Source of the DNA: Spinacia oleracea
Taxonomy: Eukaryota; Streptophyta; Magnoliopsida; Caryophyllales; Amaranthaceae
DNA: 64,000 nucleotides
Assembly (NCBI RefSeq): GCF_020520425.1
Contig: NC_079487.1
Coordinates: forward strand, 3,209,501-3,273,500
Direction of reading: 5' to 3'
Below are positions 1-64,000 of the stretch, piece after piece (position 1 is the stretch's first letter; every line of letters starts with the position of its first letter). A program made the translations under genes and the position numbers. Under the pieces are notes generated by a model that worked only from the letters and a program-made list of their open reading frames with translations, searched no databases and had not been told where the DNA came from.

Positions 1-243
1 TAAGGGCGATTCTAGTTGGTCTAACTTGAGGCGGATCCGGACGTACTGTGGACTATCTACGGAGGGACGACATTTGGAGTCCTAAAGACTTGTTCTTGTT
101 CGGTTCGGGCGCAGCTAGGGAGGGCACGCTACAAAGTGTATGCTCCTAAATTATGCTAAATGATTATGTGTAAATAATATGTTTCCTGGCATTAAGGTTT
201 TTCCGCATGATTTATGTTTTGTCATATGAATCATAACCCAACA
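1..243 (+). repeat. 3' part of copia 5' LTR
   Basis: Bases 1-243 match 26834-27076 almost exactly and end in ACCCAACA, the same terminus as the downstream LTR. Differences seen are G/A in the CTATCTAC(G/A)GAGG stretch, C/A in CACGCT(A/C)AAAAG-type context, and C/T in ATTATG(C/T)TAAAT. The rest of this LTR lies upstream of the window. Confidence 0.9.
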
Positions 244-244
244 G

Positions 245-258
245 TGGTATCACGAGCC
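245..258 (+). other. Copia primer-binding site (initiator Met tRNA type)
   Basis: TGGTATCACGAGCC starts one base after the LTR end. It resembles the usual TGGTATCAGAGC site complementary to the 3' end of initiator methionine tRNA, with one extra base. Its place directly after the LTR supports the element's orientation. Confidence 0.75.
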
Positions 259-1979
259 TCTTAATATTTTCATAATCTAAATTTCATGAACATGGTTAAA
301 TTATACAAATTTGCAAGGAATTAAAAGGGGTGATTAATTTTCGTAATTGTTAATTAATTGCAAATTGCGTTTATTTAATTATATGTACGCAGTTTTTCGG
401 CAGAATGTTCGTTACTCAACCAAATCGAGTGATTTTTGTGTCAGTTCCGCATGTAAAAGGCATTCTAAAATTTTGAAAAAAAAGTTTTTTTCGCCGAAAC
501 CCAGAATTCCCAAATTCGAAGCCTAACTATGACTTTTCGGACGTTTTAGTTTTTCGAACGCAAAAGTTGGTAAATTTAAGATGTTAAATTAAATATTTGC
601 GATTCTTGTTGATAAATCTTGAATTTTTGATTGACCTACTGTATATGTTTAACAAGTTTGAATGCTTAGCCTTGTTAATTATGCAATCTAATTTGTAATT
701 ATGATTAATTTGTTGAAAATTGGAATAATTTAGAATTAATTTGATTTTTATAATTAATTAATAATTTAATTAGATACCTATGATTAAAACCACCATAAAA
801 ATTGTAAATTTGTGTTAAATTTTAAATTTTTATGACCTAGAATTGAATCCATGTTAATCGGAAATCAATTAATTAATAAATTTTCGATTTTTCGCCCTAA
901 AATTATGAAATTAATATGATTTATTAATTTTCATTAATTTTTATGCGATTCGCTCATATAACTTGCACGCACAAAGCAATGGACGCTACGTGTTACCCTT
1001 AAGGGGTGTTGTATAGTGCGGGCATGCAACGACGAGCAAGGGAGCTCGTCGCCCAAGCGGTACGAATGCAGCGAGCAAGGCTATGATGCACGAGCACAAG
1101 GCAGCAGCCCTGCCTTGTGTCGTGTGCTATGTGCGATGGGCGAGTGGGCAAGGGCGAGAGCAAGGCAGCGACAGTCGCGTGTGGGCAGCAGGCGAACTAC
1201 GCCACGACGCAACTGCCTCGTGCAACGTGCGAAGCCTCGCGCGCAGCGAGCGCAAGCTCGCGTGCGACGAGCGCTACGCCCAGCGAGCGCAAGCTCGCGT
1301 GCGACGAGCGCTACGCCCAGCGACGAACGTTCGCGCGCAGCGAGCGCTTGCTCGCAAGCTAAGAGCACTGCCTCGAGCAGCGAGCGCAAGCTCGCGTGCG
1401 TCAGCGCGCGCAGCGAGCCAGAGGCCAACAAGCCTCGAGGCGCCTTGCGATGGTGTGCAGCGATGGATGCGACGCAGCACATAGGCTGCGCGCACATGGC
1501 CAGCGATGGCTGCATGCGTGTGGCCTATGGTTGTGTGTTGCGTGGTGATGTTGCGTACCTTGTGTTACGATTAGATCGTTTTAAAATTTTAATTTGAAAT
1601 TTTCAGTTTATATAATTTTAATTAATTTTAAAATTAATAATTTAAATTGTTTTCTTGGATTTTAATTTTGAATATTATAATTATAATAAATTTCATTTAT
1701 TCTAATTATTTTACTAAAATTAAAATCATGAATTAATTTAAATACGACTGAAAATAAATTAAATATGTGGATTCAATTATAAATTTATATGAGCTTTAAA
1801 TTTTAATTAAATTTGTATGTTTCCGGTTAGACTAGAAATACATTTTTATGTTTAAAATTAGTAAAGCATATGAATTTATTGGTTTAAGTGGGAGCCCTTT
1901 TAGTCATAAACTCTTGATTAGGTCTACAAATCCCTTAAGGTTAAACAACTTGATTAGAATTAAAAAGGACTGAATAATT
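259..1979 (+). other. Copia leader without a convincing gene
   Basis: AT-rich sequence on both sides of a GC-rich island (about 960-1560). No gag homology was recognised. Long overlapping open frames on both strands of the island are a by-product of GC-rich repeats and give Ala/Arg/Ser-rich low-complexity peptides. Confidence 0.6.
1246..1395. repeat. 37-bp tandem repeat of GC-rich hairpins in copia leader
   Basis: Two perfect 37-bp copies lie at 1246-1282 and 1283-1319. Each begins with the hairpin GCGAGCGCAAGCTCGC (6-bp stem, 4-base loop). A third copy of the hairpin is at 1380-1395, and diverged versions occur around 1330-1360. The surrounding 600 bp is GC-rich within an AT-rich element. 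Confidence 0.9.
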
Positions 1980-1984
1980 GGTAG

Positions 1985-3422
1985 TGTAGACACCTACTTT
2001 TGTCCCTATTCCCGAAAGGGAAAGGTTCGATGATGAAAGCGTAAATCTCCACTTGACAACGCATCTCCTATAAAATAACGAATCTCAATTCCCCTCTTCA
2101 TTTCACCCGAAACCTGCTATTTATAGAAACCTGCTAAAAATAGTAACTGCCGTAAAGGGTAGCTTCTAAAAGTGGCAAGTCATAAAAGATAGAAACCTGT
2201 CAGAATTAGGTGTTGCACTCCAACGTAAATCCTAAATGAGATGGAAAACTGCGAGAATCCTATTCCTAATATGATTCGGAAATAAGAGTTACGTATTAAT
2301 TAAAATCCTAACGAGCCCAGACGCATCCCGTCACAAGGTTAATACGCACTAAAACACTCGATTAAGTCTCAAACACTACGGATTTCAGGAATCCGAATCT
2401 GACTAAGAAAACAGCCCAGACCCTATTTTCAACGCCTAGCTCTGGGCGCCGAAATCTTCGGCGCCCAGGCCTGGGCGCTGAAAATACCTGGGTACGTGTT
2501 TTTTCCTAATTCTTTGTGGATTAGATCTCTGCAATTCTATCTTTCCACGAACTCTTCCCTATAAACACAGCCCCGAATTCGACGTGAAAAACACACACAC
2601 ACAATTATATTCTGAGTATTGACTCCAACCCTTAGCCTAAGCCTCACGCTGCGAAATTGTTCACGCGTTCTGTCGCAATCGATCCATAAATCGAACAGAA
2701 CGTATCCTGTCCCGTAATTTGAGATTCGTTAAATAAAAAGGAGAAATAGCAAAGTCAAAGTGGTTAGTTTTCTGAGAACCGTGACGCACCTCTCAAGGGT
2801 GCGTCGTAATGTGTCCCTTTTCGATGATTTAATTGCTTTCCTCGCCCTTTTTATGAACTGTTAAACTAACTAAATCTGATTGTTCTATCACGCGTAACAA
2901 ATATAATATTTTTGGGAAATTGGATTATCATGCTAGGTCCCTTAATGCAATCTAAATCAGATAATCGCGATCGATCTAGTATTATATGCTGCATATTGTT
3001 AAAATCAACTCAGATTAGTTTAATAGTTAACGCATGTCCCTTCAATTATTTATGCTGAGCTAGTAAGGATATCCTGCCTCTGGAGTTATCGAAGAGCGAG
3101 TACTCCTCTCGGTAGTTACAGTCCCCCGAACCCTGAATCTCTACCTTGCGGGTGTATGTTGAGAGATCCCCACACCAGGGATCACAAGGGAACCTACGGC
3201 CGTCGTGGTCAAACATAATTGCACTCCCTTTATGTCACGATAACCGGGTTTTGTCAGTTTTTCTCATTGTTGTTAAAAACTGAATGGCGACTCCTATATT
3301 ACTAGTCAATTGGGTGTAAACTCACAGGAAACCCAATTACACTTGATTGAATAAAAAAGAATCGTCACACCCACGAGGGACGAGGTCACGCATTAGCCTC
3401 GTGCTTTTTCGACCCCCTCACA
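1985..3422 (+). repeat. 5' LTR of inner gypsy element
   Basis: It starts TGTAGACACC and ends CCCCCTCACA, and matches 18506-19965 over its length. It lacks about 18 bp present in the 3' LTR near 18838 and in the related LTR at 27938-29410, so this copy carries the deletion. It contains one GC-rich palindromic module at 2427-2484. Confidence 0.92.
2427..2484. repeat. GC-rich palindromic module (5' LTR copy)
   Basis: A roughly 58-bp module: TTTCAACGCC, then GGGCGCCGAAA, a few bases, TTCGGCGCCC, then GGGCGCTGAAA. It is an inverted repeat overall. Seven further copies were found in the two gypsy elements. Confidence 0.9.
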
Positions 3423-3423
3423 G

Positions 3424-3441
3424 TGGCGACTCCGCTGGGGA
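3424..3441 (+). other. Gypsy primer-binding site
   Basis: TGGCGACTCCGCTGGGGA begins one base after the 5' LTR. This form is typical of the Tat/Ogre lineage, where a tRNA-Arg primer has been reported. I did not check the pairing to a particular tRNA. Confidence 0.75.
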
Positions 3442-4809
3442 TAGTGAAGGAAATACTCGTTCTTGTAGGTAATCAAAATAGCCGAAGGGTGAAACGATCC
3501 TACCCCGCGTTTATTTCCCCATCAAGTTGGGACGACCTGAAAATTAGCATATTAATGTGAACGGGCAGAACCGCATAACGAATCTCGGCTCCCTCGGGAG
3601 TTAGGACTAAGGATACCTTTTTTCGCCAATAGGGGGGTGCATACGCCGCGCATGTTTCCCACTTGGTACTTGTGCAGGTAGTACACCTATCCCGAACCCA
3701 ATCGCTCGCTCATTAGGTCCCTCTCGCCTGCATGCCCCCTTGGCTTGCACTTGCGGGTTGGCCTCTTTAGCGAAATTCGTCTGTTGAAGACACTACCTCG
3801 ACCGGGGCATGTGTTGGATCTACGATAGAAACGGTACCAAGCCAGGCGCAAATAACTACCCATAGAAGCCTATCATAAACTACATGACATGTTATTATCG
3901 CCTCATGATGAATGTTAGTTATGTGTAACGAAATATGTGATTGTGTGTGACAAGCTATCCTAGAAAAAAACCAACGACCTTAAAAATTGTCCAAACATTC
4001 ATAGACTAATTTGCCAGAGAGTTATACCGAAATACGTGTTCCGCAAACCCGAATGATCGCCACAATAAAGCGACGCTCGGGATGGCCTGTAACGAATCCC
4101 ACAAACGCTGCACAACGCGTAAAGGACGTTATTAGGCAAGCACGCAAATCGAAGTCGCATAAGCAGAATAGACGTAAACAGAAAACGAGAATCAGCCAGG
4201 GACGCATTTTCAACGCCACTGGCTGGGCGCCAGAATTTCTCACGCCCCTCGCGGGGCGCTGAAGTTGCTGCTTGGCCTTCTGGTCAGGCGCAACAGCCTC
4301 GGGGCCCGCGCAAAAGGGAAATACGTAGCACAAAAAATGTTCGTAAAAAGAATTGCTACGAGGGTGAAAGAAAAGCACTCGATTTCAAAAGCGACTCGTA
4401 AAAAAAATTAATAACTCTTTGCGTCGTTGTTAGGCCTCCTACGACGACAATGCTCGGCACTAAAAACCCGAACATGCTAACAACTATGAATGTCACACGG
4501 GCAAGTGTTTCGAAAATCCAAAGAATGACCCAAAAAAAAACCAAAAAGTGTACCAACAAAAGAAAGAGTGAAAAACCAATAGAGAGAGTCAAAGTCTAGA
4601 CTAAGTAATGCTTGAAACTTCGGGAACCTAAACTTTAGCTTATCTTATGCCTAGGACTGGTCCTGCCACTTGGTGTCGATCAGGGAATCAACGGTTAGTG
4701 CGTCTCGAAGATACATCACCAACATCAGGTTTAGTGACTCCAAGTTCCGTCCGTCATCCCTCATTTCAAGGATCTCCGCCTCCCCAACCTCGATTCGCAC
4801 CTTTCAAAC
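3442..4809 (+). other. Gypsy 5' leader
   Basis: The leader is homologous, in reverse, to 27077-27936 of the outer gypsy element. It carries one palindromic module near 4208-4265. An open frame in 4647-4811 (Pro/Ser-rich, ending near the gag start in another frame) could be a frameshifted N-terminal extension of gag, but this is unproven. Confidence 0.6.
4208..4265. repeat. GC-rich palindromic module (5' leader copy)
   Basis: Same architecture as the LTR module: TTTCAACGCC at the left, GGGCGCC in the centre and GGGGCGCTGAA at the right. Its counterpart in the outer gypsy element is at 27081-27138. Confidence 0.85.
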
Positions 4810-5922
4810 ATGTCCATCGAAGATTTGCAAGAGCAGATGGCTCAAATGACCCGACTCATGGGCCAATTGAAAATGGAAAATGAAACTTTAGCGTCAGCGC
4901 AAGCCAAAAATGACCTCGATAACGAGAAGAGGATTGAAAAAATGGTCCTACAGCAAACCATGGGGAGCAAATACTTTTCCCTCGATCCTGAACCTTTTCC
5001 TGGCAAACTACCAGAAAAGTTCAGTTCATCTGACTTACCAAAGTTCAAGGCCACGGACAACCCCCGTGATCATCTACTGAGCTTTGTGAATGCCATGAAC
5101 TTGAAAGGCGTGGATAAGTCCATGTACTTACCTTCCTTTCCTTTGTCCTTGGAACCTGTGCCGCTCAAATGGTACTATCACCAGGACCCTAAGCTCTTCC
5201 CCACTTGGGAAGACTTTGTCAATGTCTTCATCAAGCAATACTCGTCGAACATGGATTTCCAAGTCACCATGCGCGAGCTGGAAGTTCTCTTCCAAAAGAA
5301 AAATGAGGGTTTCATGACCTACTTTGCTAGATGGAGGGACCAGGCAGCCCAACTAATCAATAGGCCTCCCGAAACAGAATTGGTCCAAAAATTCATTGAC
5401 AACCTGGACCCGGCTTACAGACAACACCTTAGGTACCTGGGACTTGACACTTTCAAAAGAGTTTATGATGTGGGAATAAATATCGAGGACGACCTCGCCA
5501 AAAAAATACAAAGCAAACCCACATATAAAAACAACACCTATAATCGGGGTAACACATCCCAAGCCCAAGAAGTCCATGCTGTAGAAGTGACTCCCGCCCG
5601 AAGAAGCCCTGGAAGATGGGTCCGAGACCGAAAGTTTGCCCCACTCGGGTCGACTTTGGTACAAGCCTTTGAAAGACTAACCAATCAAGGAAAGTTGAGA
5701 CCTATAGGCCCCACCCGTGACCCTCATGTCAAAAGCAAATATTGGGTCGAAGGTACTTACTGCAAATTCCATCAAGGAAATGGGCATGACACTGAAAACT
5801 GCTGGAATCTAAAACATACGATCCAGGACATGATAGAGGATGAAGCGATACCTCTCCCTAACGTTGGCAAACCCAACAACAACAAGAGCCCACTCGGCTC
5901 TTGTCACATCTCTCTCGACTAA
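4810..5922 (+). CDS. gag: Gag polyprotein (retrotransposon gag domain)
   Basis: A 370-residue structural protein that would form the particle packaging element RNA. The start is the ATG giving MSIEDLQEQM, followed by a short coiled coil (residues about 1-45). The central retrotransposon gag fold (about 70-235) contains WYYHQDP, the W-x-DF motif (TWEDF) and a YFARWRDQA-type helix. Near the end is the C-x2-H-x4-H-x4-C cluster (CKFHQGNGHDTENC) characteristic of Tat-lineage gag. The frame ends at a TAA (5920-5922), and the protease region resumes in the same frame straight after it. The stop may be a nonsense mutation or a readthrough signal between gag and pro. Codon use and length look like a fairly young copy. 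Confidence 0.9.
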   Translation: MSIEDLQEQMAQMTRLMGQLKMENETLASAQAKNDLDNEKRIEKMVLQQTMGSKYFSLDPEPFPGKLPEKFSSSDLPKFKATDNPRDHLLSFVNAMNLKGVDKSMYLPSFPLSLEPVPLKWYYHQDPKLFPTWEDFVNVFIKQYSSNMDFQVTMRELEVLFQKKNEGFMTYFARWRDQAAQLINRPPETELVQKFIDNLDPAYRQHLRYLGLDTFKRVYDVGINIEDDLAKKIQSKPTYKNNTYNRGNTSQAQEVHAVEVTPARRSPGRWVRDRKFAPLGSTLVQAFERLTNQGKLRPIGPTRDPHVKSKYWVEGTYCKFHQGNGHDTENCWNLKHTIQDMIEDEAIPLPNVGKPNNNKSPLGSCHISLD

Positions 5923-7614
5923 CCAGAGAATTTCGACCCCACGGTGTACATCACGCCTCAAGGTGCACCACTCGCTGTGGTCCCTATGGATCGAATCGAG
6001 AGAGAAGTGTGCGGTGTGTGGAATGATGATGCTGAAGATATTTACCTATCTCAAGTATCGGGCCAAGATCTCTTCACCGAAACTTGGCCCGGGTATGCTC
6101 TCATTGACACCACCCCTCAGGAGCCCGAGGTCGACAACCTCACCCGATCCGGAAGAATATACCAACCGGATATTCACCCACCTCCTATGGACGACATCCC
6201 GGTTAGGCACACTCCTGAGAATGGATGGCACGCCACCGTCGCAGAAGTCATTGAAAATCCTTTTCTGAAACAACTAAAAAGAACCAAGGCCGAGATTACC
6301 ATCTGGGATCTCATGTGTACTTCAAAGGAACATCGTGAAAAGCTTATTCGCTCACTCGACCTCATCTCAGTACCTACAGATATCACACCTGACTCATTGG
6401 TTAGCCATGTCACGAGAGATGCCAGAGAAAAAGCCATAGTTTTCACTGACAAAGACTTGCCCAAAGAGGGGGGTGCTCACAATAAAGCCCTTTACCTAGT
6501 GGTCGGATGCAAAGGACAAAACATCCCCCTAGCGCTCGTAGATAATAGTTCGGCGGTTAATGTCTGCCCATTGCAAACCGCCCATTGCTTGGGGCTAGGA
6601 AACGATGACTTTCAAACCTCCACGCAAGGGGTACGAGCTTATGACAACTCCCGAAGGCCTGTATTGGGAAAAATCAACCTCACCATACAAACAGGGCTTG
6701 TGGCACGCACCACGGAGTTTCAAATAATCGACATCAAGCCCACTTTCAACCTCCTATTGGGGCGACCTTGGCTCCATGACTTAGGAGGTGTGGCTTCTAC
6801 CTTGCACCAAATGGTTAAACTTAACCATAACGGGGTAGTACTAGAAATCCGCGCCCCTCCTCTCGACGTCAGTTGCACTATGGTTGGAACGGCCGAAACT
6901 GCAGACGACCTTTACGGGTTTCAAATGGAAGAAACAATCCAGTTCATCGAAGATTATGATCCAGCATTCCTAGACCCGCATGCATCCCGAGTCATCCCTA
7001 GAATGCTGTTAGCTCAAGGTTATTTCCCAGGAACCCCATTGGGCATAAGGAAAATGGAATACACATTCCATCCTTTTCCCAACAAATCTACTCCCTTTGG
7101 CTTAGGCTATGAACCAACGGAGGGAGATATTGCTGACCGCCTGTCTAGGCTACGCCTTAACAAAGCCAAACAAACCACCCTCCTTCCCCCGTATCAAAGG
7201 ACCCTTAACGGGATGTTCGTTCGGGAAGGAGAGGAACACCCATGTTGTGATTTCCCTGAACCCTTCGTTCAGGATGGCTTGCTAAAACCCGGATTTGAAA
7301 TTTTCCATGACTGCCACACCTTGGATGAGGCACCCCACCTCACCAAGACTAAAACAGCTGAAATATTGGACAACCAGGCTCTATGGACATTGTTTAACGA
7401 ATCGAGGCCTATGGAGAACGAGACTGTGATGACTACCCTAGCTTTACAAGATGAAGGTTTCGATCAAACCCGGTTAATCTCTCCTGCATCAGCACTAGAA
7501 GAGGTCGAGAACGGATGGGTGAAGACATATCAGTGGGTCAATGCAAAAGGAATGGAATTCAAGATGAGTACCGGTGAAGGACCGAAGTTTTATAAGACTA
7601 AACCCCAGGCTTGA
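5923..7614 (+). CDS. pro: Gag-pro downstream region with aspartic protease domain
   Basis: This continues the gag frame after one TAA; the first possible initiator-like codon is near 5944. A retropepsin-like domain lies at about residues 180-290 counted from 5944. The active-site region reads ALVDNSSAVNVCP, where relatives normally have D-N-G-S-A, so the glycine of the catalytic loop is replaced. Further on is the second conserved block FNLLLGRPWLHD, typical of Tat proteases. The C-terminal part (G-Y-F-P-G-T-P-L-G, then conserved Tat spacer-like sequence) ends at a stop at 7612-7614, well before any reverse transcriptase. The product is therefore a truncated Gag-Pro, probably impaired in processing if the Gly change matters. 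Confidence 0.85.
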   Translation, partial: PENFDPTVYITPQGAPLAVVPMDRIEREVCGVWNDDAEDIYLSQVSGQDLFTETWPGYALIDTTPQEPEVDNLTRSGRIYQPDIHPPPMDDIPVRHTPENGWHATVAEVIENPFLKQLKRTKAEITIWDLMCTSKEHREKLIRSLDLISVPTDITPDSLVSHVTRDAREKAIVFTDKDLPKEGGAHNKALYLVVGCKGQNIPLALVDNSSAVNVCPLQTAHCLGLGNDDFQTSTQGVRAYDNSRRPVLGKINLTIQTGLVARTTEFQIIDIKPTFNLLLGRPWLHDLGGVASTLHQMVKLNHNGVVLEIRAPPLDVSCTMVGTAETADDLYGFQMEETIQFIEDYDPAFLDPHASRVIPRMLLAQGYFPGTPLGIRKMEYTFHPFPNKSTPFGLGYEPTEGDIADRLSRLRLNKAKQTTLLPPYQRTLNGMFVREGEEHPCCDFPEPFVQDGLLKPGFEIFHDCHTLDEAPHLTKTKTAEILDNQALWTLFNESRPMENETVMTTLALQDEGFDQTRLISPASALEEVENGWVKTYQWVNAKGMEFKMSTGEGPKFYKTKPQA

Positions 7615-8973
7615 GCCACATAGAGCACCATTAGTAAAAAGCGCCTAGTAGTTCTTTAGATTGATAGAAAAATAATAGAGATTTTAGATGGCCCTAAGGC
7701 CCCTTAGAATATAGGTCAGTTTTATTTCAGTGTGTTTTCCTTACTTTCCGAATCAAAAAAGGCGTAATATTTCTCCTAAATTTTTTTTCTAACACTAAAT
7801 AAACACCAAATGTACTTGCAAAATACAAAAAATAAAGAGGCGGCCCACTCTAGGCCCAACAAACAAAGCCCACTCGGTTTTGAAAAAGTGCCATGGGAAC
7901 CAATTCCCGAAACCCACAAAATAAACCACACTATCCCATTCATATCCCCAAAACCTAAAAAGCCAACCAGTGTCATCATAAGAGTCAATCCATGCAACCC
8001 AAAATCAAAGGAAATCAAAATCCAAAACAATGCAAATGTTACCAAAAAACAGATTCATAAAACATAATTCCATCATACCCTTCACTAACAACACGCACTT
8101 CAACCCACCTCAAAAGCCTACACAAAAATCTTTATAACTTTCGCACCCTAACCCCATTTTCAAAACTGTTTCGAGTCACGAATAGAAAAAAAATTAATCC
8201 GGACAAAAACGCATTTCACGCTAACAGTCAAAAAAGCCTCCAAAATAGCCTCAAAATTGACTTTAAATACGAGCAAAATATCAAGGCACAAAAAAAAGAA
8301 ATAAATGCAAGAACATGTGAAGCAAAGCGTCCAAAATTGACCGCCCAAGTCATTTTCAGCGCCTAGGGCTGGGCGCCGAAATTTCTGACGCCCCAGCCTG
8401 GGCGTTGAAACTCTCTGCCTGCCAAAAATTTTCTTTTCAGAAGTGCTCGTCATTTTATCCGCACACAACGGAAAAATAACGAACACTTGGGGGGTACAAT
8501 ACGTATCCAAATAGGCTTACCAAGAATATAGCCATACAAATTAGTCGAATTTCGAATTTCATATTTTACGCGACTTATGGCAAAAAAAAACGGCAGATGA
8601 AAATAATGATAATACTTCACTCATTTGACCGATTAAGTAATATGCTTCCACCTCAGGGCACATCTACCGAAATCCGGCATATTAGAACTTATTCTAAAGC
8701 TAGAACTACGCGCGACCTGATTCTGACAAGATGCGTAGGCAATCCTTACCAAGGATTCGGTCCAATAATAAAAAATAAAAAAAACACATATTCTTTGTGC
8801 AAAAAGTGTTAGGCATAATAAAAACATAAAAAAGAGGAGAAACAAAATAAATGAAAATGAAAAATAAAAATACGCCTTTATTGAAAAATAATAAGAAGGA
8901 AACCAAGTGCTAAGAATAAAAACAAACACAACTGAAATAAACAGAGGGCACCTACACCCTAGCAAGAACTACA
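7615..8973 (+). other. Non-coding spacer where pol would be expected
   Basis: AT- and A-rich sequence with no recognisable reverse transcriptase, RNase H or integrase motifs. It includes one palindromic module at 8354-8410. Several overlapping frames exist on both strands but give low-complexity peptides. Confidence 0.6.
8354..8410. repeat. GC-rich palindromic module (pol-gap copy)
   Basis: TTTCAGCGCC ... GGGCGCCGAAATTTCTGACGCC ... GGGCGTTGAAA in pieces; same inverted architecture, in the spacer after protease. Confidence 0.85.
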
Positions 8974-9305
8974 CTACTCTAGTTCTTCCGGATCATCAAA
9001 TAAAGTCTTGTAGAGGGCAATGTTTGCAGGATCCACCCCCACAGTCTTCTGCGCTGCCCCAATATCAATCTCCATAAGAACCGGCTCCTGGACACTAACT
9101 TCCAAAGATGCCAAGGCTTCAGAAACATTCTCAGTTATAGCCCGCTCAGCCTCAAGGGCACAGGCAATGGTGGGAGAAGGATTATTATCAACTAGACTAG
9201 CCACTGTCTCTACAGGCGGCTGAGCCTTCCTAACCCATACATTGTTCCGGCGACGATCTCCGCGAGAGCCTGCATTTCTTTTAACAACAGCAGGCCCCTT
9301 CATGT

Positions 9306-9540
9306 CACTACAAGAAAAAAGGGTTATAGCAACGCCCTTTTATGCAACAGTTTTACTGGCGTTGCTATATCATAGCTATTGCAACAGTTAAATAATTATC
9401 AATTTGAGTAGACTTTCACTTTGAAAAAGTGTTGCTATAAAAAAATTATGGCAACAATTGTATATTATCACTATTTTATTGCAACAGTTTTTACTTTTTT
9501 TTTTATATTTAGATGAAATATTGCAACGGTTTTTGTCAAG
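9306..9540. repeat. CACTA left subterminal repeats
   Basis: Repeated cores such as GCAACAGTT, GCAACGGTT and GTTGCTATA occur in both orientations. At least eight are seen in this 235 bp. In CACTA elements such subterminal motifs bind the transposase. Confidence 0.85.
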
Positions 9541-9751
9541 TATCTAAAATAAGTTAAAAATTAAAAAATAATTAATAAAAATATTGGATTAGGTTATTGA
9601 ATTTTTCCATAGATCGCAGTTTTTTTAGGATTCCCTCCTTTCCCACTTTTCACTATTTTGGTTATCCCCAAACCCTCTTCGTTCTTCTTATCTTCCATCC
9701 ACATCGTGGCTCTTGATCCTTTCATAATCATTTCTTCAAGCAAGGCAAAAT

Positions 9752-10232
9752 GGAGATTGGCGTTTCTGAATTTGCAATTGGGTCACTGAATTGGAGATAA
9801 CGACAAAATCGCGAATTACATTTCCGATTTGGCGAGAAGAACAAGGTTAGACGGTATATATCTCTTCAAATTCGGTCTTCATTTTCACAATTTTGTTGTT
9901 CAAGTTATCAAGTGATTATAATTGATTTTATTTTTGTGTGGTTTTGAGACCTAAATTAGGGTTCTATAAGGGAATTAGGCTAATTAGGGAATTGGAGGTT
10001 TCTGAATTGGCGATTGGGACTCTGAGTTGGAGATACAGACAAATTAGCAAATTGCGTTTCTGAATCAACGAGAAGAACAAGGTTAGTTGGTATGGATCTT
10101 TTCGAATTTGGTCTTAAAATTCACGATTTAGCTGTTTAAGTTATTAAGTGATTATAATTGAATATTTTTTTGTGTGGTTTTTAGAGCTAAATTAGGGTTC
10201 TATTAGGGAATTAGGTTAATTGGGGAATTTAT
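9752..10232. repeat. About 240-bp tandem duplication inside CACTA
   Basis: Two diverged direct copies, about 9752-9993 and 9994-10232. Both contain GAGAAGAACAAGGTTAG and later AAATTAGGGTTCTAT-AGGGAATTAGG in the same order. The first copy is preceded by a pyrimidine-rich stretch and CAAGGCAAAATGG, which resembles the 5' leader and start of a plant gene. Confidence 0.8.
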
Positions 10233-10239
10233 TTGATTT

Positions 10240-13200
10240 TTGTTCATGTATTTTTTTGATTCAATGGTTTATTTTGGATGAAATCTGTAATTATTTGTGG
10301 AGGGAGTCGGAGTAGATTGTTCATCATGATTTGTAGATAATTAAGATTGATCAATACAATTAATTTAGATTCAAGTTTGTTTCAAAGGGTGTATAAAGAT
10401 ACAAAGTCAATTAGTCATTACATTCATTTTTGTTGTTGAGTTCCCATGTTTAGCGTTTCTTCAGCTTGTACTTTTTCCCAATCAGTGTGTCTCTAAATAG
10501 TTTATAACAGGGGTTTGCAAATTGTCTTGGAACTTCCCATATTAATCCCCTAGCTCCCTGTACTTTCTCCTTGTAAATTTCCGATATTAGCCTGTGCTTT
10601 GCGTTTTAAGCACATCACAGTTATTGGGGCAGGCTGAATCTGCCTCTGGTTTGAACGGAGTATTGCAGAAGTTTAACTACTCTTTGAGTCTACATAGAAA
10701 ATGAAAAACAAGAAAAATTACTTGAAAATAATGTTAAACAAACGATTGTCTGATCTAGGCAGAAATAATAGTGTACCTGTAATTGGTTTGTGATTTAGTG
10801 GTCACAGACTCACATACTCAATGCGTTGCTTAGTAAATATTCAGTTGTTTTGCTGCAGTTCTGTTTATTTCTTTTGTTGTCTTGATCAGTTAGTTGTTTG
10901 GTGATGATGTTGAGTTGCAATTTGCTGTACTCTAGTCTATACTACTGCTATAGTGATTTTGGTGTTTTTGACGATTGGAGTTGGTTGCTTTTTTGTTTAG
11001 TTGGTACTGTTGAGCTGCAGGTAACCTTATTGCCTTTTGTACCTCCTGATCTCACTATCAAATACCATGCCAACAACATGTACAAACCCATAGATACATA
11101 AGGTGCACGAGCCTAGCTTGATTTTGATAATTTAGAGGAGATGGGGACTGGCCTAGGCTATGTAACTTAGAGTCTTCCATCCACTGGTGTAAATGTATTA
11201 AGACATAAAATTTATGCATTTCAACCTAATATTTTCTGTTGTTGGTTGATCCACTGGTGGATGCTAGTTTGAACTTTCCATGCCTTAAGCAAGTAAACCA
11301 AAGGACACATTCTTGACAGGATATGTATTGACTTAAATCCAAAAAAGGCATGAAATGAGTACAACAAACTAATAGCCAACTAATAGTAGACACATTCTGA
11401 TCTGGTTTTCTTTTTAGTTCTGCTCTGATTTGCTGCTTGCTATTCAGTTCTGTTCTGATATGCTGCTTGCTGTTCAGTTCAGTTATGATCTGCTTTACTG
11501 TTCAGTTCTGTTCTGATTTACTTTGCTGTTCACTTTCGTTTTGATCTTCTTTGTTGTTTAGTTATGTTCTGATCTTCTTTGTTGTTCAGTTTTAGGTGAT
11601 TAATAGGCTAGCAACACAATGTTCATCAGTAATTAGCTATTTATAGATTAGAAAAAATCAACTTGGTCTCCTGAATGATAATTTGCTATGATTCTTGTTG
11701 AGTTTGGGTTTACAGCTTAACACTATGGCACCGACTTATTCTTGTTATGTTTTTCTCACTTGTTACATTTGATGTTGCCATCTATGTACTTTAAGCTTTT
11801 GTGTGCCACAAATCCATCCATTGTTTCTGTGAAGGTTGAAAATAGATTCCTCGCGTCTCATGGCATCATTGTCCCTCCTCAATTGGTCAAGGTGGTTCAA
11901 TCCCATTAATGTTAACCTGGCTTCTATTATACAAAAAGATGTTTCACTCGAGTGTTTTTCTAGAGGCTAGCCTAGTTTTCTCTCGTGACAATTTGAGAAA
12001 ATAATTTTGGTCACCATTGTATTTTCTTGTATTGTACTCGCATGTTGACAGGTTCTACCATGCCAACCATGGCCCATGTATTCGTTGTTTCACCATGACA
12101 CCCTTCTGTAATGAAGCTGAAACGGCTTTGCCAATGGTGTACAGAAGGAACCTCTTGTTACTTGGGTTCATAAAAATATTCACGTTGGACTCCTATTACT
12201 ACTTGTGTCCTTTGTCGAGCTTTTCTGTTCTTCTTTTTTCCAGTAGTTGCTGCTTTTTTACTTCGTTAATGTTTCGACTTGGGGATCTTTGGCATGCTTT
12301 GTTACTATATAGTTGTCCCTTCGAGCAGAAGTGCAGACCCCATAATATTTCTCCCCCCTCCCCTTTTTAAAGCAAATTCTCACAAGGAATAGAAGCCAAG
12401 CAAGAGCTCTATGTAACCATTTGCCCTTAAACTTAAAAAGTTTCATGTGGGTGATCTTTTGGAGACATTTGTGGAAGTCTTAGACTAATTAGGGTAAGGC
12501 TATGCACTATTGTATGTCTCCAGTCCTCTAGACCCTGCATCAACAAGACTTATATCGAGTGGCGAACTGGCGATGGTTGTTTCAGGCTTTCAGCAACATT
12601 TTCTTATAGCTTTTGATAACTTCAGTTGATTTGTCATGATCCTAAACACTGATTTGTACTGTAGCAATATATTGCAGGCAATATGTAATTCATGCTATTA
12701 ATTCTGCAAATTATTTCATGGTTACTGATGGCAAGACACGAATGCAGGGTATATTGACAAATGAAACGAAGTGCCTGAGGCGTGAGACCGTCACAGTTAG
12801 AGACGAGACATTGTTCGATTTAAGTCTTGATATAGAACAGAACAGCTCCATCCAAGGTAATCTACGCTTTTGGCATCAGTACTCCGATTCTTGTAGATAC
12901 CCCATCTTTTAAATTTCTTAAAAGAACTTCTAAGCACCTGTAGACCCCAAAAAACACAAACTTTAATTGATCATATTCAATATCAGGAAATTTTGGTCAC
13001 ATTCCATATCAAGCAACTTTAGTCACATTCAATGTCAAGTTATGTTTTGGAATACACATTCACCAATAGGTACACACAAAGTACATAAAATAAAAGAATA
13101 CACAATTCAACTGTACTGATAGCGTGCTTTTGTAGCCGTTACTTCTGCAACAACTGCACTTTAATCATTGATAGCAACAACAACAGAACATCGGTATGTG

Positions 13201-14150
13201 CCTTGAATAAGGGTTTCAACCAAGTTACATGTTGTAGCGAGGAAGAAATAATACTGGTAACACAAAAGGAGTTGCTTAATAGAAAAAAGTGTTAGTTGTA
13301 TGATGTACTCATATGAATTTCAACAAAAAGTGTGCAAACTAGTTTATTTTTAACAAGTCTTTATTCGTGATTATGTGATCCTTTTGAACTCTCTCATCAC
13401 AAGTGAGTCATCAAGTTTCCTATGCTATGAATCTATTACTATTTCTGACCTTTTGCGTTTCCTTGTAGTGACAAATATCAGTAATTGCTATATTGTTGTT
13501 TCATTTCTTTTATTTTTATTAATTTTGTTTTACCCTTATCATTAGCTATGTGTTTTCTCTATCTAATACTATTTTATGAATTAAAGGCCTTTGTTCTTTT
13601 CATTCTTTAAAAATTATTAGGCAATATAAGTTGGTTAAGTTTTGGTTAGGGATTTTAAGTTAATTTTACAACCAATATAAGTTCGGATAAAGTTTAATAA
13701 GTTCAGATCCGTACTAAAAAGGCTATGTTTGGTTGAACTTTATTTAACTTAACTTAACTTATTTGAACTTTTTTTTTTGTACCTTATTTTTATTTGTCGA
13801 TTTGTACAAATTTCTTGTGTTGGATTGAAATTATTTGTCATATGGATTTGGAACAGGTTTTAATTAGTTCTATTTTTGTGGATAGTTCAATTACAAATGG
13901 AACTCTGCCGGATTTTCCACTTTCACTATCAATTTATGTTTAGACTTTTGTAATACATAAGGGACTACAGTGGGAGTATTGATAAATTTACATGAATCAT
14001 TGGGTATTGAAAAAAGTTGCCATTTACCTATTATTCTTAAAGTTTAGCTTTAGTCATTCATTTTCATGCTTCTTTTTTCTTTCGTATTTGGATTTTATTC
14101 ATTGATTATAAGTTTCTCATGAAAATGTTACACTTGATTTGTTTGATGTG
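10240..14150. other. CACTA interior without recognised genes
   Basis: AT-rich DNA with short open frames only (longest about 117 codons at 12017-12370). None shows a recognised domain or the TNP2/TNPD-type transposase expected of an autonomous element. Captured and decayed host sequence is possible but not identifiable by eye. Confidence 0.55.
11400..11590. repeat. Short tandem repeats in CACTA interior
   Basis: Imperfect units of about 27-30 bp built on GTTCAGTT(C/T)TGTTCTGAT followed by TGCTTTGCT or CTTCTTTGTT, about six in a row. No coding function is apparent. Confidence 0.75.
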
Positions 14151-14499
14151 CAGGATGGTGCATGTATTCAAGAGTTACAAGCTACTTTAAATATGTGAAG
14201 ATTTATAGGGTTTTTGGCACAAAAATATTACATAGTAGATAGGTTTAAAAAAATAGAGTAATCGGACCGTGATTGCAAGATTTTATTTTATTTTAGTGGA
14301 TTTAGTTTTAGTACTTATGTTTTCTTTTTACTATTCAGACAATTGTAAAAGATATTATGCTTATGAATTTAAGGTATTTGAAATGTGTACATTTTTGAAC
14401 TTATTTGTTATGAAATTTCTTATTATACGTAGTTCTTATTTATTACATGAATATGGATAACTAAAATCCATTTGCGAACGTAGCTTTGGACCAATTGAA

Positions 14500-14987
14500 A
14501 GTGTTTCCATAAGCTCAAATAAAAGCGTTATCATAAACTCAAATGAAAATGTTGCCATAATTAATAAATAAAAAACAAAAGGTTGTCATACACTCAATAG
14601 AAAGTGTTGCTATAAATACAATTCGATGTGTTACCATAAGTATAAGAAAGTGTTGCCTTAATTTTAAACTTCTACCAAAACCAAACTAATAAGTGTTGCC
14701 TTAAGTTAGCGAAAACTGTTGCCTTAAATGCGTAAATGTTGGCTTAAGTTGTTGAATAATTGTTGCCATATGTTAAAAGTGTTGCCTATAAAAAGTGTTG
14801 CCTTAGTTATTTATGGCAACGGTTTATCACAAGTGTTGCCTAAATCCGAGAAACTGTTGCCATAGACTTATAGCAACGCCCCCTATTGGTAACGGTTTTT
14901 AAACCGTTGCTATAGGCCTATTACAACGGTTAATTGGTCTATGGTAACGGTTTATTGCCGTTGCTATAATCCTGTTTTGTAGTAGTG
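14500..14987. repeat. CACTA right subterminal repeats
   Basis: More than a dozen short repeats of the type GTGTTGCCATAA, GTTGCCTTAA and CAACGGTT, mostly in one orientation until the last 130 bp, where inverted pairs appear. They match the left-end cores and define the transposase-binding end. Confidence 0.85.
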
Positions 14988-15701
14988 TGTTAGGCACCTT
15001 TTTAGGCCTGAAACTGGAACGGGGAGGAACTTCCTTTCGCTTTCGATCAGGACGAGCTTTCACAGTCTTAATACTATAGGTACGAGGTTTGGCAGAATCA
15101 GGACCCTCATACCTAACACGAATACGAGGTATCAAAAGCTCAGCTGGCTCCCCATTACGAGCCTCGGCCCTCACATCTTTATCATCGAAGCTCATCCACA
15201 ACTTGTAGTTTTCAGAAAGACCCACAAACCCATTTGTAGCTATGGCCCAACGCGGGAGACCATCATAATACTTAGCCCACGCTAGGACCCGTGTTTGTGA
15301 AAAGGCCGCTACCTTAGGTGGTACCGTATCAGAAAAGGGGATAGTCTGCCTTAAACCATATTGACGCATGACTCGGTAAGGGAAAATATAAATTGGACGA
15401 GATAGCCCCAACAAAGAAATATAAACCGATACATCAGAACCCCCTTGTCATAGTAGTCAAACCCCACCATGGTACCACCCACTTAATGGAACAAATGCCG
15501 TAAGTAAAAAAGGAGGTCCATTCGGCCTCGTCCTGGCCTTGGTGCAAGTATCTTCGGTTACCCAAGGCTATAGGGCGATAATGTTTAGGATCGGCAGGAG
15601 CTTCCAAAGGTCTAAGCCGTTCCGCAAGCCAAATCTGCAAAAACAGGGTACGATCGAATTAAAAGAATGAAAAGAAAAAAAAAACGGTCCCTGGGGCGCA
15701 G

Positions 15702-15758
15702 TTTCAATGCCTAGGACCAGGCGCCGAAAACTCCAGCGCCCAGCCCTGGGCGCTGAAA
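15702..15758. repeat. GC-rich palindromic module (antisense-ORF intron copy)
   Basis: TTTCAATGCC at the left, GGCGCCGAAA in the centre, GGGCGCTGAAA at the right. It lies in the predicted intron between two exons of the antisense ORF. Confidence 0.85.
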
Positions 15759-16640
15759 CTCAGCCCCAGGCAAAAGAAATATATGCAAAAGGGGCGTATG
15801 CGTGCGCAAAGAAGAAAATCGATTACCTGCAGTAATAGGGGGCATCCCTTAAAATGTTCAGATTTGGCATCCTTCTTCAGCTCATCCGCGCTCAGCAAAG
15901 TCTCGGCAACAACCAACGGCATAATAGAATAGCAACTTTTCATCTGGCTAATCAAGGGGACCAACCTTATGTCACCAAACGTGCCATTGTTATTCGACAG
16001 CAAATAGTGATTTAACAAGCAAAATACAAGGGCTCGGATATTCAATTTCTGTTCAGTCATATTCTTACTAGGCATAAAATGATGTTTTACAAGTTTTGCC
16101 AAGTTAACCTCGTCACCTACAACAATCTCAGCAAACATGTTATCATCTAGTCCTAGGAAAGTCCCTATGGTTGTTTTACCCTCTTCAATAGTGCCAGGGT
16201 AACAGGAGTAGCATTAGTAGGATAACCAAGGATCGCAGCAAATTCATATGGCAAAGGACATATTTTGTTGCCCCGAAAGGCAAAAACATGATGATCGGAG
16301 TCCCAAAAACTTAGGGCAGCATGCATAAAGTTATAATCAATATTAATTTGTTGTAAGCCTAAAAGTGCCTCTAAGTGATTTTTTTTTAACAAAGCCTTTT
16401 CTGTGGGAGTAAGGGCCCGTAGCCAACGCCTAACAGTCCGTTGGAGTGAGAAAGTAGGGATCGACATGGCAAAAGCAATGAGTAATTAAAACACAGCAAA
16501 AAAGAGAGAAAGAATTTGAGAATGGTGGAAAATAGGGACGTATCTAGCCCCTATATATAGCTGGACGCACCCAGTGACATCCTGATCCCATTCGGAAACG
16601 TGTTAGGAAATCCAAAAGTCAAATATCACCAGGAAAAGAC

Positions 16641-16697
16641 TTTCAGCGCCCACGGCTGGGCGCCGAAATGTTTAACGCCTGGCCTTGGGCGCTGAAA
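16641..16697. repeat. GC-rich palindromic module (copy upstream of antisense ORF)
   Basis: TTTCAGCGCC at the left, GGGCGCCGAAA in the centre, GGGCGCTGAAA at the right. It lies about 170 bp upstream of the antisense ORF start. Confidence 0.85.
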
Positions 16698-17559
16698 ATG
16701 CAGCCCAAGGCCCAGATTTCACAAAACGCGGAACAGGAAAGGACTTAAGACTGTGTTGCTAAACACGAGGCCCTATTGCAAGTAGGATCAAGCCCAAAGC
16801 ACCTTTAGCTCCCAAATAAGCAAATATAAACATTAAAACTTGGTCGAAACTTAGACTCGTCTCAGAAAATGCTTATGTACACTTTTCAAAAAACAAATTA
16901 AATATCATGGTCATTCTTCGAAACACCAAAAAAGTGTATCGTTAAGTCGTTGGTTTTCCAAATAAAAAATGTTTGTCTGTCAAAGGATTAATCCGGGCCA
17001 AGCTAAAACCGGATGTCGCCTGAAAACTAAAGTCGCACTCTACGGCTTCGCTAAAGTAGCACACTACTATAAAAGGTCGCTCGCACATACGAGCATGACC
17101 CCAAACATGATTACAAGATGCGAAAAACGACCGACGAGCCCCAGTGCTTGGGGGCTCGCGAAAAATAGACTCCAACAACGATCAAAATCACATTCCCTGA
17201 CTGCGCCATACACCATATCATGTTTGGATATCTCAAAAAAAACAACAGGTTCGACCTCAGGGAAAGGTCGTCATTGACACTTGTGCACAGTCCTTTGATC
17301 GGAGACCAAGTTGAGCCGTAAAAAACTAGCTCAAAATCACGAAAGCAGACGGTCGCGAGACAAAGGTCCGTCTGAACACGTTGTCAGCCCACGTTCAGGT
17401 TACAACTAAATTCGAGCATCCCTCGAAAGAATTTGCTCTTGCAAGAATGAATAAAAAGAAATTCTCAAAAGAAATCACAAAGAACCAAAGAAATAGGAAC
17501 TTGCCCATCTTCAGTTGGCAAGATCGCGTCACAAACCGCGCGAGTTCCCAAATCGAAAA

Positions 17560-17995
17560 AAACGAATTCAGGGACGTCCACCCTTAGCGGACAGGGCTCG
17601 CCCACCTTCAGCGGGCGGGGTCTGCGTCACTAACCGCGCAGGTCCTCAGTTTTCCAAAAATGAAGTCTTCAAAAACAAAATGAAACAGGCTCGCCATCTT
17701 CAGCCGGCGGGGTCTACGGCGCAAACCACGTAGGACCTTATTTTCAAAAAAACACAAAACAAATTTCAAAATAGATTCGTCCACTTCTATCGGACGGGGT
17801 GTCCACCCTTAGCGGACAGGCTCGCCATATTTAGCCGGCGGGGTCTACGTCACAAACCGCGTAGGTCCTTATTTTCAAACTTCAAAAATAGATTCGTCCA
17901 CTTCTATCGGACGGGGTGTCCACCCTTACAGGACAGGCTCGCCATCTTTAGCCGGCGGGGTCTGCGTCACTAACCGCGCAGGTCCTTAGTCGCTG
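17560..17995. repeat. Tandem array of short hairpins upstream of the 3' LTR
   Basis: Units of about 110 bp repeat about four times with diverged first units. Each unit contains successive mini inverted repeats: GTCCACTTCTATCGGAC, GTCCACCCTTAGCGGAC, CGCCATCTTTAGCCGGCG and a GCGTCACTAACCGCGC-like one, separated by AT-rich runs. No coding function is seen. Confidence 0.85.
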
Positions 17996-18490
17996 CAGCG
18001 ATAACTTTTTCTGGTTTTCCCTTTTCTAAAAATTAAAAGGATTGGTTTTCCGTTTTTTTCCAAAAAAGAGCGATGTGCTGGATTTTCCTTCGTTTTACGT
18101 CCCATAAAAACAAGGGGGTTTTCTCGTTTAGCTAGCCCTGAAAATGAGAATCTTTAAAAACATTTTTACCTCGTGATTGAGCCAGGCCCAATTACACTTT
18201 ATAGCTTTGATTTCGAAAACATCTGTAGCTACTCCCAATGACAAAGTGAGGGAGTTCCTACGCCTCTTTTGATACTTCCAATGACAAAGTGAGGGAGTAC
18301 TCTATACCATCCGTTGACAAATCCCAATGACACGTGAGGGATATGTCGACACTTCAAAGTGATGACCCTTAAGTCAAATGTTATCACTCGGGGGCTCGTG
18401 AGACCCTCGCAAAACAGGTCACATACACCATGGCTTGTGTGACGCACTCCGTCTAATACTTTGACCATCGTCTCATCCCGAGACTCAGTC

Positions 18491-18505
18491 AAAGTGGGGG
18501 CTAAC
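18491..18505 (+). other. Gypsy polypurine tract
   Basis: AAAGTGGGGGCTAAC ends directly at the start of the 3' LTR, the expected place for the plus-strand primer. Confidence 0.75.
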
Positions 18506-19965
18506 TGTAGACACCTACTTTTTTCCCCATTCCCGAAAGGGAAAGGTTCGATGATGAAAGCGTAAATCTCCACTTGACAACGCATCTCCTATTAAATAAC
18601 GAATCTCAATTCCCCTCTTCATTTCACCCGAAACCTGCTATTTATAGAAACCTGCTAAAAATAGTAACTGCCGTAAAGGGTAGCTTCTAAAAGTGGCAAG
18701 TCATAAAAGATAGAAACCTGTCAGAATTAGGTGTTGCACTCCAACGTAAATCCTAAATGAGATAGAAAACTGCGAGAATCCTATTCCTAATATGATTCGG
18801 AAATAAGAGTTACGTATTAATTAAAATCCTAACGAGTCTAGAGTTCGTAATGGGCCCAGACGCATCCCGTCACAAGGTTAATACGCACTAAAAGACTCGA
18901 TTAAGTCTCAAACACTACGGATTTCAGGAATCCGAATCTGACTAAGAAAACAGCCCAGACCCTATTTTCAACGCCTAGCTCTGGGCGCCGAAATCTTCGG
19001 CGCCCAGGCCTGGGCGCTGAAAATACCTGGGTACGTGTTTTTTCCTAATTCTTTGTGGATTAGAACTCTGCAATTCTATCTTTCCACGAACTCTTCCCTA
19101 TAAATACAGCCCCAAATTCGACGCGAAAAACACACACACACAATTATATTCTGAGTATTGACTCCAACCCTTAGCCTAAGCCTCACGCTGCGAAATTGTT
19201 CACGCGTTCTGTCGCAATCGATCCATAAATCGAACATAACGTATCCTGTCCCGTAATTTGAGATTCGTTAAATAAAAAGGAGAAATAGCAAAGTCAAAGT
19301 GGTTAGTTTTCTGAGAACCGTGACGCACCTCTCAAGGGTGCGTCGTAATGTGTCCCTTTTCGATGATTTAATTGCTTTCCTCGCCCTTTTTATGAACTGT
19401 TAAACTAACTAAATCTGATTTTTCTATCACGCCAAACAAATATAATATTTTTGGGAAATTGGATTATCATGCTAGGTCCCTTAATGCAATCTAAATCAGA
19501 TAATCGCGCCAAACAAATATAATATTATATGCTGCATATTGTAAAAATCAACTCAGATTAGTTTAATAGTTAACGCATGTCCCTTCAATTATTTATGCTG
19601 AGCTAGTAAGGATATCCTGCCTCTGGAGTTATCGAAGAGCCAGTACTCCTCTCGGTAGTTACAGTCCCCCGAACCCTCAATCTCTACCTTGCGGGTGTAT
19701 GTTGAGAGATCCCCACACCAGGGATCACAAGGGAACCTACGGCCGTCGTGGTCAAACATAATTGCACTCCCTTTATGTCACGATAACCGGGTTTTGTCAG
19801 TTTTTCTCATTGTTGTTAAAAACTGAATGGCGACTCCTATATTACTAGTCAATTGGGTGTAAACTCACAGGAAATCCAATTACACTTGATTGAATAAAAA
19901 AGAATCGTCACACCCACGAGGGACGAGGTCACGCATTAGCCTCGTGCTTTTTCGACCCCCTCACA
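18506..19965 (+). repeat. 3' LTR of inner gypsy element
   Basis: Matches 1985-3422 and is followed by the target duplication GGTAG (19966-19970). It contains a palindromic module at 18966-19023. A small patch near 19500 (CGCCAAACAAATATAATATT, also at about 19430) looks like a short internal copy or template-switch event not present in the 5' LTR. Confidence 0.92.
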
Positions 19966-22900
19966 GGTAGATTATTGGTGCCCTTGATTAATTGCTGCAA
20001 ATATTTATGTGATGCATAACGTGTTTTACTAACCATCTAAGTGGGCCATTCATGATAATGAATGGGTGAATGGTATATATTGTATATGTACTGTTTTGCA
20101 GGTTATGAAGTGACTAGTATGGCCCAAATAGGATAGAAAATATGGTCTGCGTACCATTAATTTGAATGTAATTGGTCTAAAGTACCAAAATTATTTTTCA
20201 ATTCAAATATGGTCTGCGTACCATCAAATAGTTGTAATTAGTTTAATTATAGCTTATCCTATTTGGAGAAAATGGCGCCTTCCACGGTGAATTCAAGACG
20301 AAGTTTCCATTTTCGAGACGGACTTTGAAGTTGAAGCTTCAAGATGAAGTCGGGCCATACTAGATCACATTTATCTTATGCATGCTTTAAGTTATTTATT
20401 GCTTTAAATATGTCTTAATTATGCATGAGATTGTGGCTTGATTATGTTGCATGATTAAGGATTTTAGTTCACTTAAAATCTAACCAACATAGTAAGAGCC
20501 TTAAGTTCCAAACTTAAAAATTGATTTAAAAGGTGCCATGCCAAAATAACACTTACTTGGATATCCTTTACATCGATCTTAGTAATAGTTTTCCGCCATA
20601 GCGAGGTGTTACTTGTCGATACTAAAGGGGTAAGGTACACAAATAATTGTGAGTACATGTTAGTTTTGGTGAAACTCAACGATATAAGTAAGGAGTCCTT
20701 TTATGTCGTGGCAAAATCAATAGGTTTACCTAATAAGTTCTTAGACGTACCTATCAACCAAGAGTAGTTTCTAGACTATTAGCAAAAGGCTTTTGCTTAC
20801 CTAAAAGATTTTAGAATTGAGTCTAAATACATAATGTGCTTAATTCTTCAATGGATTTTAGGATCTTGGAATCATTTTATTCACACCTGCCGGAACATTA
20901 AATTCGAATAAAATGCTAATAACTTGTTTAAATTGCATGAATGCTTTCATTTTCAAGTTATTACTCATGATAAATGTTTAGACTTTGCATGCTTCAATGA
21001 ATGTTTTAATTATTGTTTATAATTAAATATCTTGCACTGCAATAAATCCTTTTAGAAAGGTAACAGTAAATTTCCTCGATTGGTAGTGAATCCAAGAACG
21101 ATTCACGAAAATGAGAGAAAATGAGCAATTTAAAATGTACGTTTCTTTTAGCGACTTTTATGGTTGTTTTCGAGTATCAAAGTCGAATGGCGAACCGATT
21201 GGTGCTTGTGAATTCAAAATACAATGTAGTTTTGAGATCATAAAGCATTGAGTTTAAACGCTCAGCTTTACCAATGGTTAACAACCGAAAATCTTTTTCC
21301 ATTTAATTCTCGAATGAGTCTAGTCCCTAGACATTCGAATAGATCGATGCTTAGAGAACTTTAGAAGATTCTGGTAAGATCATCTAGTTGAAAAGAATAT
21401 TCAACATAAATAAAATGGTAAGAACTTTGTTGGAGTGACATTGGACATGTCTAACAAAGTATAAAAGTCAACACCAGAGAATTCAATTCTTAAAACTATA
21501 AGAAAGGGTACAAGAAATAGGAAAACAAGGAACAAATGAAAGGAATTTACGATTCCGTTTCTACCTATAAGTTTAAGTTTAAAGAGAGTGACCTAGCAAT
21601 CAAACTTCCTTGGTATCATATACCGCTTGAGGTTCTTACTTCGGTAATAACTCAAACAATGGAAGCTAGGCTACACTAATGGCCTACAAGTGGGAATGAA
21701 GCATGGCAATGCTACATTAGTTGTAGGGTCATCTAGTTTGTTTTAAGTCCTTTTAAAGGCTGGAACTTAATGGCTATTTTGTTCCATAATCAGCATACCT
21801 AAATTTCTGTTTTCTAACACAGAAAGACTCACATTCAAGAAAAACAAAAACAATGTTTGTTTGTTTATTTGAGTGAAATGGTCAATTACGGGTTGAGTCA
21901 ATCACAAACAACTCTTTAACAATAAAAACTTTACTAGGTTCAAATCAACCCCTTGATTTGAGTTCCACTAATCTTTGGCACTGTTGCTTAGACCATATCA
22001 ACAAGTTAACATTCAAAAGCTCTATTTTGATGGACTTTTGAAAGTTCATTGATTTCTAGATCAATTTAAGACAACTAGTCTTACTTGTTGAAAGTAACAA
22101 AAGATATGAACTATTGTTAGAACGCCTAGACAATAGAGTTCAAAGCTAAAGAAAGGTTTTTATGACTTTATTATTTCACACAGATTTGAGTGAATATAGG
22201 TTTATTTACTCAATGTGATATAATTTTGAATCTGTTTGGCTAGTTCAAAGATTCAAAAGTATAAAATCCACTTGGCAAGGAATCATAAAGATCTAGGTCA
22301 GATCATGTTGATGATTACTTAAGTCAAGAATGATCATCAATGATTGTGTGTTGTAAATTCACGATCTAGCTCCATAAGATATGGCATATCTACGTTGGAA
22401 TAATCGAAGTCAATTAGTACTTGATTCGATCAATGATGAATCATAAAGACTTTTCCTATAATTTCTAAAACAAAATGCTCAACTACCACCAAACTAAACC
22501 AAATTCTTCAAAGCTAATGAAAAGTAATTTCAGAATATCTTTTCATAAATATATATCTAAAGAGTTGCTAAACTCAGTGGGAGCTTAGTGTTTGTTATTC
22601 AACAAACTAAGGCCCATGTCTAGATATATGTTTCATTGTGATTTATTCAAATGAGATACAAGGGTATTGTTTCTACCACGAATTTTTGAGAACATAATGT
22701 TTGTTTGCTCGAAATAATGTCCTTTTGGAGATTCGTTTCCAAAATGACAAGTGGGAGAAAATAGACCTCGAAAGGTCTTCGAGGCGAACAACAAACATAA
22801 ACGGACATTCCGGAGGCTTTTCGAAGTTCTTCAGAAAATCCGAACACGTATTCTTTAAGGACTTTAGAAGTGGCTTTAAAGAATAGACATCTCTTAGAAG

Positions 22901-23222
22901 ACTTCACAAGTGCTTCAAGGAGAACAGAATATTCAAAGGACTTTCAAGTGGCTATTAACATTCTATTTGTTTGATGTTCTATACCCAAGTAGGCATAGAG
23001 TTCAAGTCACTGAAACTATGAGATTCTTCTATTAGATAGTGAAGAAACCTACAACTTGCAGTCAAACTATTTTCATGTAGATTAATGAGTTTGTAACCTG
23101 TAAGAAATCTATGACAAAACCCAGATTCCCTAAAATGGTTAGAGGCCATATATAGACTCAAATGTTTTAAATGGTTAGAGGCCATAAAACATACTCAATG
23201 TTTTGATGACAAAATTGAAATT

Positions 23223-23555
23223 TTGTTGATTTGCAAGAATAGTTTCACACCCATTGGTTGCAAGTTTGTTTTAAGGATAAAAACCATCAAACATGAAATT
23301 GTGTTCACACACAAAGCTAGATTAGTTGCTAAAGGTTACAAGCAAATTCATGGCATGGATTGTGTTGAAACCTTATGCATAATCTTAATGCTCAAGTCTA
23401 TAAATCTAGCAATAATTACATATTGGTACATATTTCAATTGGATGACAAAACATATTCCTCAATCAAATGTTGGAAGAAACTATGTACATGGTATGTCAT
23501 AGGATTTGTGGATCGAAATAAATGCTTGAATAGAAAGCTGGCTTATGAAACCTAA
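23223..23555 (+). pseudogene. Copia reverse transcriptase remnant
   Basis: A 110-codon open stretch. It contains PIGCKFVLRIKT, then HKARLVAKGYKQIHGMD and VETL, matching the start of copia reverse transcriptase (usually PIGCKWVFKIK...KARLVAKGY.Q..GIDY.ETF). Further on, MLKSINLAI and IFQLDDKT align with the M-D-V-K-T-A-F-L region, but the catalytic aspartate motifs are degraded. It ends well short of the Y-x-D-D box. Confidence 0.8.
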
Positions 23556-24519
23556 GTACAGATTTAAGCAAGCAATTGGGAATTGAAAATGTATCTTAGT
23601 GAAGCTAATAAGTATTTTAGTTTCATAAAATGTACATGATTCTTATAGATATATAAGAAGTTTAGTGGGAGTACATAAAACTTAATTGGTCCTATGTGTA
23701 TCACACACATATCTCTCTATTGTGAAATAACATTCAAATGCTAATGACTTAGGTTTGAAATTATTCATCAATGATGGACCAAGGCGAGACTTAGTGCATA
23801 CTGGGTATTAAGATCTATTTACAAAGATCTTATAATATTGTTTTGGATTAAGTAAAGGCATTTACTAAATCAAACACGAAAGACTCCATTGGAGATATTC
23901 GACCCATATGAATAAATCTAAGTAATGAATGTTTGAACTATGTATAAGCATTTACTAAGTTAAACATCAAAGGATCCAAGTGAGATTCTTAAACCTATAT
24001 TATATGTCAAAGAATTTAGCTGGATTCAGTATCTGCTGAAAACGAATGAGCTAAAGTTACATGAATAGAATTCAATTGAGAATAATTCTGCAAAAGAATT
24101 TATCATGTATGATATAATATGAGGATCGCCAAAAAAATGTATCGTGTGGCTTTAGGCATAACGAACATATACCGATCTCTATTGATCTAAGTGAAGATCA
24201 ACTAGATTGAGATCAAGAAAAACTTATGGTACTTGAAAAGGTACATATGAATAGTTCTTGATTCAAGGAAATAAAGATATGCTAAAAATTGATGCTACAC
24301 GCATAAACACTAGCAAAGGATCAAGCAAGACCCTTTGGAGTTAACCATTGGCAAGGACGAGCTATAGAGCATCATGTTTTGAAATGGCAACATGGATTGG
24401 AGACCATGAGTTGTTGCGTGGGAAATTAAATATTAATTTCTATGTTCTAAGATACAGCTGGAAAGTCTTCCACATATCTATGAACTGCTTGGATAAGTAA
24501 ATCCAAACAAAGCATCACT

Positions 24520-24700
24520 AGCAACCTAAACAGTTGAAGTAAAAGTACTTATTGCCTAAGAAGCAATAAAACAGAGTTGTTTATATTAATGAGTTCTTTA
24601 TTGAACTTAGGAAGATCACATGTCTGTTGACTTAATGGTTCTTCATTACAAAATGCGTAGAACCACTAATGTAGCAAGAAAGACTAGATCACAAAATAAA
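24520..24700 (+). pseudogene. Copia RNase H remnant
   Basis: The conceptual reading around CAGTTGAAGTAAAAG to the AGACTAGATCACAAAATAAAC stretch recalls the copia RNase H segment T-V-E-A-E-Y ... E-A ... then R-S-H/T-K-H-I, interrupted by several stops. It is too damaged to be expressed. Confidence 0.5.
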
Positions 24701-25700
24701 CATACTCAAAAGATCTTATCATCATATCTCGAAGAACATTCGATGAAAAGGATATTAAGATTGGCAAAGCATGATAACTAAACCTATGCAACAAGTGAGA
24801 GACAACACTCACATTGTAGCACTGGAAATCAAGCATAGCTTTGAATTCCATGAACTGTTTTAAAGATGGGTTTGAGGCCCATGGTTTTAAAACAATGAGG
24901 TTGAACATTTATCATATATGAAATGTATTTTCATATTCCATTTAATCTTGGTTTAGTATTAAATGATGAGTCCCTTCAAATTTGACGATATATTCAAGAT
25001 AGACTGTCAGGACCAGTCCTGTGACAAAGAAATGTCTATCAAGTAAACTTGAATGTCAAAAGTTGAAAAAGGTCCCTGGTCGGAGTTTTCTATAAAATTG
25101 GACGCATAGAAAACGTTAGACAACTAGAATGCAAGATGACTAGTAGTTCTGTTTCTTGAACTATGTGGACATGGCAATGTCATAATCATTTGCATAGATA
25201 CTTACTTTGAGAAGACTAGTATCGGACAGACCTATGAAAATTTACTGTAAGAGATGAAAATCTGTCATAAGTAAATTTCATTAAAATTACTAGACACTAA
25301 ATCCTCAATACCTGAGTGATTTGAGATTACTTGTTTGAGAACTGGTTGCTTTGACGTTGACCAACCGTCGCACCGTAAAAGGAGACTATAAAGGCAACGC
25401 TCAGGTAATCACCTATCAAACGAAGTCTAATCTCAAGATCGCAAGATTGGGATTGTCCTCCCATAAATCGGGATGAGATGCTAAAAGTTGTACAAGGCCA
25501 CTCGGAGAGCTAGAAACTGTAAAATACATGGCCGTGCTCAGATGAATCATAGGCTATTATTATCTGTTTATTTGATCAGTTGAACTCTGAAACCGAGAAA
25601 CACCTCTGGACATAATAAGGATGACAACTCTTACCTTATGTTCAAGAGCAAGCATCGAGCGACAAAGGAATTAGGTAATGCACACTTGTCCCTAAGGACA

Positions 25701-25710
25701 AGTGGGAGAC
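25701..25710 (+). other. Copia polypurine tract
   Basis: AGTGGGAGAC, preceded by AAGGAC, abuts the 3' LTR start TGAAGGAAAT. Confidence 0.75.
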
Positions 25711-26029
25711 TGAAGGAAATAATGCCCTTGGTCCAAGTATGCATTCAATGATAAGTCTAATAAATGCGGTTCAGTATTAATTAACAAGTTAATAATTCAG
25801 TGAGATCAAGTGAGCTTAATGCCTAGCTAGAGGCCGCTTCAGTTCAAGTGGAATTAATGATATTAATCCACAGCTTACTCTTGACTGAACCCGTAGGGTC
25901 ACACAAATAGTACGTAAACGGATCAATTATTCAATGGCATTAAATACTCTATCTATGGATATTCGCAATTGACGGATCTTGGTTTCAGTGGGAGCTGAGA
26001 TCGTCACAAGCAAGTGAATACTCCGGAAA

Positions 26030-26345
26030 CGATGATATTGCCGGAAACGGAAATATGGATCGCATCGGAAATATAAATATTATCCAAGTCGTAGATGTTT
26101 CCGGAAACGGAAACATGGTACGTATCGGAAAATATTATCGGAAATGGAAATATTGTCGGAATCGGAAATATTGCCGGAAACGGAAATATTGTCAGAATCG
26201 GAAATATTATCGGAATCGGAAAATAATTCCGGAAACGGAAATATTAAATATTTGTTCGAAACGGAAATTAATTCCGGAATCAGAAATATTAAATATTCTT
26301 CGTATCGGAAATGAATTCCAGAACCGGGAATTTAATCGGAAGCAT
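26030..26345. repeat. LTR minisatellite of GGAAATATT units
   Basis: Repeated units of about 18 bp built on CGGAAACGGAAATATTG and CGGAATCGGAAATATT, with diverged versions at each end. Open frames across it are Arg/Lys/Tyr-rich repeats rather than genes. Confidence 0.9.
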
Positions 26346-26710
26346 ATCGTACGAATTAGCATCGGAAGAGGCCTGCCGGACGAAGGCCCAGCACGAAGTC
26401 GGGCCATCGCCCAGCAAGCAAGACGCACGCCAACACGCACAGCCCATGGCAGCGCCAGGCCCACCGCAAGGCAAGCCCAGCGCGCCAAGGCGTGGCTGCG
26501 TAGCGTGGGCCAAGCGCACGCACGCGTGGGCGCCCTCGTGGCTTCGTGCGTGTGTGTGTTTGTGTCCATGCACAATTCCTAAATCTATTAGGATTTGGTG
26601 TATGATTAAATTCCTATTCCTAAAAGGATTATTTAATTAATTAGAGTCCTTGTAGGATTCTAAGATTAATTAAATCGTATCCTACTAGGATTCCAATTCC
26701 CTTTCCAAAC

Positions 26711-26725
26711 CTCTATAAATAAGGG
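26711..26725 (+). promoter_or_regulatory. Putative TATA box of copia LTR
   Basis: CTCTATAAATAAGGG lies about 50 bp before the likely R region and 120 bp before the segment shared with bases 1-243. Position and sequence fit an LTR promoter. Confidence 0.55.
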
Positions 26726-27080
26726 CCTAGGGTCATAATTTATGTACATGGGATTGAAGTATTCTAAGGGTAAGTTTTGAAAGAAAAATAAGCCAAACAC
26801 TTGCAAACACTTAACCGAATTTCCTACTAACCTTAAGGGCGATTCTAGTTGGTCTAACTTGAGGCGGATCCGGACGTACTGTGGACTATCTACAGAGGGA
26901 CGACATTTGGAGTCCTAAAGACTTGTTCTTGTTCGGTTCGGGCGCAGCTAGGGAGGGCACGCTAAAAAGTGTATGCTCCTAAATTATGTTAAATGATTAT
27001 GTGTAAATAATATGTTTCCTGGCATTAAGGTTTTTCCGCATGATTTATGTTTTGTCATATGAATCATAACCCAACACAAC

Positions 27081-27138
27081 TTTCAGCGCCCAGCGAAGGG
27101 CGTGAGAAATATTGGCGCCCAGCCAGGGGCGTTGAAAA
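27081..27138. repeat. GC-rich palindromic module (outer gypsy leader)
   Basis: TTTCAGCGCCCAGCG at the left, GGCGCCCAGCC in the centre-right, GGGGCGTTGAAAA at the right; homologous to 4208-4265. Confidence 0.85.
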
Positions 27139-27918
27139 TACGTACCTGGCTGGCCCTCGTCTTCTGTTTGCGTATATCTTTTCGTTTATGCGACTTGATT
27201 TTGCGTGCTTGCCTAATAACGTCCTTTACGCGTTGTGCAGCGTTTGTGGGATTCGTTACGGGCCATCCCGAGCGTCGCTTATTTTTGTGGCGACCGTTCG
27301 GGTTTGCGGAACACGTATTTTGGTATAACTCTTTGGCTAATTGGTTTATGAATGTTTGGGCAATTTTTAAGGTCGTTGGTTTTCTAGCATTATTCGTCAC
27401 ACACAATCACATAATTCTCTACACATAACTAACATTACATCATGAGGCAAAATAATAATATGTCATGTAGTTTATGATAGGCTTCTATGGGTAGTATTTG
27501 CGTCGGCTTGGTACCGCTTCTATCGCAGATCCAACACATGCCCCGGTCGAGGTAGTGTCTTCAACAGACGAATTTCGCCCATGAGGCCAATCACGATGTA
27601 AGCCAAGGGGGCATGCACCAATGAGAGGGACCTAGTGGGCGAGCGATTGGGTTTGGGACGGGTGTACTACTAGCGAAAAGTGCCGAGTGGACAACATTCG
27701 AAGCGTATGCACCCCTCGGTTGGCGATGGGTATCCTTAGTCCCAACTCCCGAGATGAAACATCCAAGGGAGCCAAGATTCGTTATGCGGTTCTGTCCGTT
27801 CACATTAATATGCTGATTTTCAGGTCGTCCCAACTTGATGGGGAAATAAACGCGGGGTAGGATCGTTTCACCCTTCAGCTATTTTGATTACCTACGAGCA
27901 CGAGTATTTCCTTCACTA

Positions 27919-27936
27919 TCCCCAGTGGAGTCGCCA
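27919..27936 (-). other. Primer-binding site of outer gypsy element
   Basis: The minus strand reads TGGCGACTCCACTGGGGA, one base away from the LTR end. It differs from the inner element's site at one position. Confidence 0.75.
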
Positions 27937-27937
27937 C

Positions 27938-29410
27938 TGTGAGGGGGTCGAAAAAGCACGAGGCTAATGCGTGACCTCGTCCCTCGTGGGCGTGACGTTT
28001 CTTTTTGTCAAATCAAGTGTAATTGGATTTCCTGTGAGTTTACACCCAATTGACTAGTAATATAGGAGTCGCCATTCAGTTTTTAACGACAATGAGAAAA
28101 ACTGACAAAACCCGGTTATCGTGACATGAAGGGAGTGCAATTATGTTTGACCACGACGGCCATAGGTTCCCTTGTGATCCCTGGTGTGGGGATCGCTCAA
28201 CGTACACCCGCAGGGCAGAGATTGAGGGTTCGGGGGACTGTAACTACCGAGAGGAGTGCTCGCTCTTCGATAACTCCAGAGGCAGGATATCCTTACTAGC
28301 TCAGCATAAATAATTGAAGGGACATGCGTTAACTATTAAACTAATCTGAATTTATTTTAGCAATATGCAACACATAATACTAGATTGATCGTGATTATCT
28401 TGTTTAGATTGATTTAAGGGACCTAGCATGATAGTTCAATTGTCCAAGATATTATCTTTATTAGGCGTGATAGAACAATCAGATTTAATAGTTTAACAGT
28501 TTTATAAAAGGTGAGGAAAGCGATTAAATCATGCGAAGGGACACATTACGACGCACCCTTGAGAGGTGCGTCATGGTTCTCAGAAAACTAACCACTTTGG
28601 CTTTGCTATTTCTCCTTTTATTTAACGAATCTCAAGTTTCCGGGCTTAATTCTTCAGCTACAAGGGACAGTATACGTTCTGTTTGATTTTTGGATCGATT
28701 GCGACAGAACGCGGGATCAATTTCGCAGCTTGAGGCTTAGGCTTAGGGGTCGGAGTCAATACTCAGAATATGAATTGTGTCCCCCTTTTCACGTCGAATT
28801 TGGGGCTGTATTTATAGAAAAGAGTTAGTGGAAAGATAGAATTCTAGAGTACTAATCCAAGAAGAATTAGGAGAGAACACGTACCCAGGTAATTTCAGCG
28901 CCCAAGGCTGGGCGCCGAAGATTTCGGCGCCCAGAGCCAGGCGTTGAAAATAGGGTCTGGGCCGTATTTCCTTGTCAGATTTGAACTCGTGGAAAACGGA
29001 GTCTTTGAGACTTATCCGAGTCTTTTAGTGCGCATTAACTTTATGACGGAATGCGTCTGGGCCCGTTACGAACTCTAGGCTCGTTAGGATTTTAATTAAT
29101 ACGTAACTCTTATTTTCGAATTATACTAGGAACAGGATTCCTCTTGCAAATTATATTTCTTTTAGGATTTATGTTGGAGTGCAACACCTAATTTTGACAG
29201 GTTTCTATCTTTTATGTCTTGCCACTTTTAGCAACTACCCGTTAAGGGAGTTACTATTTTTAGCAGGTTTCTATAAATACCAGTTTTGGTTGAAATGAAA
29301 AGCGTGATTGAGATTCGTTATTTTATAGGAGATGCGTTGCCAAGTGGAGATTTATGTTCTCATCATCGAACCTTCCCTTTCGGGAATGGGGACAAAAGTA
29401 GGTGTCTACA
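27938..29410 (-). repeat. 5' LTR of outer gypsy element
   Basis: The minus strand runs from TGTAGACACC (29410) to CCCCCTCACA (27938), 1473 bp. It retains the segment around AGAGTTCGTAACGGGCCC that is deleted in the inner element's 5' LTR. It contains a palindromic module at 28893-28950. Confidence 0.9.
28893..28950. repeat. GC-rich palindromic module (outer LTR)
   Basis: TTTCAGCGCCC at the left, GGGCGCCGAAGATTTCGGCGCC as a central palindrome (in two halves), GGCGTTGAAAA at the right. Confidence 0.88.
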
Positions 29411-30324
29411 GTCCCCCTATGGTGGAGTTAGTACGTTCAGTGGATTTATGGAGAATTGGTTCGTTCGTAAAGTTTTATGCGGGATCGCAACATATATCGA
29501 ATTTTCGAGTACATTCAGATGAATCAAGTGGAAATCATCCTCACGGCTACAACAAATCGTTAGACCCTCTCTCTGAAAAGGCTGCATGTTCCAGCGTTAT
29601 ATGCGGGAGACAATCTACAGTGCAAGATTCATTCAACGACTGTAGTTTTGATGAAGAAAACCTTTATTTGATTCAATTTGTCATGTATTTGTTAGATTTA
29701 TATTTCTCTTGTAGATATAATACGACTCTTTATTAATGAATTAATTCTCCTTTCAAAAAAAAAATCAAACAAGATAAAATTAAGAAATTCTCTTATTTAC
29801 ACCATTTTACACACATTTCCTCATTTATTCACTTTAACCAAACACACTTTTAACCTTTTAAAATGTTTATCTATTAATTTTTCATATACAACTTAAAAGT
29901 TAAGTAAAAAAAAGTTGGATAAAAGTTATCATAGTGTATAATAAATTTACGGGTTTTCATAAAATACTCTCGATTTTGGCGTAATTCACTAACCGCCTCT
30001 CGACTCTCAATAATACATAAAATACCCCCAAATACCCTTGATGGCGTCATCAACCCCTAATCAATCCAATTATTAACCCATAAACCCCTAATTAGCCCAT
30101 ATTTTTTTCTTTTTCCCCCTCTTTTCTTTCTTTCCACCTTGCTTCTTCCCTTTCCTCCATCAACACCTAATCAACCCAATTAAATGTGTTTTTATTAAGA
30201 GGGGTAAATTGAGTTGAGAAGAGCCTAAAGAAATGCGACGCCAAATGCATTTTAGTAATAGGATAATTCATGACCATTTTAGTAATAGGACAATTTTTTA
30301 AAAAACGTAAAATAACAAATAGAG
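29411..30324. other. Spacer between gypsy LTR and MULE
   Basis: No gene is recognised. A short open stretch (29411-29736) ends close to a run of ten A (about 29755), which could be the 3' tail of a LINE-like sequence into which the gypsy element inserted; weak. The remainder is AT-rich with pyrimidine runs near 30100-30160. Confidence 0.45.
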
Positions 30325-30333
30325 CAAACATAG
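30325..30333. repeat. MULE 9-bp target-site duplication (left)
   Basis: CAAACATAG, identical to 55821-55829. Confidence 0.9.
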
Positions 30334-30382
30334 GAGGAAGTCTTTGTGTATACTAGGTATACCATTTAAATGGTATACTAGC
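30334..30382. repeat. MULE left terminal inverted repeat
   Basis: About 49 bp, imperfect against the right end. The conserved parts are GAGG--GTCT, GGTATACCAT and ATGGTATACTAG. The last two form an internal palindrome. Confidence 0.85.
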
Positions 30383-31310
30383 AATAGAATAATACTAAAA
30401 TCAGAAGTGGGGTCATTTTAGTTAGAAAAGAAAAAGGAAATGGGGGTTAATTCTTAGCGCCATGGAATTTTGGTGAAATTGTAGAGAGAGAGTGAAAATT
30501 TCCCCAATTGCGCCAATGTCACTGCTGAAATTTTAGGCGGCAAAAATGGTGAAATTATTTGCATAATTTTTTTTCCGTAAACTTTAATTTCTATTCTGTT
30601 TAATTTCTTCCCCCAATTTCTTCCCCCAATTTCATAATTATCTTTCAGATCTGGTTTGTTTGATTAAAAAAATTTGAAATCCGTATGAATGAAGCCCTCG
30701 AATGTGGAAGCTGGGCTCACCTTGTGTATGGTGTTTGTCATGAAGTAGGCGTGGATAAGTTGGCCAAAAATTGGTAGGCGCCGGAAATGAGAACTTCTAA
30801 GGAGGGTGAAGGAGTGGTTGGAAGCAAAAGGAGGTTGCAATTAAACCAGGTATGTTTCCAAGTTTCCGTAATTAGTTGTAAATAAAGAAAATATTTCATT
30901 TTTTCATACAATAAATGCATTCAACTATTAGTGGAAAAATAATTTCGAAATATTTATTAAAACGAGGTCATTCAATTCAGTGAGTAGAGACTGAGAATTA
31001 TTTATGGTATGAATTTTTTTATTATCCATGTTATAAATTTGAGTAATGTTGAAATTACGGTTTGAATTTGGTTACGAAATATGGGGGAAAAATTAGGATA
31101 AAGATGATTGGGATAATAATTAGGATCTCAACGATGATTGGAATAAAATTTAGGGTATTGTTATTGATAAATTGTGAAATTACGGAAAACATTTTGTTAA
31201 AGGAGGAAAAGGCAATGGGGAACACGAACTCATTGGTAAACATTTTTAAGGTTTGGTATCGGAAGCCTGTACCATACTCCAAATTAAACACAATAAATTT
31301 CATTATGTAG

Positions 31311-34300
31311 GTTCTTGAATTGGATGGGGAGGAAGAGTTGTTGGATGATGTAGGGGAATATTGTAGTGATGATGGGTTTGACGAAGATGATGGGGTAGGT
31401 GATGGTGTAGAGTCTGAAGATGGGGGAGTTGAGGAGGTAGAAGTTGGTGAAGAACGTTGGGAAGATGACGAGGATGATGTTGTGGATGATTATGATGAAG
31501 CATTAGATGAAGGAGATGAATTAGATTAAGAATTGTGTATTGAAAATGATGATGACCTGAATGAGGTTAATGATGATGATTATGATGAATCTGGAGAAAT
31601 GGGAGTGGGGCGAAACACTACTTGTATGGAGGATGGAGACATTGGCGGCCCTGGTGATGGAGATGGGGTTTCAACCATTAACGCAGATATGTATACAACT
31701 GCTACGAAGCGGAACAAAGGTCTCGTTCTACCGACCCCTTCTGTTGGAATGTCTTTTGCTAATTGGGAAGCATTGAATAACTATTTTCGGTCCTATGGGG
31801 AGCAACAAGGTTTTGGTGTAGTGTGTATGGGAGGGAATAAGAGCGGGGTGAAAGACAGTGAAACGGGCAAATCGAATTCCCTGAGGACCTATGTTTGGAG
31901 GTGTGAGTGTCATGGAAGGCCAAAATACCGGCGGATGGTGAATGGCAGGGTAGTTACCTGCGCAGAGGAACCAATTCTTAAGAGGAAGACGAAGAAGTGT
32001 AGTTGCCTTGTTATGCTATATGGGGCTCGGACCAAAGAGAATTTATGGGTTGTGAAGAGTGTTGTTACTGAACATTTGAACCACATTCCCACTCCTACCA
32101 AGTCCAACCATATTTCCATGTTCCGGGTCAGGAAAATAACTCAGACAATCCTGAAACAGATTGAAAATGATCACGATTCAGGTGCACCTGTGGCTCAGAT
32201 TTTCAATAACTTAGCGGGAAGAAGGAATGGTGTAGAGAATATTGGTTTTACGAAGAAAGACGTGCATAATATTTTGAATAGGAGGGTGCGATTGAGGCTA
32301 CGAGATGGGGATGCTGTTGCAATGATAAATTATTTAGATAAAATGACAAAGGATAATCAAAAAAATTTCCATCTCCACCGGCTTGATAAAACAGGGAAGT
32401 TGCAGGATGTAATGTGGGTTGATGCTCGTAGCAGAGCCGCGTATGAGTATTTTGGGGATGTGGTTTGTTTTGACTCCACGTACTTGACAAACAAGTATGA
32501 GTTGCCATTTTCGAACTTTGTTGGGGTGAATCACCATGGGCAAACAATTTTGCTTGGATGTGCATTAGTGTCTCATGAAACCGCGGAAACGTTCGTTTGG
32601 CTCTTTAGGGCATGGTTGTCTTGTATGGGGGGTAAAGCTCCCGCTGCTATTATGACCGACCAGGATGCGGCTATGAGGAAGGCAATTAGAATAGCAATGC
32701 CAATGCCTAAAACCAGACATCGTTGGTGTATGTGGCATATTATGCAGAAGTTCAGCCGAAAAATGGGTTCGATGACTGATTTTCCCCAAATAAAAGTTGC
32801 CCTACAGAATGTCATATACAACAGTTTGACCCCTGTTGAATTCGAAGAAGGTTGGGCTGAAGGGGTGGAAACTTTCAAGCTGAAGGAGGCTAAGGAAAGC
32901 TACAAGTGGCTAGTAGGTATTTATCATGGTTTGGTACTACTTTTAATTCTAATCGTGATATGGTAAAGTATACATCATACGAAACCGCGATAACATTTTG
33001 GATTGGTACACGTTTTCATTTAATTATGTACCAAACTGCAATAAATATTTGATTTACATGTGCAATGTGGTAGGTATTTCATATATGGCATTGTCTTTGG
33101 TGAGAATGTCTTTCATGTTCAATTCCTTTGTTGTTAATTTACCTAATGACCTTTTTTAAATGTATAGGGTTGTATAATCAGCGAGAAATGTGGATACCTG
33201 CATATGTGAAGCATATTTTTTGGGCGGGGATGCAGACGACTCAGAGGGTTGAGAGTATTAACAATTTCTTCGACGGGTACTTGAAGAAGAATACGAGATT
33301 ATATCAGTTTGCTCCTAGGTACTGCAAGGCCATGGAAAGTAGGGCCAATGATGAAAAAGCTGCTGATGTGAACTGCTGTCGTTTTACTCGGTCTTTGGTT
33401 GGAGAGTTTGCTGTGGAGAGGAAGTTCCAGAAACTATATACGGATGCGAAGTTCGTTGAAGTCCAGATCCAATGTATGCGGGTATGTTACGTAACACCTA
33501 TTACTTCGAAAGTAGTTTCTGATGTGGAGGTTGAGCATACGGTGTCTGACAAAGTATGGGTATGGTCCAAGTTCTTGAGAAAGGAAATATCTTTGGCAGG
33601 CCGGAAGCGTATATACGTCGTGATGTTCAACAAGGAGACCTCATTTGCAAAGTGTGACTGCAAACATTTCGAGTGCCACGGCATTATGTGTAGGCACATC
33701 ATTAAGGTGTTGGACGTGGAGGATGTGGAAAATGTGCCTGCTGGATATATAGTTGACCGATGGAGGAAAGATATACAACGCAAGCACACTCTTGTGAAGG
33801 TTGCTTATCATGATCCCGAGAAAACAGAAGAAGTTAAGCGCTATGACCGGATTATGAATGCGGTGGAACCTGCTGCCCTCCGTGGATCACTTTCCGAGCA
33901 GAAGTTGGATTTGGTCATAGAAGGTATTATGAATATTGTGTTACGTCTTGATGAGAGTGATGCTCTTTCAGCAGTTGGTGATAACGAAGCTGGTGCACTG
34001 ACTTCCGGGGGGAACAGGATGGCGATTGTTGGTCCTACGACACCAGGCTCCGTTAACAAACCTCCAAACAGCGTTGGGGATGATACTACCACACTTACCC
34101 CCCTGTTATGGTTAAAGATCCTGTTCCGCGCGGTGGTTTAAAGGCTCACAGGACTCGTAAAAAAAGATTTTTACAACCAGGTGAGAATAAAAACCCCGCA
34201 AGGAAGCAAGTCAAGAAAAACAAGAGTGTTGTACCACAAGGCTTTCCAGAAACCAGAAATTGTCAGAACACTTGCCTTCCTCAACACAACTACGTGCAGC

Positions 34301-35241
34301 CGCCAAACACCTTCCATCCTGGTTGGGGATCCCACGATCAATATGTGAGTGAATCACATACGCTACAAATTAAACTTAAACAAATATTGATGTGAGTTTG
34401 TGAGTTTGTGATATTCTATTTAAACAAATATTGATTTGAGTTTGTAATATTTCCAGGGGTATAGTGCTGATTACCCGCCTCAAATGGCTGGGCAAGTAAG
34501 GGGGACTATGGTATACCCTCAGCAGAACTACAACAATGGGGTATCTGTTCAACAGTTTCAGGTGATTTTTTTCGTGTCCTTTTGTACCACTCATGTTATT
34601 AAATGTTTATTAACCGTCAACAACATTTAGCTTGTATTTATTAGCGTTTGACATGTATACAGTCATCTGGAAGAGTAAGTGGAGTTGTTGCCACAAATTT
34701 GTTTCCCTCAGGACAGACAGAAATTCACATGTCTGTGGGTGGGATTCGTATGACCCCGGAGGGTGGTGACGTACTTTTGTCCCAAGACCGTTGTGGTATA
34801 TCAATGTCACAAAACATATCTGGTGGTCCAATTGCCCAAAACCTATCCGGTTTACACATGTCCCAGAACATTAATGGTGTGCAAATGTCGCAAAACTTGA
34901 GTGGAGTGCAAATATCTCAGATGTCGCAAATGTCCCAGAATGCTGGTTCCATTCGTTACTTCACCAGTAACAGCAGCAGCAGAGGTGGAAATTATCAAGA
35001 GGCCGGGACTCATTGTATGCCTGCAAATCATAACCAGCACCGGCATTGTTTCCAGGTTGTGAACGAAACCTCCCATGGGGATCACCGCAGTTATCAACCA
35101 ACTACTAAACACTTGTTGCAGTCCAATCCGGGTTTTTTAGTCAATGAGGGTGGGTGTGGAACGCATTCTATACATGGCGCCAGTGGTAATCTAGTATTCA
35201 CTCAAGACCTGCTCAGTTGTCATGACCTTACGAAGAATTAG
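31311..35241 (+). CDS. FAR1-type MULE transposase (likely damaged)
   Basis: The DNA transposase expected to cut and paste this element. An acidic N-terminus (31311-31700) has one in-frame TAA (31527-31529). A FAR1-type zinc-binding domain follows (GFGVVCMG, WRCECHG, KKCSCLVMLYGA). The MULE catalytic domain has FDSTYLTNKYELPF and IMTDQDAAMRKAI, supplying two acidic residues; the C-terminal Glu was not assigned. The intron 32917-33167 has clean AG/GTATTT and TATAG borders, and the second exon reads VGLYNQREMW and AGMQTTQRVESINNFFDGY. The SWIM zinc finger is CDCKHFECHGIMCRH. Near 34095 the frame shifts, consistent with loss of one base in a C run, into a basic tail (RTRKKRF). Exons 34457-34561 and 34663-35241 are predicted by phase-0 splice sites, and the last is rich in repeats of M-S-Q-N-x-S-G. 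The stop and frameshift suggest it is now inactive, unless the start is downstream of the stop (ATG at 31599). Confidence 0.88.
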
Positions 35242-36052
35242 AATTGATTTCCATGGTGAAATCCACCCAATAAATCTACCTTTGTGGTACGTTATTTGAA
35301 GTTGATTGACTTCCATCCAATAAGTCTGAATTATGGCGTGTTACCATATGTGCATTCCTCTGTAACCATATGATTCAATTTGTAACCCAATTTGGGGTTT
35401 ACAGGATGTCGTAACTTAAATAAGGTTACTTTAGATACTTTCGTAAACTGAATTTTCATTATTGACACAGAACTCTGAATTACTTCGTATTTTCTATGTA
35501 CTAAACCATGTATAATTCGGTAATTTGGTACCCTACTTCGTGTTTGCTATGTTTTACAGTATTTGTGTTAGTGTTTTTGCGGTATCTGTTATAGAACGAC
35601 TATTTGTTAAAGTTATAGGGGTACTACATCTTGTCGTAACACCAGTACTTTTTTTTTAAAATAAAGACGAATAATACGTATGAAGAATAAGAATAAGACT
35701 AGTAATACGAAAAGCATCATCCGCAAAATATTACATGGAAGGCAGCGCCGCCTAGGTTGAAACTATAAAATACACCTATTACATATCCGACGAGCTAAAG
35801 GTAGGCAATGTCTGAACAACAACAAATAACTTACCTGTTACTATTACGCCATAGAAGTAGGATAGAAAAATCTACCCAAACCTAATAACTAAATACGTCA
35901 TGGTGATGAATACTATGCCGATAAATACTACGCCGTAGTTAAGCTAGTACCTAACTAAGTTCTTATACTATAGGTAAAAATCACCCTACATAATAAGTAC
36001 TACACACACACTGATGGGGAAAATTGTGTATAATAGCTCCAGACTCTGGCGC
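35242..36052. other. MULE intergenic region
   Basis: AT-rich, no gene seen. It carries a TTTGGTACC motif at 35524 and the likely 3' ends of the convergent transposase and chimera-1 genes. Confidence 0.6.
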
Positions 36053-37364
36053 TTACAGATCCAGTTTACGCGCAAGTGGTTGCTTCTGGAGCTTCACCGG
36101 CTGCATAAATCAAATAAACGATTACAATCAACTTAAATGTTTTCTAATTGTCTACATTACATAGTTCGTATGAGACATAATAATAGCGGTAGCGGTACCA
36201 TACTCACCCATAACGGTACCATACTCACCCATAAAATACCGGTATGCATTGTAATGCAGTACTATGTACACCTGTTTGGTACTATGAAGTCAACCCAATG
36301 CAGTAAGCATACCTGTTTGGTACCCTAATGGAAGTACAAGACGGTGTAAAACAAAGCGTTGGGAACCGAAATAAGAAATTAAATGAAGTACCTCAAATAA
36401 GACAGTAAACAGGAGGTTGGCCGAACCCAAATCAGATTCATTGTAGTTTGGTAACAAGTCGTTTCCCCGCCACATAAGGACTACCCCTCCGCATTGATTC
36501 TCAAACCATTTGGATTGATATTCTCCTGGTAAGTTGCTAATTAGCTCCATGCAGTCGTTGTTACTAATTCGGGCTTCAGTAACGACCATGAGTGATGGAT
36601 GGTGCCTTGCAAACATCTCAAAGAAGGTGGCTCTGAATGAGGGTCTGGTCATGGATAGGGCGTTCCATGCAACGACCACCGTACCTCGTGGTATGAAGGC
36701 GGAAACCTCCGTCCCAACCATAGTCTTTCCCTCTAAGCACACCTCAGTGTAAGCCCGTCGTTTGGTCTGAAAATACCTTGGAACAACAGTAATTTCCACC
36801 CCAGTAAACGTATGTTCCACACTCATAACATGAATAACATGAGCGTTGGATGCAATGAAAATGTGGCTCCTGGAATCAGGGAAATTGTACACAGGGAGGT
36901 CGTCCACAACTACAGCTGGTCTAGGGTCTACCATAGCGAGGAGGTTGTTTGGGTACAACAACCACGACCCTTGTGCAGCAAGCCGGTTGGAACCCTAGAT
37001 GCATATTAGGGTGGTCCGTAATTAAAGGGTGGTGTGCAGGCAGGATTTTACCTGCAGAGGTGACCATCACAGAACAAGGGAACATAACAGGGTGGTAAGG
37101 CAACTTACTAACGGCACAATAAAGCTGGATATTCAGGTCAGTTTTGATTGCGTGCGGCACACGGAGACCCTTTTCTGCGTCTTCGACGTCGATGGAGTAG
37201 TAAGTGGTGTTGTAGTTCAATTCAGGCCCGTTTGAAGATTTTGGCTGCTCGAAGTACATTATGGCTTTTGGGTGGCAGAGTAGTGTTCGGCTGCTATCAC
37301 AAACAAGGATAGATTTGCCTTTGTCCATTTTTGGCAGGTTTTCCGGTGGAGAATTTGGAAACAA
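36053..37364 (-). pseudogene. Chimeric LINE-endonuclease-like gene, copy 1 (deleted and frameshifted)
   Basis: The first of three paralogues on the minus strand. It starts MFPNSPPENLPKM at 37364. The N-terminal family region has LLCHPKAIMYFEQPKS, ELNYNTTYYSIDVED and NMHLGF. Compared with copy 3, roughly 20 residues (around W-R-F-L-D-W) are then missing with a frame change (about 36960-36990). It resumes at YPNNLLAMVDP. The C-terminal part shows VVAWNALSMTRPSF, VTEARIS and GGVVLMW, as in the N-terminal half of LINE AP-endonucleases. The predicted intron is 36101-36391. A 15-residue exon (36100-36053) beginning PVKLQKQ and ending KLDL provides a basic tail. It probably encodes no full protein. 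Confidence 0.75.
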
Positions 37365-37716
37365 TTAGGGTTTGAACAGCTAGAAGGAGAAACAAGTGGG
37401 TTGGTTTGAGGAGTCCCCACTGGAAGGAGGTTGTCAACTATAAAGGGAAGTGAATACTACACTAAAGTTGTCGGTGAAAAAACGTAGTGCAATAAATTCC
37501 TAACAACCTAGGTGGGTTAAAAAGTTATTACGTCGTTTGGTACCACCAGGTTTACTGATCTTATTACTTGGTACCGCTCAGAGTACTTTTCCAGTAAATG
37601 CAAACTACTGCAATTTAACGTTATCTGCATAATTGTTCTTATTGTTGAGTGAAATCAATAGTTGAATGTTGAACACAATTTATCTGATTTTGGTGATGTT
37701 TTCGTTTGATTCAGTA

Positions 37717-38110
37717 GTTTGGGACACTAATATTGTCGGTATGGAACAACAGACTACTAAGAATCGGATTTTAGGGTTATGTGTTGTCGTTACTATGACT
37801 TGTATAGGACACTATTATTGTCGGTATGTAACAGTAGACCACTAAGAATTGGATTTTAGGGAAATGTGGTTTCGTTATCATAAGTAGTTTGGGACACTAA
37901 TATTGTCGGTATGGAACAACAGACTACTAAGAATCGGATTTTAGGGTTAGTTACTATGACTTGTAGGACACTAATATTGTCGGTATGTAACAGTAGACCA
38001 CTAAGAATTGGATTTTAGGGAAATGTGGTTTCGTTATCATAAGTAGTTTGGCACACTCATATTGTCGGTATGGAACAGTAGACTACTAAGAATCGGAATT
38101 TAGGGTTATG
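37717..38110. repeat. Two-part minisatellite upstream of copy 1
   Basis: Five units of about 80-88 bp alternate between A (TAGTTTGGGACACTAATATT..., with CAACAGACTACTAAG) and B (TAGGACACTATTATTG..., with CAGTAGACCACTAAG). Each contains TTGTCGGTATG and GGATTTTAGGG. A units start near 37713, 37883 and 38042; B units near 37801 and 37961. It is thus a higher-order repeat of about 160-170 bp. Confidence 0.88.
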
Positions 38111-39110
38111 TACGAGTTAGTGATATGTTTGAAGGTAAAGGGTGTAGGGTACTTTAATGTGTTAAAAGTCGGATATTATAGGTCTTTAATTTGCCGTGAC
38201 CTATTCGACACTAGGGTGTCCGAACATTGTTAACTCATATTTGAAATGACTCCAAACCCAATATTAGTAATAAAATGTAATGATTACATTTGTGAACTTT
38301 TATTAGTATTAGTACCTCATTAATAGGTTGTTTACGTCTTACAATATAATGTATTTATGTCTTACAATATGTGTTTAAAATTGAAAATTCTCACGTCTTA
38401 GAATAAAATGTGTTTACGTAACAATATAACAATGTAAGATTACATGGTTGTCTTAATTTACGTATGTTATGATGTTCGATGATGTTATCCTGATATTTAT
38501 ATTCAAAATATCAAGTGTTATTAATTTATGCAAATACGAAAATTGAAATTTTATGACTTCATGATGACCACGATCTGTACGCATACGACCATACATTACA
38601 CTTAGTAAGACTATTACTACATAATTATATACATATGTGGTTATAAAATGATAATTACCTCCTACGTGAATGAATTAGGTAAATCTAAGGTAATCGGATT
38701 GAATGGGTTTTTGAAATCAACTATCGGGTTCTTAACACTACTAAGGTTTGTGAGCGTGGTCGGATTTATACTGTCATTGGTTATATTTTCAACCCTAGAC
38801 CCAAATGAGATTGGGGCGACTTCTCGACCGGGTACACATTCAGTCGCTTAACCAATACGAATAATTTACCAATGCGATTAATTAACCGATACGATTAATT
38901 AACCAATACGGTTAATTAACCAATAACAAATACGATACATTAAAAACTAATTCTAAATTAAGGTCCCAAACGTACGAAATAGCCTATCCCAAACAACGTA
39001 GTAATAGGAGAATTCCAAAATTAATTTGAAACATTGAGCGGGAATTTTCCCGCCTCCCTCAGTAAAAATTCAAAAGTGTTGGAAGCTTGTCAAAGAATCT
39101 TTGACTTTGA
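38111..39110. other. AT-rich intergenic region of MULE
   Basis: No supported gene. A 67-codon frame at 38648-38851 is hydrophobic in its middle but has no homology that I recognise. At 38851-38935, units of about 17 bp (AACCAATACGATTAATT) repeat about four times. Confidence 0.5.
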
Positions 39111-39120
39111 CCACCACAGC

Positions 39121-39127
39121 TATATAA
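39121..39127 (+). promoter_or_regulatory. TATA box of GRF zinc-finger gene
   Basis: TATATAA about 75 bp upstream of the ATG at 39199, in the context CAGCTATATAAGCC, typical of a plant core promoter. Confidence 0.6.
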
Positions 39128-39198
39128 GCCACAAGAAATTGGCCACTTCCTAGCTCATTTTAAATAATTTAAAATCAAATAACGCCGGGTTGTTCCTA

Positions 39199-39567
39199 AT
39201 GTCTCATAGTTCTAATTCCCTAAGGTCACCGCCGGCAAACGTGGGATGCGTAGATGGCCGGAAGATGCTCTGGTGCGAGACGATCAGTTGTCCAACATGC
39301 ATCACTTGCATAACTGAACTAAGGATTTCACAGACAACCACAAATCCACATAAATTATATTTTAAATGTCGATTTTGTGGGTGGTTCCGGTGGGTTGAAG
39401 ATCACAATTTAATAACAGAGGAAAACATGTTGCCATCGCGTCTTGTTGATGTTGGGCTGGACCGCGTCCTCCACCGCCTCGACAAGATTGAATCATGCAT
39501 TTTGATGTTGTATAAATTATTCGTCGTTTGTCTTATAGTTTTTGTGTATTTTCTCCTCCCAAAGTAA
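39199..39567 (+). CDS. GRF zinc-finger protein with C-terminal membrane segment
   Basis: A 122-residue protein starting MSHSSNSLRSPPANVG. Residues about 28-70 fit the GRF-type zinc finger: CPTC, then T-T-T-N-P, YFKC and CGWFRWVED, with cysteines in CxxC...C..C spacing. A short helix (LDRVLHRLDKIES) follows, and then a hydrophobic stretch (LFVVCLIVFVYFLL) that would make a single membrane anchor at the extreme C-terminus. GRF fingers bind nucleic acid in several DNA-repair proteins, and small plant GRF/coiled-coil/TM proteins of this shape are common but uncharacterised. The TATA box is at 39121. It is divergent from chimera copy 1 and lies just upstream of the 3' end of chimera copy 2. Confidence 0.8.
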   Translation: MSHSSNSLRSPPANVGCVDGRKMLWCETISCPTCITCITELRISQTTTNPHKLYFKCRFCGWFRWVEDHNLITEENMLPSRLVDVGLDRVLHRLDKIESCILMLYKLFVVCLIVFVYFLLPK

Positions 39568-39777
39568 ATCGACGTTTCCTTTGTAAAAGATCGTAATAAT
39601 CAATAAAAAGCGTATTTTAAGAGTTGGACAATTTCATCAATATCTTTCGTATGTAAATTACATCTGTGTGTCGTATTCCCGTAAGTTTTGTTCGCGTTAA
39701 TTGGGGGACTGTTTTTAGTTATTATGGATTAGGGAAAGCTAATATTACCTTTCATTGGGTCTGTCCGTCTGCAACGC

Positions 39778-41149
39778 TTAGCACATCAATAGACGTCGTT
39801 TTGCTCGGGAAGTCATTCCCGGGATCACAGCCTACGTACGAATAAAAGGAACAAATTGTTATATGTTTTATCAAACATTATTGAGCTACAATGAACCACA
39901 AACATACATTCCTCCCTTGTAACCCCCATTTGTACACTATCAAACATTTGGTGTTTTATATGCCCTCGTTTGGTATAGTAATACCCCAAAATACGTGTTT
40001 TCTCGGTCAAATGAGTTTTATATGGATCGAAAATGCATGGCCGAAACTGAATGGTTTGGTACACCATGTAGTTATTGTTTGTGTACCAAACCGTCGTTTG
40101 GAACCTTATCTCATACTATATGTCTATGTAAAACGGAAGACACTTACATGAAATTGTAACGACGCAAGGTGTTTAGGTTTTGATCCCCCCATTTGACAAA
40201 CGGGATCATGCCGGTACGTAATCGATGGCTGGACTTGGTTGACAGACCAAAACATAACAACACCCCCGGCTCGTCCTTCGGGACCGAATAAGTCATGTTG
40301 GTACGTCCCAGGCAGTGTTTGTGCGATAAGCAGTAGTTGAGGTTCATTTATTCTTGACTCGGTCACGATGATAATGGACGGTGTAAGTTGGGAAAATATG
40401 CGATAGAAGTGTTCCTTGAACGAAGGCCTGGTTACACCTCTAGCATTCCAAATGACCACTAACATTCCCTTTGCCAGTAGTGTCGGTGTTGTATGACCGA
40501 CGTATTGTTCTGTTGATCCCAGGTGAATATGGTGGTAACCCTTTTTATACAGGTTCCCTTCACGGTAGAAGACATCAACGTCAATTGAGTGAATGTAGTT
40601 AGAGTTTTTCATGACATGAAGTCCATCGGTGTAAGAACCAAAAAATATAGGGGTTTTTTTGATTGGTACAGTGTGTACCGGTGTTTGGTCAATATGTAGT
40701 ACTGGAATGGGATCAATGAAAGGTAAGTAATTATAAGGGATTACCTCAAACGCCTCAAACTCGGCCCTACTCCTAGCTTCCCACTCTATGTAAGCTAACA
40801 AACCACCTGAAATACGACCATCCGAGTCTTCGGGAGTGGGGAGGTGGAATGGTAATACACGGTTGTTCTCCGTTACCATGAACCTACCGGGAAATCCTTC
40901 TTTGTCCGATGTTTTTGAAAATATTGCCCGTACGATAGTGTCCCTATCAACGGGGTTCCACTCCTCTTCCCCTATGATCTCGTCATAGGTCTGAAAGTAA
41001 AAGGTCCGATTTATATCCAACTCATATCGCATACCCGCAGCCGGGGAGAAGTACATTGCTTCACGAGGATGATATAGGAGGTTCCTGGTTGGGGACGTTT
41101 CATTGCTTACACATTGTTTTAAAACGTTTTGGGTTGGTGATTTTGGCAT
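39778..41149 (-). CDS. Chimeric LINE-endonuclease-like gene, copy 2
   Basis: The predicted first exon 41149-40148 (334 codons) starts MPKSPTQNVLKQC. The N-terminal family region (about 1-230) includes LLYHPREAMYFSPAA, DINRTFYFQTYDE, GRFMVTENNRVLPFH and PVLHIDQTPVHTVPI. Residues about 240-320 read MLVVIWNARGVTRPSFKE, IIIVTESRIN and GRAGGVVMFW, equivalent to the first part of the LINE AP-endonuclease domain. The Asn and Glu of the active site are kept, but the C-terminal half with catalytic Asp/His is absent. After an intron (39832-40147), a 17-residue exon carries the basic SRAKRRLL and a stop at 39780-39778. Endonuclease activity is therefore unlikely. A nucleic-acid-binding or regulatory role is a guess; the N-terminal region has no match I recognise. 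Confidence 0.75.
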
Positions 41150-41613
41150 TAGGCTTCCTTTGATTAACAGTATAGGGGGACTTCGGGTTTGATTGTAGGG
41201 GAGGACCTCAAGTCAGTCAGTCGTTAGTGATAAATAGGGCAACTAGTAACTTTAATTACGGACGTTGGTGTTAAAGTACTTTGTAGTTATTGCATTTCCC
41301 CTAAAAAATTTATAATACATAAACAATACAAATTCAGATACTTTGACCTTGTATTTTTTTCCTCGTATTTTTTGTGAATAGTACATTACACAAGTAAGTT
41401 TATTTTATGTCTTTTCATTAATATACTCTAGTTACGCCAACTACCCTTTATTAAAGTTGTACTTGGACTTAAACCCCAACCACCAACAAAGGTAATCATT
41501 CATTGTTGCATTCCTTATCCTGTACTTCTATAATTAAAATGAGGCATTCCTAGGTTTTATTTCATTTTGCATCCAACTTTCTATAGAGATTTAACTAGAA
41601 ACTACTTCCAGTC

Positions 41614-42738
41614 ATGGCGGGTGGTCCTACTCGGAAAGAAAATAAAAGGTAACTTCTGCTAATGTATGACCTTGTTCTGTTAAAGACAAATATGTGATAA
41701 ATACGGCTTTTTTGTTGTGTTTATGTTTATATTACACCATTGACATCTATTTATTTTAGTTTATTAATGTCGATCGTACTTTACTAATACGGAGTGTGTA
41801 CTAAATCGCTTGGTATGGTACATTTGTGTAAATATATTTGCAGTCATGGAAAAGGCAAGGCAGCTGAACAGGAAGAAACACCAAGGACTAGGAGGTATAC
41901 AGCCAGGGAGAAGGGAAAGGCCAAGGTAATGGATAGTGACGAAGTGTTAAAGGTCATGGCTGATTCCGGCCAACGCGACGTAAAGGACGTCGTCGGGATC
42001 CACACGGTACGTAAAAGGGCTGAAAGCCTTGTCTTCCCCCACCTTCTGGCAGCTGTGTCCAGGAACGGGGATGAAGCCATAGGTGGAATAGACTTCAACC
42101 CTAAATGGCCGTACCTCACACCTCTCAAGATAATTAGTGCAAGACGCTTCAGGAAAGAGGCGTACTGTTTTTTATATTACTTACTAGATTCGTATAAGAT
42201 GGCTTTTAGTTTTAACCTGAACAAACTTAAAAAAATCATCCTTAAGTGCATGGAAAATGATCTTTTCTACCGCTACCTTGTCAAATTCTTTGAGATGTTC
42301 AAGCCCTTGAAAGGGTGGTTGGATGAGGTCAATTACAGGTTACAGGTACATGAGACAGAGTCGGGTCCATTTGGCCTACTAGTGCTTGGTCGGAAATACA
42401 TGGGTTTCAAATAAAGGGAGACCACGTTCGAGTGGATGAATTTCGGAAACGAGGATCTTTTTTACTACCTCTCTTACGATGAAGACAACTACCTCCATTT
42501 CAAGAACGAAATGATAGATCTGAATGGGTTGGAGACGATGAGTGAGTTGGATTTACTCCTTGAAAACCCTTTTTACTCTACGCATAACTACCCTTCTCAT
42601 TACGATCAGCAGATGGAACTGGCCTACGCTTCGAGATGTTCTAAGATATATTATCACGACGAGGACATGGTGTACTTTCACCCTGACTCGGCTGATGAGT
42701 ACGATAGTTCTAACAGCGACGCAAGTGAAGAAATTTGA
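41614..42738 (+). pseudogene. Orphan MULE cargo gene with internal stop
   Basis: Exon 1 (41614-41648, MAGGPTRKENKR) joins exon 2 (from 41844, SHGKGKAAEQEE) through GT-AG sites with matching phase. The N-terminus is Lys/Arg-rich (nuclear-type charge, residues 1-45). A helical region follows, including YCFLYYLLDSYKMAF and KLKKIILKCMEND. A TAA at 42412-42414 ends a 201-residue product. The same frame continues immediately as RETTFEWMNFGNEDLF and runs a further 100 residues to 42738 with an acidic Ser/Asp/Glu-rich tail. The intact family protein was probably about 310 residues. No domain is recognised. It is divergent from chimera copy 2 (about 460 bp between starts). Confidence 0.65.
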
Positions 42739-43265
42739 TGCTAATTGGTACCTACACTTCGCTAATATGGGTACCAAATGATGCGGTTTGGGATACACAA
42801 ACATTACGTAATCGGTGTGTCCTCGGTAAGTTTATGTTTTTTATTCTGAAAGTGTTATTACTTTAGCCCTAGGAGGTTTGCAAAATTCTCCCAAAAGCTT
42901 GTATTTTTTGGTCGTTTTCAGTAAGGCCCTAGGACTGTATTTGTACTATGTAATCGGTATTTGGTACACACGGTAGTACCAAATAGCCAATTCGTACTTT
43001 ATGTGAATTTATATGAGTTCACAATTAATATGTTATTAACATTACATTTGTCATGATAGTCTAGAATTACTAATAAATAAACCTTGTTCAATTTAATACA
43101 AATTCTAACATTATATATCATAATACAACACTTAAGAAATTTAATTCTTCAGCTTACACAACACTGATTATAAGAATATAGCCGACTACGAATACAAACC
43201 AATATAATAAGAACCCTAGTTGTTTATAATTGTTGTAGTTGACTCACCCTCAATCCTTGCCATCT
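42739..43265. other. MULE intergenic region
   Basis: AT-rich, no gene. It contains three TTTGGTAC/GTACCAAA motifs (42771, 42960, 42976) close to the end of the orphan gene. Confidence 0.6.
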
Positions 43266-44725
43266 TCATAGACCCAACTCCGACGTACGGGCTACTTTTT
43301 CCTTTCTTGACACGTAAACCACCGGCTGTACACAAAATTGTAAGTATGAGTTACATAGTAGACGTCGAATTAGGAAACGTATTGAATATAATTGGGTGCG
43401 TCCTCATTTGAACTTATATACTCTTGTACTTACTTAGCTACCTACCCACAACTTTAATTTGGAGAGGCCATCGCACAATCTAAAAGTGTCCAGAAATATT
43501 AAGGTGGATTGCAAAGATGATACTAGTGTAGTTTGTGTTTGGTACCACATTCGTAAAAGTTATTAAGAAAAGTAGTAGAAAGGTACAACTACATGCACGG
43601 GAATGGAACCCTTTTCGACCTTATTACGGTACTAAACTCTCAGATTAAGGTCAAATTTCATGTAAAGGTAATCAATGTCGTTTCAAAGGGCATTTAATCT
43701 AAGTAGAGTATGTAGAAAGAGGGGTGTTGTACGCTTTTTACCTCAAATGTGAAGTTGAACAAGCCGCTTTCTGCCGTGGAATCATCTTCTTTGTAAGATA
43801 CGAATAGATCGTTAACGCGCCACATAAGAACCACCCCTCCACACTGATCTATGTTATCGAACACTGCACTCTCGTACTTTCCTGGTAGGGTAGTTATCAG
43901 TTCCTGACAGTGTTCGTCGCTTATCCTGGCTTCAGTGACAATCAAGAGAGCCGGGTGGTGGGTTGCAAACAGTTCCAAGAATGTCGCCTTGAATGATGGC
44001 CTTGTCATGGACTTAGCGTTCCATATTGACACAATCAAACCGCGTGGGATCGTATTTGGTATCCCCTCGAATTTCTTTTGTCCCTCAACAGAAATGTCTG
44101 TGTAGGCACGAGACATGCCCCAAAAAAATCGCCGGCTCACTCTAACATTTAGGCTATAGAAAAAGTCCTCCGCCCTTATAATGTGAATAGTGTCTGAGTA
44201 GGATGCAATGAAAATGTGTGCGTCGAAGGCGGGGATGTTATAAATTGGTAAATCCTGGACATCTATGTCTGGGACGGGGTCAACGACTGCAAGAAGCTCC
44301 GTTGGGTACAACTTCCAGTCAAGTTGTTCCCTCAGTTGGTTGGAGCACCAGTCGAGAAACCTCCAGAAGCCCAAATGCATGTGCGGTTGGTCTCTGATTA
44401 AAGGACGGTGAGCTGCAGCAGCATTCCCTTCAGTTGTTGCCATGATGGCACAAGGGAAATTTTCATGGGTGTACGGCAATTTGTCCATGACAGCAGTAAC
44501 TTGAAAATTCAAGTTCGTCTTAATTGCTTCATCTAACGGAAAAAGCATTTCTAAGTCTTCCATGTCGACGTAGTACGAGGTGTTGTTGTAGTCCAACTCA
44601 GGGACGTTTGTTGATTTTGGTGGATTGAAATAAAAAACACAATTTGGATGTGAAAGGTAATTTTGGCAAGTCCCAGAGACCTGGTTTTGCGCAACCCTAC
44701 TCGAAATCGACTTCAGTTTCTTCAT
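43266..44725 (-). CDS. Chimeric LINE-endonuclease-like gene, copy 3
   Basis: The best-preserved member. Exon 1 runs 44725-43742 (328 codons, start MKKLKSISSRVAQNQ). Exon 2 (43325-43266) encodes PVVYVSRKEKVARTSELGL and a stop; the intron 43326-43741 has good borders (GAG/GTAAAA and TGTACAG). The N-terminal region shows NYLSHPNCVFYFNPPKS, ELDYNNTSYYVDMED, HMHLGFWRFLDWCSNQL and LPIYNIPAFDAHIFIASY. The C-terminal part shows GLIVSIWNAKSMTRPSFK, LLIVTEARISDEHC and CGGVVLMW, the first half of a LINE-type AP-endonuclease fold, truncated before its catalytic Asp/His half. The shared intron position and basic tail exon across three copies argue for a real gene family rather than random LINE debris. Confidence 0.78.
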
Positions 44726-45394
44726 GCTAAAAGGTAGTAATGAGAAATTGGCTTTTGAGTGAGGGGGAAAACACTTATGGCTATAAGTTTGTATAAAGGG
44801 AGAAGATTAAATGAAGTTAAACTAGAACAGGTAGTTGATAGCCATTACTTACAGTGGTTGAAAGTAATTAATGTGACTCACATTTCCCAACGTTTTTACG
44901 TAAGTTAGTAAATGAACTTCAAATCTTTACGTTTGGAACCCCAAACTACCAATTAACTAGGTTTGGTATACGATGATTTATTCCCGTATACTTTTTTAAC
45001 CAGTATGTACTCAAACAAAACAATACAAAATTATTTATATACACACTTATAAATACTCCGTATCACACCTGGACCATAAATACATGAAACATATATGTCT
45101 TATACAAAAGGTTTAGTTAATAAACAATCGTTGAGAGTGTGGATTGTTTGGGACTCTGGATTTAGGAGGTTGAGACAGCATAACCTTGGGAATGGTACTT
45201 TATGGGGATAAAACAATGACAAACTTGGCGTGGTAGTTTTTAAGTTTGGTAGGCGGGTATTGCGCACCATACCCCTGATGGGTAGTTACATATAGAAAGG
45301 CAGTTTCATTATAATAATAAAGGTAGTTATTCATTTCCACATTATTTGGATAAGGACGGACCCAGGGATCGTCTTCTATAAGTACGATAATAAA
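44726..45394. promoter_or_regulatory. Divergent promoter region, copy 3 / coiled-coil gene
   Basis: A 670-bp spacer between two diverging starts. AT-rich, with a TTTGGTATAC variant near 44972. It probably holds both promoters; no confident TATA box was chosen for either. Confidence 0.45.
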
Positions 45395-45865
45395 ATGGCA
45401 TCGTCCGCAAACTCAAGATGGTCTGGCGTCCCTCATAGACCCACGGCGGAAGAACGTGCCATGGAAGAAATTAATGCAAAGGTGCAACAAATCAAGGAAG
45501 CGAAAATAACTCAACGTGACTGCATAAAATCAACAATGATAAGAATGAGGTGGGAAGGGAATAATCGGGCTGAGACCCTTTTCAAGGATTTGCTACAGAG
45601 GTATGACGATGTGGAGCAAGGCGTTGATGAAATGAACAAGGTAATGGAGAACGGGATACGAAATTGCAAAGAACATATACATCGACTCAAATCCATGCAA
45701 CGTCATTTCTTTACATCGCTACACCAAGCGCTGCGTATCGGTGGTCGTGGGGATCTTTGTGACCATATGAAAGAAATCATTGAGCAATATGACGACGCAG
45801 AACAAAGGGTGATTGATCTTAATATAGGAATTGAGCGTATCAAGTCCCCTACACTTGCTCCGTGA
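45395..45865 (+). CDS. Small coiled-coil protein, MULE cargo
   Basis: A 156-residue single-exon frame from the ATG MASSANSRWSGVPHRP. Mostly helical and charged: RAMEEINAKVQQIKEAK, DDVEQGVDEMNKVMENG and DDAEQRVIDLNIGIERI look like heptad segments. Two similar halves are suggested by QRYDDVEQGVDEMN and EQYDDAEQRVIDLN, so it may have arisen by internal duplication. No known domain. It is divergent from chimera copy 3. A dimerising or scaffold role is only inference from the coiled coils. Confidence 0.65.
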   Translation: MASSANSRWSGVPHRPTAEERAMEEINAKVQQIKEAKITQRDCIKSTMIRMRWEGNNRAETLFKDLLQRYDDVEQGVDEMNKVMENGIRNCKEHIHRLKSMQRHFFTSLHQALRIGGRGDLCDHMKEIIEQYDDAEQRVIDLNIGIERIKSPTLAP

Positions 45866-46550
45866 GACTGATTATTCCCTTCGTTAACGCTATTCCGTAT
45901 GTTTGCTAAAGTAAGGTGTGAAGCATTATAAGTAGTACATATTAATAGTAAGTTAGTGTGACGCAGTGTCAGTTGTAAATGTTATTTTAAAAATTGATGT
46001 CATTGTGTACAACTGTGTAATTTTAGTGCGTCTTTCTGTTTATGAAATTAGGCTTTGCAGATGTGTGTAAGTGTGTCTTATGATAAGTGATTGCAAGTAT
46101 GTTAAGTGTTTGCAACTATTTAATGAACCATATTGTGTAATTACCATTTGTGGGTAATTTTATTGTAATTTTCGATAACGCCTTTGTACTCGACTACCCT
46201 AAATTTTCATACGGGCTACTTAATACTCGACAATCCTATTTTTTCGTCAACATTTAGTGTAACGAAGGGACGCTGTCTGGTAATTTCTTTGGGGGTCTTT
46301 AATAAAGCTGAAGTATTAAAGCGTATTAGGTTGAAAATCGCGTGAATTGAATATCATAACTGACAACAAAGGTCAGCAGTTTGAAGATGATATAAAGTTT
46401 GAAGAAGATATAAGGTTTCTTAAGTGTAAATGTTGGCGTCAATAAGTGTGAGTATATTGTGACGGTTGATTATCTATATTGTGACGGTTGATTATCTAAA
46501 TAACATAAAACCGAAGAGGTGGCAGTTTTGTGACCGTTACATCAAATCCT
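45866..46550. other. MULE intergenic region
   Basis: AT-rich; no gene or motif cluster identified. It ends in the promoter of the first twin gene. Confidence 0.6.
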
Positions 46551-46560
46551 CTATAAATAA
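46551..46560 (+). promoter_or_regulatory. TATA box, twin orphan gene 1
   Basis: CTATAAATAA within a block (about 46515-46565) containing GAGGTGGCAGTT, TGACCGTTA and CTCT ahead of it. The same block and spacing precede the second twin. Confidence 0.75.
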
Positions 46561-46637
46561 CACTTAGTATGAGGGAGATATTCAAAAACTTTATTCTCTC
46601 TTCACATCTCTTCACAACAAAGCATTTAATTTGCAAA

Positions 46638-47213
46638 ATGGAAATTCCACCAAATGCATACCCCAACGTCTGCCCTAACCACCATTACCGTTATGATCAT
46701 GTCGCACAACACAAAACTGCTCGCAAACCAGATCTCATACAAGAATTCGAGATCGACCTCGCGGAAAAGTACGGCCATGCGGTGGTTGCACCAGACCAAC
46801 ACGCTGATGAACAGCCCACGAGCGTCGATATTGTTGCAGGAGATGAGAATGTAATGGGTATCATATGGTCTAAGATGGACAAGCCAACTAGGGCTAATTC
46901 AGTGTTCGCATGCAAGAAGTGGGCCATGGAACTGATCAATCAATACTACCGCCTCAACTTCGATTGCAGATTCTCCGAAAGAGTACGTACCGTTAATTTT
47001 CGATACTATAAGATCCTAGAGTACAAAGAAACAAATGGCACTTACACAAGGATTAAATATAAGTGCGTCTGTGACCTGTGGAAGGAAGCATCAAATCCCT
47101 TCAACCCTAGGGAAACGCTGCTCAATGTACCGAGTGACATTGATTTCAATAATTTCGATCAAAGTGTGAACAATGCAAACTACAATTGGAGGATTCAGTG
47201 TGGTGCCATGTAA
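46638..47213 (+). CDS. Twin orphan gene 1
   Basis: A 191-residue protein. The start MEIPPNAYPNVCPNHHYRY is chosen over an upstream in-frame ATG (46569) because the tandem paralogue shares this start and length, while the upstream part lies in the leader after the TATA box. Conserved between the twins: QHKTARK, FEIDLAEKYG, IWSKMDKPTR, VFACKKWAMELINQYY, SERVRT-NFRYY, YKCVCDLW and VPSDIDFNNFD. Several conserved Cys, Trp and Tyr suggest a folded domain, perhaps secreted-like in composition but without a signal peptide. No family is recognised. Confidence 0.8.
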   Translation: MEIPPNAYPNVCPNHHYRYDHVAQHKTARKPDLIQEFEIDLAEKYGHAVVAPDQHADEQPTSVDIVAGDENVMGIIWSKMDKPTRANSVFACKKWAMELINQYYRLNFDCRFSERVRTVNFRYYKILEYKETNGTYTRIKYKCVCDLWKEASNPFNPRETLLNVPSDIDFNNFDQSVNNANYNWRIQCGAM

Positions 47214-47754
47214 TGTCTTGGAATTGGAATTCTCTACCCATTTTCGTTCTGTTATTTCAATGTCATAGTTTTAGGTGTGTGATTGTTTTCTTTTCATCTT
47301 ATGTTTTGCTTAATTTTATTTAAATGCCCTAGTGTGAAGTGTGATTTGGTGTGTTTGTCATCCTCCTTTAGATTATGTTATTGTAATGTAAAGGTGTGAT
47401 TTGGTTTATTAACTATGATTGCTAAAATGAAGTATTTTTTTAAAATTTGTATAATGGTAATTAGGTTTTCAATAACGAACGACAAATAACACTAACAGTT
47501 TCAAAGGTCATGTTATAATTTCGTCGAATGGTCTACGATCACCCTTATTCCGTAGGCATATGGTACCATTGAGTAAAGTAGTACCAAACCAATGAACAAC
47601 ACATGTTTGGTACTGTTTATATTGCGACAGAGGTAGCAACGGTATAATTTTTTCAAATTAAAGGAATAGTGTAAGGTTAGCATAACGAAATATGGGTGTT
47701 TTTTTTTTATTAAATGGATAAGGTGGCAGTTATGTGACGGTTAAAACAGGCGCT

Positions 47755-47764
47755 CTATAAATAA
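47755..47764 (+). promoter_or_regulatory. TATA box, twin orphan gene 2
   Basis: CTATAAATAA preceded by AGGTGGCAGTT and TGACGGTTA, as in the first twin. It is about 65 bp upstream of the start codon. Confidence 0.75.
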
Positions 47765-47827
47765 CACTTCTTGTAAGGGTTATTTCCATAAACTTCATTG
47801 TCTTCACAAAGCATTTCATTCGAGAAA

Positions 47828-48403
47828 ATGGAAATTCCGCCAAATTATTACCCCAAAGTCTGTCCTAACCACCGTTACCGTTTCGATTATACGGAACAAC
47901 ACAAAACTGCTCGCAAACACGACCTCATACAACAATTCGAGATCGACCTCGCGGAAAAGTATGGCTATGCGGTGGTTGAACCAGACCAACACGGATGTGC
48001 GAAGTCCAAGAGCGTCGAAATTGTTGCCGGAGATGCTAATCTAATGGGTGTCATATGGTCTAAGATGGACAAGCCAACTAGGGGTAATTCAGTGTTCGCA
48101 TGCAAGAAGTGGGCCATGGAATTGATCAATCAATACTACCGCCCCGACTTTGATTGGAAATTCTCCGAAAGAGTACGTACCCTTAATTTTCGATACTATG
48201 AAACCCTAGAGTACAAAAAAACAAATGGCACTTACACAAGGTTTAAATATAAGTGTGTCTGTGACCTGTGGAGGGAAGGGTCAAATACCTTGAACCCTAG
48301 GGAACCACTACTTAATGTACCGAGTGACATTGATTTCAATAATTTCGACACAAGTGTGGGGAATGCAAACTACAGTTGGAGGATTCAGTGTGGTGGCATG
48401 TAA
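47828..48403 (+). CDS. Twin orphan gene 2
   Basis: A 191-residue tandem paralogue of the gene at 46638 with exactly the same length; start MEIPPNYYPKVCPNHRYRF. Promoter, 5' leader and 3' flank are also duplicated, so the event copied about 1.2 kb. Differences cluster in the middle (EPDQHGCAKSKS against APDQHADEQPTS), while the flanking blocks are almost identical. Both frames are open, which argues for selection or a recent duplication. The spacer between the twins contains two GTACCAAA-type motifs (47581, 47606). Function unknown. Confidence 0.8.
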   Translation: MEIPPNYYPKVCPNHRYRFDYTEQHKTARKHDLIQQFEIDLAEKYGYAVVEPDQHGCAKSKSVEIVAGDANLMGVIWSKMDKPTRGNSVFACKKWAMELINQYYRPDFDWKFSERVRTLNFRYYETLEYKKTNGTYTRFKYKCVCDLWREGSNTLNPREPLLNVPSDIDFNNFDTSVGNANYSWRIQCGGM

Positions 48404-49790
48404 TGTCCTGGAAGTCTGGCCATTTGCATACTATTATTTCAATGCCATAGTGTTAGCTGTGTGATTGTTTCATATTTCACAAATGTATTGCTTTAGTTAT
48501 TTTTTTAATTACCCTGTGTGTTTGACATCCTCCTTCGGCATAATATTTCCTTTGATTTGGTTAGTGTGAATGTAAAAGTGTGATTTGGTTAGTTTAAACA
48601 TATGTTTATGTGTTGATTCCAGATTACTCTACAAACAATACACAAGATCACATTTTTCAATTTTCAAATTCAAATTAACGAGAATTAACCACAATAAAAA
48701 CCCAACTACCGAACTTGATACCAAACGGGTGATAATTTACGGCTGATAATGTACCAAACCAAGGTATTGTACGTTTTTATCTCATATTAGTATTCAGTTG
48801 AGTCCGAATCAAATAGAAGAGGTATACCAAACTGTAACCCTTATAACATATGATTCATATTACCGAAAATTAAATAGTTCATTTACAAAGAACCGTCCAG
48901 AATCATATTACCCAATGGTAACGGGGGATAATGTAATCCATGATTCGTATTACCCTCTTCGCTTTAAATAATGGAAACTACTTCACACGATCTGCATAAA
49001 TATATATAATGCTCTTGTTTTTTTGGATGGATTACAGGATGAATTATACAAAATGTAGAAATTCGTGCGCCAGTACTTATGTATCTCAACTCGTGTGCCA
49101 GTACTTAATATTTTGTAGCAACCGTTAATTTTACTCTTAATATCTCAACTCGTGTGCCAGTACTTATGTATCTAAAAAAACTAATGTGTCAAAATTGTAT
49201 TTCGATACAAAATTACCAGCCTGTCGAACGGGTCGGACCTGACTTAGGACTTGATATAACCTTTTTATCCTTTATAACAATAAACACTGCTGAAATGAAA
49301 AGTAGTTATTGACTAAATTCATAAACACCGCAAATTTTGATTACTGAGGTCACCGTGTTTTGTCTAACTCTTAATCATCCAACTTTTGTAGCAACAATTA
49401 CTAATGTTCGTGTGGTACATATCTGATCTTGTTTGGTACTCAATTTATGCTTGGTACCATGCAAAGCCGGAACAAAGTTCAGGCTGTACCAAACTCGTAG
49501 ATTGTACCCAAACTTTTCTAATAACGGTACCAAACAACCTATTAAGTACCACAACACGTACCAAACTCGTATTGTAAATCTTTAATGCACGATACAAAGC
49601 ATACCACAAAACTTACAAAACATACCTGCAAGCAATGAATCCCATCTCCTAGGAATAATGTGAGTATCAAAAGACAACAACTATGATTTAGTTCACGCGT
49701 TAATCACAATTCAAAAAATGACCAGATAAGTGTGCAATTGTTTTCTCGGTTAAAAACCCTAAACGTTAGCAGATGAAGCACGACCAAACA
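48404..49790. other. MULE intergenic region with motif cluster
   Basis: No gene. CTCAACTCGTGTGCCAGTACTTA repeats locally around 49075-49170. A cluster of TTTGGTAC/GTACCAAAC sites lies at 49432, 49486, 49527 and 49558, just beyond the 3' end of the Ulp1-like gene. Confidence 0.65.
49432..49566. repeat. Cluster of TTTGGTAC/GTACCAAAC motifs
   Basis: Four exact copies in 135 bp (49432-49439, 49486-49494, 49527-49535, 49558-49566) plus near matches at 49451 (TTGGTACC) and 49504. This is the densest group of a motif scattered through the whole MULE. Confidence 0.85.
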
Positions 49791-52700
49791 TCAACGAACT
49801 GGGCAGTGGGTTGCAACGATTTGGGGAAGAAGCGGGCGGCAGGAGTTGAAATCTGAATTCAAGTGAGACAAAAACAGTGCCTTCCGAGCTATATTGATGT
49901 CCCCCTGTCCCAAAACAAGTTTGAAAAGACAACTGTAAGTTTATAGTGTGGGGGTATAGCACTTACAGTTACAGTAGTAGAGGACTTACCACTTGCATCG
50001 TCTTTGTAAATGCCCTTGCACTTTCCTGGATAGCCATAAGCATTACTATTCCACACACATGACTACAAAGCCAAACAAAACATATCAGTAAGACTTAAGG
50101 TGGTTACTCGACGATGAAAAGGTAGCATAAACAGTACTTATCGTTGTAGTCAGGGAAGCTAATGGAGTCCAAGGGCCAAGTATGCATTTGCTTCAACTTC
50201 CAAACAAGAGCTGCATTATACTGCGTGTCCCTCCAATGTAGAACGTACTCCACAGCTGCTATCTGGAATGAGGAGACCGTATTATGTTAGTACAATAAAA
50301 TGAGTGAAGTCAATGTTCTTAAACTCCCACCAAACCAGGTTAAGTAAAAACTAAGTAAAAACTACATATCACATGATTAGATACCAATTTTTTAACATCC
50401 CCAGAATGCTCGAAAGCAGGATTAGTATACATGCTGTCAATGAACCATATCTTCTGGTCTTTCAGTGCAAAAGCAACACACCACCAATGTCCGTTGTCCA
50501 CAACTGGAACATAGACCTGGACATGATAATTACAAATTCTTACAAATCGCATACCTGTGTGTCGCGGACAATTAATACACCAAAAACTAAAATAACAAAT
50601 TGTACAAGGACGTTCCTCAAAAAGAAGACAGATCCCGAACTGACCAAATAGAGAGCCATCATTCAACGTAAAAGGCATGTAGGAACTTATTTCCAAATCC
50701 TTAAAATACGGCCTCATCACTCAGTTATTAGTCCGAAAATAGTCAGACACATGTTGTTGGCATATAATCAGACATCTAAACATGTAGTAAAAAGACTAAT
50801 TAGACTTACCACAGATATATCAGCTGACACAATCTTCTGGAGAGGGGTGGACCACTTCTTCAGCAGACCAGCATATGTTTCCCTCGTCTTTAATTTCTGA
50901 TACTGTAAAGCACAACAACCAAAAACTAAGCAACCTCGTACGCTTACTTTATTGATTTCATTAATGGTGAATATTAGGAGAACATACCGCAAATGAGGAG
51001 TCCAGCATGATTCTGCGAGAATTCGTTGGGTATTCCAGAGCCCATTCCCTGTTGTATATGTTTGCAACGGCCCGAACGTACTAGGAATGCACGTACTCCC
51101 TAGGACGCACAACCGAGTAGCACATCATCCGATTTGCATCATTACCATCACACTCGATAAGCATGGCCCCCCTGCAAACATAAAATACAGATACAAGTGA
51201 TTATCATTACATAAATGTACAACGTACATTAGTGTATACAACGTACTTAAGTGTTACATGAGTAAAAGTTGTAGAACGTACTGCTCTTTCCCTTTAGGAT
51301 TGTATGACTCCACATAAGCTACTACGTCACTCTCAAGTTTTGTCATTCGTACTCGCGTCTGCCGATAGCGTGTTTTTGGGTTTGTTCTCGGAATCCTTAG
51401 GATCAATTTCTCCCGTGGTCGTTCTTGGTCATCAGTTTGGAGATTCTCATCAGTGGTCTTCCCTTCAGTGGGGTTATCTTGACTGGTGTTCTCTTCACTG
51501 TTCTTATCTTCAGAGGGGTTCTCTTGAGCGATGTTCTCCAAGGGCGATGCTGCAACCGTTCCTTGCACAGGACCATTAGCCGGTCCCTCATCATCGTCAT
51601 CATCCCTGTTATTCGGCCCCCCATCCTTGACTCCACTATCCTGCTCTTCCGGCTCCTCAACATTCTCCTCACCATTGTCTTTATCATCCTCTTTGTCTTC
51701 AACTACACCCAGCTGTCCCACCTTCTCCGATGACATTCCATCTGAAGGTGGCCCGTCACCAGCTTGAACCTGTCCGTGCTGATGTGTCTGGTCGACCGGG
51801 TGCTTGCTTGTTTCTGGCTCAGTTGCTACTACACCAACATCATCAGCAGTGTGGACCAAAGGTACATCACCGTGGCTGTCAGCAGTGTGGACCAAAGGTA
51901 CATCACCGTGGCTGACCGGGTCTAGGGGATTCATAACTGGCACACTCCCATGAGGGCCCACAAATACACGTCCCCCATCAGACGGTTGCAACTCCACATC
52001 GGAATCGTCATCGGCATCCAACTCTGTAAGCACCTTATTGACAGACTTGTCCAACGGCATAGCCACACCATCAACATCTATCGTCAAATGATCGGTAGCA
52101 TGATATGACCTCATTCCTCTTTCACGGGATACGCCCCGGCGATCTTGGAATAATGGAGCAAGCTGCCCCATAACCTAAACAGAAAAAATGGTAAAGTAAT
52201 TCATACACACAGACATGACTCCTCCAGACCTTGGTGAGTACTATTTTTTACTAGTTAAACATGTATGCATGTTTATCACTAACACTCAATATTTGAAAAT
52301 TATCCCACTACAGAGAGTACCAAACAACATCAATATCATTCATATGGTACACCTAAAGACATTTATGAGTACTATTTGAAATCCTAAAACATTTATGGCT
52401 ATTAATCACTAACATTAACATAAAATTGAGGAAAGCGTTTAACTTCCCATACCATCTCTGTGACCTCCTGAGCTAGGGTGCGTCTCCATTCTGAAGAAGT
52501 CATATGTGCTACCATCTCAGCAACCTCTACTGCGGGAGACCGTCTACCCTCCCTGCCGTAAAGGGGATGAGGATCCCCGTACACAACATCAACAGTCTGG
52601 AAAGATTATAAAAGGAATAGATTTCAGTCAGATTAGATAATACAAAATTTAATATGACAAATACGACCGACTAACAACCAGTTACCCACCGTAATCCTTC

Positions 52701-54699
52701 CATAATCTTCACTCGCTTTCCTATCCCGATTCTTGGCCTCATCCACTTCCTCCTGTGTCCAGACTTTGATCCTGGGAAACTCATCCCATCTCACAGGATG
52801 CCTGCATAAATGGTGTAGGTTGAAAATCTATAAAACAAATCCACTTTCAGGTAAGGCACTGTAATATAAGACAGGATACTAACACCACAACAATAAAAGT
52901 ATTAACCTTTTATATAATTTAAAACATTAAATATTTCAGTAAGATAGACGCACCAGCAAAAACAACACACAACCACCAGTCCCAGCGGCATACCCCTGAT
53001 GGTCTATCTTCCGCTGACAGGCGTCTCCGTAGTCTAAAAGCCATGTGTGACAAAACTCACACCAATTGTACAGTGATGCATTCTTTGCCACGGAAACTGC
53101 ACCTAGCAATTTTAAAGACATGTTACCCCCATCGGTAGAAGGACATAAAATCTGCCCCAGCAACACAATCATGAAATTTTCCATGAACGAGGCCCTATCA
53201 CGCTGATTAGCCAGGGGCTTTATCTTTCCTTCACCGTCAACCGGCCCTGCCAATTCCTTTACAGATTTTGCTATGATTATTGTGCTCTTTGAGGTTGATG
53301 TATTCTTTTCGCCATAATTGAGGGCCATCGCTTTAAGGGTGCCTGGAGGAAGATCAGACTCCTTCACTGGCACCGGAAGACCGCTGTTCTGGAATCCGAA
53401 TACATATTCCCAATGGGAAGCAGTTATCGGCAACACATGGCCGTCCCCTCCAACAAGGTAACTGTTACCCCCATCCAACCGGGACATCAGCCAGTAGCAC
53501 AGCTGCCTAGGTAGCTTGGATATTTTCAAATCCAACATCCCCCCCGAAACCCATTTTCCTAACGCAACTTCTCCTTGACTCATCAAAAGCAGCAATAATC
53601 TTAGAAAATGCATCCGTGCGACAGATAACGCTTGGTTGATACACATAATAGTTTAAGTAAAAAATTGAAATTATCAACTGACAAAACCTAATCAAAACAC
53701 ACAATTCATCTTTAAATAAAGGATCAATAGTACCTTCCGGCCACAATTAGCCCGCAGAGTAGCAACTACCACGCCGTGAAACTTCGCATACTCACCCCTA
53801 GACATATGATGTTTGGGAATTGGTACCTAAATATGAAAAAAACATTAGCATCAACTACGTAGAAAAAACATTATTATACCATAAAAATCCTTAAAAACAA
53901 TGAATAAATTTCAAAATTATATACCCGCACAAACATCCTCCTGTTATTCCCTCTGATCGCCTTCTGTTTTGCAGGGGGCTTTCCTTTTGCTACCCCTGTT
54001 TCATCAAACTTCCTACCCATCTGCTTCATCGCAGGAAGTATCGTCTTCTTCACAGGTCTCCTTCCCTCGTCAACATCATCATAATCCTCTCTACGCCTCT
54101 TCCGCATCATCTGCAGATGTGCCTTCTTCTTCAAAGCATTCTGCCCGACCTCCTTCCAACTCTTCCCTCTTTTCTGAACGCGAACAACAACATCCTCTCC
54201 TTCATCTTCATACCCACCATCCATATATTCACCGTCTTCGTCCTCTATATCTTCTTCCTCCTCTACTTCATCGTATGAAATAACCCTTCTGCTTTTAGCA
54301 GATTGCCTTTTCTTTGGCGCACGTTTCACTGTTCTCTGGCATAATTCATCCTCGAATTCTTCGTCCTCATATATCTCATCCTCATATTCATCATCTTCAA
54401 CATCTTCATATGCATCCCCGTCAAAAACAGATTCTTCACTGTCATCCCCAGACAGCGATCGCCCTTCCTCATCTTCTTCCATTTCTTCATCGACGACAGG
54501 GTCTTTGCCCTTTAGCTTACTATTCCGAGCAACTTCCACGCGTTTTTCCTTAAAAACAATATTGAAATATATATCTTGTTAATAAACGTATAACAATATA
54601 CATACTATCAATTATCAGCAAATACGATACACTCATAAAATGAGCAGTGACACTCACCCTAGGTTTGCTGCTGCTACCACTTTGTCCCTTGATAACCAT
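49791..54699 (-). pseudogene. Ulp1-like (C48) cysteine protease gene of the MULE, with a frameshift and a stop
   Basis: A minus-strand gene of about eleven exons. The start ATG at 54699 (MVIKGQSGSSSKPR) is followed by an acidic/basic exon 54548-53925. The next exon starts VPIPKHHMSRGEY. A region of KMGFGG, LDLKISKLPRQLCYWLM and HWEYVFGF resembles the domain often placed before Ulp1 in MULE proteins. A seven-G run (53539-53545) breaks its frame. Then comes a Glu/Asp-rich linker (about 52171-51260) with two SHGDVPLVHTAD repeats, and a premature TAG (51081-51083). The protease core follows: VYVPVVDNGHWWCVAFAL with catalytic His, IWFIDSM with Asp, and HVCGIVMLMAIQ with the predicted Cys after an intron. 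The last exon begins GDINIARKAL and stops at 49791. SUMO-protease-like folds are carried by several plant MULEs; cellular role unknown. The triad is intact but two lesions lie upstream. Confidence 0.8.
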
Positions 54700-55770
54700 C
54701 CTACAAATACAATTTTACCAATCATTATACCATGCATACCTTCGATATAACAGTACCAAACACATTGGTAATTTAGGTTTGGTACCAAAGAAAATATCAA
54801 ATCATATATCCTTTACCTAAATGTACCAAAATATGTAATATTTTCCATTTGGTACCAGATCAAGTACCAAACAACAATAAAACAAACAAAGGTAGTTTTA
54901 AAAGCATGCCATCACACGAATTAAACATTAATCAGGCACCCCTTCATATCAGTTTAACTTTACCTAAACGAAGGCTTATCAAATTACTTAATTCGACTAG
55001 GAAAGTAATTCAACAACAAACATCACAGTATAAAATTCGCATAATAACCACAAATTAACCACCAATTAACCCCAAAATATGAAAAGTCCATAAAAATAGC
55101 TACTTCATCACTAAATTAAATATACACACTTAAATTTCCATAACAAGAGCTACTTCAAGTAATTAGAACATGATTGTGAAAAATATTCACTTTCAATTCA
55201 TCAGCAACACAATTGTCAAACAAAATGGTGAAACCCTAAAAATCAAATCAGCCCCAAAAAACTGTGAAAACATAAAATATTACCAAAACAACAACTAAAC
55301 ATCAATTCATACAGAAAAAAATTAACTTCACCTGGAAAAGTTGAGCAGTTCGTTAGTTAACAAATATCACCGATTATAATCGCCCTGGCAAACACCCTTT
55401 TTGGAAGGTATGAATTGGAAACCGGTCACGAAGTGGCTAACCTTCTAACGAGAGACTGACAATTTGGGAAGTTCTTGCCGGAGAATTTGGAGGGAGAACA
55501 ATTGAGCGGGAGAGCACGCAAGGAGGAAGAAGACGAAAGAACCGTATTTTGGAAAGAAACTGTAAAAATGAAACCCACCTGATTTTTTACATTACATTAA
55601 ATTAATAATCAGTAAATTATAAAATAGAAATAAAAGATAAACTCAAATTAAAAAAAAAAATTGAAATTCAAATTTTGGAACAGATTCTTAGAGAGAGAAG
55701 TTGAAAATATCTGAAGTTGTAATTAATGGTGGGTCACCCACCTTTACTCCACTTAAATTTACCAACATGT
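54700..55770 (-). promoter_or_regulatory. 5' region of the Ulp1-like gene
   Basis: AT-rich and non-coding, probably 5' untranslated exon, intron and promoter. It holds a second dense motif group: GTACCAAAC at 54753 and 54864, TTTGGTACCAAAG at 54778, GTACCAAAA at 54823 and TTTGGTACC at 54848. Confidence 0.6.
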
Positions 55771-55820
55771 CCCTAGTATACCATTGTTATGGTATACCCA
55801 GTATCGATTTAGACAACCTC
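55771..55820. repeat. MULE right terminal inverted repeat
   Basis: The reverse complement matches the left end with scattered mismatches and a one-base length difference, including the GGTATACCAT / ATGGTATACTAG palindrome. Confidence 0.85.
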
Positions 55821-55829
55821 CAAACATAG
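55821..55829. repeat. MULE 9-bp target-site duplication (right)
   Basis: CAAACATAG, identical to 30325-30333. Confidence 0.9.
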
Positions 55830-56010
55830 AGGACCGGAGAGGGGTACTAGATTACTCTAGTACTAGACTCTAGATTATCATCGACATTTTTTCTGCAAGG
55901 TGATATAATCGATCATCAATATACCCCTAGGGTTTGAGGTGAAATGATGAACAGAAAGATATAGAACTTTATATTAATTGAAGGGGACAATCTTTTGCTC
56001 ATCAATTCTA

Positions 56011-56267
56011 CTTCCTCCGTTCTTATTTATGAGACACAATTGAGTTTTGGACACTATTCACACAAGCTTGTTTGACTTCCTTTTGTGGTTTATACTTAAG
56101 AATACATAGTCGTGTGGGGTCTTATTAGATTCGTCTCAGTAAATATATTTTTAAATATCAACATTTTTATAATTTTTTTTATCCATAATTGGAGATATTA
56201 ACGTTTGAAATCGTGCATTGGAAAATGTGCCTAAATAATTATGTCATTTAAAAAAGAACAGAGGAAG
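56011..56267. mobile_element. Stowaway-type MITE
   Basis: A 257-bp element with terminal inverted repeats CTTCCTCCGTTCTTATTTAT and its inverted counterpart AAAAAGAACAGAGGAAG, flanked by TA on both sides (56009-56010, 56268-56269). Size, ends and TA duplication fit Stowaway/Tc1-mariner MITEs. It is non-coding. Confidence 0.88.
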
Positions 56268-56269
56268 TA

Positions 56270-56918
56270 TTAGAGAAGTCTGGTCCTTCACTTGGAAACT
56301 TCATCATATTATCAACGATATCAAGATCCAATTGTAATTGCTCGAACATTGGGATATCAAGCATATTTACAGGGAAGCTAACGACGCAACATGTTGGATA
56401 TCAAATATAGGGCATTTAGTGTGTAATAATATATGTACGGATCCTTATAATAGCCCAGATTTATCTTTGATTGTACAAATTACGTAGGAGTTTCCTTCGT
56501 GTGGAGGGTCTTCTATGTTTATTTTTCTTACCTTACCAAAAAAAAGAAGTTACATAATAATAGAAGTATCTGGAAAACATACATACACTTGTACAATATG
56601 TACATGATGTCTCACGCAATTGCAAGTTTCCAATCTTTTCATTTACAGGACCCATACAACTATAAGAGCACTTACTCTAAGGATAAAAACAACCAATTTA
56701 AACGGGCATATGTGATCACCAACTGGAACTTTATGAGCAGATATAGAGCAAAATCTACACGTACCATACTATTGAATCGCGCCTGAAAAGATATTAAACA
56801 GAGCACTCTCATCATAAAACAATAGTACTCCTTCATAACATACAAACATTAAAATACCAGAACATGATGTGTTCATCTGCCACAAAAAAAAAATGAAAAA
56901 ACAAACAAACTATAATAC
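56270..56918. other. Region downstream of BGAL9-like gene
   Basis: AT-rich; no gene. It presumably includes the 3' untranslated region of the minus-strand beta-galactosidase gene. Confidence 0.5.
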
Positions 56919-59900
56919 CTAGATGGACGAGGACCCGGTAACTCGTGATGGTATACATTTAGCCTCAACAGCCAGGGTTTTGGATACTCTTCTGCATGGA
57001 TCATTGAATTCGGAATTTGAAACTCTTATGGAGCAAGTCTGTCTTCCTTGGCAAAACTGTTGAGAAATTGATACGGTCAATACAATCATTAGCACTAGTC
57101 TTGGAATGAAGTTTGTAAAACCAAGAAAATTAAAAATCCAAGACGTACGCAACGACACGAGAATAAACTGTTTATAATCATTTGTTTTGAAATGCAAAGT
57201 TATTGATGTTGGGAGGGTCATTTTGGTCTAGATAATATCAATGGACTGTAAAAATGCTGCTTATGTTAGTACCTAAAACTTCATAGACAACTACCATGGA
57301 AAAATGGAAAAATGCTGCTCATGCATGGATCCAGTTTAGAAGATATCTTTGAGTTCAAATTTAGAGTGCTTCAAGTGTATGGTGTTATAGCCAACTTACC
57401 CCAGAGACCACGTCGAAAGATCTTGGTGCATGGCAACTGCCTCTTGAAAACTTTGGACAGCTACCTTCTGGGGTTCCATAGCTAGCAAACACTATAGAGA
57501 TTACATGTTCGTCCTCACAATGCAGATGCATTTCAGGTGTTGTGTCATTGATCAAGATCTGTCCGTCTACAGAACCATGATTCAACCATCTCGAAAGTGG
57601 TGGGTAGTGGGATTCTGATATACTAGCACATATGATTTGTGTATAATGTGATGTTAACGAGATCTCAAATGGGTTTCCTCCTGTCTCTTCAAACACAACT
57701 AATAAGTTGTCTGATTCCTGCAGCCATGAACGTGGTACATGATATCTGAAATTTAATCACACAAGATTAGGTCCCCTTCAAATGGCTTTCAAAAGCACTT
57801 AAGAAATGAATAAAGAAATGTAATAGGTCGATCAAGTGATAAACGTTTTTATCACTCCAAATACACGCATTGTTTTCAAAAAAATTCAAGGGCAATTTAA
57901 ATCTATTTAAGTTTCATGTTCTTCAATTTACGCCCATATATAACACTTCAGAACTGAAGGTCACTAATTCCGTTACTCCTCTGAGAGCTAAACCACAAAA
58001 GACTATGCATCAGAGGGATTGGTCATTCTGACCAAGTAAAAGGACACTAGGAAGGGAAAGTCTTAAGAAGCATCGTACCATACTACCAGATATTTATACC
58101 CCTCTGATCCTTACGTTGATCCTTACGTTCTACTGTGAGAATTAAACTTGTTAAGTGCCTTGACAACTCGATCTCCAGCAAACCATGTTTAACTCAAAAC
58201 AACAAGGCTACTTGATAAATTAAATAGACAAACTTAGTCAGTATCCCACAGGAAGATTTTCTGAAGTAAGATTTAATTTGACTCACTGTTCATAGACAGA
58301 GTCAATTTCATCATAAAATACGAAGGGAGTACGCACAAACTAATACTCCGTAAACAAACAATTCAAAACCTGGTACATGGCATTGCATGGAGTGACGTTA
58401 TTAGGGTGGCAATGAGGCAACAAGGTAGAATGCCTAGCTTAGTAAAAGCGCTTAAGCCCTTCAGCCTAGGGCTTCACACCTAGGATCCCCAATTTTTCTT
58501 GAACTCCTTTCGTAATATCAATAACAGTAGGTCAAAACCTATTCCCTCCAAACTTGAAAAACTTGAAAAATATGGAATGAAGTTCCTGAGCTAGAAGAAT
58601 GACATCTTATATGATAATGCAACAAGAGCCAATGCCAGACTCCATTACAATTGAAGTTAGTATACCTGCCCCAATAAAACTAACTCACCACAACAGGAAG
58701 GGCATTAGCATCAACAATGGAATTTAGTAGAAATTTTTTCTAGGATTCTTCTCATCAAGTTCCACCTATCAAAGAACACACTGCATACCTCACTTGAGTA
58801 GGCTTCCCACAGTTGGTTGTGCACTTGCTTGAGTCATACTTTCCACGATAATCGCAAGATCTTTCACATCCATCTTGTGAGGAGGGCAAAGTCCAAAATC
58901 TTCCTATGTGATGGCCATTAACCCAAGCCTGACCTTTACCCATACTTGAGAAATCAAGAGCAACTGGGTCCAGCCCATCAAAAACGTCAAAATAGGTCTG
59001 CCACAGATTAAATAAAAGATTCAGTAACGATATTATAAATAACATTGCCAGAAATAATCTTCTAAAATGAATGAAATACGTATACTGTATTATGTGCAAT
59101 AATACTTAGGGTGATCCCACATCAAACCGGGCCTTTGACACTCGCTTGGCCCAAAATACTCTGTAATATTCAAAGAGGTTTAAGGTACTGCAATATGTGC
59201 AATACCTAGGGTGAATCCCAAGAGTTCCACTTCAATTGATCATCAAAAATCATTCATATATTAACTCTTTCAGGAATGTCACATAATTAAATGTGAGTAC
59301 CTTGTACCATCGCAAGGGGTATCTGACTTTGTTGGTTGTCAAATCAACCCAAGCCGCCTTCTCATTTCCATTTATTGTGTATATTTCCTGCATTTCGCCT
59401 TTTAGCCCAACCTAGAGAGAGAGAGAAGACGCGCTTTCAAAATTATAGTACCGTCAAGAAAGCATTACAAAAAAGAATGTCCTACAATGCCAGTATATTC
59501 AGATCTAGAAGATACATAATAAGTTAACAACTGATGGTACAGCTAAGAGAAGTTCTCTGTTTTTCTTTCCCAAATTTGCATCATCATGCTATTTGTAGAT
59601 ACCATGCTCATTGCTGAGAAATCATAATAATAGAAAACAAGATGTAATATCATGACCGTGTTTCTGAAACAGCTAAATCTCCAGTTGAATATTTATAGTT
59701 TGTCGACTACAATTATAGCAGGAGATCAAATTTGTCATGCACTTACTTTGCATGGAACTCTCCACAAAAAAATATGGACAATAAACACAGACAACCAAAA
59801 TGCACCACTGAAGCTAATGAAACACGTCAAAAAGAAAGATGGAGAATGTGCCTGGTAGATCCAGGACGAGTTGGTTAGATCCATGTCCCCCTCTTCCAGT

Positions 59901-62126
59901 CCTGTAAGCTTAATTTGACCTCTAAAACCACCTCCATCTTTCTCTAAGAAGGGACCATAGTTCTGCAACAGAAAAGCAGCATGAAACAGCCAAACAGGTA
60001 AGGGACTGACATCTGACAGCTTACTACAGTAAGTGAAAGTTCAAGGAACGTATGTGAGATAGAAAGAAAAGAACAAAAAGCTATGAAAGTAAGAATAATT
60101 ACACAAAAAATTAACTTGATTGGGTGAGTATGAAGCCCCATTAGAAAGATTAGAAACATTCTCTCTGATGGGTAATCGAATACTCTTCATTATGAAGACA
60201 AAAGTTGATGAATCATATTTGTATAGGGTATTTTAGGTTGCATTCCTAGGCGTTCGTCACAATTTAGTTGCATTTAGGGTCACATTTGCATAAGTTGTCG
60301 TTATTGTACTCTATAACGTTCCATTTGTGTTTTCTTTAATATTTCAGGTGATTTCACGGTCATTTGGATGTTTTCGCAGTTTCTAGAGGTGCTGTGAATG
60401 ATTATCAGATGGTTCGTGTTGAAGACAACGTGTTTGATCGGAGAATAGAGTTTTCAGAATGATTCGCGGAAGTTCCGGATCACCTAGCTCGATTTATCGC
60501 TTGTCGAGGCAATTTGGTATTTTGGATGACACGGGGCTAGTTTCCGATGCTCATTGTAAAATCTTTGTAGTGTGGGAAGCATCGTCATAGCATGAATATG
60601 TTATCGCAGTCCATAGCATCAGTCGTCGTAGACATCATAGTCTCATCATAGTCTACATCTAGCGCGCTGTGGCCGCATCTCCTTGTAAGCATCGTCGCAA
60701 CATCCTGATCGTCGTGCAATGTGCCCACATCATGCGCGCGGTGGCCGCATCAATGCGCGTTGTGCCCACAGCGAAGCGCGATGTGGCCGCACCTAGCCGG
60801 CAGCATCTCTTCATCTCGCCAAGCAGCGTCTTCCGTGCTCACAACAATGTGTTGCGCCCACAACAACGTCCGTCCGGTCTTTTGCAAGGCTTGGTGTGTG
60901 GCCTTGTGCTATGGACGTCATCATGCATCTCGCTTAGTCATCGTTCATCGGCCAATCATTGACGACTTCTATTTTATTTTGTTGTTTTCTTTTATTACTT
61001 TTTATTTTTAGAAAATAGGAAAATATAAATACTCAAGGGGATTTAATTAATTCCTGATGCTTTTATTTCCGAAAATTCAATTTACGCTTATTTTAATTTT
61101 CTCTCTTCCATTGTTGATCCCTAGTTTTTCAATCTTCCATTAATCAATCTAGAGGTACTTTTCATAATTTCTCTTGCTTTAATTCATTGTTATTATTTTC
61201 AGTCCTTAGTTTAATTCGCCCTTTGATTATGAAATTCATATTTATTATTTCTCTCATGCTTGTTAATTTAATTATGAGCGAGTAGTCTAGGGCTAAGTAA
61301 GGGAAGTCATGTATATACCATGATCGTCATGCATTAAAGTTCGTTAATTTATAGATTATTCTTGAGTAATTCCAATTGATTTGTGCTTAATTGTTGATTC
61401 ATGTAATTGGCCAATATCGTAAATCGATTAAGTAGCTAATAGGAATTAGAATCGAAAGATCATATTCTTAGAGGCTTGGTACAATTGGCAATTCTGATTA
61501 TGTTAGCGATCGTACTGCATATGTTGGATTGAAAGTGTTAAGACTCGACCGTAGGATTAGCAGGTACTTTAATTACTTGACATAGTTTATTCATTTGTCA
61601 TAAATTCTACATTTACATTATTGCTTTAGTTTTGTTAGCTAAAAATCAACATCACCTTTTGTTTATTGAATTAGTTTATAATAATTGGACAAAAACTAAT
61701 AGAACTCGTCTCCCCGTGGGATCGACCCTTATTTGCAACATCTTGCACTTGCGGTATCACTTTTTAATTCATCAAAAGTACATCCATATTCCATACCATT
61801 CAAGGGGGAGGGGGTGGGGTAAAGAGAATACACACACAAACAAATCACTTCTTGTTGTGTGACACCTTGATGGAAAAACATGAAGATTTGGAAAAATATA
61901 AGAATGGATGTCATGGGTCATGGATTCACAAGCCAGAGACCCCAATTCAAGACATTTCACTACTGAAATTATCCAAGCAATTATATGCAGAATGGTCCAA
62001 ATTTAGCGTACCTGCAGACCCACGGTCAGAGACAACAATGCCACCTCATTATATCCTTCCAGCAATTCGACAGGCTGTATGACCTGTACCCAACGTCCAA
62101 CTCCACTACCTGCAGTTCCAGATAAA
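56919..62126 (-). CDS. BGAL9-like: Beta-galactosidase (GH35), BGAL9-like, C-terminal six exons
   Basis: Plant GH35 enzymes trim galactose from cell-wall polymers in the apoplast. Predicted exons on the minus strand: 62126-62012 (GVGRWVQVIQPVELL ... LLSLTVGLQ), 59962-59852 (NYGPFLEKDGGGFRG), 59411-59301 (VGLKGEMQEIYTING), 58997-58789 (LDFSSMGKGQAWVNGHHIGR, CTTNCGKPTQV), 57745-57400 (YHVPRSWLQ, VVFEETGGNPF, then a SUEL-type lectin domain with MHLHCEDEHVISIVFASYGT) and 57056-56919 (FCQGRQTCSIRVSNSEF, ending at a TAG). Phases join to 342 residues without a stop. The sequence matches what I remember of Arabidopsis BGAL9, including the C-terminal lectin domain. One intron uses a GC donor (after 59852). 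The catalytic domain (about 500 residues) is not seen upstream to base 64000, so the gene is interrupted, has a very large intron, or is a fragment. Confidence 0.85.
60220..61790. mobile_element. Probable LTR-type insertion in a BGAL9-like intron
   Basis: The intron between exons at 62012 and 59962 is 2.05 kb. It contains a segment starting near TGTATAGGGTATTTTAGG and ending near CGTCTCCCCGTGGGATCGACC and GCACTTGCGGTATCAC, phrases typical of the end of plant gypsy LTRs. ATATT precedes the start and recurs after the end (61786), but a canonical CA terminus is not clear, so the borders are uncertain. No protein-coding part is present, which suggests a solo LTR. Confidence 0.5.
60590..60960. repeat. 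GC-rich repeat block in the intronic insertion
   Basis: Diverged repeats of CGCG-TGTGGCCGCATC alternate with GTGCCCACA, and there are repeated CATCGTCG / CATAGTC units before them. Open frames across it are repeat artefacts. Confidence 0.7.
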
Positions 62127-63700
62127 CTTGTTAAGAATGTGGCAAGGTCACAGCGTATGTAGTATTTTACGGAGTATCAAGAAAGGAGATCTCATTCTGA
62201 GACTTCAAATGGACCCATTCGAAGATGGTTATACATGTTCCAATGTTCTATTATGTTGCAATAGAGCATTCAAAACTTTGAGGACTGGAGATATTCAAGT
62301 TAAGAACTCAACAAACACATGACGCGCAAAGCAGGAAGCTTCACATCTCATCTCGATTAACCTGATATCTATATCTACAGCATTTACACTATCACCCTAT
62401 GTCCCTATTAATGTTTAAGGGATCCTAACTAAGGTATTGCTTTTGTCGAGGCCGAGTAAATTTCAAATATAGACAATATAGTTCCAAGTTGTTATAGCCA
62501 AAATTGTGGTTGACAGTGCTCGAGCGAATAGAAGGATGTCAAATTTAAACTAATCTTCAGGATATTGGTAGGACTTCTTGATAGGAGCATGATGGCATTG
62601 TGCCCACGAAAGGAGGTGGATTCAAGGTTCTCTTTGAATGATACATAATGGCTTAGTGGCATCAGGATTTTCTTTTTCTTTTTCTACTTGCTTCAGTGTT
62701 GAAGAGATCGCAGTCTCCATGCCTTCATCGCGGATAGACATACTGTATCTTCCTTGACCCAGTTTCAACAGTGTCTCTAATAACTAATAAGAAGGATATT
62801 TGGAGATTCTCTTCAGAGCTGTATCACTTGTATGGTTGTTAAGTATTTTTTCATACAAAAGTTCCTTCAATCAGGCCCTAGGAGCGCTGAAACAAAAGAC
62901 AAAAAAGAACAGGGGAGCTTACAGCCTGAAAACGTGGTGCCTGAAATTCTAGCTAGTTAGGGGCAAGGTTGCATATACTTAGACCGTTAAAACCATTTAC
63001 GTAGAAGAATGTTCATGGTGGTGGATAGGTGGTGGCGGTATTCAAATTTTCCCTGGTACCTGAGTCCCTTCCATGCTGTTGTCAAAAGCAAGTAACATCT
63101 CAAGAAATGTTGGAGTCTGTTGCCTTTGTAGTACTCATGCTTCCTCAACGAAAACTAATTTCACAGGTCTCCTGTTTATCACTTAGCTTGTCAAGTATAT
63201 AGCTGGGAACAGGGATGAGATCACCTTGAGTGTTGACAAGGAGTGGCATTTCTAATTTGGAAAGGAATTTCTCCGAACCTCCTTGGACCTTGTTCTCTAG
63301 ATTTGGGTCTCATGACTCCGAGATGGGGGAAATTCCTAATTTAGTATTGACTTAAGACTCTTAGATTCATATTATCTCCCAGACGAAGGAAATTTGATGA
63401 TTTGTCCAATACTTGTAGAGTTGTAGCTCCTTCCATAAAGACAAAAGTTTCGTGTTCTCCTAACTCCGAGTTCCATATATATGATATCCATTTAGCAGTA
63501 TGTCTTGTTTGCAGTATGTCTCCAAAAGAAAATGGATTAATACTTAACTCCAATGACCAAGTCTTGAAGGGGGAAAATCCCTTCCCTTTAACAGTATGTC
63601 TCCAAAAGGATTAATACTTAACTCCAATGACCAATTGCTAAAGTTTACCTTCCCCAATGCGTGCTTTATGACAATGGTAGGAGTAGTAAAGACTTGTTCC
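62127..63700. other. Region upstream of the visible BGAL9-like exons
   Basis: No further beta-galactosidase exon was recognised on the minus strand. There is a local direct duplication of about 80 bp (units containing AGTATGTCTCCAAAAG and TTAATACTTAACTCC at about 63512 and 63593). Otherwise it is unassigned, possibly decayed transposon or intron. Confidence 0.5.
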
Positions 63701-64000
63701 TGCAGTGTGTGATGAATCGTACCAACACACCGCGGGTCCACCTAGTCTACAGCAGGAGACAAAAGAAAGGTCAGGCAGCAGCTATTTCAGAAGATAACCA
63801 ACCCAACACAAGGCAAAAGAAGGGCAAAGAGCCGTTAGCAAGTTAGAGGACAAGCAGCAGCATTAAATGCAATGTACTAGGAATCAGCCTTAGTGCATAA
63901 ATAGAGAAGGAAAGGAGAGAGAAAGCCATTGTGTAATTTGTAGTAACTTGTGAGAGTTGTGACCTAAAGTCACTGTTGGAGAGTTGTAGCCTCAAGCTGC
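63700..64000 (+). other. Retroelement-like fragment at window edge
   Basis: A short frame (to 63846) reads PRVHLVYSRRQKKGQ, then a Gln/Lys-rich end, resembling the tail of some LTR-retrotransposon polyproteins. The following sequence has CATAAATAGAG (63896) and pyrimidine/purine runs like an LTR promoter. It runs off the window, so identity is uncertain. Confidence 0.35.

Follow-up and report, generated by a model that had tools for sequence, protein, structure and literature searches.

The means by which a transposon distinguishes itself from host DNA are best understood in the VANDAL elements of Arabidopsis, and the spinach locus described here raises the same question: is the short word GTTTGGTAC, scattered through the non-coding DNA of a large MULE, a mark by which the element is recognised, and which protein might read it? 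The window, a 64,000-nt stretch of spinach DNA analysed as a whole, holds an element here named family A, the boundaries of which are exact, with the 9-bp CAAACATAG on both sides and 49-bp inverted repeats that are 78% complementary. Both class features of a MULE are present, namely the transposase domain PF10551 (E 3.5e-33) and a 9-bp target-site duplication with terminal inverted repeats, and the left 468 bp of the element gives at least 43 genome matches of 75–100% identity. A search of the available literature found no paper on spinach MULEs, or on Mutator-like anti-silencing in spinach.

30334..55820: MULE transposon, family A, 25,487 bp, with target-site duplication, inverted repeats and MULE transposase
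30325..30333 (left) and 55821..55829 (right): target-site duplication CAAACATAG, 9 bp, read from the raw sequence
30333..30381, + strand: left terminal inverted repeat, limits as reported by the tool, without GTTTGGTAC
55773..55821, - strand: right terminal inverted repeat, limits as reported by the tool, without GTTTGGTAC

The octamer TTTGGTAC occurs 28 times in the window, with 26 sites within 30334–55820 and two elsewhere (5655 and 20182), compared with 3.1 expected when the whole window is dinucleotide-shuffled (sd 1.9; maximum 8 in 100 shuffles). This confirms the excess described in an earlier note on this DNA, although the chance figure of about 0.8 given there is too low, because an order-3 Markov model gives 3.4 within the element, and the site at 20182 had been missed, with 5655 taken to be the only one outside. 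The 25 positions listed in that note are correct except for 33029, which is 33028, and one further site, 54782, had been overlooked. All 26 element octamers are non-coding, in keeping with the claim that the sites are confined to introns and intergenic DNA, under an approximate exon model made in this analysis in which 12,941 of the 25,487 bp are taken as coding; the motif is absent from coding DNA by this model and rare in the flanking genome. The excess is sharpest for the 9-mer GTTTGGTAC, found 19 times in the element (0.71 expected) and never in the remaining 38.5 kb. At up to one mismatch it occurs 52 times inside the element and 10 times outside, with shuffles of the element giving a mean of 8.8 and a maximum of 17 in 200. 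Matches to GTTTGGTAC as text in the literature look like chance occurrences, judged by the titles listed. The sites and their variants are arranged as follows.

31251..31259, + strand: variant site GTTTGGTAT, leftmost of all
32929..33036: transposase-intron sites 32929 (+) and 33028 (-), with one-mismatch site 33001 (+); splice sites read by eye
35523..35531, + strand: site ATTTGGTAC, with one-mismatch partner 35498 (-) at a spacing of 25
36274..36323, + strand: sites 36274 and 36315, 41 bp apart, with similar flanks, likely a tandem duplication
36446..36454, + strand: variant GTTTGGTAA, coding by the exon model of this analysis
37535..37543, + strand: single site 37535
39968..40091: site group of 39968 (variant), 40054 (+) and 40083 (-)
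42771..42984: site group of 42771 (-), 42959 (+) and 42976 (-), with a converging spacing of 17
43537..43545, + strand: single site 43537
44961..45252, + strand: variant sites GTTTGGTAT at 44961, which is conserved, and GTTTGGTAG at 45244, which is not
47581..47613: inverted pair GTACCAAAC-N15-GTTTGGTAC
48718..48832, - strand: site group of 48718 (variant), 48751 and 48824 (variant)
49431..49566: site cluster of 49431 (+) and 49486, 49527 and 49558 (-)
52317..52325, - strand: site within an intron of the Ulp1-like gene
54753..54872: six-site array of 54753 (-), 54777 (+), 54782 (-), 54823 (-), 54847 (+) and 54864 (-), directly upstream of the Ulp1-like gene

These sites are better preserved than their surroundings, with 23 of 1314 motif columns (1.75%) changed or gapped in six other copies of the element, compared with 4.8% in windows 12–80 bp away, a rate of change ~2.8-fold below that of nearby DNA and matched by none of 5000 random draws. 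The exact sites alone behave similarly (9 of 738 columns changed versus 4.5%, P 0.0006), with 32929 and 33028 showing no change in any of the six copies. In a sister family, B, GTTTGGTAC is the most frequent 9-mer (12 in 20 kb), and the sequence that can be aligned between the two families is nearly all coding, their non-coding DNA hardly matching. The earlier note had staked its proposal on enrichment in other copies of the family, and the motif is present both in the six copies and in family B.

The candidate readers are the proteins encoded by family A itself.

31530..34141, + strand: MULE transposase, two main exons, with MULE and SWIM domains and a sub-threshold FAR1
36293..44806, - strand: three paralogous chimeric genes, at 36293–37364 (two ORFs), 40127–41212 and 43697–44806
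39154..39567, + strand: GRF-like zinc-finger protein, with a Pfam match of only E 0.75
41788..42735, + strand: 41.8-kb gene of unassigned family, with relatives P0002 and P0003
45296..45865, + strand: coiled-coil-like protein, the coiled coil being read by eye alone, with 89% identity to its family B counterpart
46557..48403, + strand: twin genes
49762..54699, - strand: Ulp1-like gene, candidate motif reader, with N-terminal ORF 52939–53652; exon model of this analysis

The transposase has a dN/dS among copies of about 0.33–0.36 by a crude estimate. Comparison of the cargo proteins with Pfam and PDB sequences yielded only the transposase plus weak matches, protein database searches returned 1, 2 and 2 matches, and the predicted structures of the 41.8-kb gene and the twins were useless (mean pLDDT 32 and 43). 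The C48 match of the Ulp1-like gene is weak (PF02902 at 50343–50720, one exon, E 0.0099, 16.2 bits against a cut-off of 20.7), with no Pfam match to DUF1985 or DUF287 for P0001, its N-terminal 408 aa, at E<=1, nor for its separate ORFs at E<=0.1. As the Pfam match to DUF1985 is lacking, VANC membership is not claimed.

Among the loci listed on C1–C3, a motif pair lies within 40 kb of a related Ulp1-like gene (at least 50% identity) at 39 of 42, leaving three without, compared with none of 22 for distant Ulp1-like genes (30–39% identity), with second fragments of one locus omitted or counted once, and with the low-identity loci being lower bounds (150 of 564 and 117 of 1128 first-look candidates scored in the two locus searches). 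A random position on C1–C3 has a motif pair in range in 1.4% of cases. The association has exceptions: 10 of 66 loci genome-wide with both transposase and Ulp1-like gene have no pair among the pairs listed, 38 of the 171 motif pairs on C1–C3 stand far from every related Ulp1-like gene, and one distant Ulp1-like locus, C5:10063043, does have a pair, its length fitting a dispersed repeat with 36-bp spacing. Because loci within one family share history, the independent units are the families, which are few in number.

Two further families separate the genes. Family F, a single lineage, has a transposase that is 77–83% identical and a Ulp1-like gene that is only 35–36% identical, and none of its five loci has a motif pair among the pairs listed, which are complete around one of the five and partial on C4–C6; the comparison there is one of motif pairs. 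The automatic list for this family held seven rows, two of which were judged mis-paired, namely C6:66302874, within a family A copy, and C6:68554064, where a 72% Ulp1-like fragment at 25 kb and a 77% ORF at 38 kb are also present. The converging pair C6:66296932 falls outside the count, being part of that same family A copy and separated by 47 kb, beyond the range used, from the F locus C6:66.34M. In family E, the motif, the transposase and the Ulp1-like gene are all present, and the matches listed include neither a GRF nor a chimera nor a 41.8-kb gene within 120 kb of five loci (a sixth, C1:69437662, was excluded as it adjoins a family B copy).

Among the pairs listed, the motif tracks the Ulp1-like gene family and not the transposase, a conclusion supported by these comparisons, and this in turn supports reading by an element-encoded protein. 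The suggestion that a cargo protein reads the motif holds to the extent that the motif follows one cargo gene family, but the candidates first named are not the best fit: the GRF and chimeras were undetected at the five motif-bearing E loci, among the matches listed, and family F has retained the transposase yet shows no pair among those listed. The Ulp1-like gene, absent from that set of candidates, would be the best-fitting reader. By analogy with VANC, GTTTGGTAC may be the site of an element-encoded, most likely Ulp1-like, protein that marks self and counters silencing, a reading for and against which we find the scales about level. The product of the gene at 49.8–54.7 kb would recognise GTTTGGTAC, with numerous copies sitting side by side on introns, promoters and intergenic DNA, and the bound protein would label the transposon as self and block or reverse host silencing, as VANC does on Arabidopsis VANDAL elements. 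We infer both the identity of the binding protein and the step from binding to anti-silencing.

Repeated short subterminal sites are bound by an element protein in Spm (TnpA) and in Ac, and the spinach word resembles these in being a repeated short site for a putative element protein; theirs, however, lie near the ends, whereas the outer 0.9 kb at either end of the spinach element is empty. It is conceivable, if unlikely, that another element protein (transposase, twins, coiled-coil-like protein or chimeras) binds the sites to control transposition or expression, like TnpA in Spm, with the Ulp1-like gene a passenger of the same lineage. Gene order is common to families A and B, the family E comparison covered the GRF, chimera and 41.8-kb gene, and a demethylating precedent exists, with maize MURA and Spm TnpA counted among TE proteins with such activity (PMC10706983, in part). 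Nevertheless, the outermost sites lie 917 bp (first) and 948 bp (last) inside the element termini, with no subterminal clustering of the kind seen in transposase-binding repeats, and both the F loci, with their similar transposase, and the five E loci, among the pairs and matches listed, point away from the proteins compared.

Occupation of the sites by a transcription factor of the host, such as an R2R3-MYB, that drives the element genes appears improbable. GTAC is a core for other plant factors, which favours such a reading. Likewise, GTTTGGTA matches the MYB46 element, (A/G)(G/T)T(T/A)GGT(A/G) (PMC3756741, in part), but this element as a whole is not enriched, the conserved C at position 9 of the motif falls beyond it, the sites are scattered over introns and intergenic DNA, and the motif is linked to one gene clade. 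Generic MYB46 sites were rejected as a candidate, with the other 15 words barely enriched (20 in the element versus 22 in the flanks, or 0.78 versus 0.57 per kb).

The sites also occur in pairs, with 105 inverted pairs genome-wide versus 1 in the reversed control, 54 converging pairs versus 2, and 187 same-strand pairs (101+86) versus 29 (18+11). Within the window, 21 neighbour pairs have a mean cosine of 0.79 at 10.5 bp, a value reached by none of 2000 jittered sets, weak sites within 40 bp of strong ones share their phase (P 0.0005), and scrambled words, of which 25 were usable at two mismatches, reached at most 0.51. This helical register suggests cooperative binding along one face of the helix. 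It was not replicated in family B, where the mean cosine is 0.02 over 12 pairs and 0.28 over the 7 pairs of exact sites, and in motif-bearing repeats outside the MULE phasing is weak (0.13 over 10 distinct spacings, hand-picked among those listed).

An inverted pair could fold into a 9-bp stem closed by a loop of 6–16 nt, yet a role at the RNA level, whether through such hairpins or as splicing or small-RNA signals, is very hard to credit, as the excess holds for same-strand pairs too, both strands and intergenic positions are used, and no change is seen at isolated positions, for example at 52317 in all 3 copies spanning it. Functionless repeat copies spread through tandem duplication, as the apparent duplication of 36274/36315 and the tandem repeats that partly carry the motif in family B (in family A largely not) might suggest, are scarcely believable, with most flanks unlike one another (33 of 528 pairs above the null 99% point, 5.3 expected), the top-scoring flank pairs largely containing a second motif copy on inspection, and the flanks changing more than the motif columns. 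Tandem duplication was rejected as the main origin of the family A sites.

Returning to the putative Ulp1-like reader, the spinach element shares with the VANDAL/VANC system a short motif that is particular to a family and enriched outside the coding DNA of the element. The VANDAL21/VANC21 motif of Arabidopsis is YAGTATTAY, with the likeness extending to a short motif scattered over the non-coding DNA of a MULE (introns, intergenic and terminal parts), to its probable specificity for a family and its protein, and to motif-bearing tandem repeats, matched in part by family B (PMC5735166, in part). In contrast, the spinach word differs, with family A sites mostly outside tandem repeats, the spinach element has inverted repeats, 25 kb and many genes, and its candidate protein is without a Pfam DUF1985 match in the N-terminal part and separate ORFs. 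Helical spacing is a further difference, with the words helical, periodic, spacing, cooperative and dimer absent from the main text of PMC5735166. A further comparison is with the Ulp1-bearing Kaonashi (KIU) MULEs, which according to a review recognise motifs in the non-coding DNA of their own kind, the Ulp1 domain being strongly conserved in eudicots (PMC13317346, in part); as described there, a Ulp1-like gene accompanies the transposase in a MULE as in spinach, although the spinach C48 match is weak.

More tentatively, and with rather more doubt than confidence, the families may carry exchangeable self-address modules, in which a Ulp1-like reader and its word would switch together under a constant transposase, the reader would bind cooperatively on one face, and unrelated repeats would exploit the word. 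Families A, B and E would use GTTTGGTAC, whilst family F, with its transposase of 77–83% identity, would have another reader and have lost the word. If the self-recognition reading holds, spinach, a eudicot remote from Arabidopsis, would provide another such system, with a word of its own and several sister families, family F would be a natural experiment separating the reader candidate from the transposase, the co-evolution of reader and word would become directly testable, and a new sequence-specific tool to alter plant DNA methylation might be possible.

The VANDAL6/VANC6 motifs, AGTTGTCC and AGTTGTAC, are, like the spinach word, set beside a related family with an unlike motif, and occur also outside VANDAL elements, in the unrelated repeat AT9TSD1 (PMC5735166, in part); the systems differ in motif and organism, with binding in spinach being putative. 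The AT9TSD1 case has a parallel in L050-type repeats, which have no similarity to the MULE and also bear the spinach word.

The octamer TTTGGTAC occurs 26 times in the family A element (window positions 30334–55820) and twice in the remaining 38.5 kb of the 64-kb window. The sites listed in the earlier note are all present, one of them displaced by a base, with an extra site found at 54782, whilst the single octamer it reported elsewhere in the window becomes two. Its placement of the motif in introns and between genes holds for 26 of 26 octamers under an approximate exon model, built from selection among copies with splice sites assigned by eye, though 51% of the element is coding. The core word GTTTGGTAC is the top-ranked 9-mer of the element (19 observed against 0.71 expected under an order-3 Markov model) and is absent from the rest of the window, as are its commonest one-mismatch forms, GTTTGGTAT and ATTTGGTAC, which differ at outer bases and occur five times apiece in the element. 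A variant, GTTTGGTAA at 36446, falls in coding DNA. A tandem repeat at 37682–38111, with a unit of ~85 bp and a higher unit of ~160 bp, holds one-mismatch words such as GTTTGGGAC.

The left 468 bp of the element returns at least 43 genome match rows at 75–100% identity, and six other copies were read, each aligned over between 10.1 and 25.5 kb of the element, with 95–98.6% identity. The enrichment in other copies over flanking sequence that the idea called for is evident, with 129 of 146 site-copy cells intact (33 sites, six copies), and a single octamer in the 42 kb of DNA that flanks up to 30 left ends; the unaligned DNA of the six copies (47.4 kb of flanks, inserts and family-specific parts) holds five. 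A change or gap affects 23 of the 1314 motif-column cells (1.75%), whereas windows 12–80 bp away average 4.8% (0 of 5000 draws as low). For the 19 exact sites the count is 9 of 738 cells, compared with 4.5% nearby (P 0.0006), and the two outer bases take six of these nine changes. Composition-matched 9-mers throughout the element are changed in 3.6%. Judged from these alignments, the word is maintained by selection in non-coding DNA.

Sites also occur in pairs. Inverted pairs of the form GTACCAAAC-N4..30-GTTTGGTAC number 105 in the genome against one for the reversed control, with gaps of 15, 16 or 6, and in one case 9, in the 50 places listed; same-strand pairs number 101+86 against 18+11, and converging pairs 54 against 2. 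The three pair lists are complete for contigs C1–C3, and there 133 of the 171 pairs (35/48 inverted, 80/94 same-strand, 18/29 converging) have an Ulp1-like gene with 50% identity or more to that of the element no further than 40 kb away.

The Ulp1-like ORF (52939–53652) has 153 genome matches. Of the loci listed on C1–C3, those with a motif pair no more than 40 kb away number 20 of 20 at 80% identity or above, 18 of 21 at 60–79%, 1 of 1 at 40–59% and none of 22 at 30–39%, compared with 1.4% of random positions; the loci are not independent, and families are the units of association. The transposase is more conserved than the Ulp1-like gene across families, and family F is informative in this respect:

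Family F loci: C1:70.59M, C4:125.88M, C5:29.93M, C6:66.34M and C6:95.43M; transposase 77–83% identical, adjoining Ulp1-like gene 35–36%

The corresponding transposase identity of family B to A is 79–82%. None of the five F loci has a nearby motif pair among the pairs listed (all three types for the C1 locus; for the other four, long-gap same-strand pairs, complete to C6:117.97M, and converging pairs up to C6:66.3M), the nearest being a converging pair that belongs to a copy of family A and lies 47 kb from C6:66.34M. Among the pairs listed, loci with a transposase of at least 70% and a related Ulp1-like gene have a pair in at least 20 of 28 cases on C4–C6 and at least 56 of 66 overall. In family E, motif pairs lie some 0.8 kb from the Ulp1-like ORF (68–70% identity), and the transposase (74–75%) is 6 to 24 kb from that ORF. 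Within 120 kb of five E loci there is no 41.8-kb gene (all 102 candidates scored), no GRF among the 150 of 414 candidates scored and no chimera among the 111 of 578 scored. Of the genes tested, the transposase and the Ulp1-like gene thus persist at E, and family F separates the transposase from the word. An E-like locus at C1:21761679 is without a motif pair. Distant MULE-like loci (C2:81.43M, 69.77M, C4:21.85M, C3:136.02M and C5:22.4M) combine a 30–39% Ulp1-like gene with a 35–39% relative of the 41.8-kb gene, and those on C2 and C3 have no motif pair nearby.

Sister family B (C1:4359400-4379399, loci L049 and L051) has the gene order of A, as far as read.

Identity of family B genes to those of family A
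Transposase: 69 and 79% over its two exons
GRF: 54%
41.8-kb gene: 77%
Coiled-coil-like gene: 89%
Chimeras: about 40–62%

DNA alignment between A and B is largely confined to coding parts, the surroundings of the coiled-coil-like gene and one 43-bp piece, with other non-coding DNA hardly alignable; despite this, GTTTGGTAC is the most frequent 9-mer in the 20 kb of B (12 copies). The transposase intron does not align, yet carries sites in both, at 32929 and 33028 in A and, in B, as an inverted pair whose spacer measures 15 bases. Protein P0003, a relative of the 41.8-kb gene product from a 1264-base contig (source lgn), is 98.7% identical to family B, so the data set behind it probably includes spinach DNA.

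Spacings recur within the window, with starts 24 bp apart in all three close inverted pairs (GTACCAAAC...GTTTGGTAC, within 60 bp), 17 in two converging pairs and 41 in four same-strand pairs; a spacing bin of at least four arises in 0.06% of trials with jittered sites (0.5% with one-mismatch sites). Fitted to a single helix face, the 21 pairs of neighbouring sites that carry at most one mismatch and lie no more than 60 bp apart have an average cosine of 0.79 for a period of 10.5 bp; none of 2000 jittered sets reached this value, and the period scan has its maximum at 10.25–10.5. Similar values come from octamer pairs (n=12; 0.73, P 0.001) and from the nine same-strand pairs taken by themselves, for which no offset has to be fitted (0.72, P 0.0015). 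Two-mismatch sites keep phase with strong sites at a pre-fixed offset, averaging 0.41 (32 pairs; P 0.0005 for distances up to 40 bp, 0.0045 up to 60 bp and 0.036 up to 100 bp); among 25 scrambled words usable as controls with two mismatches and a free offset, the highest value was 0.51. In family B, 12 neighbour pairs average 0.02 and seven exact-site pairs within 100 bp 0.28, and 21 distinct same-strand spacings picked by hand genome-wide average 0.36 (P 0.008), split into 0.56 for the MULE lineage (n=11, P 0.003) and 0.13 elsewhere (n=10). Helical phasing is therefore strong in the window and modest in the lineage, but not general.

The best explanation for a word that selection preserves, that accompanies one gene clade from family to family and that comes in pairs with partial phasing is an element-encoded protein, which would bind GTTTGGTAC in arrays. 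It is very probable that the word serves the element's own biology as a functional site for protein binding; that the Ulp1-like product reads it is somewhat favoured, and for escape from silencing as its purpose the chances appear even. The closest model for this candidate is VANC, which binds to short motifs within the non-coding DNA of VANDAL elements and causes methylation loss (PMC5735166; PMC10398659), with Ulp1-bearing VANC genes (KIU) acting likewise in their own elements according to a review (PMC13317346). As the spinach candidate has a weak Ulp1 match and no DUF1985 match, we suggest that it may work like VANC, and do not claim it as a VANC. In family B the spinach word also lies in tandem repeats, like the motif of VANDAL elements, whereas in family A it mostly does not.

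Many of the other 38 pairs on C1–C3 come from two other repeats, with a 6-base spacer (locus L050) and a spacing of 36. At L050:2047-2129 (C3:64.60M), two 54-bp repeats each hold TTTGGTACCAAAC-N6-GTTTGGTAC, in DNA with no similarity to this MULE across the 4.5 kb read; the 6-base gap recurs at several genomic places with differing spacers. The second, a dispersed repeat (C1:11352316, 34439319, 104497761 and others), carries GTTTGGTAC twice at a 36-bp spacing, with a related spacer, and lies far away from every listed Ulp1-like gene whose identity is 50% or higher. These repeats may exploit the same reader, or the likeness may be coincidence; a comparable case for the first reading is AT9TSD1, which carries VANC6 motifs (PMC5735166).

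The element is a MULE: its target-site duplication is 9 bp long, its 49-bp inverted repeats are degenerate, and it encodes a transposase with MULE and SWIM domains (FAR1 below threshold) alongside a series of cargo genes. It lies on contig C1 of the 894-Mb genome. Within each inverted repeat (30333–30381 and 55773–55821) is a nested palindrome, GTATACCAT...ATGGTATAC, which may serve as the transposase site. Relative to the spinach proteins P0002, a relative of the 41.8-kb gene product, and P0001, the N-terminal part of the Ulp1-like protein, reading frames are broken at 42412–42414 and about 53546, so the window copy may be unable to make two of its proteins. The twin proteins (46557–47213 and 47792–48403) contain a stretch that we take to resemble an F-box, without a tool match, and two relatives of them were found in the protein database.
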